Assembly (NCBI GenBank): GCA_037951105.1
Contig: JBAMJV010008980.1
Coordinates: 1 to 64,000 of the forward strand
Length of the DNA: 64,000 nt
Origin: Echinarachnius parma
Lineage: Eukaryota; Echinodermata; Echinoidea; Clypeasteroida; Echinarachniidae
Direction: 5' to 3'
The translations under genes and the position numbers were made by a program. The notes under the pieces are model-generated. The model was given only the letters and a program-made list of their open reading frames with translations. It had not been told where the DNA came from and did no database searches. Each line of letters starts with the position of its first letter. The stretch's first letter is position 1. This document shows, one piece after another, positions 1 to 64,000 of this stretch.

Positions 1-317
1 ACGTCTGCTTCATCACTGAGCTTTAATAAATCAAAACGCACATTATGCCACATGGCGAATAAATATAACTCATTCTTGGCATCGCGCGAATGCGCGCGGT
101 ATGCGGTTAACTTAAATAGGTCTTGGGAACCGAACCTGATAACATATGCCGTATACTTATTTTACAAACACAATACAATAAAGAAAAAAGGCGTGCCCAA
201 TAACGTACGCGACTCATCACCCCCCCCCCCCCCCCCCCCCATTCGGCCCACCCTCCCCGCAGTATTCCCTTTGTACATGTACATAATTACCAACAATTTT
301 CGTAGTTCACAGATGGC
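1..317. other. unassigned flank with poly-C tract
   Basis: No gene recognised. A run of about 21 C bases lies near 220-240. The sequence leads into the satellite at about 318. Confidence 0.5.
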
Positions 318-2985
318 GTAGCCTGCATGTATTATGAATAGCGACCCTCTTCTCACATTATGACTAGCGACTCCCATTCCATATTATGAGTAGCGATCCG
401 GTTCTCATATTATGACTAGCGACCCTCATTCCGTTTATGAGTAGCAGTCCTTTTCTCGTATTATGACTAGCGACCATCTTCTCATGCACATTATGACTAG
501 CGACCCCCATTTCGTATTATGATCGCCTACCCTCGTATTATGACTAGCGACCCTCTTCTCGTATTATGAATATCGGTACTCATTCCGTATTATGAGTAGC
601 GGTCCTCTTCTCGTATTATGACTAGCGACCCTCTTCTCGTAGTATGAATATTAAGCGACCCAGCTCATTCCATATTATGACTAGCGACCCTCTTCTCGTA
701 TTATGACCAGCGACCCCCATTTCGTATTATGAGTAGCGGTCCTCTTCTCGTATTATGAATATAAAGTGACCCAGCTCATTCCATATTATGACTAGCGACC
801 CTCAGTCTTCTCGTATTATGACCAGCGACCCCCATTTCGTATTATGAGTAGCGGTCCTCTTCTCGTATTATGACTAGCGACCCTCTTCTCACATTATGAC
901 TAGCGACCCTCACTCCATATTATGACTAGCGACCCCCATTCCATATTATGAGTAGCGGTCCTCTTTTCGTATTATGACTAGCGACCATCTTCTCGTATTA
1001 TGACTAGCGACCCCCATTTCGTATTATGATCGCCTACTCTCGTATTTTGACTAGCGGTCCTCTTCTCGTATTATGAATATAAAGTGACCCAGCTCATTCC
1101 ATATTATGACTAGCGACCCTCTTCTCGTATTATGACCAGCGACCCCCATTTCGTATTATGAGTAGCGGTCCTCTTCTCGTATTATGACTAGCGACCCTCT
1201 TCTCACATTATGACTAGCGACCCTCACTCCATATTATGACTAGCGACCCCCATTCCATATTATGAGTAGCGGTCCTCTTTTCGTATTATGACTAGCGACC
1301 ATCTTCTCGTATTATGAATATCGGTACTCATTCCGTATTATGAGTAGCGGTCCTCTTCTCGTATTATGACTAGCGACCCTCTTCTCGTAGTATGAATATT
1401 AAGCGACCCAGCTCATTCCATATTATGACTAGCGACCCTCTTCTCGTATTATGACCAGCGACCCCCATTTCGTATTATGAGTAGCGGTCCTCTTCTCGTA
1501 TTATGAATATAAAGTGACCCAGCTCATTCCATATTATGACTAGCGACCCTCTTCTCGTATTATGACCAGCGACCCCCATTTCGTATTATGAGTAGCGGTC
1601 CTCTTCTCGTATTATGACTAGCGACCCTCTTCTCACATTATGACTAGCGACCCTCACTCCATATTATGACTAGCGACCCCCATTCCATATTATGAGTAGC
1701 GGTCCTCTTTTCGTATTATGACTAGCGACCCTCTTCTCACATTATGACTAGCGACCCTCACTCCATATTATGACTAGCGACCCCCATTCCATATTATGAG
1801 TAGCGGTCCTTTTTTCGTATTATGACTAGCGACCATCTTCTCGTATTATGACTAGCGACCCCCATTTCGTATTATGATCGCCTACCCTCGTATTATGACT
1901 AGCGACCCTCTTCTCGTATTATGAATATCGGTACTCATTCCGTATTATGAGTAGCGGTCCTCTTCTCGTATTATGACTAGCGACCCTCTTCTCGTAGTAT
2001 GAATATTAAGCGACCCAGCTCATTCCATATTATGACTAGCGACCCTCTTCTCGTATTATGACCAGCGACCCCCATTTCGTATTATGAGTAGCGGTCCTCT
2101 TCTCGTATTATGAATATAAAGTGACCCAGCTCATTCCATATTATGACTAGCGACCCTCTTCTCGTATTATGACCAGCGAACCCCATTTCGTATTATGAGT
2201 AGCGGTCCTCTTCTCGTATTATGACTAGCGACCCTCTTCTCACATTATGACTAGCGACCCTCACTCCATATTATGACTAGCGACCCCCATTCCATATTAT
2301 GAGTTGCGGTCCTCACTCCATATTATGACTAGCGACCCCCATTCCATATTATGAGTAGCGGTCCTCTTTTCGTATTATGACTAGCGACCATCTTCTCGTA
2401 TTATGACTAGCGACCCCCATTTCGTATTATGAATATCGGTACTCATTCCGTATTATGAGTAGCGGTCCCCTTCCCGTATTATGACTAGCAGTCCTCATTC
2501 CGTATTATGAGTATCGGCCCTCTTCTCGTATTATGACTAGCGACCCTCTTCTCGTAGTATGAATATATAGCGACCCTTATTCCGTATTATGACTAGCGAC
2601 CCTCTTCTCGTATTACGACTAGCGACCCTCATTCAATATTATGTATATCGACCCTATTTTCGTATTATGAATAGCGGTCCTTATGAGTAGTGACCCCCAA
2701 TATAAATTATGAGTAGCGCCCCTTCTTCATGTTTATGAATAGCGACCCCGATTTTGTATTATCAATAGCAGTCCTTATGAGTAATGACCCTCAATGTGAA
2801 TTATGAATAGCGACCCTCATCTCACATTATGAATAACGGTCCTGATGAATAACGGTCCTTATGCCTTTTTGAATAGCGACCCCCTGTTCGTATTATGAAT
2901 AGCGGTCCTTCACGTATAGGAAGGTACGCGTTATGAATAGCGGTCCTTATGACTAGCGGTCCTTATGACTAGCGAACCCACCCCG
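318..2985. repeat. 26-bp satellite array with higher-order repeats
   Basis: About 100 copies of a 26-bp unit (TATTATGACTAGCGACCC plus YCTTCTCG or CCATTTCG). Two main unit types alternate, one with GACTAGCGACC and one with GAGTAGCGGTCC. A rarer unit with GAATATCGGTACTC starts at about 568, 1316 and 1923 and marks near-identical blocks of roughly 600-750 bp. The array decays into divergent, irregular units after about 2500. Confidence 0.95.
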
Positions 2986-2989
2986 CAGA

Positions 2990-3780
2990 AATGATCATGC
3001 ATTTGTGGAATGTATCCTGTAGAACGCTGCACAAACAATATTGTGCTTACGTCATGGGCATTACATGCTTCGTTGAATTGACTGAAAAGGCATCCACGAT
3101 CTCGAGGATAGTGCATAAGCAATTGTGTACAAATATTAATACTGCTTTAATTGTTCCATATTAAACAGATTGCCTAGATGATATGCAATGTACAAATAGA
3201 AGCATGGAAGAGGTTTCGGTTTTCCGAAATTCTCTTTCATTTTAAAGATATTTATAACTTACGTTATAAGATTCCAAAGTTAGTACGTAATATAGCAAAT
3301 ATCACTTTACCTGTTCGCTCATAACTTGTCGTACAACATTCATTCACCATTGAATGTTCACTCATCACTCATCACTATCTAAACATAAATAAACAAGTAA
3401 TACCTACTCAAAACAATTATTTATAGTTTCTTAATCAGACATACACCCATACACGCACATGCGCACACAAGCACATTGTAGACACAAATACAAAATAAAT
3501 TTCCTCTCAAACAATGAGCCATTTCTTTTACACGATTTGTTTAAAGTTTACCTAATCAATTACATTTATACAGGTAAATAAATGTACATGAAGTGTGAAA
3601 TTATATTCATCACTTCATGGCTGACTGAGCACAGGTTGAAAATAAAACAACCCAATCACAAGAACTCATGCAAGTGTGCATAATATTGTTTTACATCAAA
3701 TATTGCATGTGGTTTAACATGCATTGACTATGGTTTGTAAAAAATCTCATTTGGTGAAATTTGAAAAAATTGAAAAAACG
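2990..3780. repeat. dispersed repeat family B, copy 1
   Basis: This AT-rich non-coding stretch matches 25960-26500, 29400-29800 and, more weakly, 21060-21420 and 45690-45990. Shared landmarks are CTTACGTCATGGGCA, a GCATGGA-x-GGTTTC segment, GCTCATAACTTGTCGTAC and CATTCATTCACCAT. Its second part (3560-3720) matches 26730-26890 and 27850-28030. No coding sense seen. Confidence 0.75.
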
Positions 3781-3789
3781 CTTACACTT

Positions 3790-4091
3790 GTTCAAAATTG
3801 TTCAAAAGGGTTTTTTAAGCAGTTGTTGATGATCTCGCTATTTAATCATTATTTCAACAAAACATCACATGCAAAACTTTGCATGAAAATTGGTTGAAAC
3901 CTACGCTTTTTTATGCAGCGCCCTTTTCTGTTTGAATGGCTCTTTTTGAATAATAACAGGGTTTTTACTTAGTCGTTTGTAATTTTCTTTACCTTTCGAG
4001 CATGGTGGAGTTATAATTATTAGTTTGTAATGTTATTGTGTATATTTGGTTACTAAAGCTCAGCCTTACCAAAACTGTACTACCCCTTTAA
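3790..4091. mobile_element. Kolobok/T2-like MITE, copy 1
   Basis: It ends in TACTACCCCTTTAA. Read on the minus strand it begins TTAAAGGGGTAGTACAGTTT, like the TTAAAGGRR terminus of T2 MITEs. The body (ACTTAGTCGTTTGTAATTTT, ATCACATGCA) matches copies at 17320, 30395, 50348, 53505, 60990 and 61393. Confidence 0.75.
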
Positions 4092-4099
4092 TAGCATCG

Positions 4100-4450
4100 C
4101 TTGTAGAATAATGCAAAACTAACACAAAAGAAAGTCCCACTGAACAACTTCTCATCATTTCATAACTGCTTCAAGATGTTGTCTTTTCACAATATTGCAA
4201 TATGTCTGCAGTTGTTATGTACATTTTGTGTGGAAAACAGCGATATTCATCACTTCATGGCTGTCTGAGCACAGATTAAAGACAACATGTCACAAAGTCA
4301 CACGCATGCATGTACGTTCTTGTGAAATAGCACATATGGCTGAATGCATTGACAATGCCGTTAATTTGAAATACCATCCATTTCATTTGATTAATAACAC
4401 CATGTGGTTATATGTACAATTGCAAAAATATACTACTCAATGATAGATAA
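4100..4450. repeat. dispersed repeat family B, second module
   Basis: It matches 28120-28440 (AATATTGCAATATGTC-like, then GTTATGTACATTT and ATTCATCACTTCATGGCTG). It is the same module order as in the 27-28.6 kb copy, here split by the T2 MITE. Non-coding. Confidence 0.65.
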
Positions 4451-4499
4451 ACTTCAATAATGATACAAATTTAAGTTTAACGCATTTTGGAAATGGCCA

Positions 4500-4685
4500 T
4501 TGTCCAGTGCTGTGGGACTCGAGTCCGGACTCGAACTCGAGACCGGTCTCGAGTCCGATTTTTTCGGGACTCGGACTCGGACTCGGGCCAAAAAGACTCG
4601 GTCTCGGACTCGGACTCGACCAATGGTGACTCGGGACTCGGGCGAAAATCGGGCCGAGACCGGCAACGAGACCGGCATTTTTTCC
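4500..4685. mobile_element. hexamer-rich element with hAT-like end CAGTGCTG
   Basis: CCAGTGCTGTGGGACTCGAG opens a run of imperfect ACTCGG hexamers, including palindromic blocks of ACTCGAG and GACCGGTC. The same end in reverse closes the array at 17757-17885. CAGTG termini are common in hAT elements, but no transposase or target duplication is seen. Confidence 0.5.
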
Positions 4686-4689
4686 GTTT

Positions 4690-5222
4690 TCCCACGTTTA
4701 TTTATAGTTCATAAAATTACACAGCGCAAGCAAAAACAAACCCGTTGTTCTAGCGTACCTTGCTCGCTTGAGTGGCATCTGGAAAAATGAGTCGTAACAT
4801 CGCCTCAACAAGCTATTATATGCCTAACTAGACGTTGGGATTAGTTGTTTTATGTTTTGGAACACGTAAAACACGGTCAAGTATTACGGCCAGAACGTGA
4901 ATTAATTTAAGAAAGTCTGAGCTGAAGCGACTAAGCGATATCAGTAAAATGCGTGTGCAAGTATTTTCCTCGGCTAGGCTTATTACCGCGCGCTAGCTAA
5001 TAACGAACAAAAAACAATTGCATCTTCAATCATTCATTCAACAATCATGTCTTCAGTTTCTCGTATACTGTTTGGGGGTATACGGACCATAGAGAGTTTG
5101 TTGATCGTTCAACAAAGACAAAACATCAAGTAAAATGTAAATTTTGCAGAACGCACACTACCATTACATATACACAACAATATTTGTTATTCATTTTTGT
5201 TAAAATGTGAAGTAGCATGCCT
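4690..5222. other. no recognised feature
   Basis: AT-rich sequence between the hexamer element and the giant inverted repeat. I see no gene, terminal repeat or array in it. Confidence 0.5.
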
Positions 5223-6759
5223 TTTAGTCAAGGAGCATGTTCACCGAAATAAAGTCCCGTGGGATTTTTGGTATGAAAGCAAGGCACCTATTCAAATGTC
5301 TCAAGGGCACCCAAATAACAATAAAAAACATGATTGCACTCTGAAATCTTGTGCAGGTGTCCAGCAGAGGGCACCCTTTAACCCTACAAAAATCCGGGCT
5401 ATTTGAGGTCTTTTTTTCGGTAGGGGGTCATTATGGCCCCCTTAAGATCTCGGCCTTGAAATGCCAAATCGTTGCGAAAACTTGCATGCATGTCAAGTAA
5501 GATGTAAAAGATACCATGCTATTTTTGTTTTCTACGAACAATTCTCTAATTTGCATATTTATGGTAATTTCCGCAAAAAAGGTAATAAAATTCACATTTT
5601 TGCCCATATATCATATATTCTTCATAATTAAACATTGGTTTTCACTACATATATTCTTAAGACGATTTATAATAATAATACAACAAAAGAAATTGGAAGA
5701 GCCCGGTTATTCCTTATGTTTTCTATTGTTTTGATAATTTATTATGTATTTCTTTGTTTTGTTAACATATGTATTTTATTGTTTTGGTTGTTTTATTTTA
5801 TTTATAACTTTAATTTAACTAATTTGACCCTAACAACAAATACCTTAAAGGTAAACAAGACCAATTAGGCAATGATTATGAAAACTGATATTTCCATATG
5901 TTTTGTACACAAATCACGAAAATTAGCGAATTTCGGGCTGACATGCAGTTACAAAAGGTCACGTGACTTCGTAACAAAAGGTCCGATTTTCAACAAGTTT
6001 TTTTTTTAAGTTGCTCAAGCCTAAAAAAAAGAAGAAGGTTATCAAGCAATCAGAAACATTCCGGAGGGGGGCATGATGGGATATTATGATAAGCAACGGT
6101 AAGCCATGCGTGTCGGTGATCCCAATACCTCAAACACTCAAACAGTAGACAGTAACCAAGTGGTGGTAGGAACTTCATCCGGTCTCAATCAAATCCCTTT
6201 GACAAGGAGCTGTGCTTTTTTGTGAGTGTACGTTGGACGCTTGCAGTTGGAGTTGCCATCCGCCAGGCCATGTGAAGCAAGAAAATCGTCAACATCGTGA
6301 ATAGTTAGATACACACCTATACGGTTGGAAGGGAAGTTCGTTCTGTCCTACAGTGCATGAAGACTTCTGATGGATATGTTGTAAGGGAGAGACATATATA
6401 TTTCGCAGAAGACAACGTTGACTTCGCATAGGACATTGCATATGGGAAGCGCTCCCTGAATGGTACAATGATGCCAACATTACAATGAGGCACATAGACT
6501 AGAACCCCCAGCCAGCTTTGAGAGACATCCCATATAATGACCCGTGCAACTACCATAGATGCTTGATTGTCCAAAGACAAATAGCAAAACACAAACCCCA
6601 GTCTATGCCTCCTTCGGACAAAGTAAGGACCCTCCATAACCATCAAATGGTTCCCTTCCAGATGTTACCTGACTGATGTGTCGATCTGTGTCTAGGTCTC
6701 AGCAGCAGGTATTCTGCGGACATTCAGCAAAGACAGTGCTATTAGTTCCACTAGAGGCG

Positions 6760-7195
6760 TTCAATGTTGGCAAAGCAGCATCCTTGTCAGGGGAATGCCA
6801 CATCGTTTTGTACCAACTCCAGTTACAAAGTTGGTGTTGCTACATACATAAATTGGGATACTGCCATAATGCGGTCTGGTACAGATGGACCTCAGATGGA
6901 ACAGTGACTGTAAGGTGAACAAAATGAATGTGTTTCCATCGCTCTCCTCACATGCTTTCCCGTAATGATTTGATTCACTGTCATTGATTCGTACACATCT
7001 GTGTCCGGCCAGAATAATTCGATGCCCCTTTTTCTCGATGTACACGCTTATGCAACTTAGATGTGCCATGACGGTGTAAATGTCCCCTAGTCGCAGTACC
7101 AAGTGGTCCATGTTATTGCGGGCAATCTGCAGATGCTTAGCTGACTTGTGCAGTTCCAACTCACGAGAGATCACATTTTTGCGTTCTGGACCCAT
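6760..7195 (-). pseudogene. mobile-element protein remnant, VLRLGD-type
   Basis: An open minus-strand stretch encodes NNMDHLVLRLGDIYTVMAHL and later HYGKACEESDGN, TFILFTLQSLFHL. From memory these resemble a conserved segment (VIRMGGFHxxxxxLxxIG, then HGKxYxxAxxxHxxxxxALxxL) of uncharacterised proteins that are multicopy in cnidarian and other invertebrate genomes. It reads away from the plus-strand remnant at 10270. Function unknown. The copy is a fragment, cut off by the insertion at 7256. Confidence 0.45.
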
Positions 7196-7255
7196 GACCT
7201 AAGCGCTAATCCGTAGGGCTTACATGCGCACAGTGAGTAGTAAGTACCAGTCAAG

Positions 7256-8358
7256 GGCGTCAAAAGCCTCTCAAAAGTGAGGGGGACATTGCGATGGTGC
7301 GAAGCGCCCGAGCGGGGGGGGGGGGGGGGTGGGAGGGGGTGTCCCCCTTTCACCATGTTCACGGTATGAAGCTTTTTCATTTTTTGGCTTGAAATTGTGC
7401 ATTTGGTGCATACCTGAGACAGAAATTGTACATATATGTAGTAGCCTCCACACAAACTTTTCTTTCTACTTGCCCGTTCGGGCAATTTAATCAATATTTT
7501 TTTCAAATATACTTGCCCAATCAGAAAATTTACTTGCCCATAAAAAGCAACGTGAAAAAAACAACAATATTATTTCCGTAATGATCATCATATTTCACCA
7601 ATGACGCACATCATATGCACTTTTTTTTACTGTCATATGCCAGCAACTATAAGGATAGCTGTTATAATGATGTTGATCACATACATACTTTTCTGCCATT
7701 TCTAAGGAAATATAGAAACTGAATACCAGGAAGATGTTCATGTTACATTTCTTCAAATATATAGCCTACATTAGCCTTATAAATATTGGCAGGATTAAAA
7801 TTGGTGGTAGCACTGTGACGCTTGAGAAAAAATGATAATCACATTTTTAAAAAGAGCATACATGTGGTTTTGAGGAACATAATGGTTTCACACAAAATCT
7901 TACATTTTATTAAATATCCTGAAAATTTGTTCAAAAATTTTGATATTACCAGTCCATAGACTGCGTACATATTTATGTATACAACAACTGTTATTTCATC
8001 TCCGTAGTGGACAGTTAGAAATTTGCCCTCCAACCAAGCCAAAGTGGGCAAGTAAAATAATGAATGCTCACACTTTAATTGCCAACGTACTTCTTGATGA
8101 GATTTACACATAATAACAAAATACCCTTTTCCCTCTTGGTTACCCAATCGGTCAACCAAACTGGACCTTTTATGAATTGTTACTTGCCCAATATCAATTT
8201 TCACTTGCCCCGGTCAATAGGGCAAGTGCTAGTGTCGAGCATATATGAAAAAGGGGGGGGGGGGGGGGCAATCCCCTCCAATTTCAAATGTGGGGGGGGG
8301 GGGGGACATGTCCCCCCCCCCCCCCCCCCCCCCCGTCCCCCGCCTGTTAACGCCAATG
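7256..8358. mobile_element. insertion of about 1.1 kb flanked by a 12-bp duplication
   Basis: GTACCAGTCAAG occurs at 7244-7255 and again at 8359-8370 and fits a target duplication. Just inside are GGCGTCAAAAG on the left and, inverted, GGCGTTAACAG on the right (followed by AATG), a short terminal inverted repeat. The body has G and C runs near both ends and repeats of CTTGCCC/GGGCAAG. The right arm has no such segment. No transposase seen. The long duplication would fit a Mutator-like or retroposed origin. Confidence 0.6.
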
Positions 8359-8507
8359 GTACCAGTCAAGTGCAAACGTGTGCTGTTATAATGTGGCGGT
8401 GTGCCTACTCATTTGGTTGGTATAGTACCTCATTGGCAATTAGTGGATTAGTATGTTCTCGGGTGGCAGTTTCATGTAAGTTCGTCGCATTATAGGACTG
8501 CTTCATT

Positions 8508-8543
8508 ATGAAATGAAATGAAATGAAATGAAATGAAATGAAA
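8508..8543. repeat. ATGAA pentanucleotide microsatellite
   Basis: About seven perfect copies of ATGAA (GAAAT in other phase). Confidence 0.95.
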
Positions 8544-9149
8544 TTTATTGTCAACAATATTTACAATTTTTTCAATTATAGTCATATTACATATTGATCA
8601 AATATCTTAAATTAACAATACTGTAAAAAGAATTGACAAACGGGACTAACAAAATAGCATAGTGCTAATCGAGGTTAGTCCCGAAAATAGTGATTTGCAG
8701 AAAAAAACAAAATACGTTTAACTATAGGTATCTAAACTAACTTATTTACACTATATACATAAATTGAATTTGTATAAATAAAGGAGATAATGAATATAAT
8801 TATATACATGGGCAATTTTTGAAAAGATGTATATGGATGCAAAAAGTCATGCCCAAAAAATGTAATGTCCGTGACGGCGCACATTTTACAGAATTACTCA
8901 GTAACGAATTGGATAAATGTTCTGAAACTTTGTTTGCATACTTAACCAGGCTATTGCTTTGTAATCAAAATAAAAGTTAGACATTAGGTAGAGGTATGAA
9001 TTAGTAGTAGTCCAGTCAAAATATGAAATAACCCACCACTAATTGCAACAGAAATGATTCCACTTGCATTTAATGTAGAATAGCCACCAAAACAACATAC
9101 TAAAAGTTGACAAAAACTGGAGTGGTGGATAAGTGTCTAATTTTCATAA

Positions 9150-9850
9150 ATTCAAAATGGCTGCCATACAGCTTTTTCAAGGCCATATCTCTGGCTATGA
9201 AGCACTTAGAAAGTTAATTCTAGTGTCTACACCCATGTTTTCAAGGTCAAGGAATATCTTTGTAACCTAATTAGCAACATTAAGGCAACCCATCATACCT
9301 AATTTGCATAAAGTTGTAAATAATTTATTCAAAATGGCCGCCATGTATCCTATATAAGCCTTTATCTCAGTATGAACCCAACAGAAAAATATTTATTGTA
9401 TATATAACCATGTTTCCCGGTTATGGAACATAATTTTAGTATATTTTGCAACTTTTAAGCACCCCCTTATAGCTAATTTGCATATACATATATTCAAAAT
9501 GGCCGCCATGTAGGACACTTAATCCCATTTCTCGAGATATGAGACACATAAAAAGTCAATCTAAGTGTCTACACCAATGTTTTCAGGGTCAAGGAACACA
9601 ATTGTAACCTAATTGGCAACATTTATGCATCCCATCATACCTTATTTGCATAAAGTTGTAAATAATGTATTCAAAATGGCCGCCATGTATCCTATCTAAG
9701 CCTTTATCTCAGTATACGAACCCAACAGAAAGATGTTTATTGTATATAAAACCATGTTTCCAGGTTATGGAACAGAATTATAGTATATTTGCAACATTTA
9801 AGCACCCCCTTTATAGCTAATTTGCATATAAATATATGTTAAAAGGCAGC
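9150..9850. repeat. internally repeated block with AAAATGGCCGCCAT motifs
   Basis: TTCAAAATGGCYGCCATRYA recurs at about 9163, 9331, 9497 and 9673, spaced about 165-175 bp. Alternate units are more alike (period about 340 bp), each with AATTTGCATA and GTGTCTACACCNATGTTTTC or CCATGTTTCC. The inverted counterpart is in the right arm at 11900-13540. It resembles the subterminal repeats of large DNA transposons. Confidence 0.8.
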
Positions 9851-10269
9851 TATGTACGGCACATGTATATATCATTGGAAATAACACAAGTTATGAATTC
9901 ATTCTGTCGTTATTCTATATACATATTGTCAATGTCAAACACATGATTGTGGCCATTTCAAGCATATTACTCATGAATACCTGATTTGCATAAATTTGAA
10001 TATACATACAACTTAACAGAACTCCTTCCTAGCTCAGTCTGTATATTAAATATTCGTCGAAATACATGTTTGACTTAACATAATATTTAAGAATGTTTAA
10101 CATTTCATTGTTGGCTAGAAATGCTGAAAAACCAATGATGATAACTCATTTGAAGCTAGTGTTAGTTCATCAATGGAATGACAGGAAAATGCATCACAGA
10201 GTACACATTCAAAAGAAGAGATCAAGCCTTGACTATGAGTGAAAACATATCAGTGCAAACAAAAGAGGG

Positions 10270-11490
10270 AGCCTTCCAAATCGATCCTCAGCTACTGTTT
10301 CAGAGACTCATAACATAAGGAACATGCCAAGACAATCTCTAAGAGGCGTTTGATTATGAGCTGTGTAGCTATCCTCCTGCACTGTTCGAGAACAAGTTCA
10401 CACCACGACTGGAGAACAAGTTCACACCACGACTGGCAAACAAAGCTCAACTGGCTGATACACTTTGGAGACGTTTCATGCCTCCAGGAGCATCTGTACA
10501 TTCAATAGATTCTTAGATAGCGGAGCATTACTGCAGTCTGCACTTGATCATCTGGAACAAAGGTCCATCATATGATGACATCTGCAAGCAGTATGTCTTG
10601 TATGTGGAGAAACACTATGATAAGCCAACTGTGGTGTTTGATGGCTACATGAAGGGCCCGAGTACGAAATCAACATCCACATCCATAGACGCCAAACTGG
10701 ATTGCGCGTGTGTACCTGTACAAATTTCTGGTTCGATGGTATTCAACGGAAAGAAGGAGGACTTTCTCTCCAACAGTAAAAACAAGCAGAAGTTCATCAT
10801 GCTGCTTGACGGACATCTAAGACAGGTTGGGTGCCTTACAAAACATGATCCAGGAGATGATGATCTACTCATTGTCCAGACTGCTATCACCATTGCTGAG
10901 GGAATAAATACCCATACTGTTCTTGTTGCAGATGATTTGGACAGTCTGGTTCTCCTTTGTTACCATGCCGAGACAACAATGCAGAACATGTTTCTTCGTC
11001 CGGAACCTCGGCACTGCATGAAGAAGGAGCAAAGATGTTCGGACATATCACTTTTGAAATCTGCACTGGGTCCACAGTATGTAACATAATTTTATGTATG
11101 CATGCTTTCCTTGGCTGTGACACGACATCCCATATTCATGGATTTAGGAAGGGAACAGCTCTGAGGCTTTTTCGCACTAACAAGATCTTCCAGGAACAAG
11201 CGGTAGTCTTTGGAGATCGAAGGAGCACAAAGACGGATGTTATATCAGCAGGAGGGAACGCAATTGTTGGTCTATACAAAAGTTAGCCAGATGATAACCT
11301 GAACAGTCTCCGTCTTCAACGTTTCCATGAGAAGGTCAGCACCTGTAGAGTGCCACCTAGAGTCCAACCTACTTATGCAGCTGATTCTTTTCATAGCCAG
11401 CATGTATTCCTGTCGTTAAGCAATGGAAGGGAAATTAAATCCAGCGATTGGCCTGGGGTTGGAGTGAGCGAGATGGAGAGTTTAGTCCGA
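10270..11490 (+). pseudogene. PIN-like / GCDTTS mobile-element protein gene, decayed
   Basis: Conceptual pieces on the plus strand, in order: AFDYELCSYPPALFENKFTP, LADTLWRRFMPP, PTVVFDGYMKGPSTKS, KKEDFLSNSKNKQKFI, DDDLLIVQTAITIAEG, TVLVADDLDSLVLLCYHAET, MFLRPEPRHC, then CMHAFLGCDTTSHIHGF RKGTALRLF, and finally LQRFHEKV and ADSFHSQHVFLSL. I recall this block order from uncharacterised multicopy proteins of invertebrates with a PIN/FEN1-like nuclease fold (conserved Asp in VFDGY, DDLDSLVLL, GCDTTS). The copy is interrupted several times and lacks a clean start, so it is a fossil. Its 5' part is repeated inverted at 11535-12000. Confidence 0.65.
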
Positions 11491-11534
11491 TTCCATCAGA
11501 CAAAGCTGCAGCTCCTAGGAATCTCCTGAATCAC

Positions 11535-11860
11535 CACAGTTGGCTTATCATAGTGTTTCTCCACATACGAGACATACTGTTTGCAGATGTCGTCATATGA
11601 TGGACCTTTGTTCCAGATGATCATGTGCAGACTGCAGTAATGCTCCGCTATCTAAGAATCTATTGAATGTACAGATGCTCATGGAGGCATGAAACGTCTC
11701 CAAAGTGTATCAGCCAGTTGAGCTTTGTATGCCAGTCGTGGTGTGAACTTGTTCTAGAACAGTGCAGGAGGATACCTACACAGCTCATAATCAAACGCCT
11801 CTCAGAGATTGTCTTGGCGTGTTCCTTATGTTATGAGTCTCTGAAACAGTAGCTGAGGAT
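11535..11860 (-). pseudogene. second, inverted copy of the 5' part of the PIN-like gene
   Basis: The reverse complement repeats the YELCSYPPALFE to VEKHYDKPTV part of the central gene. A 24-bp direct duplication present in the left copy (two ENKFTPRL units) is absent here, so the duplication arose in the left arm after the arms formed, or was lost here. Confidence 0.65.
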
Positions 11861-12359
11861 CGATTTGGATGGCTCCCTCTTTTGTTTGCACTAATGTGTT
11901 TTCACTCATAGTCAAGGCTTGATCTCTTCTTTTGAATGTATACTCTGTGATGCATTTTCCTGTCATTCCATTCATGAATTAACACTAGCTTCAGATATCA
12001 TCATTGGTTTTTTAGCATTTCTAGCAAACTATGTAGTGTAAAACATTCTTAAATGTTAAGTCAAACATTTATTTCGACGAATATTTAATGTACAGACTGA
12101 GCTAGGAAGGAGTTCTGTTAGGTTTTATGTATATATTCAAATTTATGCAAATTAGGTATTCATGAGTAATATGCTTGAAATTGCCACAATCATGTGTTTG
12201 ACATTGACAATATGTATATAGAATAACGACAGAATGAATTCATAAGGGGGGTGCTTAAATGTTGCAAGTATACTATAATTCTGTTCCATAACCTGGAAAT
12301 ATGCTTTTATATACAATACACATCTTTCTGTTGGGTTCGTATACTGAGATAAAGGCTTA

Positions 12360-13333
12360 GACCCCGTTTACAGTGAGCAAAAGGCCAGGCCAGGCCGCGG
12401 CCAGGCCGCGGCCAGGCCGCGGCCTGGCCCCGCACTGTAAACGCACCGGGGCCAATTGCGCGGCCAATTGCGAGGCCAAACTGGCCGTGCATTTGGACCA
12501 GCTCTGGAGGTAGTCTCGGCCTCGGCCTGGCCCGGCCTTTTCTCACTGTAAACGCACCGGGGCCAATTGCGCGGCCAATTGCGGGGCCAACTGCTACCCC
12601 GGAAGTGAAAGGATCATTACGTCATAGGATAATGACGCCGTACCATAACAATCGAACCCACGCTTTCATGGTATTTTCTTCGGTGTGTCAAGCCAAGTAC
12701 GTCGAGATCTCCTCATCCTCCTGTCATTGTCACGATTTTGCACTCGAAGTAGACGAAGTCGAGCTTCCTCGTCCATATTCTCGTGTTGTAGGGTAGAGGT
12801 ACGGGCAGCTTTGATATTCGAAAGTTCGCCGTGCATTTAACATGCATAAACATAGGGAATTGGGGAAAAGATTCATTGGAAATATCCCGCGCGCGCGCGA
12901 CCGGATCTACACTGTGACCCCCGGCGCGCCCCCCAAAATAATCGTTTGTTTACATGCAGAGCGCCACTACGACAAAATATTGGAAGGTTACAATGTAGGC
13001 CGGCCGCGGCCTAGCTAACTGCCTTAGCGTTGTTCGTATGCTGGTTCCTCCCGCACCGCGCGTTCATTCTCGGCCCCCGTGCGCATATGGCAATATACGC
13101 ACGTACGTAATCTTCATGGGTAGCGCGATCAGAGGGCATTGCGCGTTTAGTGGGCATGTAGCGATAGTGGAATGGATGCATTATAGTGGGCTCCGCGCGG
13201 TATAAAACGTTCCAGTCGGAACTAGCCGCGGCCTGGCCTCGCACTGTAAACGCACAAAATTGCGGGGCCAACTCGGCCGCGGCCTGGCCCGGGCCTGGCC
13301 CGGCCCTGCCTTTTTCTCACTGTAAACGGGGTC
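12360..13333. mobile_element. Harbinger-like non-autonomous element
   Basis: Perfect termini GACCCCGTTTACAGTGAG and its reverse complement at 13316-13333, flanked by TTA at 12357-12359 and 13334-13336. The left arm keeps the empty site (AGGCTTAGATAG type), so ends and TTA duplication are certain. TTA/TAA targets are typical of PIF/Harbinger. The interior is GC-rich with GGCCGCGGCC repeats and no transposase. Confidence 0.85.
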
Positions 13334-13689
13334 TTAGATAGAATACATGGCGGCCATTTTGAATACATTATTTACAACTTTATGCAAATTAGGTATGATG
13401 GGTTGCCTGAATGTTGCTAATTGTTGCTAGTTATAATTGTGTTCCTTGACCTTAAAAACATGGGTGTAGACACCAGAATTAACTTTCTAAGTGCTTCATA
13501 TCCAGAGATATGGCCTTGAAAAGGCTGTATGGCCATTTTGAATTTATGCAAATTAGACCCTTATCCACCACTCCAATTTTCGTCAACTTTTAGTATGTTG
13601 TTTTGGTGGCTATTCTACAACAAATACAAGTGGAATCGTGTCTGTTGCAATTAGTGGTGGGTTGACCCCCTTTTTAACATATTTTGACT

Positions 13690-13905
13690 GGACTATAGTG
13701 GCATTGGAAAGTCATGAAAATACTGTCTGTTTGTAATGTCCGTGACGCTGGAGTTGCCCACATACTATATATATACAATACTTAATTACAATAATCATTA
13801 TACAAAGGCAGAGAAATACATAAATGTATATTTAGCTAATTATACTCGCTACTAATACAATATTGTTTTAATGCTTGGCAAAAGCTTTTCCGCCTATTAT
13901 TTTGT
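13690..13905. other. right-arm stretch without counterpart
   Basis: AT-rich sequence containing TGTAATGTCCGTGACG (about 13732), which also occurs in direct orientation near 8858 in the left arm. No gene seen. Confidence 0.4.
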
Positions 13906-15357
13906 CTTACATTAATCGGTAATCCCCTCTGCATGCTCGCTGCTGATACCTAACCACGGTTCGACCCATCAGTAAAGTAACATCTGGAAGAGAGCCATTT
14001 GATGGTTGTGGAGGGTCTTGATACGTCTTAGTCCGAATGAGGCACATACTGTTTTTTTTTTTGCTATTTGGTTTTGGACAGTCAAGCAGCTTGGTAGTTG
14101 CACATGTCATCAGATCCTTTGGTGTGTCTCTCAAAGCTGACTGGGGGTTATAGTCTAGGTGCCTCATTGTCATGTTGGCTTCTTTGGTAAAATTGCCATC
14201 GCTGTCCCATGCAGGGAGCCCTTCCGATCTGCAATGTCTTCTGCGAAGTCAATGTTTTCTCCTAGTTACAACATATGAGGGTATGTGGACATTACATTGG
14301 CCTTCATTCACTGTAGGGCAGAAGTCACAAATTACCCTTCCAACCGTATAGGAGCGTGTATCCAACTATTCACAATGTTGACGATTTTCTTGCTTCACAT
14401 GGCCTGGCGGTTGGCAACTCCAACTGCAAGCGTCCAACGTACTATCACTAAAAACCACAACTCCTTGTCAAAGGGATTTGATTGAGACCGGATGAAGTTC
14501 CTACCACCACTTGGTAACTGTCTACTGTTTGAGTGTTTGAGGTATTGAGATCACCGACATCCACGGCTGACCTTTGCTTATCATAATATCCCTTAGCTCG
14601 ACTAACCCTAATAAGACCGGGGGGCCATCATGCCCCTCCCCCCTCCGGAATTTCTGATTGCTCAGAAACGCGTAAGGATGAAAATCGGACCTTTTGTTAC
14701 GAAGTCACGTGACCTTTTGTAACTGCATGTTAACCCGAAATTCGCAAATTTTCGTGATTTATGTACAAAACATATGGAAATATGATTTTTTTTTTTTTTA
14801 TAAAAACAGATATATCATTTGCTAATTGGTCTTGTTTATTATACCTTTCAGGTATTTGTTTATGGGGTTAGAATAGTTAAATTAAAGTTGGAAATAAAAT
14901 AAAACAACAAAAACAATGAAATACATAAGTTAAAAAAACAAAGAAATACTTAAGAAATTATCAAAACAATAGAAACATAAGTAATAACCGGGCTCTTCCA
15001 ATTTTGTTTGTTGTATTATTTTTCAAAATCGTCTAAAGAATATATGTAGTGAAAACCAATGTATAAAGAATATATGATTTATGGGCAAAAATTTGAATTT
15101 TATTACCTTTTTTGCATAAATTACCATAAATATGCAAATTAGAGAATTTGTTGAAGAAAACAAAATCAACATGGTATTTGTTACATCTTACTTGACATGC
15201 ATGCAAGTTTTCACGACGAGTGGGCATTTCAAAGCCGAGATCTTAAGGGGGCCATAATGACCCCCTACCGAAAAAATACCTCAAATAGCCCGAATTTTTG
15301 TAAGGTTAAAGGGTGCCCTCTGCTGACCACCTGCACAAGATTTCAGAGTGCAATCAT

Positions 15358-16719
15358 TTGATATTTTATAATAATGCAATCATAGGTATATCTGAATTAG
15401 TATTACCGGCATTTTATAGAGATATGTTGGACGTTTGGATGGCCACGAAAACGTTTTTGTTAAAAAAAGATACATCTAAAAGGAATGAGATTATTAATAA
15501 TAATAGATTTGTTTATATTGATGGTCATGTTCCTTTTGATGAACAACTATTTAAACAAAATGTTTATAAGTTGCATCATATTATTGATGAGGAAGGCAAT
15601 ATAAAAGCAAATGAGGAATTTCAAAGAAAGGGTTTAAATCACAAAAATACAGCGTATTTTTCTTGGCATTCCCCCTTCATGGAAACAATTTTTAAATAAA
15701 AATACTCACTCAAATATAGATAGGGAATTAGATATGGACTTTTTAATTTTTGAAAGGGTATATTTGTTAGATCAAATTACTTCAAAAATTATATATGCAT
15801 TCTTATTAAATAAGAGAGTAGAAAAATCAGATGCAGAATTTCAATTTAAAATGCTTTATAATATTATATAATACTAAATTACATTTATATACATTTAAAA
15901 TGGTTAATAGTAATTTATGTTCTTTTTGTGGTAAATATGAAGAAACTTACGAGCATTTATTTTGTCTTTGTGAGAAAGTAAAACCAATTTGGGAAGAGTG
16001 TGGGAATCTATTTAATTTAGTAGAGATTAAAGATATGAATTGGAAAGGTATCCATGTAGGGATAATTGAGTTAAACATAGGGAAGGAACAGTTATTAAAT
16101 CATATAATAATTTTGATAAAATATATGATATTTATAGACAGTAAAAATAAAAATAAACCACCAACTCCTTTGGAGATTAAGAAAAGATTATTAGAAAATA
16201 GAAAGGAGGAGAAGAAACTACCGGGAGACCGAGGTACCCTAACATATCATTTTAGAAAGTGGGACAATTTAAAATAGCTTCGTGCAGAACAAAATAGGGA
16301 AGGCGAACAGAAGCAATGAAATAAACATAGCTGATAATTGGTCGAGATTCTCACAAGATGTAGGCATGTTTTCTGTGGATGTGTGTGTGGGTGTCTGTGC
16401 ACGCGTGTGTATGTGTGTATGTAAGTGCTTGTATAGGTGTTTTTTTTTTTTTTTTGTTCTCTCCTATTTTCCCCTTTTTTATGTTTATGCTTTCTTCATG
16501 CATGCATGTTTCATGCTTTATTTGATGTAAATAGTAAAAGTTAATTTGTACTATTTAGATGTGAATGTAAGATCATATTATATACAATTATGTAAACATG
16601 CAAATTATTTGATGTACTAATCTTGTTATTGATTGTTATTTTGTTATTGTTTGGAGAAAATAAATATCTTTGAAAAAAATATTAAAAAAATAAAAAAAAA
16701 AATATAAAAAAAATAAAAA
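15358..16719 (+). mobile_element. Tx1/L1-type LINE 3' fragment
   Basis: AATCAT at 15352-15357 is repeated at 16720-16725 after an A-rich tail, and the inverted arm keeps the empty site (near 5330), so this is a 5'-truncated LINE insertion. Codes LPAFYRDMLDVWMATKTF, FDEQLFKQNVYKLHHIIDEE, and later SNLCSFCGKYEETYEHLFCL, the CCHC-like zinc knuckle (C-x2-C...H...C) at the end of the reverse transcriptase of Tx1/L1 elements. One or more frame breaks separate the pieces. Confidence 0.85.
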
Positions 16720-16829
16720 AATCATGTTTTTTATTGTTTTTTGGGGTGCCCTTGAGACATTGGAATAGGTGGCTTGCTTTCTTATCAAAAATCCCACGGG
16801 AATGTTCAAGCTCCTTGACTATTTACTCT

Positions 16830-17315
16830 TTATCAGTATTCAGTAATACACTTTACATACTCCAGTACTGACATACTGTGATTGTAATAACTTGTGGTTT
16901 TTCCATAAAAATATCTCCAATGGGCCAAATTTCAAAATCAATTTGGGCTTTTAACCTTTTGGGTCCAGTAGTTATCAAATGTTCTTAACTGACAGTTCAT
17001 GGCACACAACGTGAATTATCAGATATTTGATATTTCAAAGCATGATGCTAAAAATTGTGATCTTAAAAAGATTAGAAAATTGCTGAAATTTATGCTTAAC
17101 CTAAAGATATGCAGCAGTTCGTTATCCACTGTATTTTGGGGAAATTTAAGGGTGACAAAGATCAACTAAATTCTTGTTCCGTCTGTGATACTTTTTATGA
17201 ACTTTGTTACTATTATTATTTGTTTTTATTGAATTTGTCTCATACTCCATGTACTCTGTAATAATAACCTTTGAAATTGCCCAGAATCATTTATGCAGAT
17301 AACTCTTTGTAATTT
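16830..17315. other. no recognised feature
   Basis: AT-rich sequence between the giant inverted repeat and the second T2 MITE. No gene, array or terminal repeat seen. Confidence 0.45.
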
Positions 17316-17319
17316 CTAT

Positions 17320-17616
17320 ATTTTCAAAAGCGTTTTTTAAATAGTTGTTGATGATTTATCTAATTAATCATTATTTCAATAGAACATCACATGCATTATT
17401 TTGTATGAAAAATGGTTGAAACCAATGCCTTTTTAGAAAGCGCCCTCTTGTGTTTTAATGGCTCTTTAAAAAAAATAATTACAGGCTTTTTACTTAGTCG
17501 TTTGTAATTTTGTATACCTTTCGAGCATGGTGGAGTAATAACTATTAGTTTATAATGTTACTGTCCAGGTTTGGTTACTAAAGTTCAGCCTTACCAAAAC
17601 TGTACTACCCCTTTAA
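17320..17616. mobile_element. Kolobok/T2-like MITE, copy 2
   Basis: Same orientation and about 85% similar to 3790-4091, ending TACTACCCCTTTAA. It includes the ATGGTTGAAACC and GCGCCCTCTTGTGTTT landmarks. Confidence 0.75.
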
Positions 17617-17756
17617 AATATATAAATTCTCTGACAAATAATGGAAGACAAATAATGAACCAGACAACTATATATGTTATAGAGAGTTCACTGTAAGGCA
17701 TTTAAGTAATGAAACTGATGTGTCATAACAAGAATTGCAATTTAAGATTTTCCCGT

Positions 17757-17885
17757 TGGGACTCGGACTCGGACTCGGACTCGGATGTCCGGGACTCGGA
17801 CTCGGACTCGGACTCGACTCGGACTCCAGGGACTCGGACTCGGACTCGGACTCGGACAGGGTGGACTCGACTACAGCACTGCCAT
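17757..17885. repeat. (ACTCGG)n hexamer array with hAT-like end
   Basis: About 18 hexamers of GACTCG in three runs, then GACTCGACTACAGCACTGCC, the inverse of the CAGTGCTG end at 4510. The hexamer reads open in several frames as Asp-Ser, Thr-Arg or Leu-Gly repeats; these are artefacts of the 6-bp period. Confidence 0.85.
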
Positions 17886-18392
17886 TGTCTCTTAAAGTTA
17901 TGCTTACTCAACCATGAAGTAATGGATGTGATCATATCGTTTACCTAACTACCAAAACAATAATTTGACAATGCGAAATGTTGAAACAATTCTTGGTTAT
18001 AACATTTTGAGCAGTTGTTTAAGGAACTTAATTTTTGTCTTTGTGGGTTTAATTACAAATTTCAGAATTATCAATCAATTTCGGTAATTATTTCACTTTT
18101 GTGAATTCAACATTGCATTGTCATTTTGTGCGCACTCATGGTTGCCATTCATATTAATAATGATATCCCTAAATACCCTCGAAATATGTTAATTGGTAAT
18201 TTGGACGAAATCTTTAAAAAAAAATAGTTCATAGTGAAAATGTGAGGAGTTTTTTTGTTGTTGTTGTGGGGGGGGGGGACGATTTGTGTTAAGTTTAATA
18301 TATAATTATGTGAACAAAGTTATCCCAATGTACTCTAATATGACTAACTTTAAAGAGGCAGGGCTATTTGAGGTATTTCTACGACCGGGGGG

Positions 18393-18505
18393 CATACAAT
18401 TCGCTGGACAAAAGAACCGCAAAAGAACCGGTTATAGTACGACTCATTGTCTTCCTTATAAAAGGGAGGGTAGCCATGCGATTCTTTTGTCCAGCGAATT
18501 GTATG
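18393..18505. repeat. 24-bp perfect inverted repeat (hairpin)
   Basis: CATACAATTCGCTGGACAAA (18393) with GAA following pairs perfectly with its complement at 18482-18505, leaving a 65-bp loop. It may be a small foldback element. Confidence 0.8.
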
Positions 18506-18529
18506 ACAGGCCGTGAGGAGAGAATGCCT

Positions 18530-18772
18530 CAGTGCTCAGCGGATCGCTGGAGACGAAAAAGTAGCAAATTTTGGAAACGTCATTGCCTCAGAAAAATGGC
18601 CCTAGCATCCAAACGCCTTACCCAAAATCCATGTTCATGGTATCATTTGTTGGAAAAAGAATGTTCTATCCAATGAAATAAAAAATAATAACATTTGGTC
18701 GATGGTGTTGAAGATATTAACGATCGTAAGTGTTGCAACCTTTTTGAGACACTCTGTATAGTCATTTATGCA
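18530..18772. mobile_element. possible mariner-like 3' end
   Basis: The sequence ends TTGCAACCTTTTTGAGACAC TCTGTATA, a form common at mariner 3' termini (compare CAGGGTGTCTCAAAAAGG when inverted). No matching 5' end found. Confidence 0.45.
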
Positions 18773-18774
18773 AA

Positions 18775-19165
18775 AATGGTCATACAATTAACTCTTTTCC
18801 CATAAATCATTATATTCTTCATATTAAACATCTAGTTTTACTACATATATTCTTTAGACCAATTTAGATAATACAACAAAACATTTTGGAAGAGCCAGGT
18901 TTTTCCTTATGTTTCAATTGTTTTGATAATTAAACTTATGTATTTCTTTGGTTTTTTAACTCATGTATTTTTTTTTTTTTTTTTGTATTAATTTATTTCC
19001 AACTTAAATTCAACTATTTTGACCCCTCAAACAAATACCTAAAAGGTAAACAAGACCAATTTACCAATGATATATCTCTTTTTAGGAAAACTGATATTTC
19101 CATATGTTTTGTACACAAATCACAAAAATGAGCGATATTTATGTGACTTCGTAACGGAAGGTCCA
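18775..19165. repeat. lone copy of the giant-repeat outer end
   Basis: It matches 5560-5975 in the same orientation (TACTACATATATTCTT, GGAAGAGCC, CAAACAAATACCT, AAGACCAATT, TTTCCATATGTTTTGTACAC). It shows that the outer end is a dispersed repeat. Confidence 0.8.
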
Positions 19166-19429
19166 ATTTAAAAAAAAAAAGACTCGAAAGAAAAAATTCA
19201 CCAAGCGACGGGGCGTCATCCTAACGCATTCCGAGCATTTTTAGAAATCTGTTTGTTGTTGTCATAACTTTATCCAGACTTAGTTTGAGTAATACAGCAT
19301 CTGTTATAATATCTCCTAAATTTGTGTTATCTTTATACAAAAACATACTAGTTGCTATACTCATATACTCACCTATTTGTAGATAAGTATTTCAAGTTTA
19401 ATTTAAATAAACAAAACAAAAAATACAAC

Positions 19430-19870
19430 AAAGTTGCATACTATATTACTGTTTATACATATATATCCAGCCTATCTCTCCACTGTAGAAGTAAGGCCTC
19501 TTCTTCACCATTCCATTTTCTTCTTTCGTGTGCTTGTCGCACACATGTAATACCGCGGCAAATTCTCTGATTTCATCAATCCAACACCTACTCTTTCTGG
19601 TAACTTCGTGTGGTTTGTGTTTTGGTGTCCAATTATATATATCATGTTTCAATCTACTGTCTTTACGTCTTTTAAGGGGGCCTGCCCATCTTCGTTTCTT
19701 TGCTCTTATTTTCTGTATGATATCCCTGTCATTTGTTATCTTTCTTAAGTCTTCATTTCTGACCCTGTCTATTCTTGTAACTCATCTGATAATCCTCTCC
19801 AGTGCTCTTTCTGTGACTCTAAGCTTCTTTCATAATATCTTAGTTGTTGTCGAAGTCTATGCCCCTTAGG
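19430..19870 (-). mobile_element. RTE-like LINE, C-terminal fragment
   Basis: On the minus strand the pieces read RVTERALERIIR, RIDRVRNEDLRKIT, KRRWAGPLKRR and RKSRCWIDEIREFA. These match the region after the LINE reverse transcriptase (RAMERxxLGxxxRDRIRNExIRxxT, WAGHVxR, RWxDEIxxF). The fragment contains at least one stop and is dead. Confidence 0.8.
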
Positions 19871-20094
19871 ATAGTACCGGAAATATACTTACGTATATTT
19901 GTTCAGCACATGGAATTAAGAAAGGCGTCACTGTACTGCTATATTGAGTTCTGCATACTAAATTATTTTGCACGCCTATCCAATACAATGAAAATAGGCT
20001 TTTAATTGAGAAATTGCCAGACATGATTTTTGTTTGTATTTGTAATGTCTAGTTAAATAATGGGGTCAATTAGAGGCATAATACTGATTTTTCA

Positions 20095-21454
20095 AAACCT
20101 AGACCTCTGTATGTGCCCGATTTACGATACTGACTGTCAGTGAAATATTTATTTGTCACTAGTGTGATTTAGTATTGCTGCTAGTTTTAATACGGGATTG
20201 TGTAGCTGCGAAAGTATGATGTCATGGATATACCATTGTATACCCTCTGATTTTATTTCTGATAGAGTTTGTTATGCACATCTTGTTATAGGCTCATTAA
20301 AGTAAATAATAACTCTATATGAGTACTGAACGTAATGTAAATACATCATTTATAACAAAAAATAAAACAAATATGACCTCGGTTACTGCTTATTAATATC
20401 AATTGTTAATACAAACACATAGGCCAGATTTATACATTTAGTAGAAACCATATTTGCGTGATACAAGACTTTAAAACCAAGTCAAGTGCAGACCTTAGAC
20501 CTACAGAGAGGAATCGTTGTTTACGATATACAAATACCCCTATAAAAGCCCAAACTTAGAATATGATGGCGGCACAGTTGTTTTAATTGTCTTTTTATTT
20601 GGGAACGTTTTTGCTCCCATGAATATAAAAGATTTGCCAATGTATGGTATTATTAGACCTATTAATCGATATCGAATATACATTGTTTGATTTGGAATTT
20701 GCTTCAAGGCAGATTTCGATGGTCGAAGCGGCAATCCATCAATTGCTGCCCGATCTGTAATCGAGGGCAGTTTGCGTAGCGTGGTCGGACTTATGTTTTC
20801 TATTTTTTTCTCCAAATGCCCCCCGTCGCTACGCCACGGCCCGCGGGTGTGTAATTGGTATGAGTGTTTGGACTTCGAAATGTTGATAGTTATACGTGTC
20901 ATTGTGTGAAAAATAGGCCGAGGGTAAAATACCCCCGCGTTTCACATCCATTTAGTTACCCAATGAGTTTGAAGCTATGTTTTTTGTGTCGGTTTTGAAT
21001 AGTATTTATACAGTTTACAGGGTTCTGTTCCTTTTCTGTAAGATCTAAAGGAAATCATTGTCAAAATCCTTAACATTTAGTTAAAACTCTCATGTGATAT
21101 TGTATTTGTATTTATACCAATAGAAGCATGAACATACATTTCGGTTTAATATCTCGTTCGTTATAAAGATATGAATATTTAAAGTGTTTAGATCTTACAT
21201 TCTCTAGTGGAGAATTTCAAATGTGTACAAAGTCAGTGCAATGAGGTAGTGAATACCACTTTGCATTATGTGCTCATCACTTGTGTCATAAGATATTACA
21301 TTATTTACCATTTATTTGTCACACATCACTCAGTGGACATATCTGAATACAAGATTAAACATTGTATCAACCCTTCGTCAGTTTGTACACATGTTAATAC
21401 AGTTATTATTTCCTTTTAAACATTGCACGTTAGTCTTTATGACAATTGTCTTGC
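20095..21454. repeat. 1,363-bp tandem duplication, unit A
   Basis: Nearly identical to unit B at an offset of 1,363 bp; I count about three substitutions. Within it, 20550-20850 resembles 25640-25870 and 29015-29170 (CGTAGCGTGG ... GCTACGCCAC), and 21060-21420 is a family B copy. A 120-codon open minus-strand frame at 20540-20902 overlaps these repeats and looks non-coding. Confidence 0.95.
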
Positions 21455-21457
21455 CCC

Positions 21458-22817
21458 AAACCTAGACCTCTGTATGTGCCCGATTTACGATACTGACTGT
21501 CAGTGAAATATTTATTTGTCACTAGTGTGATTTAGTATTGCTGCTAGTTTTAATACGGGATTGTGTAGCTGCGAAAGTATGATGTCATGGATATACCATT
21601 GTATACCCTCTGATTTTATTTCTGATAGAGTTTGTTATGCACATCTTGTTATAGGCTCATTAAAGTAAATAATAACTCTATATGAGTACTGAACGTAATG
21701 TAAATACATCATTTATAACAAAAAATAAAACAAATATGACCTCGGTTACTGCTTATTAATATAAATTGTTAATACAAACACATAGGCCAGATTTATACAT
21801 TTAGTAGAAACCATATTTGCGTGATACAAGACTTTAAAACCAAGTCAAGTGCAGACCTTAGACCTACAGAGAGGAATCGTTGTTTACGATATACAAATAC
21901 CCCTATAAAAGCCCAAACTTAGAATATGATGGCGGCACAGTTGTTTTAATTGTCTTTTTATTTGGGAACGTTTTTGCTCCCATGAATATAAAAGATTTGC
22001 CAATGTATGGTATTATTAGACCTATTAATCGATATCGAATATACATTGTTTGATTTGGAATTTGCTTCAAGGCAGATTTCGATGGTCGAAGCGGCAATCC
22101 ATCAATTGCTGCCCGATCTGTAATCGAGGGCAGTTTGCGTAGCGTGGTCGGACTTATGTTTTCTATTTTTTTCTCCAAATGCCCCCCGTCGCTACGCCAC
22201 GGCCCGCGGGTGTGTAATTGGTATGAGTGTTTGGACTTCGAAATGTTGATAGTTATACGTGTCATTGTGTGAAAAATAGGCCGAGGGTAAAATACCCCCG
22301 CGTTTCACATCCATTTAGTTACCCAATGAGTTTGAAGCTATGTTTTTTGTGTCGGTTTTGAATAGTATTTATACAGTTTACAGGGTTCTGTTCCTTTTCT
22401 GTAAGATCTAAAGGAAATCATTGTCAAAATCCTTAACATTTAGTTAAAACTCTCATGTGATATTGTATTTGTATTTATACCAATAGAAGCATGAACATAC
22501 ATTTCGGTTTAATATCTCGTTCGTTATAAAGATATGAATATTTAAAGTGTTTAGATCTTACATTCTCTAGTGGAGAATTTCAAATGTGTACAAAGTCAGT
22601 GCAATGAGGTAGTGAATACCACTTTGCATTATGTGCTCATCACTTGTGTCATAAGATATTACATTATTTACCATTTATTTGTCACACATCACTCAGTGGA
22701 CATATCTGAATACAAGATTAAACATTGTATCAACCCTTCGTCAGTTTGTACACGTGTTAATACAGTTATTTTTTCCTTTTAAACATTGCACGTTAGTCTT
22801 TATGACAATTGTCTTGC
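21458..22817. repeat. 1,363-bp tandem duplication, unit B
   Basis: Second copy, separated from the first by CCC. Starts AAACCTAGACCTCTGTATG and ends GACAATTGTCTTGC like unit A. Confidence 0.95.
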
Positions 22818-23093
22818 GATCTACTCGATACATTGCGTAATAATCATGATAATATTATTCTAAAACACCTTTTCCACTGCTAATTTCAATTTGTATGCCA
22901 AAGATTTCAAGATTGAAGGATAATTAGCCTTATTTACTGTTGCTGTCTTTAATCTCTAAGATTTTACTTGCGAATAAAAATACAGTGTCTCTTTGTACTT
23001 GTACCATACATGCGTAAAATTAGACAACAAGTTAAGACAATTATCCAAAATGTATCATGCTTAACTTGAGAACATTAACTAGTTTGATCAAGT

Positions 23094-23162
23094 ATGCGTG
23101 TGGCTAAATGGTTAGAACATAGAGGCAGCAATCTGTATGTACTGTGTTCAATTCACAGAGAA
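23094..23162 (+). repeat. possible tRNA-derived SINE head
   Basis: TGTGGCTAAATGGTTAGAAC resembles an A box and GTGTTCAATTCACAG a degenerate B box 30-40 bp further on. No folded tRNA or clear tail, so weak. Confidence 0.3.
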
Positions 23163-23538
23163 ATCAAATGTAATGTTGTGCTCATGTTCGTTTTTGTTAC
23201 GGATTTCGAATCATTTCCCCCGTCCTTCAAAGTAGGGATGTTATTTAGGCATATCTCTATACAAATGTAGAGGTGCAGGCGGTGGGTGTGTTTTGGAGGA
23301 GGGGGCGGCGACAGTATTCTATCTATTACGTGATCGTGAGTTCACCGTAAAGCAAATCTTGTACAGATTTTGTTGGAGGGGTTTATAAAGGCTATTCTTC
23401 AAAGTTGATTTATAATTAGTTCATTGATAATTCGAACCTCCTCTACCTTAGATACCGCTTCCACATAATGTATTGCATTGTTTTGTACATTCATCATTAC
23501 AAAGCCAAGCCATGAAAAGAGAGGTACTTGAGTGTAAC

Positions 23539-24116
23539 GGACGGATTATGTGTTACTCCTGTTTATACAATCATACTTACAGATGGAGCTAATGAACCTT
23601 TCCATTCAATATTTATCACATCCAAATTTGATAATCAATACTAACATGTATCATATATTTGCTGCAATATCTGGAAGGAGAAAGAATGGCCTAAAGACTG
23701 GTGTAGAGCTGTATTCATAACATTACCAAAGAAGGGGGATCTGAAAGAATGTTCAAATCATCGGAATAATAAGCTTGATTTGTCATGCAAGTAAAGTACT
23801 TCTGAAGGTCATTACCCAGCTAGCCACCTGATATTGGGCCGATGTCGGAATTTGGTTGCCGGATGTCGGCATATCGCCGTTGGCTCGAGGTTAAAATGTC
23901 CGCCAGCCCAACATCGTCACGACGTCATTTTTGTGATATATTGGCATAACGTCATTTTCCGACAATGGCCCAACATCATCTCATGACATGATGTCGGACG
24001 AATTATGTGTTATTCCTGTTTATACAATCATACTTACAGATGGAGCTAATGAACCTTTCCATTAAATATTTATCACATCCAAATTTAATAATCAATACTA
24101 ACATGTATCATATACT
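23539..24116. repeat. 120-bp direct repeat flanking a 340-bp insert
   Basis: GGACGGATTATGTGTTACTC and the following 100 bp recur at 24000 with few changes. The insert holds a LINE fragment (23668-23835) and a GATGTCGG/CCGACATC-rich palindromic stretch (23840-23995). Confidence 0.8.
23668..23835 (+). mobile_element. LINE reverse-transcriptase fragment
   Basis: It encodes NIWKEKEWPKDWCRAVFITL, then PKKGDLKECSNHR and, one frame step later, ISLICHASKVLLKVI. This matches the first RT motifs of non-LTR elements (WPxDWxxSxFxPLPKKGDxxxCSNYR, SLISHASKVLLKVI). It is a short dead piece. Confidence 0.8.
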
Positions 24117-24239
24117 ACATATGTTATACAAATCCGATGATATTATTCCACTAACATGTACGTTTAAGTCTGTAATGGTGTCATATTAGCGCTTAATATG
24201 TATTTTCTTATATCATAAGACGATCATCTCATAACCTTG

Positions 24240-25430
24240 AGATGTTAGCTTGCAGTAGACGAATAATAAAGCAAGGAAAAACATTTAGAGAATCACCGAC
24301 AGCTCCAAATTCCTCCAGATCAATTGAAGCCAATAATTTTAGTCACGAATTCCCATTGCAGTTGTGTAGCGGACCAATCTATAATTTTACTTTATCAGTG
24401 CAGATCGAGTTACATACTCTGAGTTAGACTATATACAAAATATCAATCATTTATTTTTAAACAAAACACGTCAGTACTCACCGACAGGTGAAGGTATTTT
24501 AGATCACTTGAAGCCAGCAATTGTAGTCACCAACAAGACAACATTGGTTTTCAAGTGTGGGGCTAGTGCTGCACCGCGGATCGCCATTTTAAATAGGCTA
24601 TTTCTGCGCACTGCTTAACTCTGATGTAGTATAAGTTGTACGCACCGTGTGCAGGGCGTATGGGTCGGCACAGCATATCTGAGTTACGAAACCTACGAAT
24701 GAATAAGAAGATGGGTATAAGAGTGATTTGGGGTTAAAATTAGTGAAATTTAGTCGAGAATTAAAAAAGTGCTGTTTGGTATTTCTTCTTTTATACATAT
24801 TTTAAATTATATATGTTCAGGAATGCAGACGTTTAGGATGCATCTGAATTCTAGGATGGAATTCGTCTTAATTAATTGTAGTTTGCTGATAATGTTTATT
24901 AAAACAATGTTAACGGATACTAAAGGAATGTAATGAAACAAATAAGTGTCTAACTCCAATTAATTGTGTGCTTTTATGCACGTTTCTTACCATGTATGAT
25001 TAGCAGCGTAAGTGTATATGTTTTGTTATTCGTCCTAAAATCTGAAACGTCTGTTGTTATTGTGTGTGTGTGTTTGTTCCATTGTGTATTTATAGACACA
25101 ATGCAAATATTAACTTGACTTGTACATCACAATATGCAGCATAACATTGTATACCTGTCAATTATTTAACTTGTGTAAATTCTAGAAATAAACAATTTGA
25201 TTGTATTAGTTAAGAAAATTGAGAATGAATTTGAAATGAATAGCCCTTTTCCAACAACTCACATCCTTCCTGCGGGCCTGCATTACATCTTATTATCATA
25301 AACCAAACAACAAGTGTACTAAACAAATATCATGAATGTTGAAAGCTCCAAGTGAATTACGTTTAATTTGATAAGTTCATTGATCACTTTGTACAAATAT
25401 ACATGTATGTAGTGGTTCCATGTAGTTATT
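24240..25430. other. no recognised gene; weak internal repeat
   Basis: TTGAAGCCARYAATTKTAGTCAC occurs at about 24326 and 24508 within a diverged duplication of about 190 bp. Otherwise nothing seen. Confidence 0.4.
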
Positions 25431-25439
25431 TACTCAATA

Positions 25440-27110
25440 ACCTCAGATACTCTTACAAATGTAAGTTCGATAAAATAAAAGCACATGTTTACCTTGTCCA
25501 GCGATCCAACGACGAGGGAACTGGAAATAAAATATCGACGTGTCTTCGATAGTACCACGGTTGTGGATTGTGAGCTTATCAACGAACGGAACCGTTCCAA
25601 ATACAGATATGGAACTGTACACAGAAACACCCACAACCAGCAGCGTAGCGTGGTAGGACTGATTATGTTTTTTTTAATTTTTTATTTATCAATTTTTATT
25701 TGTTGTTACTTTAAATTTTTAAATTTTTTTTGGGGGGGCACGCGCATTGTCAGGGGCACATCTTATGTATTGCTTGATTTTTACACATATTTCCCCCTTA
25801 TTTTGTTTGGATCATTTTAGACGAATTATCGGGGGCATGTGCCCCGTGCCACCAATTGCTACGCCACTGCCCACGATCATGTCGAATTTTATCCATTATG
25901 TAGGCAACAACTGTAGTTATTTTCATGCAATTGTTATTTTTGTTCTAAAAAATATTGCAAAAACAAAATAGTGCTTGCGTCATGGGCACTACGCGCATCG
26001 TTGAAGTTACTGAAAAGACATCTACGATCACGCTAGTGCAAACATTATTGAACAAATATTGACGCTGCTTAATTTGTTCCTTCTGCAGATTTCCCTTTGT
26101 AATAATTCCCACATACCTCGTTGTATTTGTGTTGCATCTACCAATATAAGCATGGATACGGTTTCTGTTTTCCAACAGTTTCTTGCATTATAAATATTCT
26201 TTTACCTGAATTAGGTATTAGATTTCAAAGTTAGTACATGAGTTAATAAATATCATTTAGCATGCTCGCTCATCTTTGGTCGTACGACATTCATTCACCA
26301 TGGAATCATCACACACTACTCAGACGACATCAATGTACAGAAATACACGTTTTATCAACCCTTCATCATCTTGTGCACATGTCAACAAAGTTACTAGATT
26401 CCTTTAATAACCCCAATCATCCCAAGATGTTTCAAAGTTCCCAGGCGCAACGGAGGCACATACTACACCATCTCCTCCTCCTTCTTTATAGCAAAACTTC
26501 TGATTAAGAAACTTTTGAGACATTGAAATACAAACATTCCATTCATACATGTCGGATACATTCAGAAAACACAAAATCTGTCCACTGCAATGCTATTACA
26601 ACAGGGTGCGAGAGAACCTGTCGATATGAAACTCAAAAAGTAATCCCCTATCAAAACAATTATTCATCATTTCTTAATCAGAAGTTTTTAACAATCATTT
26701 TTTGAAAATAATATTTACACAGCTATAATGTACATTTAGTGTGAACATCAGACATTATCCTCACTTCACCGGTTCACGGCTGAATAAGCATGGATTGAAC
26801 ACAAAACAATTTCAAAAGTCACAAGAACTGTATGTCTCTATATTGTTTTGATACAGCACATATGGTTTAATGCATTCACTATGGTTTGTGCAACAATGCT
26901 ATTTGAAATTGCGTCCATTTCGATCTTTCGAATGGCTCATGTAGTTAAAGCATGTATTACAATTGTAAGACAGAGCAATTTTAAATTTCTCAACGCTAAA
27001 TCAACAGCAATAATGCTATACCTTTATGTTAATGTTGAAATAATTTGTTTTCTTTATTTTGCCCTTACTCATCCGTAAAATAATGCTTACTTCACATGTT
27101 ATCACATAGT
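25440..27110. repeat. dispersed repeat family B, copy 2
   Basis: Starts with a block (GAGCTTATCAACGAACGGAAC, GTAGCGTGG) shared with 28900-29170, then matches 2990-3780 over 25960-26900. It includes a GGGGGCACGCG stretch near 25733. No credible coding. Confidence 0.7.
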
Positions 27111-27429
27111 TTTCCTGAATCCATAACTATTTTGGCGTGACCAAATCTTGGTTATGAAATTATGAGCAGATATTAAAAGGGGGCGGGACAGCATTTTTGT
27201 GTTAGGTTTAGTTCCCCGTAAACTTATTTGGGGTGAGTGTTGATTCCCATCTCCTATAGATAATCACAATTAATACCCAATACCCAATGTCTTCGGGGGT
27301 GTGTGAATGGACAGATGCAAGATGATAGACCATTTACATAATAAATGTTAGTGTTTTGCGTCTTAGGAGAGAAAACGTTGTAACTCAACATGTTTGAATT
27401 TTATTTACTCTATCATCTAGCTATCAATC

Positions 27430-28590
27430 ATGTTACAAGTTGTCAGCAACACACGTACATATAAACGCACAAACAAATTTAGAGTCACCCAAACCCACTC
27501 ACACACGTACAAAAGCACGCCCACACACACACACACACACACATACACACACACACACTACATACACACACCAACACAGTATAGACACAACGCAAGAAGT
27601 ATTTTCCCCCAAATAATTAGCCATTTCCTTGACAAAAATAACCAAAAAATACCACACACCCTCTCCTTACAATAACTATACCGGCGCTGTAACTCTTATT
27701 ATTAGAACTACAAGCTAAAGAAAGAATACCAACAGTTCTTTTCAGGATCCTCTAATCCTCTTCACTTGCATGGTACACGTATTACTTACACCACCCTGGA
27801 ACAAGCTACATTTTACACAAATGTTGTTTAATTGTACCTTGTCAAATACATTTACACAGTTAACGTACTTAAAGTGTACAAATGATATCCATCACTACAT
27901 GACTGAATGAGCACAAATTAAAAATAAAACGACCCAACCATAATAACTCGTGCAAGTTTGCATAGAATTAGGAACATTGAATATTGCATACATGTGGTTA
28001 AATGCATTGACTATGGTTTGTGAAACAACGCTGTCTCTACTTCAGTCATGTTAATTTTTAGAAGGAGTGTAAATGCATCTTTGTAAAATTATGTAAACCT
28101 AACACAAACAGCAAGTCCCCCTAAACTACTTGTCATAATGTCATAACCGATAATTGTTTTACAATGTCGTCTTGTCACAATATTTCTACAGTTGTTATGT
28201 ACATTTCGTGTGAAAATCAGAGATATTCATCCCTTCACGGCTGAATGAGCACAGGTTCAAGACAAAATGACCCGATTTCAAAAGTCACAAAAACTTGCTC
28301 ACGCATATCCATTGTTCTTGTTGTGAAACTGGACACGCGGCGAAATGCAATGATTACTGTTTTTGAAACAATGCCGGTTGAAATTCCATCAATTGTTAAT
28401 TATTTAACAGAACATGTGGTTAAATGCATTAATTGCAACTGTATACGCATGTATACAGAGACATTGGGGACACTATATGTCGGTGAACTGTATTGGCATA
28501 ATTCTGAATTTACACAATTAAAGAGCTTAGTTCCAGAAGGCGTTAAATCCGCTTTTCGTAAAATTTATTTATTTCAATTTAGTTAACGAT
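27430..28590. repeat. dispersed repeat family B, copy 3, with (AC)n
   Basis: It matches 3430-3720 and 4110-4440 in order, including an (AC)n tract at about 27519-27560. An open plus-strand frame of 113 codons at 28245-28586 lies in this repeat and has no recognisable domain. Confidence 0.7.
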
Positions 28591-28899
28591 ATCAGTACAT
28601 AGCAGTCGACGTAGCAGTCTATAAGCCAAACTTTATGGCAAAAATTCGAAATTGGGAACGTAACATTTTCATATTCCCAATTGGCATTTCATGTACAAAG
28701 TTGGGCAAAGAACCCTGTATTCTCGTAAGCTCTACAAGTATTATACATATCTGCTGATCGTAGGACAAACTAATACAAAGTTTGTACTTGTTATTAAGTC
28801 AAGTTAATTCAAAAGAAACAATAATTGTAATACATAAAATATATTTTTACAAAAATGAAACTTGTACAGTAAATTTTTAACATCAAAACGAAAAAAAAA

Positions 28900-29830
28900 A
28901 ACACGAAATATCTACTTGTCTTCAATATGACCGCTGCTGTGGAAAGCGAGCGTATCAACAAACGGAACTTTCCGAAATACAATTATGGAATGGTACATAG
29001 AGACACCCTCGACTAGGGGCGTAGGGTGGTGGGGCTGATGGGAGGGGGGGGGGGGGGGGTGCTCGCGATGATTGGGGGCACATCTAATGTATTTGGAAAG
29101 TTTGTCACATGTCCCCTTAAGTTTTGTGTTATTGTTCTTGACAAATTATTGGGGGCACGAGACCCCAAGCTGGTAAAATGTATTCCATAAACTACTATTG
29201 TAGTCATATTTTAAGCACCCGTGGAATTTTTCCTTTCTATATTGCACAAACAGAAATAGTGTCCCCGTTCAGTGTTTTTGTTATTTGGGAGGCACGTGAC
29301 CCCCTTCCCCGTGATCATGTTAAATGTATTCCATAATGCAGACTACTATTGTAGTCATATGGAGGTACATTTCTTTATAGCACCTGTGTAATGTTTTCTT
29401 TACAATTGCACAAACAGAAATAGTGTTTACGTCAGGGCGATTGTAAATTGAAATTTACGATTGAAAAGACATCCACTATTATAAGATTGTGTACACATAT
29501 AAATGCTGCTTAATTTGTTTGTTCCATCTGCAGATTGCCTAGATAATAATGTTCACATATCTCGTTCTATTATTAGCACATGTTTTGATACGAGCATGGA
29601 ACAGGTTTCGTTTTTTTCCGAAATTCTCTTCTCGTGATAAAGGTTCGTACCTAAAGTGTTCATATTTGAAAGTAAGTAAAATGAGTTAGCAAATATCACT
29701 TTACCTGTTCGCTCATAATTTAGTCGTACGACATTCATTCACCATATAATTTTTACACATCACAAATATATATATATGCATCTTATCTCTTCATCATCAA
29801 AGTTGTTAGATCCCAGGCCTAAACCGTACT
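28900..29830. repeat. dispersed repeat family B, copy 4
   Basis: It repeats the 25520-26400 order: CGTATCAACAAACGGAACTT, GGCGTAGGGTGG, a G run near 29042-29060, then the CTCGTTCTATTATTAG...TTCACCAT block. A second, partial copy of the middle part (29270-29420) follows the first. Confidence 0.7.
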
Positions 29831-30034
29831 TAGCCCAAGTCGTTGTAAACTCCCCATGCGCAATGGAGGTACATATTTGTTTATAGCACCACTTTCATGT
29901 TTTTGTGTAGCGACGAGAATTAAGCTTTGAATGCATGCAAAGATAATGCAAAGTGATATTTGATGAAGCATGTTTAACTCTCCCGTTTTCAATCATACAT
30001 ATCCTTATAACGAAGGATACATTTGTGTCCCATA

Positions 30035-30115
30035 GAAACCCATAGAACATCATAGAACATCATAGGAAACCCATAGGATACCCATAGGGAACCCATAGGA
30101 TTGTCCTATGGTTTC
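30035..30115. repeat. short CCCATAGGA minisatellite
   Basis: Seven or eight imperfect copies of CCATAGAA or CCATAGGAAAC, ending in a partial inverse (TCCTATGG). Confidence 0.85.
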
Positions 30116-30394
30116 TATAATTTCGACTTGGGGTACTTTAAAATAATGCAAAACAGTGCAAATAGATAGCTGACATGCCCATTAATACATTCAAATAGAT
30201 GCAATGAGTTGACTTTTATTGCGATTTCCCCGATATAAAAAGTTTACATACCATTATGCAACCTCCACGGTGGAGAAAATATCCATAATTTACTTTTAGA
30301 CTCTTATAATGCCTATTTTAGCCGAAAATCACATTCGGAATGTTTGAGATATAAGTGTCTGATCTACCAGGAGGCTGAAAAGCACCCTCTTGCC

Positions 30395-30790
30395 TTAAAG
30401 GAATAGTACAGTTCTGATCAAGCTGAATTTTAGTAACCAAAACAAATCCTTACAAACTGAAAGTTATAACTTTACCATGCAAGAAAGGCAGAATAATACT
30501 AACAGACAAGACGGAAGCCTTAAAAGGAATAGTCAGTTTTAGTCAAATTGAATTTTAGTAACCAAAACTTGCACCATATCATTACAAACTAATATTTACT
30601 AATAGTTATAACTTTAACATGCAAGAAAGGCAGAACAACTTACAAACGGCCAAGTGGGAAGCCTGATACCATTCAAAATGAAGTCGTTGAAACACAAGAG
30701 AGCGCTTTCTAAAAACATTAGTTTTAACAATTTTTCATAAAAATAGTGAATGTGATGTTTAATTAAAATAATAATTAAATAGAGAGATCA
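30395..30790. mobile_element. Kolobok/T2-like MITE, copy 3 with doubled head
   Basis: TTAAAGGAATAGTACAGTTC at 30395 and TTAAAAGGAATAGTCAG at 30519 start two heads, in reverse orientation to 3790. The second continues to GTTTAATTAAAATAATAATT near 30760. Confidence 0.75.
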
Positions 30791-30799
30791 TAGCCAGTG

Positions 30800-32690
30800 A
30801 GGGAACTACATGTATTTGGAAAGAATATATGACACTATGATGATAGCAAAATAAGACGGTACTAGTATAATTTTTTTTAAGCATGTTGCCATTTAATAAA
30901 TGTTATTTATTTGTTTCGCTTTCAACAACTCATTCATATCAAATTTAATCATTAACATCATCATCTACATGTACATTTTTATATGAAATATAATTATTAA
31001 CAGGATAACTATTCATAGCAAATCAAATCCAATTAAGAGTGAATGAAAAGTTCGTATGAAGCCATTACTCTTTGTTGAAGATGGTAGACACATTAAACAA
31101 TATAATTATTTACATGAATAATATGAAACATGTATATATACGGTATTATACAAAGCACTTGAAGTTATTTCCACACATTTAATACAGAAATTAACAAGAT
31201 TACGATACGGCTTAAAGTACGAAAATCATCATACACTATCATAAAACAATAATTAAACTGTGATATAGCAAAATATGCTTAAGTGCGTGTCTGGATAGCA
31301 TTTCAGTTGTACGCTGATAAATAACAAATAAAAACAATAATTTACGTTTATGTATCACATACAATTCCAGATTCATGCGCTTAAATTGAATCACACAAAA
31401 TCCATTATAATTATAATTACAAAAAACATGTTTAATACAGTCATGCACTACTTGTCGCATTTTTATGCAACATATATAGTACATTTGATGTTCCTCCATT
31501 TATAATTCAATGACTTCAAAACAATAAAAATAATCATTGCGAGACAAGAAGGCCACGGAAATGGGCTGAAATGTTCTTCAATATTTGTTATGCCACACAA
31601 GAAAGTAAAATTACATTTACTTTGGATTCTTTCTTGTCAATAACAATTGTCGTGCGAACGTGTAAAAAAGTTCTTATAAGAAATTAAAGTGCTTGTCGAT
31701 GAGCAAAATCGTTGATGATTACAATTTTGGCAGTAACAAAAAACATGTACATGTAAACATAATATGAAATAGCCACAATATAAAAAAGATATATACAAAA
31801 TAGCATTACTAAAATGCAAAACGTGAATTAAACTAAAACAACTATGCAGCTCTAACTCTACCTACCGTAGCATATTTCTACGAATCGCTTTAACATTGAA
31901 ATGTATATATGTAATAAACACTTTTTGATGCATAACGTTAATTTCGGTTGAAATGAATCAAGTTGATTTAAATATAAAATAAGTTCGTTGAAGCTTGTGG
32001 AAAATCAAATAGTTTTTAAATCTATTTCTGCTCAAGAAAGTAACTTGTATGTTTGATAAGGAGTGCATATTTTACCAAGGATCCAACGTTGGCATATTAT
32101 GATCTAATATGCACAAATATGTAATGAATGAGCTGTAAACAGTTCATGTAAATAGATTAATATTCATGCAGTTACGATAATTTGTTCAATCTTTACACTA
32201 GGATATATTAACATAAAATATATCTAAGAATATGTATGTATTGAGCTGTCAATCGTTTGTGTTATTCAGCTTTACGTTGATTAATTCAAATACAGTTTAT
32301 ATGATTTTTAAACGTTTTAGACGATGTTATATGAACAGAAAACGTGTTCATAGTTCAAGCTTTACTCATTGCGGACGTGACCCCTAATACTTTGGACAAA
32401 TCTTTCTCTTGTTAGAGACTGGTCCCCAATATATTAAGGCTAAGCCTAGAAGAGCAACGTAAACACGCTATTTTTAAACTAAAATTCCACATCAACACAT
32501 TATTTTCGAAGGAAAACGCTATTACTCGATAGATCATATATCAAATAGCAATGCCACATGCTGGCAATACAATTTTCATGGAAATCTTTAACCCCTTGAC
32601 CACGGGAACCGAGTGGCCTGTGTACAAAGTCTATGGGTATTTCATAAACTCGTAGTGAATGGGTAGTTATTGTGAACAGGATTATAAAGA
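30800..32690. other. AT-rich stretch, no gene seen
   Basis: Only a diverged early copy (about 31240-31630) of the tandem unit described next. No coding sense. Confidence 0.4.
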
Positions 32691-34080
32691 AATATACTAA
32701 GAATTAACTGCATTAATATCAAATATGTATACACCAAGGTATTTACATATGTTATACAAAATAATATAAGTTAGAATGTATACATTATATGTTTACACGA
32801 CTATGAACAATTTACTAAATAATAGACAGGAATGATATAAAATATGTATCATAATAATACAAATTAAAACAAGTACTTGCATGAAGGCCATCATGAACAA
32901 TAATTAAACTATAAATGTGCCCAGTAAGCTGCTGCTGCTGAGTACATGGATTGCATATTTAAAGTAAGTTGTATTATGGTTTATGGAATTCCAAATAACA
33001 CTTGTACACTTGTATCGCATAAAATTCTATGCATTTATACGCGATAACAATGAATCACACGTAATTAATAAAAACGATTAAAAAAAATAAAGAAATACAG
33101 GATCAGGCACGTATTAGTAGCACTATCACGGTACAACCATATGGTAATTCGTCCTTTCATTCTAATTTAATGACACAAAAAAACTCAAATAAAAAATAGT
33201 CATCACGAGACATGAAGGCTATGGAAATGTGTTACCATTTTATGCAATACATGTTATGCCATGAAATAAAACATAATACCTCTTGGTTTGTATTTTTTCT
33301 TGTTTATATAATGTTCTCAAACGAAACACATTTTCACAATGCGAATGTGTCCAAAATGAATAAACCAATATGTACATGCACAAGGCACGTTTTGATAATA
33401 CAATTACACAACTTCAATGTATGTATTATGTGTTAATTAAAACTTACTACAAGTTAGAATGTGTCTATGTTATGCTTACACGAATATGAACACGTTACTA
33501 AACAATGGACAGGAATACTATCACATGTATAGAACTCTTGAAGTTATGTTCATAAGTTATACACAAAAATACAAAGTAAAACAAGTAGGCTAATTGCATA
33601 TAGGCCATCGTGAGCAATAATTTAACTGTAAATGTGTCCAGAAAGTTACTACTGCAGAGTTTATAGATAATATATTTACATTAAGTTCTATTCCAAATAA
33701 CACTTGTACACTTGTATCGCAAAATATTACAGATGCATTTATACGCAAATGCAATGAATCACACGCATTGAATACAAAATGATAACACGACACACAAAAT
33801 ACAGGTTCAGGCACGTATTAGTAGCATTGTCATATTACATGTACAACCATTAGTTTTGTTAATTTTCCCCTTTATTCCAATTCAATGACAAGACTCAAAT
33901 AACAAGATAATCATCACGAGAGACGAAGGCTATATAAATGTGATAAAATAAAATTTGTCCAGTATATTTTATGCCATGAAACAAATCATAATACCACCTA
34001 CTATTTACTCTTGTTTATGTAATGTTCTCAAACGAAACACATTTCCATAAGGCGAATGTGTACAAAAATAATAAAACAAA
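31240..34080. repeat. diverged tandem duplication with period about 700 bp
   Basis: ACACTTGTACACTTGTATCGCA lies at 32999 and 33700; around it 32700-33410 and 33420-34080 align (CAGGTTCAGGCACGTATTAG, CATCACGAGA-x-GAAGGCTAT, GTTCTCAAACGAAACACATTT). A more diverged third copy lies at about 31240-31630. Non-coding as far as I can see. Confidence 0.75.
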
Positions 34081-34776
34081 GTAAAGAATTCGACCAAAAT
34101 CGGTAATCCTTACGGTATTTGCAGTAGAAAACAAAACGAGATCATAATATCATAATAAAACTGTAATATTGAAACATTAATTACATGGAATTCAAGACTG
34201 ATTTAGTAACCAGCAGTCCAGCACTAATTACAAAGATATATCTACAACGAGATATGTATCAAATACAATATACTAACGGAAAAAGAGTGAGCAAAAACAG
34301 ATAATAACAGTCCTTGGATGGTTATTGTACAGTGCACCAATACATACACATATGATATTGACAATTGCATAACAAAATGGCATTGTTACAATGCAACGCG
34401 TGAATAACATTAAGTAAAAACTGATTAATAGCAACCAGCGCTAATTCTGTAAAGTACCTTTATAAGAATCACTTTAACCTGGAAATGCACAAGTTTATAT
34501 AGATTCCGTCTGCCTATATTCAATAATACAAAACACACCATCTCTTCATTGGGTGTATAAAGTTCGGTCTTTTTGGCGCTAGAATAATTCTTGACGCAAA
34601 TTCAAGGGTTAAAACATGTTATAAAATAATACACTCTACATTGATTCGCAATAAATGAATGGTTTGACTTGTTCAACATTTAAAAGAAGTTATACTTTGA
34701 TGCACTATTCGGGAACGAAACATAATATACTCAAGTATTCCAAACTAAAATAATGATTTACTGAAATCTTTGCCAT

Positions 34777-35013
34777 CTATGAAAAATGGATTCTTAACAG
34801 GTCTTCAATGGATGCCGATCTTTGAAGCGGTCCGTTGAAATCTGCTTCAGTCATGTTCCATACCTTTGTTGACATTTTGAGAGGGTTTGCCTTGTTCAGA
34901 TAAATTATATACAACTCTAAAGATACTGACTTTCGTTTTGATATCATGTAAAAATCAGTAAAATCCTTATTCCAGACGTATTGGTCGTGTGTGGTGTAAT
35001 GTCTCATAAACAT
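34777..35013 (-). CDS. weak candidate terminal exon
   Basis: An open minus-strand frame ends TKVWNMTEADFNGPLQRSAS IEDLLRIHFS then stop. The tail reads like a real protein end, with a possible phosphorylation site RSAS. Possible internal acceptors (AACAAG, GAAGCAG) exist, but no partner exons are recognised. It may be chance. Confidence 0.15.
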   Translation of the reverse strand: MFMRHYTTHDQYVWNKDFTDFYMISKRKSVSLELYIIYLNKANPLKMSTKVWNMTEADFNGPLQRSASIEDLLRIHFS

Positions 35014-35439
35014 GTATGAGCAATATCTAAGCCTTTAACACTAGCATTTATAAGCTAGGCCTGTGTGCTTCGGGGACTATAATTTAGCCGAAGATGTATT
35101 TTTGGCAGGTTTCAAACATTAGATATATGAAAATCATTCGACAATATCCCAATTTGAATATCATAAATGGATAACGAACACAGCAAATAAACAGAGTTTT
35201 AATATATGTGACTCTCTTTCCTCAAACCCACATAAAGTCGCCAGATATCATGTTTGTGTGCCATGAGCCAAAATGTGTGAATTATGCTAACAAATGTTGA
35301 ACTTTACTTTTCCTGAAAGTATCATCTTTCATCTGTCGACTGTAAAAATATGGAGTCTTAAAACAAAGCCAAAGTTTAGTTATAAGCAGTTTTCTAGACC
35401 ATGTTTTTTCAGAGTGACTCAAGTTGTGATCAAAAATCT

Positions 35440-36023
35440 TATTGCAGAACGCTGCGAGCCTTTCGGTCAGCTCACAGCGCTACGACCGGCCGTACTATGG
35501 CCCAGATTCGCACGCGATCGCTGAACACAGCCTGTGATTGGCTAATCGCGACACATACCGGTTCCAGGTCAAAGTTTAGCTTTCATTAGATCCTGTTTCA
35601 TGCATTTAGCTCCATTGTAATTCACATTCACAAGGGATTCAATAGCCTATCCGATATGTGTCGGGCTTTCTAGCAAGTACTAAACGCGTAAATGTGGACG
35701 GAACAACCGGGATGCCCGAACCCTATCCCAACGCCTATCATCACTCGTAAATGCAAACAGTTAACTTTCTTTCATTTACTTTGCATCGTTCGTAGAAAAT
35801 CTACGAACCCCCTGCAAAGCTCTTTCATGAATATTTATGTGACATGGACCAAAATAGGCCAATGAGCGATGAGGCTGTAAACGTCATATGAACTCTGTAG
35901 TAAATGCATGCAGTGGCCAGTCACACACAGTTACACACAGGTACAGTGCGCCATTGACATTTGTACACGCGCTGTGCGCTGTGGCCGAGCAGAACCGTAT
36001 ATATATTTATGTGTATGTGTTTA

Positions 36024-36056
<33 letters not shown>

Positions 36057-36480
36057 CTGTGTATATGTGATCATGTGTGCGTATGTGTTTGTGCGTCGGT
36101 GTATAATGAACCCACAACATGTGTAAAGGCATTGCGTCATATGCACGGGTGCACATCATAGGGTACAGCAAGGCGCCCGTTGTTTGAGTTGGCCAAACTC
36201 TGTTTATATACGGCTCTGTGGCCGAGTTCACCTGCAAGGCTTATGAATAATGCATGAAAATACACTCGTCACACATACAATAAACATATATGAATAATGA
36301 TGAGTTCACGACTGATGATAGGCGCAGCTCGCGCTTGGCGCTCGGGTCCGGGCTCGCCGGTTGTTCGGACTCGCCGGTTGTCTGTCTCCATAACGCGATT
36401 AGTACTTGCCAAAAAGCCCGACGCCTATCGGATAGGCTAGGGATTCAACAAAAGTTCCTCCGCACTGCGCGCCTGAGCTG
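35440..36480. repeat. CpG-rich inverted repeat with (GT)n
   Basis: AGCCTATCCGAT and GTCGGGCTTT with AGCAAGTACTAA at 35643-35690 pair with the inverse at about 36390-36435. CpG density is much higher than in the flanks. A (GT)n tract lies at 36025-36110. It may be a foldback element or a CpG-rich regulatory region below the gene's 3' end. Confidence 0.65.
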
Positions 36481-36489
36481 AGTGATCCT

Positions 36490-37740
36490 AAACTTTAGAG
36501 CCCTTTTTCTCATTAATCTGTAAAACTGGCCTGCTTACGTTGCTACTTTTAATCGCTTTATTGAATATGTTATACTGGTCCAAATTTAATGAATTATATA
36601 TCATATTAAAGCTTATATTCTACTCTTTCAAGCTATGTAGAAAAGTCATAACTCATTATTGTCAACTGTTTGGGGGTTTGACGGTGGCGGGTCACATAAT
36701 ACATTTTTTTTTTTACAAACAAAGAACACAAATGTTGGTTGTCGGATATATTTTAGCGAAAGTTTAAACTATACAAAGAACTATACAAAGAACAAAAAAG
36801 AAACAAATGTATTATGGAATTCCATTTCATTACGTTATAATACACAAACAAGCAAACAATAAATCGAACTTCGTCAGCGACAGCAAATTAACTATTTACT
36901 ACACTTGATTCCTGAGATAAGTTGTCGCATAAAACATGTAATAATTGAACTATTATAAAGTACAACATTTGTTAAAAAGTGCATAATATGAACAATTAAT
37001 AACAACACAATGCCATTTCAATGTCATCACAAGATCTACAAACAATAATGTATAACTTTTACTCCCAATGCATTGACGATCCTGGTAAAACAATAATACA
37101 ATTATATTTCATATTGAGCAACAAACATTCTCAGGCGAAATCATTTACACAGCCATATCAACATATCTTTTTATGTAATAATAGGCTGATTCAAAGACTG
37201 CATTATAAATTGCCTGTAATAGCATCATAGCTTGCATTGTATATCATTTAAATAGATCTAGTAACTTTGTTCCATATAGTGATGAATGGTTGATCAAATA
37301 CGTATTTGTGTAATCTGATTTCTCCACTAACTTACATGTGAACAGCTAAATGCATGTTATGGCCGAGTAATGAACGAGAATTCAAAGTGACATTCTCAGA
37401 CTCACTGTACATACTGACTTTGTACATAGTTAAACCTTTACAGTGGATATTTGAAAATGTGAACACTTCTGTCATTATAAAAAGGAAACTCGAAACAACC
37501 TGTTCCATGCTTCTATTGATAATTCGAATGCAACGAGGTATGAATGAACCACTACAGTTCTAAGTCAATTGTGTGGATATGGACAATGTTACTAGATCTC
37601 TCTTAACAAAATACGGAAGTTGTTTGTATCATCTACATTCTTTTGTCAATCAACTAGCCGTAATAGCAATTAAAACGGACCTGAGAGTCCATATAGTGCA
37701 ACAAAAGTAAGAACGTAAAACCACGGCCAGTCCGTTTAAA
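36490..37740. other. 3' flank of the Roco gene
   Basis: AT-rich; probably includes the 3' untranslated region. A minus-strand AATAAA lies at about 36551-36556. No other gene seen. Confidence 0.4.
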
Positions 37741-37765
37741 TGGTAAAGTACACTCCGAATGAAAA

Positions 37766-38153
37766 CTACTGCCTGCCATCAGCCGACGATGTTGATGTAC
37801 TAGGTTTTGATAGGTCAAGTGGTAGTTCAGCCAACTTGTCTTGGTGTGAATATTCGGCTATTCGAGCCACTGGTGACCCGAGCATCTTGGCCAGCAATCC
37901 CAGTTCAGCCTTCTCAAGGATATCCCGGAGCATTTCTTTCTGCTGAGCTCCATCTCCATGTTTTGTCTTCCACGCCATGAGAACTTCCCTCGCTGCGCCT
38001 GCGCTGTCCTTCTGGTGTTTCGTCAACATGTTGTCCAACTCCGTAAAGGGAAACCCGAGTTTGATCCCAAGCTCATGAAGCTTCCCATGTGGCACTTGTT
38101 TAGCGATGGCCATGATGACGTTATCGAACAGGCCAAATGAAGGAAGTTTGATC
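37766..38153 (-). CDS. terminal exon: Death domain
   Basis: The acceptor ATATTAG opens a 388-nt terminal exon with stop TAG at 37766-37768. It encodes IKLPSFGLFDNVIMAIAK, then a six-helix Death-domain pattern: HGKLHELGIKLGF, FTELDNMLTKH, AAREVLMAWKTKHG, MLRDILEKAELGLLAKML. The tryptophan in MAWKTKHG matches the conserved helix-4 tryptophan. A 35-residue Ser/Thr-rich tail follows. No clear polyadenylation signal lies close below the stop. Confidence 0.92.
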
Positions 38154-41100
38154 CTAATATGAAATTGTTATTGTATTATTGATTATCTTAGAATAACACG
38201 TACAAAGTATTTTCACTAGTGAGAACTACATATTCATGTGACGATACTTCTGCGATCAATATTGACCTACCATGCATGGCAAAGTGTGATTTAAATTTGT
38301 TTCTGTCACAGGTTTATTTTAAAGAAAATCTCAGCCATAAAGAAAATCTCAGCCACAATCTTTAAATCGATAAACAGATTGATATTGATGCATTTTTTTT
38401 TAATGTAAATACATCCAGAATAAGTAAGACAATGGTATACATATCTGACCGTATTTTTGTATGAGAACAAAATTGTTACAATATATTTCAAGAAATGACA
38501 ATTATCAGCACCATTGTCTTCAACTACTTTTACCAAGTAATGGTGTAGCTATAGGATGGGTCTTCACATGCCTTAATAATTTGACCAAATACATAACACA
38601 GAAAAACAGAAAGTGTATCCCCCAAAATTCACGTACCACCCACTCAGACCCAATCAGCAGACACGGTACACAGACATGGTAACTAATAGACAGTAAGTCC
38701 GATAATATGAATACTCATCGCTGACGTTTTTGTTGAAAGTAAGGAGCTCTACATCCGCAGATGAGTTTATACAGTAAGAACTCACCCATTTATAAAACCT
38801 GCCATGAAACACATCGTTTGTTTCTATTGGACTCTTAAACATTTCTTACCTAGTGCCACCTGCATCCGTCACATCTGGCCATTCGTTATCAGACTCTTCT
38901 TCGGATGCGATATCTGTCATGTTTGTTGTCACAGTAAGAATGCGGAGGAAATAAAACAATTACAGGACTCTTAAAACTTTCGATCTTTCTGTCCCTTCCT
39001 TGTTTTGGTGAATTTTGGTTGGTTTGTATAAAATCTAAACGATTTGGTGTTTATACAAGTATGTATAGTGAATGCATTAGACATGGTTGTATGGTCATAA
39101 CAATTAGCGAAATATATGTCGCGGCCAACGAGGAGATTTCTTGATTTGTTCATGTTTGGTATTTATTCCTAAAGTAAATCAACGCATTGTTTAATATTAC
39201 ATTTCATATATCTACTGACGAGATTCCGATGATTTGTAATAGCGGATACTTCATTAACTGAAGCCAACCTGGGAGTAGGAAACCCTCGGTCAGACACCTT
39301 TCCGAAGACCGCCAACAAGACCTGTAAAATCGCCCAACCATTATAAAAACACGACGCAAGTTCAACAGCTATATGTTACAATCTGCCTTCGCCTTTTGAA
39401 ATGTGTTTTAAGCGTGTGAAAATAATTTTTACGAAGCATCATTACTGTAGTAAATTATTAATTTGACAAGATTTCACATACTGTTTACTTCCTCACCATA
39501 TTCATTGTTTTGGGGGTATTGACATTTTGTATTTTTATGTAGTTCTTCATACATGTTCCAAAGTACTATAGCGCCACATAATTAGTGTGTACTATTACAG
39601 TAACTGTTATAACACTATTATTATAATTGTTATATCTAAATAATATTGCATACTGGCCAGTTCCGTTCAGGCTTTAATTTAAATAATTTGAATAGATCTT
39701 GGTCCCACTCACCGGGATTTTGATTTTTGACGGGTCTTGTTGATGAACCTGTTTCGCTGCAATACACAAAAAACGACAACGATGAAAGCTTTAATTTCTA
39801 TATGATCCGCCTATCATGCCCTAGTGGCTAATACTTTTCTGGCATGCTTAAAGGTTGCTTATTAGCTTGTCAATGATATGTAATTTTCATGTGACAAAAC
39901 AGAACAATTAAACTGCTGAAAATTTGTAGCATCTTCACGTATATACAAAGTTATTAGATTATAAAATACATACATGATGTGTAATATTTACATGAAGTTA
40001 TTTATCATTCTATCAAAAAGTTATGTGTAGTCACACATGCTAATGTTATTTGGGTACGAACACATTAATTTTCATGAACATTTTACATCATTCTTTTTCT
40101 GTAACATTTGTTTAAATTACAAGAAAGTAACCCTTCAAGACAAATTGACAAATGTAGCATTTTGGGGATCTACGGCCAGAAAACTGACCCTTAGCAGTTC
40201 ATGGGTTAAACATTCATGCATGAAAACAATTGCTCTTTGACAGACAAATCGTCTATTTCCTATATTATTCAGGATTTCTTACCTCAATCTTCGCTTCTTT
40301 CCCCTTCTCTTTTCGCCACGACTGCTCTGCTCATGAGGTCCGCCATCTGTACAATAATATGAATACGGAATACGTTATACGTATACATGGTAAATTTTAG
40401 TGATTCATTAAGATAATGTTGACGTATAACATTTGTTACTGTATTTTATTTTGGATCTTAATTATTCTCATAATTTAGATAAATAAATTTGAACAAACAT
40501 AGAGGGGGGATGCATCACTTTGTACTTGTTTATCGTCCGTCTGTCCTCCGTCCTCCGTCCTTCCGTCAGTCCGTGACGCTTAACAAATTTGAATAACTTT
40601 CCAACCCTGCATCTGTTTGTAACCAAACTTGATTGGTAGATGTCCTATTGGCCCCCATGATATTCTGGGGTCAAAGGTCGTACAAGTAGGTCAAATGTCA
40701 AATGAGGTCAAATGTGAAATTTGACCTGCAAGAGACTATTAGGGTTGATAATATTCCAGCCCTACATCTGTTTGTAACCAAACTTGATTGGTAGATGCCC
40801 TATATAATTGGCCTCCATGATATTATGGGGTCTGAGGTCGCATGAGTAGATCAAAGGTAAAACAAATTATAGTCAGTTTATACGTCAGTCAGTTCACACG
40901 TTATACGTTTGTACGCTATATGCTACGCGTGCTATATCACGAACTCAAGGTGCGACTTTCTCTCCATTCTCGTAGTTTTCACAAAGTCTGGTTAACACAA
41001 CCCTTATTCCAGTCACCTTGTTTGACTAGAAATTCTAGTAATATATTTGACTGGAAATTCTAGTCATATATATGACCGGAAATTCTAGTCATATATTTAA

Positions 41101-44100
41101 CTAGAAAAATATAGTTAAATTGACTGATACATAGTGGACTCCCAACAGACCCTAAATGCCTAGTCAGAGCTATAGTTGACTGATTTTTTCAGTCATTCCA
41201 TTTGACTGGAAATTCTAGTCAATGCATTTTATATTTTACTGGAAATTCTAGTCAAAATATTTGACTAGAAAAACATAGTTCAGTTGACTAAAACATAGTT
41301 GACTCACTGCAGACCCTAAATTCCAAGTCAGATTTGACCTGATTTCTAGTCAGATTTGACCTAAGTGTTTTAAGAGTGCATGTGTGAAACATTTCCAGGG
41401 TCACCTGGACCTGGGCCAATTTTGAAGAATTCTTGGCTACGCCATGGGTCTTGAAAATCATGTAATCCGGTGTTCAGGTTTGTACCTATAGTTATATCAA
41501 ATGTGTGGGTTGGGCAGTTTATTTTGGATTTAACGGAATACTCTGTGATTTGATGTTCAACATATAATTTAACCGTATATAGGTGACAGACTTACCAGGG
41601 GTTCTGCTTTCGGCTGTTCTGAGTGTACTCTCGCCCTCAAATATCTGTTTTGATTCAGGCTGTTGGCCAGCGTTGCCATTTTTACCAACATTTATGAGAG
41701 GTACTAGCTGTTTATCTGTGGAGAAGTTAGTGATTTAGATTACATGGTCTCGTTTTAACTTAGTGTATGTATTAAAATCAAAAAGTCAAAAGTGATAATG
41801 TGAAGAAATGGCCAAAGCCCCACTGTCTTGTTTCCCTTTTTCACTAAGTACACCGATTCTCTTCTAATTAACACTTTTACACACCATTCAGAAGAGTCTA
41901 ATGAAACATTGATATAAGATTGAAGTCTGTATTATCACTGTTTAGAGAAAGTTTAGAGAAAGTCAGCAATTCACTGTATTGTTCATTATATGACAATTAT
42001 ACAACTTAAAGTTACAGAAATACGATACGTAAAACAATTAGTTTTACTTAATGATACTTGGTGAGATAAATGTCGGATACCTTGACGCTGTATATTATAT
42101 CCCGTTCAGTAAATACAAAAGGGAGTCAGGACTATCTTCTAAAAGTCACATGCTTTACTAGCGTCGGTACCACTTGCCAATTATCACAAAGGATTTGTTA
42201 ACACCCTAATGTGTGTATTCAGCCAATTAACACTAACCTTGATATTCTGCAGAAAATAGTAAATAACTTTCATTAGTCTCTTGCTTCATGGTCACTTCTA
42301 CTGAATGCAAACTTCGTTCGTCCATATCGAGCCTGAAATCCCAGGGCGATGCATTGAGTTGCTTCAACACCTTTTTTGAGATGTTCTGAAAATAATAAAA
42401 GATTATTCATCGCATTGCGTTCAGATTAAATTCGAAGTATAGGCATAGGTAGCCGGCGAGCGGGCGAGGCTGTTTTGGGCTAGGAAACCACGTTTTTTAT
42501 TTTATTTAAACGGCCATATTTGGGCGATACCGTGTAATATTCTGGGGCAAAACCATGTCATATTTGGGCATTACCATGTCATATTCGGGCAAAACCATGT
42601 CATATCCGGGCAAAACCATGTCATTTTCGGGCAAAACTACGTCATATTCGGGCAAAACCATGTCAAATTCCGGCAATCCCATATCATATTCATGTCATCC
42701 TTGGGCCAAACTAAGCCATATATTCATGTCATCTTTGGGTAAAACCATATCCTATTTGGGCAAATCCATATCATATTTCAGCAAAAACATGTACATTTTT
42801 GACAAAACCGTGTTTCATTCTATATGAACCAAGTGATATTCTGGCAAATCAATGCCGTATATTGTGCAAAATAGTGTAAAATTCGGTTTAAACGCATGTT
42901 ATATTGGGCAAACTTGTGCTACGAAAGCCGTTTCATTTTAGCGACAATATAACGTTATTTCCGAGCATAACACTTTCATATGCGGGCAAATGGTGTAATT
43001 TTCTGACTAAACACCAACAACTTGTTATTTCGTGAATCATTGAAAGAGGCATACAATTCGTGTCTGTTTTGCTTGTCAGGTGCTCCTACGCCCATGATCA
43101 TTCAGATGATGAATACAAAACGCAAGCCCCGAAAACGTATTGATAATCTTGTGTGACATGCGATTATTATACAAACTTTCCTTGATACATTTTTTTTTCA
43201 TTTCGAAAATAAAACCGAAACAAGGAAATCATTTACAGCCGAGAAAAATAACTATGTAAGTTTTGAACAAATGGACGAAACTGGACGAAAATATGTCCCT
43301 TTTTGAGGTTTGGATGTATACTATAATATCGAGTCTTTCCCGTGCCAATGGTGGCAAATAAGGCGGTAGCCCTAGGCCACACGTCTACTAAATGTAGCTA
43401 CAGAAGGGGGGCCAGTCCTCTCACTGGTAACTCGTGTGATTAACTTTCCCTTCCTGGCTAGAAGGCAGAAGGTACCATTTTAAAGTCTTTGTGTGACTTG
43501 GTCTGGATTCGAACCCGGGACCTCCCGTGCATGAGGCGGGAACTCTAACCGCTTAGCCACTACGATTGGTGTTCTAGGATGTGCGAAAATGTTTTCTTCT
43601 ACTTGAGACAGATTGGTATTAAAAGTAGGTTTAATGTGAGTAGGATATAATGTGAAGTGATCGACCCCTTTTCATACTTCACAACAAATTACTTTTAAAA
43701 TGACCACACCCAACATAAGCAAAGCTTTAAACGTAATGAATCCCTTGATGAAATTTTAGTTTTGCACACGACAAACTTAACTGGAGAATCTCACATTTAG
43801 ACCAAGAAATACTCAGATTTAAATATTACAAGCTCACCTGATCTTTGGTTTTGGTGGGTGTGCATGTCATTTTCATAGCCTCCTTGTAAACGGGAATCTC
43901 CTTCTCAGCGCGAATTGGCCGATAGTGGAATAGCTCCTCCTTTGCACAGACATCCTAAATGCAATATCAAAACAATTGTTTATGCACTATATATCACACT
44001 AAATTACGTTTTCACATTGTATAAACACATGTACATATGAACTTATTCAATATGCATACTATTAACACACATGACAGCCGGCTCCTCATGTACAGCTGAC

Positions 44101-47100
44101 ATCGTTGAGGTTCTCTTGTCAGCTCTCTAGCAGCACCGACAACACATGTCACCATTTGATGTGTTGTTCAAGCGGGGGGGGGGGGGGGGGGGGGAGGGGG
44201 GGGGGGGGGGGGGGGGAGTCAACACGACCGATTGCTGTCGTGGACCACTAGTTTAGATTGCCAAGACCGATAATAAGTGGGTACCGATACCGATAACAAG
44301 TGGACCTTCTGACGTGATAGTAAATTTTGAGTTAAAGCTTTTAATGGTTTCGTCTGAAAGAATTACCTTATATATATAATTAATTAATTGAACATTATGC
44401 TCACCTTCCATGTTCCTTTCTTCGTAATATCATTGCTGTATAACCACACGTGAAGGACGGGTTGTTGGTCACCTGGCATATACGCAGGAAGAAATGGTGT
44501 GCAACCAAATGGACGCTTACTCAGAAGACTTCCTTCGAGTGTGATTTGATTTGGGGAAAAGTGTGTAAGAAACAGCTCCACACTGTCCTTAGAAACACGG
44601 AATTGTTCGTTCTGTAGTTCGATTCGCTCACAGGTTGCTCCTACTTTCAACATAGGATACAATAACACAAAGAAGTATGAATAAAGATATGGCTTTTTTT
44701 TTTATAACACTGAGTAAAAAAATGAGCATTTTCTGGGGAAGAATAATTATGTTTTAAATAGCATGTTGCATTGGTTGCATTTATAAGTTATTTCCATTTT
44801 ATTGTATGTCGACCATTTGTTATCCACAAAATGTGAGTATCACATAATTTATTAACCACCATGCAGACTTGTGTGTCAGTGATGACAATGCTTGGAAAAT
44901 ATTCAAATCAGACACATTTGACCCTACATTAATATGAAATAATACGCTCGAAAATGCAATTAAGTAACCTACCATCGCCATCATCACGGCCTCTGTAAAG
45001 CACCACATTCACTTCAGAAAGATCGGGGATAATTGCACAGTGGGGCACCGTCAGTTTAACTGGCTGCTTGAACTGTTTTCCACCATTGGTGACTTGGAAC
45101 CAAAGCTTGCAACTATCTCGCCCTCATCCAAGTTCATATCTTCCGGAATATCAGTGAGTACCCTGAGGCAAACCTTTTGTCTCTCTCCTGCAGGCATGGC
45201 ACCAGGGGGGTATCGTTAACTTGAAACCAAACGTATCCACGTGAAGTTCACCACCGAGTCATCAATAACTTTGCTTTCATATTCGTAGTCTGCGCAAGTT
45301 GAGTAATGATATAAGTGTAATGAGTTTAAAATAGCGTTAATATTGCGTCTATATAAAGTTACGTAATGACAAATTAGAGCGTCATATAAAAGTCATACAA
45401 TATTTGAATAATACTGAACATATACAAATCATAATATATGTAAAGACTCAGCCCCTGAAGTAGATTCTGCTAGGATCGAAAATTTAGGCCCTATATTTAC
45501 TCTCGTTTTATTACACAGGCATTGTATAGTATCAGTTATCAGTAGTACGTTTGCGTCATATATGTAATGGTGATTATGTTATTACTATACTAGCGACGTT
45601 CTATAAAACGGCCGGATTGTTAGCGCTAGTCAGTTGTTAAAGGGACTTAGTAACATTGTCCAAATCCCCTCATACCTTGTTGTATCTTATCAACAATAAA
45701 ATCATTGGACAGATCTCGGTTTTTCAAATTTCCCTTTCGTTAAAAAGATATTTACGATTGAAGTTTTCAGATGTCAAATTATCCAACAGATCGTCGGAAC
45801 CGTGCACAAAGTGAGTGCAATGAGTTGGTGAATATCACTTTGCATGTTTGCTCATTACTAGCCATTACTAGCCATTACTAGCCATATAAAGTTCATTTAA
45901 CTTTAAATGTTCACACAACACCTATTGGACATATCAGATAACAATAGTATACATTGTATCAACCACTCATCACTTTTTGCACATGTCAACATGTCAACAA
46001 TCCCTTAAAAATCCTCGCCAAGCATCGGAGTAGCCGGAGGCATTATGTTTTCGGGTTGTCCGTCCGTCCGACCGTCCGTCCCATTTTCTTTTTACGATTA
46101 GGCAGTGAGATTATCAAAAGATATTTAAAAACCTCTTTTTGTAAATTGTCTAAATAGTATTATTTTCGTAAATCATCTATTAAATGTGGCATCCCACATG
46201 TTATATCCGATCGAATACATTTATTGATATCTTATTTTGATAAAATAAAGATTATTCTGTCACTAAAATTGCATGCTCTTTCTAATTAGACACTCATTTT
46301 TTTCATCAACCTATACCAAAACTATTCATTGAAGCGCCCTCTATACCCAAACTTAACTATCTCTTTAATCTTGTATAATATTTTACCATAGAGACTTCTC
46401 AGGTCCTTTGTAGTGCTTCCATGCTCGGTGCATGGTCTGGTAGACCTCGACTCGCAGTCTGGACGAGGACAGTCAAAGATGACTTTTCCTTGGTACTTGT
46501 CCCCCATCCAGGCACTGCAAAGATCGTTCAGCTCGGTGCAGGCTTGTTGGATTGCCTTGGAAATGACATGGGTGAGACATAAACAATATCATTACATTCG
46601 ATATGAAAAGTTTTTGTTTTATGTTATTTTCTAAACAAATTTATCAGACGCTGATTGGACTTTTTTAAGGATGATAAAATAAATGTTATTTATTATGAAC
46701 TTCAAAAACTCAATTATTATACCATATTTGTATCATTCATATTGTAGAGGAAGATCGCTTTACCAATAGTTCATTTTCATGCAACTTATTGTTGAAACTG
46801 ATTAAAGCTAAATTTGCTAGTATTGATATTTGGTTCAGCAGGATATATTAATTGAGTGAAGTATTTTGAAATATCACAAGGCCTACCCTCTTTACTGTCG
46901 AGTGATCTGGACGCTTCTCTTTACAGGCCTCATGGTCTCCACCTTCAGCAGCCGATGATTTGTCCAGAAATATCACCTGTCAAATTAAATAAAACATTAA
47001 AAAGTCATCAAAAACGTAATGATCACGCCCTACGCTCCGCACTAAAAAATACCATTTAGAAATCCATATATCAATTCAAAAGTATATTAAATTGTATTAA

Positions 47101-50100
47101 TTATTACAAATTGGAACACTTTCCTATATAAGATTTACTTTTACCCAACATACTCAATGAATGTGTATTGGTTTTTAGAAAATATAAGATTTTAATAATG
47201 AAAGTTGATTTGGGACTACCTTAACAAATGTCTCCGGGAAATGCATCATCTTGATGAGAACGTCGCTTTGCTTTTCTTGCAGGATGATTTCGTGTTGGCA
47301 GAGCCTTACTTTGGGACCATACCTACGAGCCATGCGACACATGAGACGATGGAACAGGCCGTCTGCAGACAATGACACATTGATAGGAAATATAAACACA
47401 TCAATTTGCATCACATTAATTTTGATTTTGACATTTGATTTAGTTATATCATATTTCATACATTAATATCAGCTTTGCCATGTTTGCGTGAAAGCCATTA
47501 GTTCCATATACAAATAAGTGTTTTAAAATGTAATCAATTATATCTTAAATAAAACGCCTCTGTAATCATAATCGTAATAATCATTTTTTTAATTATGGTA
47601 ATAATAGTAATTCTTAATTATTATACTTAACAAATACATGTCCTGTGAAACAATCCTGTGAATTCACATAGCATTGCATCATTACAATCAACCCAGTCAA
47701 CGGATACACACTTAAACTCATTCATCTACACCAAGTCTAATCCGTCTAATCCACTAATTAAGTAATATTTGTCTTAATTCGAAACCACGCACCAACCTCC
47801 CCGGAGATCAATTACATAATCAGTACACATTGAAAGTTCGAAATCAGTAAGCCATGATTGGAAGTCAAACGTCTATCCGATCATTACACAAAACATTTAG
47901 TTATTAAACTGTAACATTTTAATTCAAGACTATTATATGCTTTAACCTTTCAGGAATACATAATTGACAGGTATGTTTTTACCCGGAAACACCTTTTCCA
48001 GGACTAGATATAGTGTGAAGGAATCTGTCATGCCGGGAATCCTCGGATTTTGTGCAGTTTCCATCGGGTTCAACAGAGAAGGAACCAAGAAACGCTTGCA
48101 ATCATGTCCCGCCCAATGCAGCCGGACGTCGGAGACAGGGCAAATCAAATCTAGCTCAGTCATGAGCTGAATGAGCTGCTTCTGAACTGCTGCCGGAAAT
48201 CTTCTCCAGACATGCTTGATGAAGCTTTCTTCCAATATACCATTTTCCTGTATATTGTTCCAAGCGATGCCAACCATGTAATCCTGTAAACAGAGTGGGG
48301 GAAATTAGAGGCATAACATGCACAAATAGCATAACATATGAAGATCATATGGTGATAGTTATATTAATATAGACAATCAAGTAGTGATTAAGATTACGTT
48401 TCATGTTTTAAAGATGTCTGCTATGACGTGGCATGAATTGTACGTTGCATGACCACATTTAGCAAATTTGGGAATAAATCGCAAATGTTGCTTTATGAAC
48501 ATTGCTTGTACTAATTGCAATACACAAAGCAAATAACAACATTCAATATATAGTTTAATTACTTTATCCGGTTATGACTACGTATGGATTTTCTAATGCG
48601 TAGTTAACAGACATCACAATTCTATACAAAATTGCGGAATTGCACAATGTTTATCATATCTGTAATTGTAAGAAGTCGCGATTGAGTCTGCATTAGTTCG
48701 CTAAAATATCAAAAAAGATATGCAGTCTAATCAACGCTATACAGGGTGGCCCAAAAAAAACGGAACGGGGCACTTCCCAAAATATAATACCACAATGTTT
48801 ATGTTCATCGGATAGGGTGTCTTTTCCAATGAAAAACGATACCAAGAACAGTAATTTTGGTCAGGTCGTTTTTGTTTAAGGACGCTGTGAGTGAGACCAT
48901 GTCAGGTGCCGATTTATGTCGATTTCGACCTAGTCAATGCCAGTTTAACCGCACTCCTTGCCCGTAATACCATGCCCATTCTCTCGGCACACGGCTGAGT
49001 GCACACTAACAATAGTGCGCGATGCTCAACGATATGAACGGCGGTTCGTGTGATTCATCATGCGCTGGCTCAATACAAATTGACAAAAAAGAGCTCCTGA
49101 CACGGTGTCACTCACAGCGCCCTAAAACAAAAACTACACGACCAAATTGACTGTTCTTGGTATCGTTGTTCATTTGAAAAGACACTCTATCCGATGGACA
49201 TAATACATTTGTTACTATATTTTGGGAAGTGCCCCGTTCCGTTTTTTTTGGGCCACCCTGTATTGAATTTGCGCCGAATTTGGCACACCAAAGATTCATG
49301 CCTTAATGCGGAAGATCCGGGTATATTTGGTCGAAAGAGGATAGCAAGATAGTATACTGTATGATACGTGTGGTTTGCGGTTGCACCATGTGAGAGGGGG
49401 TGGATTGGTGAGTCCTGAAAAGGACTATGGTAGTCCTAGAAAGGATTGTTGGTAGTCCTTAAAAGGACTGTTGATGTAGTCATGTAAAGTACTGTTTGGT
49501 GTAGTCCTGAAAAGGACTGTTGGTTTTCTTTCTAGGAGAGTCCTAAAAAGAACTGTTGTTAGTCCTAGAAAGGACTGTTGGTAGTCCTAGAAAGGACTGT
49601 TGAGATAGTCCTGGAAAGGACTGCTGGTATTGCGAGGAGAGGGTGGATGGTAGGAGGGGTTCTCGACGTTTCGAATAGGTTGACTATCCGTTGTCAGGAG
49701 TGAAGAAGATAGTATATGTCCGTATTCAATCATGACTACCGTGACTCACCGTGTCATCTGGTTCAAATATGGTGATGACTTCTTTGAACACGTCGACAAG
49801 CCACCGAGGATCTAAGATGACCAGGTCATTGAGAGCATTGCTGATGTCGGCAAAGTAGATAATCCGCCCGAGGTCATGGTAGAACGCCAGCATTGTCATC
49901 AGATCACTTACAATGCCGAGCTCAGTAGCAGTGGTCTTGATCTGTCAGGACAGATTGATAGCAGCAAAAATAAGGCTGTACTCAACTCGCTCAGAAATGT
50001 TTGCATTAATCTTTATTTTAATGTACATTATATTCAATCATAATTAGAAGAAACGAGAACTGGTTAGTAATTGGAACGGACATGTTTTGCTAAAAAACGA

Positions 50101-53100
50101 CAAGTAATACGTTACACATACATTTATACAATACCTCTTGTAAATCCTTCATTGGATTTTTGGTTCTCGGTTTGATTTGCTCCTGTTCAAATTTCATCCA
50201 GCGCAGGGGGATGTCTTCTCCCATGTAAGCCGCGTCAAGGGCAACTTCGACGATTTTGTCCTTTAGAGTTTGTATCTAATGGGGATGAAATAAGAAAATA
50301 ATGCAAACACATTTTATATAAGAAATATAATATATAGCATGCTGTTATTAAAGGGATAGTTGAGTATTGCTCAAACTTAACTTTAGTATTCAAAACCTGC
50401 ACCATTACGGTACAAACTAATAGTAATAACTCCACCATGCTCGAAAAGTAAAGTCCTAATACGGGACTAAGAATGAATATTGTTTGTGCACGCTAAATGT
50501 GCTTAAAATTATACATAGGATACGGTACTTACCACCGAGCCATTCTCCAATATGTGATTCAACTATCGGGTGGATTAAAATTATGATTTTTACCTCCATT
50601 CCGCTAAAAGTCATTGATTTATGCGCCTCCTCGACTTCTCTCCGTGTGTTAGTGCGACTCCGAACAGATTTTAAACAAAAGATGATCGCGATGGTCGCCG
50701 ATGCGAACGGCATAACGGCGCTTGCGAAACACATTGTATATGTATGCGCGGTAATAGTTACTGCGCACATTCATATTCACACGCGAAGAGAAGTCGAGGA
50801 GGCGCATATAAATCACTGATTTTTAGCGGAATGGAGGAGAAAATCATAATTTTAATCCACCCGATAGCGTTCTCTAAATCTGATTGCCTGTGACAATCAC
50901 TTTTATATAATATTTTGAAAGCAAATTTACAACAATGAGAGCATTTTAATGGGAATAATTATTTTTGGGGGGCGGGGGGGGGGGGGGAATACCAATACTC
51001 AACGCTCCCTTTAAGTAACGATAAGTGTATGGTCCCCGGGGAGTTGAGAAAGTACACAATATCATTGTGTGGGTTTGAAATGTACCTGAGGAGCACGTGT
51101 AATAATTATTGAATTAGTATTAAAGCGCAGTAGAGTATATATTAGCAGTAGCTGCGCTATATACATGTATATATCATTAATATTATTTGTACAATTATTC
51201 AAATTTAAATTCAAGAAAAAAATTTGATCTACGAATGTTTGTTCTTCATCCTTGTATTCTCACCTCTGGGTCTTTGTCTCCTAGTGAGTTTTCCACAGCG
51301 ATGTACTCTGGTATGACATGACCACAGTAAGGCTTACCCTTCAGACTGTCTCGGATCGTTGCAAAGGCAGATGCAATCTGGATGTGAAAGGATGTGTATC
51401 GTCTTAGCAACATAGTGGTATCATAGAATGATCAAGTCATTACTTGTTTGTGTTAATGAATAAATATTGATTGATTGATATATTTATATATATATACATG
51501 TCCGGAAAGTAATGTGTGAACATTTTAAGTCAACTGAGCGAAAATGTACATTTAAGCAAGCTCTGAAGACAAAACATCTATGCATAAATGTTTGTCTTTA
51601 TATTGATTTAATTTTAAGTTTGTATTGTGTAAATGTGTTACTATGTAAAACGCAAAAGGGATGTTTTTTGCATTATAATGCGCTATAACAAATTAATTTA
51701 TTATTGTAATTACACGGCTGAAAAGGTCCCGTAGATAATTCCATATCCAAATAATTCAATCGTAATACGTTTTGAACGAAATGGAAAATTGCAAAACCAA
51801 AACCTGTCACATGCTTTTATTGTTAATACGAATAAAATTCCAATTGGATTTTGAGGATTTTGATAATACATCAATATAGTAACTGTCTATCTATCTATCT
51901 ATTTATCTATGTATCTATCACTTTTATCTAAGTATTAATTTATTTACTATACATATGTTCTTCGAAAATCTATGCTTTTCGACATATCCACGATAAAGTG
52001 GACATGAACCGAACAAAAGTGAATTGCCCTATTTGAAATCATATCAATATTTGTTTGGTAATTTTTTCCATAAATCATGATCCTATAATAACATTGTTTT
52101 CATGTTTTTAATTCCCTGGTGTCCCCTTGCTATGCTTCGTTTTTCCTTATTTAAGATACCAAATTGAATGATTGAATAACAATAAATCTTTTCAGATTAC
52201 AATTGTTTACTCTGTGAGTGCCTTAAATATATTTTGTTTAATGAAACAAAATATACAGACAAAAAGGTTTCTCGAATAACCCTATCGCGAGTTATCGTTA
52301 CCCGAGTTACTAATTTGTATGTATCCTGCGATTTATGTCCAAATGATTTCGAATATTTCGTTAGACATATAAAATGTCAAATTAGCATTTTACATATTTG
52401 ACCACGATTACCTTTCAGATAGCGATTTCCAGTATCTAGATGTACTCAATATTTGACATGTCCATATTTCGTAACGCGAGTTACCAAACTTTTGATTTCC
52501 CGAAAGGTACCTAAAGAGAGCTCAGTTTTTGTTTTGTGTGTAGTCTATAGTAAATGCATGTCTCCTTAATGTTTGGATATACAATCAGCCTACTATACAG
52601 TATACAAATGATGCGCAGGTATGAGTGGGTCGGTAGGAATTGTTTGCACAAGGTAACTATGGAACTGTTAAACCCACGAGACGAAGCCGAGTGGGTTTAG
52701 ACTAGTTTCCATAGTTACCGCGTGCAAACAATTCCACCGACCCACGAAATAAACTTGCGCATCATCTGTTTTATAGAATGGGCATTGTTACGCCCCTCAA
52801 AAAGTCAAAAAATTTAAAATTTGAAAAATTACCGGATGCATGAAATAATTTTACCGGACGCATGAAATGTTTTACCGGACGCACGATTTTTTTACCGGAC
52901 GCATGAATTTTTTTACCGGACGCATGACTTTTCATGCATCCAGTACAATTAATTGTCTGCACACATTTTGCTCTCAACCAATCAGATTGCAGGGATTTAT
53001 CAACCCATTCTATAATCATTAATGTACCATGAAGTAGTCAGCATACCCTTCAATGTAACGCAAGTAAGAGTAGTAAAATCCCATTATTATGTTGGAAGTT

Positions 53101-56100
53101 CTTAATGTAAAATGTGTTGTATAATAACATACTGTATATGTATGACGACCACTGTACTTGTGTTGTATTATCTATAAGGGTACCACCATTTAATATTTAA
53201 TTCCAAATGTAATACTATTTTCATAAAAGAAAGTTAATATTTTGAGCAGTCATCAAAACAAAAAAGGTTTACAGATAAGAAAATGAAATTGGGGAAAAAA
53301 CATTACCATACTACAACATGTGTTCAGTGATCTATGTCTATGAATTACACAACCCTTTACAAAATGTGTGTCTATTTGATGTCATATTACACAGCGGTAC
53401 CCAAACAAATGATTGTGTTGTTCGTTGCCTGGCGGTCCCTTTTAAACCCTCATAACAGTCTTGCGAAACTGCCAGAAAATATCATCGAATTCTCCATGAA
53501 TTATCTAAAACTTTCGAGCATGGTAGGGTTATAACTATAAGTTTGTAATTCTATTGTGCAGGTTTTGGTAACTAAAGCTCAGCCTTATCAAAACTCCACA
53601 ATCCCCTCAACAATACATAACATTATAGGCCTACAACAAGGATTACATAAGTGTCCTTCCATAATAACTCACATACCCTCCCAATCGGACGGTTGGACCA
53701 CGCCGTGCCACATAGACTGAGCGGTATGCTAATGTCATTTGCATATAACTATGTAAGATAAACCTCCATTTACGCCGTTTATAATGTCAACATATCTGTT
53801 ACCAGTGTAGGAAGTTATGATAGGGTAGCCTACACGTATCACCTTTTCACGTTGCTTCTTTCCTTTTCCATGGATACTTTTCTTGTGAGTACCAACGATT
53901 ATAATCGGCGGGGAAGAAAGATTTGATGATATGTCTTTGACATCTGTAGGCGGCCTTGCATACGCAACGATTAGAGAGATCCATTCATGTATGAAGTCAA
54001 GGTTAGTGACAACGCTCGTAGATCCGCCTCTCGTCTGATATTGAAAGAAAAGGATAGTTTAAAGGAGAGAATAAATAAAGTATGGCACTGTATATATATA
54101 TATATATATATGAATACGTAAGTAATGTACGTTCACTTCACACACAAATTAACTGTAACATATATTAATGTAGAACAACTGATGCGTTTTTTCAGTAATG
54201 ATTCGTGATATCAAAAAGTAAAGTTACATGAATAGAAAACACCGACAAGCAGAAATATTAACATTGACGTGCCGGTCCTTGGTTTGATGAATGTCTATCA
54301 TACAAAGCGTTCTCTGGTCAATATAAATGTATTTATATTGCTAGAATGATATTGGTTCTGAAAATATTAATGTCCGTCCGGCCAACTTTCATCCATCCAT
54401 ATACTTTTCACGTATAATTCACATCATGTATGCTACTAACGTGACATCATCTGAATTCTATAGCAGTTGCCGTGGTAAAAAATAACTCCACGGTATCCAA
54501 TTTTCTACTAGATTAAGCATTGTTTTGTCGGGTGAGTTTTCAAACATTATTTGATGACAACCACATACTACGATTATTTATTTTGGCCACAAGGTTTGGA
54601 TTCTGATAAAATGTTATAACCATTGTGTTACCTTGCCAATAGTCGTGATCTTAGGATTAACGTCCTGAACAGCTTTTTCATGAAGGTCTTTGCTTAGATC
54701 AAATGCTAGGATGTACACAGCTCTCCAAGTCAGAAATACCTAAATTAAAAAAAATATATATATAAACAAACATAAATAAAACTTACGGAAGAATTCGATG
54801 CAAATTAAAATCTAAAAAGCCGCAATTGGACTTGCAGTCATAGATTATTCACAACAACCGTGAATATGCCATTGATAATCCATCGTGGATGTAGTGTGGC
54901 AAGATTGGTATAGCGCGCCTCCCAAACGGGAGATCTCGAGTTTGAAAAACGGGAGATCTCGAGTTTGAACCCGGAGTATGACCATCGCGTTTGTCCTTCA
55001 GCAAGACCATATTGCTGCGCTCTACCTGTCTACCCAGGTATATAAACGGGCCAACGGGGACCCGGTATGAAATTAATGCCTATATACAAACTTAATTATC
55101 AATGCTCATGAGCCGCTTGAAAGGAATGCTTCCCAAGGAGTGGTGCACACAACGTATGTTGGTTTGCATTGTATGCAATGAATGGGGTAATAATATAATT
55201 GTAAAGCGCTTAGGGGCCTTACCGATGATTATCAATCATAGAAGGCGCTATATAAATCTAATATTATACTGTACATAATACATGTTACGCAACCAGTGAT
55301 CAAAGTTTGAAGAGAAAGTTTAGTTTGGGTATATATAGAGGGCGCTCCAAGAAATAATTTGTTGTGAGGTAATGCACAACATAGTGTTATGAATGGAAGC
55401 GCACTTGATTTTGAATATAAAAACAAACTTCTCTTCATTAAAATCGGTTTAGAAAGAGTAGAAATATCAAATAAGTAGTTACGAACAGCCAGTCCGTGTC
55501 AACACTTAGTTCTATACTCTGTTTTATACACCTTTCCCCCATAAACGCGTAACCTGGTGCATCTGTACGCCCGGTGGATCTACGGAAACAGAGTATAGGA
55601 AAAGTTGGCAAGGCGAGGGAATTCGAGTGGATTTTCACGGCGGGCATTAGTCTTCAATATGAGTCGAATTATGGACATTGTACTCTGTGAATAACAACAT
55701 AATGAACACAGTGAGAATCCCATAGTAAAATGATAATGTGTTTCATTAGTGGGTGTATACAAAGAAAAAACAACATTGATTACAAGTGTTGTACAATAAA
55801 CTACTAAGTTTGAAGTGAAGATCTTCGGCTGACATTTGTAATTTGGTATGCAATACACGACGACGATCTGAACCTACGAGATATGTTCAACACAGTCGGT
55901 GCGCTGTCTATCACCCGCGATGGGCGGAGCTATTGCCAACTTTTCCTATACTCTGTTTCCGTACAGGTTCACCAGTCGTACAGATGCACCGGGTTACGCG
56001 TATATCAGGCCTGGCGTATATGGGGGAAAGGTGTATACAGAGTATAGAACCTAGACTAGTCAACACTAAGCACCTGCGCCGTAACGCCTGGTCTAAGACA

Positions 56101-59100
56101 ACTACATAAAGTCTATGCTAATCATGCAGCATCTACCGATATATAACAGGCCGTCAAACTTCCTTGCACCACACCCGTGAAATGTTGTAAGAATTATTGT
56201 AATACAGATAATAATCATGCGAGTGACACAAGTGACATGATTTCACATTCACCGAATAACACACTATGATATCTTCGTGTTAAATAATAAATGTGGAGAA
56301 AAATAACAACTTTGTTACTATTTTCACGGTTTGTTTGTTGAGTTGAAACATACAAACCCGATTCAATATCTTTTTACCAGAAGCCCAACAACAACGTACA
56401 AAAAAGTTGAATTTTGGCGATTTTGACAAAGTACATGTAATTGGATGCGTCAAGTGTTTCGAGCTTCTTATATTAAACAAATATACCATGCACTGAGAGC
56501 CTCTAGTTGAAATTATGGATTCCGAGGTGACAGGAAAAGCACTATGTTCTGAGGGTCGTAGACCCGAAGAACATAGTGCTTTTTCTGTCACCGAGGAATC
56601 CATAAATTCACTAGTGGCTCGAAATAGTGCATGATATATTTGTTTGATATCCTTCGCATAATCATAATCATCGCAAAAATTAATTATTTAAATTAAATTA
56701 AAGAAAAATATAAAGAAAAACAAAACATTGATCATGGAACCATCACTGCACTGACTATGTTCTGTTTGTGACACTGACCCCCTTTGCGCAATTAGTCCTA
56801 GCGCAGAGCGCGTATTGCGCTATATTTCCATTCATGGTTACGCGCCTTAACAATTAATGCGCACCCAAATGCAAAACGCGCGCATCAAAGTGAATAATTA
56901 ACCTGCTTTACAGTACGCACGTGTAATTGTATGGAGAAAATAGTTATTCATACATTACACATACAGCTAGTGCATTGCACACCGCGGCCGATTGTTAAAT
57001 GACGAATTATGTCACGACCACAGAAGGACAACGATGCACAATGTGCACCATTGTCGTAATTTTTAAATTCGAATACCGCTACGTTATACATGAAATGCAT
57101 CTCTAGAATATTCTTTGGAACTTATTGATATTCACGGGTGAAAATATGCTGTATTTCTTTTTAAATAACTCTTTGAGAAATCTCGTCGAGCATCTTTCGC
57201 AAGCTAAAACAAGATCTCTTCTCGCAGGGAAGTTTTATAACACGCATCTCTATGGGCTCAATATGATCACCCGGCGTCTATGACGTCATTCATGGAATAG
57301 CATTTACTATTCCATGAATGACGTCACGCATAGCACATTTTTCTCCATGGGCATTACTATGTTTGGTCACATGACGCTATGTAGACCAATCACTGAACAG
57401 GATTTCATTCATGTAGGATATAAACTGAAATGTTTAATAATATTTTGATATGGTCGAAATAATACAACATAAATCTCAGTAATAATTCTAGATACATACC
57501 TGATGTGTTGTGTAATATGTTTCATATCCAGCAAAATCCCAAATAGTGAAAGTGAGTTTGTTATCCTCTGTTTCAACAGAAGCTGTAGTTGCCTTATCTC
57601 GAACGAGTCTAAGGATGTCTTCGTCATGCTTTTTAGATTTTCGAGATTTCTTCTTTGGCTCAGTATCCTCTTCTAGACTTTGTCCTGGGAGATGGGCGAT
57701 TGAAATATCAGTTACACTTAAAGTGATCTATGTACTAGTAGTTCATAAGGTGTTTTTATCCAAATGAGATTTTGTTTCTGGCACCGAATTCGTAGAACTT
57801 GACACAAATTTGAACTTGACATTAAAGGCGTCATGAAAGACCGTCTAAAACAAAGACTATTCGATCTAAATCACTCTAGTTGGTATCAAATTTCCTTTAT
57901 AAAAATTGTCTATCCAGTGAAGGTAGTCTTTTCGTTTCTTGAAAATGGCTATTACCCAGATCGGATTTTTACTGTATCACCCTGTATTATATCACCTCTA
58001 TTTTACCCGTTGATTTGACTACATTATAATCTCGTTCCGGAAATTGTTTTAATTCAATCTTAAAAACTGCCATGTTTAGTAAAATATCATATTGCAAACA
58101 CCCTAACCCATTTTCATTTGTTTGTTAACATACAAGAAGAAACAAGGTAAATTAGTAGATTCGAACGGTCTTGATTGAATTTGACACTGTTAATGAAACA
58201 CGTACGATTCATTGTTTGCATTATAGGATACTAACGTTAATGAATAGTCTGAAAGTTTGAGCACGGTCGATCAAAAGGTACAACAACTATTTGGAAACAG
58301 CTGTTATTTCAACGAGTGTTTCAAATTGGCAACACACTATGGCATAGTTGTGTACAATTTCATGTATGCTTTGTACACCAAATTTCAAATTCTGTCCTTT
58401 TTCTAACAAAAGAAATGTTTTCACTTCGTTTCAGTTTAACACTTTGTAACATATATTAATACACAGCATATCAAAAGTTTGGGGAATAGACAAAAGGAAG
58501 TATGAACAAAATGGAACATATTATAATCTATGTGAAGAGCAGTCCGCAAACATATCAGAGTGCGTTTCAAATTTAATTCCCCCATATAGATAAATAGGCA
58601 TCTTCAAAGAGGCATAGATTTCTTGTTTCTTGCCCGATAATGATTTAACCTTCAGCGATTATTCCTTCTTATCTCTAAGAATCTCATATTATGGATACAA
58701 CATTTTGATTGCCGGGTTGCATTGTTCTTTAAGTGAGTAAAAGCGTACGTTAAATAAAATGGTAATATTATATGACCTATAATATAGATACTGATGTGCG
58801 ATTGGTCAAAATGCTGTCACGTGACCATCGCTACAAGGATGAGAAGCGTTATAGTTTGATTCATGACGTAAATTACGTCATACCTCTGAATATAACGTCG
58901 TTATATCCAGAGGTATGACGTAACAATAGGTATGACAATGACCAATTTTGCGCGTATTAGCATCCTGGCACGCGCAGCGTTGTCAAGCTTTCTACGGAGA
59001 TTGCGCGATCCGAAAGTAAATTTGAAAGGAAGTTTGAATAAAGGAGCATTTTGCGCAGCATTTCGATAACAACACGTCTGTTCTATAATTCTATAATTTT

Positions 59101-62100
59101 TATTTCAACACCAAATTTCTATTTATCTTGATTTGTATCTATATAGGTCATCATAATATAACAGATATTGACTTTTTCCTTCGGGAACCATATAACATTT
59201 CATTTCCCTTGGGGAGTTATATTTTTTTCTCGGAATACTTTATTCTTCCTCAGCGCTACGCGCTTCGGAAAAATATAATGTCCCTCGACAAAAATATAAC
59301 TTCCCTCGAGGATCTCAAATGTTATATTGCCCCTCTTGACAGTCAATATCTGTATAATAATACATTTATCTACACAGTACATGTTTTATGCAGAGTGTAT
59401 TCTAGGCAATCTACACTGGGCCCAAAGAGAAACTTATAATTTTTCACATGACCATATCCTAAAATCCTGGCGATGAAAATTAACCAAAATGACACACCGG
59501 ATTACTTAAATACTCTACTATAAACACATGTCCGTAACCAAGCAGTTGCCAGACTGACACAACCACAAGAAGCACTGACATGGAACAACTTCCGAGACCA
59601 CATGTCACAGTATAAGGGATAATCTGTACACTCAGAGCAGCTCTACAGGAAGAGAGGAACAACTTCCCCCAAGCCTGTATCAGCAACCTGGTGGACAGCA
59701 TCTGGTGGACAGCATGCATAGCAGATGCCCTGAATGATTCCAAGCACATGGTAGACACACCCACTATTGATGTCTGTGTTTGGGTAACTGACAATACCTT
59801 TATTTCAATTCTTGTTGACTTCCTCACCTGCCTTAAACTTTGTTGCCGAAATGTCCAGGCTGTGACATGTGATACAGCTAACGGTTCCATGCCAGTGTAT
59901 TTTTCAGTTCTGCAGGTAAGGTAACCGTTTGGATATTGACATGTCATTGGAGTAGGGTATTTAAGTAATCATGTGTGTAATTTTGGTGAATTTTGATGGA
60001 CAGATTTTCAAGATATGACCACGTGAAAAATTATAATTATTTTTTTTGGCCCAGTGTATAATGCCGATAATTGATGTAATAATTATTGGGCCTCTAACAA
60101 TCCACTTTCTTAAACAACATTTAAACAGACACCAAGAAGCCTACGTAAGGTATATTAATTTACACAAAGGAAGTAAAATATGTTGATAACTTCACCAGAT
60201 TAAGATATTTCCAATAAATTGAATTTACTTTATGCTATCAATTGGAAAGGATATATAAGTATAACACATCGATCAAGTAACTATTGTAAACGTGCTATAG
60301 CAATTTGGATTATTATTATCATTACCTTCTTGTTCTCGATTCTTTTCTTGTCGAGTAGAATCTTCAATGAACATAAACGTACATGGTAAACTGATTAATG
60401 CTAGATGTATGTAAACGTTTGCAAAGAGATTATCCAGACATTCAGTGTGTTTTGTTTGGGTAATTAATTCATTTAATCCAAGTATAAATAAGGAGCATAC
60501 AAAAAATACCGTGTTATTTAATTTAGATTAATTTAAGTGAGGAAATCGAATATATGCAACTAATATCCACATTGCAAATACGGACATTGTCACAAATCAT
60601 ATTTATAAATCATACACATTTTTGAAAATACACAAATGGTTTGTACTTTTGTTTGATTGATGATCTCTCTATTGATTAATTTTGTTAACTGATATCACAT
60701 TCACATATTTTGAAAAATATGGTTAAAACCTGAAGTGTCTGAAGGGCGCTCTCTTCTTAAATGAAAAGCAGAACCCATTACGCTCTTCTGTTACAAAATA
60801 CGCCAAAAAAGAAAGTACAAGAAAAGTGTGAAACCTCAATCGAATTGTTCGAATTTTGGCAAAGTTAAATGATCGCTTTAAGCATATTATTATAATCCGG
60901 TCTGGAAAGGAAAACTTTTGAAGGTCTGCGATTGGCTACGTTGGAAAGTGATTCTACGTAGTGATTCTAAAGTAGTGATTCTACGTTGGAAAGTTGAGTT
61001 CTGCTAAAGAGAGAAGGGTTTTGGTCAAACTTAATTTTAGTAACCAAAACCTGCACAAATACATTACAAACAAAATACTTATAACTCCGCCGTGCTCAAA
61101 AGGAATGAAAAATTACAAATGACTAAGTAAAAAAGCCTGCTATCTTTTAAACAGAGCCGTTAAAATTCAAAAGGGCGCCCTCCATTTTAACTACAATATT
61201 GTGCACAGGCCCGTAGCCAGGATTTTTCAATTGGACCTGAGACCGGCAAAAAGTTGACCTTTCTGAATTGGGGGTGTGGGGGGGGGGGGGGGGGGGGTGC
61301 GTACGTACCCAAATACTATTTGAAATGTATTTTGTTAAGAGAACCTGTTATTAAAATGTTGGACTCCAGTAAAAAGAAAACCAAAATTGATACCGGAACC
61401 AGCTCAAAGGGATAGTTGAGTTCTGGTAAAGAGATTACAATTTTGGTCAAACTGAATTTTAGTAACCAAAACATACACCATTCCATTACAAACTGATAGT
61501 TATAACTCCACCATGCTCAAAAGGAATAACAAATTACTATTGACTAAGTAAAAGCCTATTATCAAATCTATTACCAAATAAAACGCCTTCTAAAGGAATC
61601 ATGCATAGGGTTGGGGTTCGTGATGAGTGTAACGCATACGTTTGCTACAAGCATATATTATTTATTAGTTTCATTTCATTTTCAATACTAATAATTGTAT
61701 GACTTATCATGAGCATTTCCCTAAATGTTCATGAAAACCATCATCCGTTATCGCTCGTGCTTACGTAGGCTACTATTTGACAAACTGATCGCTTTTCGCG
61801 AAATGGCCCTTGAACATGATTTCGCCATGAACGCGCCATCTACATACCAAACACGTCATGATTGAATGCGAATTTTATAACGAATCTATTACAATCAAAT
61901 AGTACATTACCCGATTCATGTTGTGCTGTTTGCTCAGAAGTCTCATCCACCATGGCCATGTGTTCGATATTTCCTGCATATGGGATTTTGATTAACATAT
62001 TACACATTCCATAACCTAAGAGTAAGTGGTGCAAAACGTGGGCAGTAGCACATTTCCTTTCCAAGATGTGTATACGTCAGTGCCAGCAAATTCCCAGAAC

Positions 62101-62309
62101 GCATGCTGAATCTTTATGAAATATTATCAAAACCTCAATATCGCCAACGATTACTTTTTGTTAATCGGGCATTGAACATGAGTATTGTTTTTTTTAAATT
62201 AAATATGTACATGTATATTGCACATAATTCAACTGTATTGACATACCTGATGTGCCTTCTAAACTTTGCTCTAAACTCCCCTTCATCATGTTCATGCGCT
62301 CGAGACTTC
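37766..62309 (-). CDS. Roco-family GTPase with ZU5-UPA-Death C-terminus (5'-partial, 21 exons)
   Basis: Twenty-one minus-strand exons, each bounded by AG/GT, join in compatible phases to about 1,098 codons ending in TAG at 37766. Domain order in the visible protein: Ser/Glu-rich lead (1-42), Roc GTPase (about 43-240; G3 in DFAGYETYYTTHQ, G4-like GTHKKS), COR (about 255-600; LDPRWLVDVF), ZU5 (about 610-750; GG-x-L-x-V then LTIPPGA, PHCAIIPD), UPA (about 755-875), charged linker with KKRR cluster (880-975), Death domain (about 975-1055). Roco proteins are Roc-COR dimeric GTPases; ZU5-UPA-Death is the autoinhibited module of UNC5, PIDD and ankyrins. I infer a cytosolic GTPase-controlled death-fold adaptor. 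No kinase or WD40 domain is seen on the C-terminal side; the N-terminus and P-loop lie beyond the visible exons. The ZU5 exon carries three homopolymer-length frame breaks. DAPK-like or MFHAS1-like database names are possible, but the ZU5-UPA part argues for a separate Roco subgroup. Confidence 0.9.
38850..38913 (-). CDS. exon: acidic linker before Death domain
   Basis: This 64-nt exon lies between ATGACAG and GTAAGA. It encodes ASEEESDNEWPDVTDAGG. The ASEEESD run looks like a casein kinase 2 type acidic site. It follows the basic cluster two exons upstream, so an intramolecular charge pair is possible. Confidence 0.75.
39713..39756 (-). CDS. exon: linker micro-exon (44 nt)
   Basis: This 44-nt exon lies between TTGCAG and GTGAGT. 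It encodes ETGSSTRPVKNQNP, a flexible linker. Phases fit both neighbours. Confidence 0.75.
40283..40346 (-). CDS. exon: linker with basic cluster
   Basis: This 64-nt exon lies between TGTACAG and GTAAGA. It encodes HEQSSRGEKRRGKKRRL. The GEKRRGKKRRL cluster resembles a nuclear localisation signal or an acidic-membrane binding site. This is inference only. Confidence 0.8.
40530..40860. repeat. intronic repeat: two units of about 175 bp
   Basis: CATCTGTTTGTAACCAAACT TGATTGGTAGATG appears at about 40610 and 40765, each followed by CATGATATT-TGGGGTC and GGTCAAA repeats. Preceded by CCGTCCTCCGTCC. The CCGTCCGTCC motif returns near 46055. Confidence 0.8.
41021..41345. repeat. intronic minisatellite with palindromic unit
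   Basis: About ten units of 25-30 bp built on TTTGACTAGAAATTCTAGTC, whose halves GACTAGAA and TTCTAGTC are inverse. Units degrade to TTTGACTAGAAAAATATAGT and spread over two blocks (41021-41115 and 41185-41345). Confidence 0.85.
41596..41715 (-). CDS. exon: linker between UPA and Death domain, part 1
   Basis: This 120-nt exon (40 codons) lies between CCACAG and GTAAGT. It encodes a low-complexity, probably disordered peptide (INVGKNGNAGQQPESKQ, then ESTLRTAESRTP). No domain recognised. Confidence 0.8.
42238..42385 (-). CDS. exon: UPA domain, C-terminal part
   Basis: This 148-nt exon lies between TTTTCAG and GTTAGT. It encodes a helix, then WDFRLDMDERSLHSVEV and SYLLFSAEYQ, consistent with the last UPA strands. 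Confidence 0.85.
42490..42985. repeat. intronic 21-bp minisatellite
   Basis: About twenty units of GGGCAAAACCATGTCATATT plus C. Because 21 is a multiple of three, a plus-strand frame (42555-42827) stays open as heptads of MSYSGKT. It lies antisense in an intron and is probably not translated. Confidence 0.9.
43330..43568 (-). mobile_element. tRNA-derived SINE
   Basis: On the minus strand GTAGTGGCTAAGCGGTTAGA (A box) is followed by GGTCCCGGGTTCGAATCCAG (B box) and by TCCCG/CGGGA anticodon-stem halves around CAT. A body of about 170 bp follows. The head lies at 43501-43568. Confidence 0.75.
43838..43954 (-). CDS. exon: UPA domain, middle
   Basis: This 117-nt phase 0 exon lies between ATTTAG and GTGAGC. 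It encodes DVCAKEELFHYRPIRAEKE followed by IPVYKEAMKMTC, matching the helix and strands in the middle of UPA. Confidence 0.85.
44173..44217. repeat. intronic poly-G tract
   Basis: Two runs of about 20 G separated by one A. Likely G-quadruplex former and a known source of assembly error. Confidence 0.9.
44405..44640 (-). CDS. exon: ZU5 end and UPA start
   Basis: This 236-nt exon lies between AAAGTAG and GTGAGC. It encodes VELFLTHFSPNQI, the closing strand of ZU5 with its FS motif, then FLPAYMPGDQQPVLHVWLYS, which matches the first UPA strands (in UNC5 a similar hydrophobic strand then RVYC). Confidence 0.9.
44973..45289 (-). CDS. exon: ZU5 domain (with three frame breaks)
   Basis: This 317-nt exon lies between GCGCAG and GTAGGT. 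The pieces read YEYESKVIDDS, GGELHVDTFGFKLTIPP, GAMPAGERQKVCLRVL, and CKLWFQVTNGGKQF through LTVPHCAIIPD to VNVVLYRGRDDGD. These are the ordered blocks of a ZU5 domain, but they fall in different frames. The steps lie in a G pair (near 45256), a run of six G (about 45205-45210) and a T pair (plus-strand A pair) near 45110, each of which needs one base more or less. Splice phases on both sides still match the neighbours. Homopolymer errors in the assembly explain this best; recent gene decay is the alternative. Confidence 0.85.
45640..46090. repeat. dispersed repeat family B, copy 5, and CCGTCC tract
   Basis: CACAAAGTGAGTGCAATGAG, GAATATCACTTTGCATG and GTATCAACC-CTCATCA match 21220-21400. A GCATTATGTTTTCGGGTTGT CCGTCCGTCC repeat follows at about 46040. 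Confidence 0.65.
46387..46555 (-). CDS. exon: COR domain end and Cys-rich segment
   Basis: This 169-nt exon lies between TTCCAAG and GTAAAA. It encodes AIQQACTELNDLCSAW, then a short Cys-containing strand (FDCPRPDCESRST, PCTEHG), as in the last helix and C-terminal strands of COR in metazoan Roco proteins. CxxxxC and C-x-x-x-H spacing could bind metal, but this is unproven. Confidence 0.85.
46887..46976 (-). CDS. exon: COR domain, acidic loop
   Basis: This 90-nt phase 0 exon lies between TTGACAG and GTAGGC. It encodes VIFLDKSSAAEGGDHEACK followed by a basic run. It continues the COR beta sheet and probably makes a surface loop. Confidence 0.8.
47220..47362 (-). CDS. exon: COR domain, C-terminal part 1
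   Basis: This 143-nt exon lies between TCTGCAG and GTAGTC. It encodes DGLFHRLMCRMARRYG (COR P-x-G-x-F-x-R-L-x-x-x helix) and strands ending DVLIKMMHFPETFVK. Confidence 0.9.
47947..48283 (-). CDS. exon: COR domain, middle
   Basis: This 337-nt exon lies between TTTACAG and GTTAAA. It encodes NGILEESFIKHVW, LIQLMTELDLICPV and FLVPSLL, the conserved COR order of GxLxxxxxxxxW, LMExFxLC and the FLVPSLL strand. It ends in phase 1, completed by the next exon. Confidence 0.93.
48742..49260. mobile_element. mariner-type MITE with long inverted arms
   Basis: Starts CAGGGTGGCCCAAAAAAAAC and ends with its inverse, flanked by TA at 48740-48741 and 49261-49262. Arms of about 175 bp pair nearly throughout (GGAACGGGGCACTTCCCAAA; GATACCAAGAACAGT). 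No transposase. Sits in the intron before the first COR exon's downstream partner. Confidence 0.9.
49405..49635. repeat. intronic minisatellite AGTCCT-n-AGGACT
   Basis: About nine units of 20-28 bp, each AGTCCT, a short A-rich spacer, AGGACT, then GTTGG. Every unit is a small hairpin. Confidence 0.9.
49750..49941 (-). CDS. exon: COR domain, N-terminal winged-helix part
   Basis: This 192-nt phase 0 exon lies between CTGACAG and GTGAGT. It encodes LMTMLAFYHDLGRIIYF, then LVILDPRWLVDVFKEVI. FxHxxGxIxYF followed by ILDPxWLVDVF is a strong COR signature. Confidence 0.93.
50135..50275 (-). CDS. exon: Roc to COR linker and COR start
   Basis: This 141-nt phase 0 exon lies between ATTAG and GTATTG. 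It encodes a helix (IQTLKDKIVEVALDA) and IPLRWMKFEQ, the usual start of COR (P-x-x-W-x-x-hydrophobic-E). Confidence 0.85.
50352..51010. mobile_element. Kolobok/T2-like MITE with internal hairpin
   Basis: TTAA at 50348-50351 and 51011-51014 flank AGGGATAGTTGAGTATTG and, inverted, CAATACTCAACGCTCCCT. The head matches the T2 family of this window. Inside, arms 50563-50650 and 50780-50866 form a near-perfect hairpin of about 87 bp with a CpG-rich loop. A G run lies at about 50967-50988. Confidence 0.85.
51264..51377 (-). CDS. exon: Roc to COR junction, part 1
   Basis: This 114-nt phase 0 exon lies between ATCCAG and GTGAGA. It encodes an amphipathic helix (IASAFATIRDSLKGK) followed by YCGHVIPEYIAVENS, matching the last Roc helix and strand that lead into COR. 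Confidence 0.85.
52605..52765. mobile_element. foldback element 1
   Basis: Arms 52609-52678 and 52691-52763 (GGTCGGTAGGAATTGTTTGC; GGTAACTATGGAA; AAACCCAC) pair around GAGACGAAGCCGA. Intronic. Confidence 0.85.
52771..53017. repeat. TTTTACCGGACGCATGAA minisatellite with inverted ends
   Basis: Five copies of TTTTACCGGACGCATGAA lie in 52830-52932. The block is bounded by TTATAGAATGGG and its inverse CCCATTCTATAA, so the whole may be one small element. Confidence 0.75.
53505..53612. mobile_element. T2-like MITE fragment
   Basis: CTTTCGAGCATGGTAGGGTT, GGTAACTAAAGCTCAGCCTT and the CCCCT end match 4000-4091. Confidence 0.7.
53843..54034 (-). CDS. exon: Roc GTPase, G4-like motif
   Basis: This 192-nt phase 0 exon lies between ATATCAG and GTGATA. 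It encodes FIHEWISLIVAYA, then SSPPIIIVGTHKKS. The hydrophobic strand plus GTHKK occupies the G4 position (classic NKxD; THxD or THKK forms occur in Roc domains). It ends in a basic GKGKKQREK stretch. Confidence 0.9.
54632..54739 (-). CDS. exon: Roc GTPase core strand
   Basis: Acceptor ATTTAG and donor GTAACA bound 108 nt, phase 0 at both ends. The peptide VFLTWRAVYILAFDLSKDL matches the Roc segment after switch II, where a hydrophobic strand leads to an aspartate. It follows on from THQ of the previous exon. Confidence 0.9.
54885..55270 (+). mobile_element. tRNA-headed SINE with L2-like tail
   Basis: TGTGGCAAGATTGGTATAGC resembles an A box and GAGTTTGAACCCGG a B box; a 24-bp part (AACGGGAGATCTCGAGTTTG) is doubled in the head. 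The tail reads TTGTAAAGCGCTTAGGGGCC then GAAGGCGCTATATAAAT, the ending shared by L2-type LINEs and their SINEs in many deuterostomes. Confidence 0.8.
55490..56075. mobile_element. foldback element 2
   Basis: Arms 55490-55640 and 55915-56075 pair (TATACACCTTTCCCCCATA; CGTAACCTGGTGCATCTGTA; GAGTATAGGAAAAGTTGGCA) around a loop of about 275 bp. Intronic. Confidence 0.85.
56474..56647. mobile_element. foldback element 3
   Basis: Arms of about 75 bp (GGATTCCGAGGTGACAGGAA; AAGCACTATGTTC) pair around GAGGGTCGTAGACCCGAA, itself partly self-complementary. Intronic. Confidence 0.9.
56760..57260. other. intronic stretch rich in GCGC
   Basis: CpG-rich relative to flanks (GCGCAGAGCGCGTATTGCGC, AACGCGCGCATC). 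No gene seen. It may be an internal regulatory region or the body of another foldback element. Confidence 0.35.
57281..57326. repeat. perfect 20-bp palindrome with TGACGTCA ends
   Basis: TGACGTCATTCATGGAATAG and its exact inverse with a 6-bp loop. Each arm begins with TGACGTCA, the CREB/ATF consensus. Confidence 0.9.
57500..57684 (-). CDS. exon: Roc GTPase, basic insert and G3 motif
   Basis: Acceptor CTCCCAG and donor GTATGT bound 185 nt. The peptide opens with an acidic then very basic stretch (KKKSRKSKKHDED), continues ILRLVRDKATT, then FTIWDFAGYETYYTTHQ. WDFAG is the Roc G3/switch II signature (DxxG), and the YYTTHQ tail is typical of Roc domains. The basic insert sits where the effector loop between G1 and G3 should be, so it may be a surface loop. 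The G1 P-loop must be in an exon further 5'. Confidence 0.9.
58873..58923. repeat. palindrome TTACGTCATACCTCTG
   Basis: 16-bp arms TTACGTCATACCTCTG and inverse around ATATAACGTCGTTATAT, which is itself a palindrome, so about 50 bp folds almost completely. Confidence 0.9.
59160..59353. mobile_element. foldback element 6
   Basis: ACAGATATTGACT at 59161 pairs with AGTCAATATCTGT at 59341; inside, ATAACATTT and GTTATATTTTT have inverse partners, and the centre holds AGCGCTACGCGCTTC. Intronic. Confidence 0.75.
59414..60056. mobile_element. Tc1/mariner deletion derivative
   Basis: Starts CACTGGGCCCAAAGAG and ends with its inverse, flanked by TA (59412-59413, 60057-60058). Arms of about 100 bp pair. 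The plus strand inside encodes ERNNFPQACISNLVDSI, like the C-terminal WNxIPQxxIxNLVxSM motif of Tc1 transposases, so it is an internally deleted copy that kept the transposase tail. Confidence 0.85.
60650..60800. repeat. T2-like MITE fragment
   Basis: GATGATCTCTCTATTGATTAAT, ATCACATTCA and GGGCGCTCTCTTCTT match the body of copies 1-3. Confidence 0.55.
60990..61195. mobile_element. Kolobok/T2-like MITE, copy
   Basis: GTCAAACTTAATTTTAGTAACC, CCAAAACCTGCACAAATACA and GACTAAGTAAAAAAGCCTG match the other copies in reverse orientation to 3790. Confidence 0.7.
61205..61300. repeat. CCGTAGCCAGGATTTT element end with poly-G
   Basis: GCCCGTAGCCAGGATTTTTC, a widespread invertebrate repeat start, followed by a G run at about 61278-61298. 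Confidence 0.5.
61393..61590. mobile_element. Kolobok/T2-like MITE, copy
   Basis: AAAGGGATAGTTGAGTTCTG then GTCAAACTGAATTTTAGTAA and TAACTCCACCATGCTCAAAA, the clearest head of the family. Confidence 0.75.
61911..61973 (-). CDS. exon: Ser/Glu-rich module 2 (63 nt)
   Basis: Acceptor ATGCAG and donor GTAATG bound a second 63-nt phase 1-1 exon, the same length and phase as the exon before it. It encodes NIEHMAMVDETSEQTAQHES, an acidic, probably disordered peptide. The pair looks like an internally duplicated, skippable module lying upstream of the Roc G3 exon. Confidence 0.65.
62247..62309 (-). CDS. exon: Ser/Glu-rich module 1 (63 nt)
   Basis: Acceptor TTCAG and donor GTATGT bound a 63-nt exon of phase 1-1. 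It encodes a short Met/Ser/Glu-rich peptide with two SLE repeats (SLERMNMMKG, SLEQSLEGTSG). It is the most 5' exon I can support. Its phase asks for an earlier exon ending in G. It can be skipped without changing frame, so it may be a cassette exon. Confidence 0.65.
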
Positions 62310-64000
62310 CTGAAATTTGTCAGATATGATAAGAAGTGTTTCACTATTGTTTAAAAGGATATCATAATCAATACAGTTACATTATATAGGGACGGATTAT
62401 GGTGATGTTTCAAATGCTGCATCCTAAGTTTTTACATGCCATTTTCTATAACTCAAAATGTATTTAATACATCGTTTTCAAATATGTGATGCTGTAAGCC
62501 TGAAAGCCCCTTGCTTTTTTTTTTTAATCACACTACAATTGTATGCAATTAACTAATCTATCTGAAAAATTAGGTCAACAGTCAACACCACACAGATTGA
62601 AGATTTGTGTTCCGGTGTGCATTGTGTATCTGATCACCGGTTAACATATATATACAATATATGTATAAACGTTATCTTTTATTATGCAACACCACCAATG
62701 CCAATCAAAATTACAATTTCAGTATTATTACTGTTAGTAATTACTGTTATTATTACTATTAGTGTATCCTCTAATGTATACAAAATAAATGTTCAGAACT
62801 GTTTGTATATAATCTTGGCAAATGCATTTTATTTCTCCAAATTGTTGTGAAAATAAAATAAAAACATGTTACGATTTTTTGGCAAGGAATCCATTTTGCA
62901 AGTGCAACAGAGGCAACACCATTAAACTATAACACTACGTGGAATGGACGCGTCGAACATTGCACGCTGAATAGCCATTGCATCGACGCGCGACTTGGTT
63001 ATCTTACTTGTCATACATATTGCAATATGTTTGGTACTCAAGATCCAATTTTAACCGTGTTGGGATTACATTTTGTCTTGGTATTGCTCTAACATAGACT
63101 CAATGTATTAGCACCGTAGCTTCATTTATAATTTACATCTTTTTGATGGCAGATATATTGCAACATACATGGATTTATATTTCTTAAAATATTTAGTGAT
63201 ATGACTTGTCGTACATGTCGCCAATATGTATTCAAACTTTCTAGTGGAAAAGGTGCAATGGAAGACCGGTTAGAGTTCAAATTATTTTTGATGATGTTGG
63301 CCTATCTAAATTACTTGTCACACATATTGCTATTGGCATTTATTAATGGGAACTGTATTGTTTTGAGCATCTGTTTTGAGTAATCATTGTTACAACTCCT
63401 TGAGGCCAAGTGCTTGCAAAATTAAGAACATGATGCAGCACACTTTTTTACCATTTATAACTTTCAGTGCTGGATCAGAATGTTTATTCTCTTCTTCTTT
63501 TAACTGTTCCATTCAACTAAGTGATGAGTGTACACTAATGTGCATTTATATGCTATTTGTTTGATTTTAATGATGTGTTTTCGAATTTGTATGACTCCTG
63601 TGTTTTGTTGGTGTTTGTGAAATAAACTGAGTGTTTTAAAAAAATAATCCAGAAATTGTCTGCATATGAAAGTTGGCCTTGTAGCTCTTTAATTCCTCCA
63701 AATAATGCTTTTCTTCTCCTCTCTTTCTGCAATGCTGGAAATAGAAGCAACAAATATGAGGTGAATTATTATTATTATTATTAACTCAATAGAATTACTC
63801 TATACCTAAAACAAAATCTTCCAAGGAGAGAAAATGAGAGAGATAGAGAGGGTAAAAAACAAGTGTCCACACATTTCTCCTGGGATTCACCCCTCTCCCA
63901 TCGCGATACGAAGTTCTTATTTTGGTTAAATTGTCTTTACCAGTTCAAGATACATAATATTTCATGATCTGTAAGTTGCAAATCCGTTCTAAATTGCAGG
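62310..64000. other. 5' intron of the Roco gene, no exon recognised
   Basis: The first visible exon needs an upstream exon ending in phase 1. I looked for a GxxxxGK[ST] P-loop on the minus strand here and found none. AT-rich, with a short TTA repeat near 63765. Confidence 0.45.

What the first reader, a model, noticed from the sequence alone, without database searches (positions are those of the whole stretch)
37766..62309. Roco GTPase joined to a ZU5-UPA-Death module
Twenty-one exons with matching phases give Roc-COR-ZU5-UPA-Death in one chain. Human Roco proteins (LRRK1/2, DAPK1, MFHAS1) carry kinase, WD40, Death or nothing after COR; ZU5-UPA-Death is known from UNC5, PIDD and ankyrins, where UPA masks the Death domain. 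The fusion would place that autoinhibited switch under GTPase control, a plausible immune or apoptotic sensor in a lineage with many Death-fold genes.
Basis: partly seen in the sequence, partly recalled or inferred. Interest (0 to 1): 0.75.

Follow-up and report, generated by a model that had tools for sequence, protein, structure and literature searches.

The report
Roco–ZU5–Death gene, broken as sequenced
An animal gene appears to join a Roco-type GTPase region to a ZU5 and a Death domain, but in this DNA the ZU5 exon is out of frame, the GTP-binding loop was not found in the window and one claimed domain (UPA) could not be confirmed.

Summary
The exon chain is mostly real. Twenty minus-strand exons (57684-37766) have AG/GT borders, and 19 of them join in one open frame. 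Pfam finds Roc (partial), COR-A and Death above cut-off, and a single-sequence fold of the Death exon resembles solved death domains. "One chain with matching phases" fails at the ZU5 exon (45289-44973). ZU5 is there: 24.2 bits in one frame that holds stops, 46.8 when the reading switches frame three times (cut-off 21). The plain join has 17 stops. None of 849 one- or two-intron rescues tested keeps the first two ZU5 pieces whole. Skipping that exon keeps the frame. UPA is not detected by Pfam or a small home-made profile. GTPase control is weak: no P-loop was found in the 6.3 kb upstream, and the G4 motif reads THKK. New here: an HF/S site like PIDD's self-cleavage motif, at the end of ZU5. 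Most likely this is a Roco-ZU5-Death gene with local sequence errors or a recently disabled exon: a new mix of known modules. Eight searches of the held papers (capped lists) showed no Roc-COR-ZU5 protein; eukaryotic protein databases could not be searched.

The parts
57500..57684 (-). Roc exon 1, up to DxxG (WDFAG); no P-loop in it
   Evidence: borders; Pfam Roc 35.3 bits over profile 41-94/119
54632..54739 (-). Roc exon 2 (VFLTWRAVYILAFDLSK...)
53843..54034 (-). Roc exon 3, contains the G4 region GTHKKS (LRRK2 has GTHLD)
51264..51377 (-). Roc exon 4
50135..50275 (-). Roc-COR linker / COR-A start
49750..49941 (-). COR-A exon
   Evidence: COR-A 67.5 bits
47983..48283 (-). COR-A end / COR-B start exon
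47220..47362 (-). COR-B-like exon
   Evidence: COR-B 12.7 bits, below its cut-off of 27
46896..46976 (-). COR-B-like exon
46387..46555 (-). COR-B-like exon (COR6), ends in phase 1
44973..45289 (-). ZU5 exon (ZU5a), frame-broken: frame changes inferred near 45255, 45207 and 45104-45093; TAA at 45218-45216 in the incoming frame
44405..44640 (-). end of ZU5 and start of the UPA-position region (ZU5b)
44555..44563 (-). HFS codons: predicted HF/S autoproteolysis site
   Evidence: position; motif as in PIDD, PMC3210808
43838..43954 (-). exon in the UPA position (domain not confirmed)
42238..42385 (-). exon in the UPA position (domain not confirmed)
41596..41715 (-). linker exon 1
41411..41485 (-). 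linker exon 2
40283..40346 (-). linker exon 3, basic stretch GEKRRGKKRRL
39713..39756 (-). linker exon 4
38850..38913 (-). linker exon 5
37766..38153 (-). Death domain exon with stop codon
   Evidence: Pfam Death 23.2 bits (cut-off 22.6); fold pLDDT 69.9; the first 27 of 62 Foldseek matches (50 listed) are death-domain entries

Best explanation
This is a ROCO-family gene of an animal (host not named; no genome held). Its chain runs Roc-COR, ZU5, a UPA-position region, a linker and a C-terminal Death domain. The start of the gene, with any P-loop and sensor repeats, lies outside the window or is lost. Proposed mechanism: the N-terminal part, dimerised through COR, carries the ZU5 fold; ZU5 cuts itself at HF/S (44563-44555), as in PIDD and NLRP1/CARD8; the two pieces stay together until a signal frees the C-terminal piece, whose Death domain then recruits a death-fold partner. 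Shown: the open exon chain outside ZU5, a Roc remnant, COR-A, a Death domain, ZU5 sequence similarity, and the HFS motif. Inferred: one transcript, COR dimerisation, self-cleavage and the signalling role. In the DNA as given the ZU5 exon cannot be translated through. I favour local sequence or assembly indels over true decay, because the inferred indels lie in one exon while the rest of the chain is open.
For: Open frame of 960 codons over 19 exons with ZU5a left out. Roc, COR-A and Death pass Pfam. Best PDB relatives of Roc-COR are LRRK2 (best E 7e-13) and, among others, 3dpu and 4wnr, prokaryotic Roco entries (that name recalled). ZU5a gives Pfam ZU5 at 24.2 bits in one frame and 46.8 bits with three frame changes (cut-off 21); the latter reading hits the ZU5 proteins ZO-1 (E 8e-4) and UNC5B (E 0.013). 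Frame-aware alignment to these two (shift penalty -5, four shifts each) scores 98 and 96; the best of 60 shuffles was 46 for each. HFS lies about 123 residues after the ZU5 start (counted); the chance of HFS anywhere in that 78-residue exon is about 0.6%. The first 27 of 62 Foldseek matches of the Death exon are death-domain entries. The three inferred frame changes fall in an exon of 317 of 3199 coding nt.
Against: The ZU5 exon has a stop and inferred frame changes, so the protein as described cannot be made from this DNA. UPA is undetected. The third inferred frame change (near 45255) rests on the join to the upstream exon, not on the ZU5 alignment. P-loop not found and G4 altered. Foldseek E-values are all above 0.001 (best 0.039), on a single-sequence model with pLDDT 69.9 (the other four models 50.2 to 63.0); phmmer of the Death exon against PDB sequences found no death domain. 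COR-B is below cut-off. No transcript and no relative with this architecture could be examined.
Confidence: 0.55

Rival explanations
1. A disabled copy: the gene is real in origin but this copy is a recent pseudogene. It has lost the P-loop exon and carries frameshifts in ZU5.
For: TAA and inferred frame changes in ZU5a; no P-loop found in 6.3 kb upstream although the longest intron in the chain is 2.76 kb; G4 reads THKK.
Against: The other 19 exons hold an open frame of 960 codons with AG/GT borders, which is unlikely for an old pseudogene. The frame damage is confined to one exon.
Confidence: 0.25
2. Two neighbouring genes read as one: a Roco gene ending soon after COR-B and a separate ZU5-Death gene.
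For: Read past its donor, the last COR exon meets a stop about 60 nt further on (ORF end 46322; exon end 46387). The COR-to-ZU5 intron is 1.1 kb. No transcript is available.
Against: COR6 leaves phase 1; ZU5a as incoming frame starts DYEYESK and ZU5b also takes phase 1; one phase match in three would be chance. I did not search the intron for a start exon or promoter.
Confidence: 0.12
3. A working Roc-COR-Death protein that skips the decaying ZU5a exon. Skipping keeps the frame, leaving the end of ZU5 with its HFS motif.
For: COR6 leaves phase 1 and ZU5b needs phase 1; the joined frame is open to the stop.
Against: Part of a ZU5 fold is unlikely to stand alone (inference). The ZU5a sequence still looks conserved at protein level.
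Confidence: 0.08

Closest known systems
PIDD1 (LRR-ZU5-ZU5-UPA-Death)
   Same: ZU5 followed by a C-terminal Death domain; HF/S motif at the end of ZU5 as reported for PIDD (PMC3210808)
   Different: Roc-COR in front instead of LRRs; one ZU5 found, not two; UPA not confirmed; about 120-residue linker before Death
NLRP1 / CARD8 FIIND
   Same: ZU5-type self-cleaving module before a death-fold domain (PMC3210808)
   Different: Death rather than CARD; SF/S there, HF/S here; UPA-FIIND model not hit
UNC5B and ankyrins (ZU5-UPA-Death)
   Same: ZU5 sequence match to UNC5B 3g5b; same order of ZU5 and Death
   Different: Roc-COR in front; UPA not recognised; long linker
[quoted passage not shown]
   Same: Roc-COR with a Death domain
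   Different: A ZU5 module between COR and Death; no kinase or ankyrin repeats seen in the stretches scanned
Invertebrate ZU5 or TIR shuffles: NACHT-Zu5 (PMC12909245), LRR-ZU5-kinase in amphioxus (PMC9573974), TLR/MyD88 with ROCO in Aplysia (PMC9334734)
   Same: Same style of module shuffling in animal immune genes
   Different: None of the passages seen reports Roc-COR with ZU5

Membership tests
Roco (Roc-COR) proteins | Roc followed directly by COR | tested here: met
   Roc 35.3 bits (cut-off 27), COR-A 67.5 (35.3), in order; COR-B 12.7, below its cut-off of 27
Roco (Roc-COR) proteins | GTP-binding motifs: P-loop G1, DxxG G3, THxD/NKxD G4 (motifs recalled) | tested here: inconclusive
   G3 WDFAG present; G4 reads THKK against THLD of LRRK2; no GxxxxGK[ST] found upstream in the window, but the first exon may lie outside it
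ZU5-UPA-Death proteins (UNC5, PIDD, ankyrin) | ZU5 sequence similarity | tested here: met
   24.2 bits in one frame of the exon with X at its stops, no hit in the other two; 46.8 with three frame changes marked X; cut-off 21
ZU5-UPA-Death proteins (UNC5, PIDD, ankyrin) | ZU5 in one open reading frame of the chain | tested here: not met
   17 stops in the plain join; the frame that scores holds stops; none of 849 intron rescues keeps the first two ZU5 pieces whole
ZU5-UPA-Death proteins (UNC5, PIDD, ankyrin) | UPA domain between ZU5 and Death | tested here: inconclusive
   No Pfam UPA or UPA-FIIND hit at E up to 10; home-made FIIND-UPA profile: 76 of 5000 shuffles score as high
ZU5-UPA-Death proteins (UNC5, PIDD, ankyrin) | C-terminal Death domain | tested here: met
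   23.2 bits, cut-off 22.6; first 27 of 62 Foldseek matches are death-domain entries, best E 0.039
Autoproteolytic ZU5 (PIDD, NLRP1, CARD8) | HF/S or SF/S at the end of ZU5 | tested here: met
   HFS at 44563-44555; motif described in PMC3210808
Autoproteolytic ZU5 (PIDD, NLRP1, CARD8) | Actual self-cleavage | not testable with these tools
   Needs expression of an intact protein

The most novel reading that the evidence does not exclude
An intact allele encodes a Roco-ZU5-Death protein that cuts itself at HF/S and releases a Death-domain fragment, that is, a PIDD/NLRP1-like release switch mounted on a Roco dimer whose Roc may be a pseudo-GTPase. This would be a new architecture among Roco proteins and autoproteolytic death-fold sensors.
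Probability: 0.3. Interest if true: 0.6.

Novelty: new variant of a known kind. Interest (0 to 1): 0.35.

Why it matters
If intact copies exist, the gene joins two regulated modules (Roco dimerisation and ZU5 self-cleavage) in front of a Death domain. It could show how animal lineages rebuilt PIDD- or NLRP1-like release switches on other scaffolds. If the copy is broken, it is a warning that domain chains read by eye can hide frame changes.

Tried and rejected
UPA: Pfam at E up to 10 gave no UPA or UPA-FIIND hit. A home-made profile of three FIIND UPAs gave 3.3 bits; 76 of 5000 shuffles scored at least as high (4258 of the 5000 got any score), and 3 of 220 scored control segments of the window scored higher (3.4-3.7 bits). 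Profiles with UNC5B and ankyrins were weaker: 534 and 418 of 5000 shuffles as high, and in the UNC5B-ankyrin profile the reversed sequence scored above the real one. I do not call UPA.

P-loop: pattern searches on both strands and on the minus strand above 57.4 kb found none in context. Ten stop-free ORFs from that stretch, not all of it, gave two matches, both far below cut-off. A degenerate P-loop cannot be excluded.

Rescue by splicing: 30 one-intron and 819 two-intron solutions inside ZU5a keep an open frame; none keeps the first or second ZU5 piece whole; 161 keep the third. Frame-shift alignment at zero penalty was uninformative (30 or more shifts) and is not used. At penalty -10 two shifts remain for both references (83 and 85, against 50 and 51 with no shift); at -5 there are four shifts (98 and 96). 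The no-shift scores already exceed the best shuffle at -5, which was 46.

An earlier thought that no single frame reaches the ZU5 cut-off was wrong: one search had tested only parts of two frames; the full test gives 24.2 bits in one frame.

NCBIfam gave nothing for two pieces. phmmer of the Death exon against PDB sequences gave two unrelated weak hits (best E 0.073).

Full report
What was checked. The window's genome is not held. It looks like an animal's (inference from Death and ZU5 domains with long introns). I read the minus strand from 64 kb to 37.5 kb and built an exon table: 20 exons from 57684 to the stop codon at 37768-37766, with introns of 110 to 2760 nt.

The chain outside ZU5 is sound. 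With the exon ZU5a left out, the other 19 exons give one open frame of 960 codons, the first one incomplete, ending at that stop. Pfam finds Roc at 35.3 bits (profile positions 41-94 of 119), COR-A at 67.5 and Death at 23.2 (cut-offs 27, 35.3, 22.6). COR-B is below its cut-off (12.7 against 27). The best solved relatives of the Roc-COR part are LRRK2 entries; 3dpu and 4wnr, which I recall as prokaryotic Roco structures, follow. The Death exon, folded alone, gives seven helices at mean pLDDT 69.9. The first 27 of its 62 Foldseek matches in the PDB (50 listed) are death-domain entries, though no E-value is below 0.001. By sequence alone phmmer found no death domain in the PDB.

The ZU5 exon is broken as given. 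Two frames alternate: the incoming frame reads DYEYESKVIDD; the ZU5 start GGELHVDTFGFKLTIP is in another frame; GAMPAGERQKVCLRVLTD... is back in the first; VTNGGKQFKQPVKLTVPHC... is again in the other. With X at stops, that other frame alone scores 24.2 bits for Pfam ZU5 (cut-off 21) and the remaining two frames nothing. Setting the four pieces in order with X at the three changes gives 46.8 bits. A frame-aware alignment to ZO-1 and UNC5B supports changes near 45207, at a run of six C, and near 45104, for both references at shift penalty -10 (83 and 85, against 50 and 51 without shifts). At -5 it scores 98 and 96 with four shifts, against a best of 46 among 60 shuffles for each. The third change, near 45255, follows from the join to the upstream exon only. 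Including the exon plainly gives 17 stops, the first at residue 567. None of 849 one- or two-intron rescues keeps the first two ZU5 pieces whole.

Meaning of the break. The three inferred changes fall in an exon that is 317 of 3199 coding nt; three independent random changes would do so with a chance near 0.001, counted after the fact. This fits a local sequence problem or a recently disabled exon better than a long-dead gene. Skipping the exon keeps the frame, so a shorter isoform is possible.

UPA is not detected by Pfam, and a profile built from three FIIND UPAs of solved structures gives a weak score that 76 of 5000 shuffles match. GTPase control is not shown: no P-loop was found in the 6.3 kb upstream, and the G4 motif, THLD in LRRK2, reads THKK here. 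If the first exon lies outside the window the P-loop may be there; the G4 change would remain. The linker of about 120 residues before Death (367 nt) also differs from the compact UNC5 arrangement (recalled).

The exon after ZU5a carries HFS at 44563-44555, about 123 residues after the ZU5 start (counted). [quoted passage not shown]). Finding HFS by chance in that exon has a probability near 0.6%. This supports a self-cleaving ZU5, by motif only.

Comparison with print. Eight searches of the held library showed no paper reporting a Roc-COR-ZU5 protein. The lists were capped (for example 20 of 306), one search had no result, and beyond the papers named here I saw only listings. [quoted passage not shown] ROCO with TIR in Aplysia (PMC9334734, passages); LRR-ZU5-kinase in amphioxus (PMC9573974, passages); NACHT-Zu5 in early animals (PMC12909245, passages); bacterial Roco-like GTPases with at least 24 kinds of C-terminal domain (PMC8195603, passages). 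Passages of PMC7159879 added nothing on ZU5. Eukaryotic protein databases could not be searched, so absence from these lists is weak evidence of novelty.

Verdict. A Roco-ZU5-Death gene is the likeliest reading, but this copy cannot be translated as described. GTPase control and UPA masking are unsupported. A PIDD-like HF/S release switch is the most interesting possibility left open.

Noticed in passing
20095-21454 and 21458-22817: Tandem duplication of 1360 nt at 99.8% identity, without gaps: recent duplication or an assembly duplication.
   Followed up: partly
329-2817: Long degenerate tandem array of units such as TATTATGACTAGCGACC.
   Followed up: no
42524-42862: 21-nt tandem repeat inside the intron between the two UPA-position exons.
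   Followed up: no
48739-49263: Inverted repeat with 216-nt arms, 81% complementary, in a COR intron: transposon-like.
   Followed up: no
15822-16274 +: Weak zf-RVT match (25.5 bits, cut-off 27.5): likely LINE remnant.
   Followed up: no
15310-15696 +: Sub-threshold UPA-FIIND match (13.7 bits, cut-off 27) beside the LINE remnant; taken as chance.
   Followed up: no
40283-40346 -: Basic stretch GEKRRGKKRRL in the linker, possibly a nuclear localisation signal.
   Followed up: no
220, 8312, 44174, 44196, 61278: C or G runs of 20 to 23 bases; regions prone to sequencing error.
   Followed up: no
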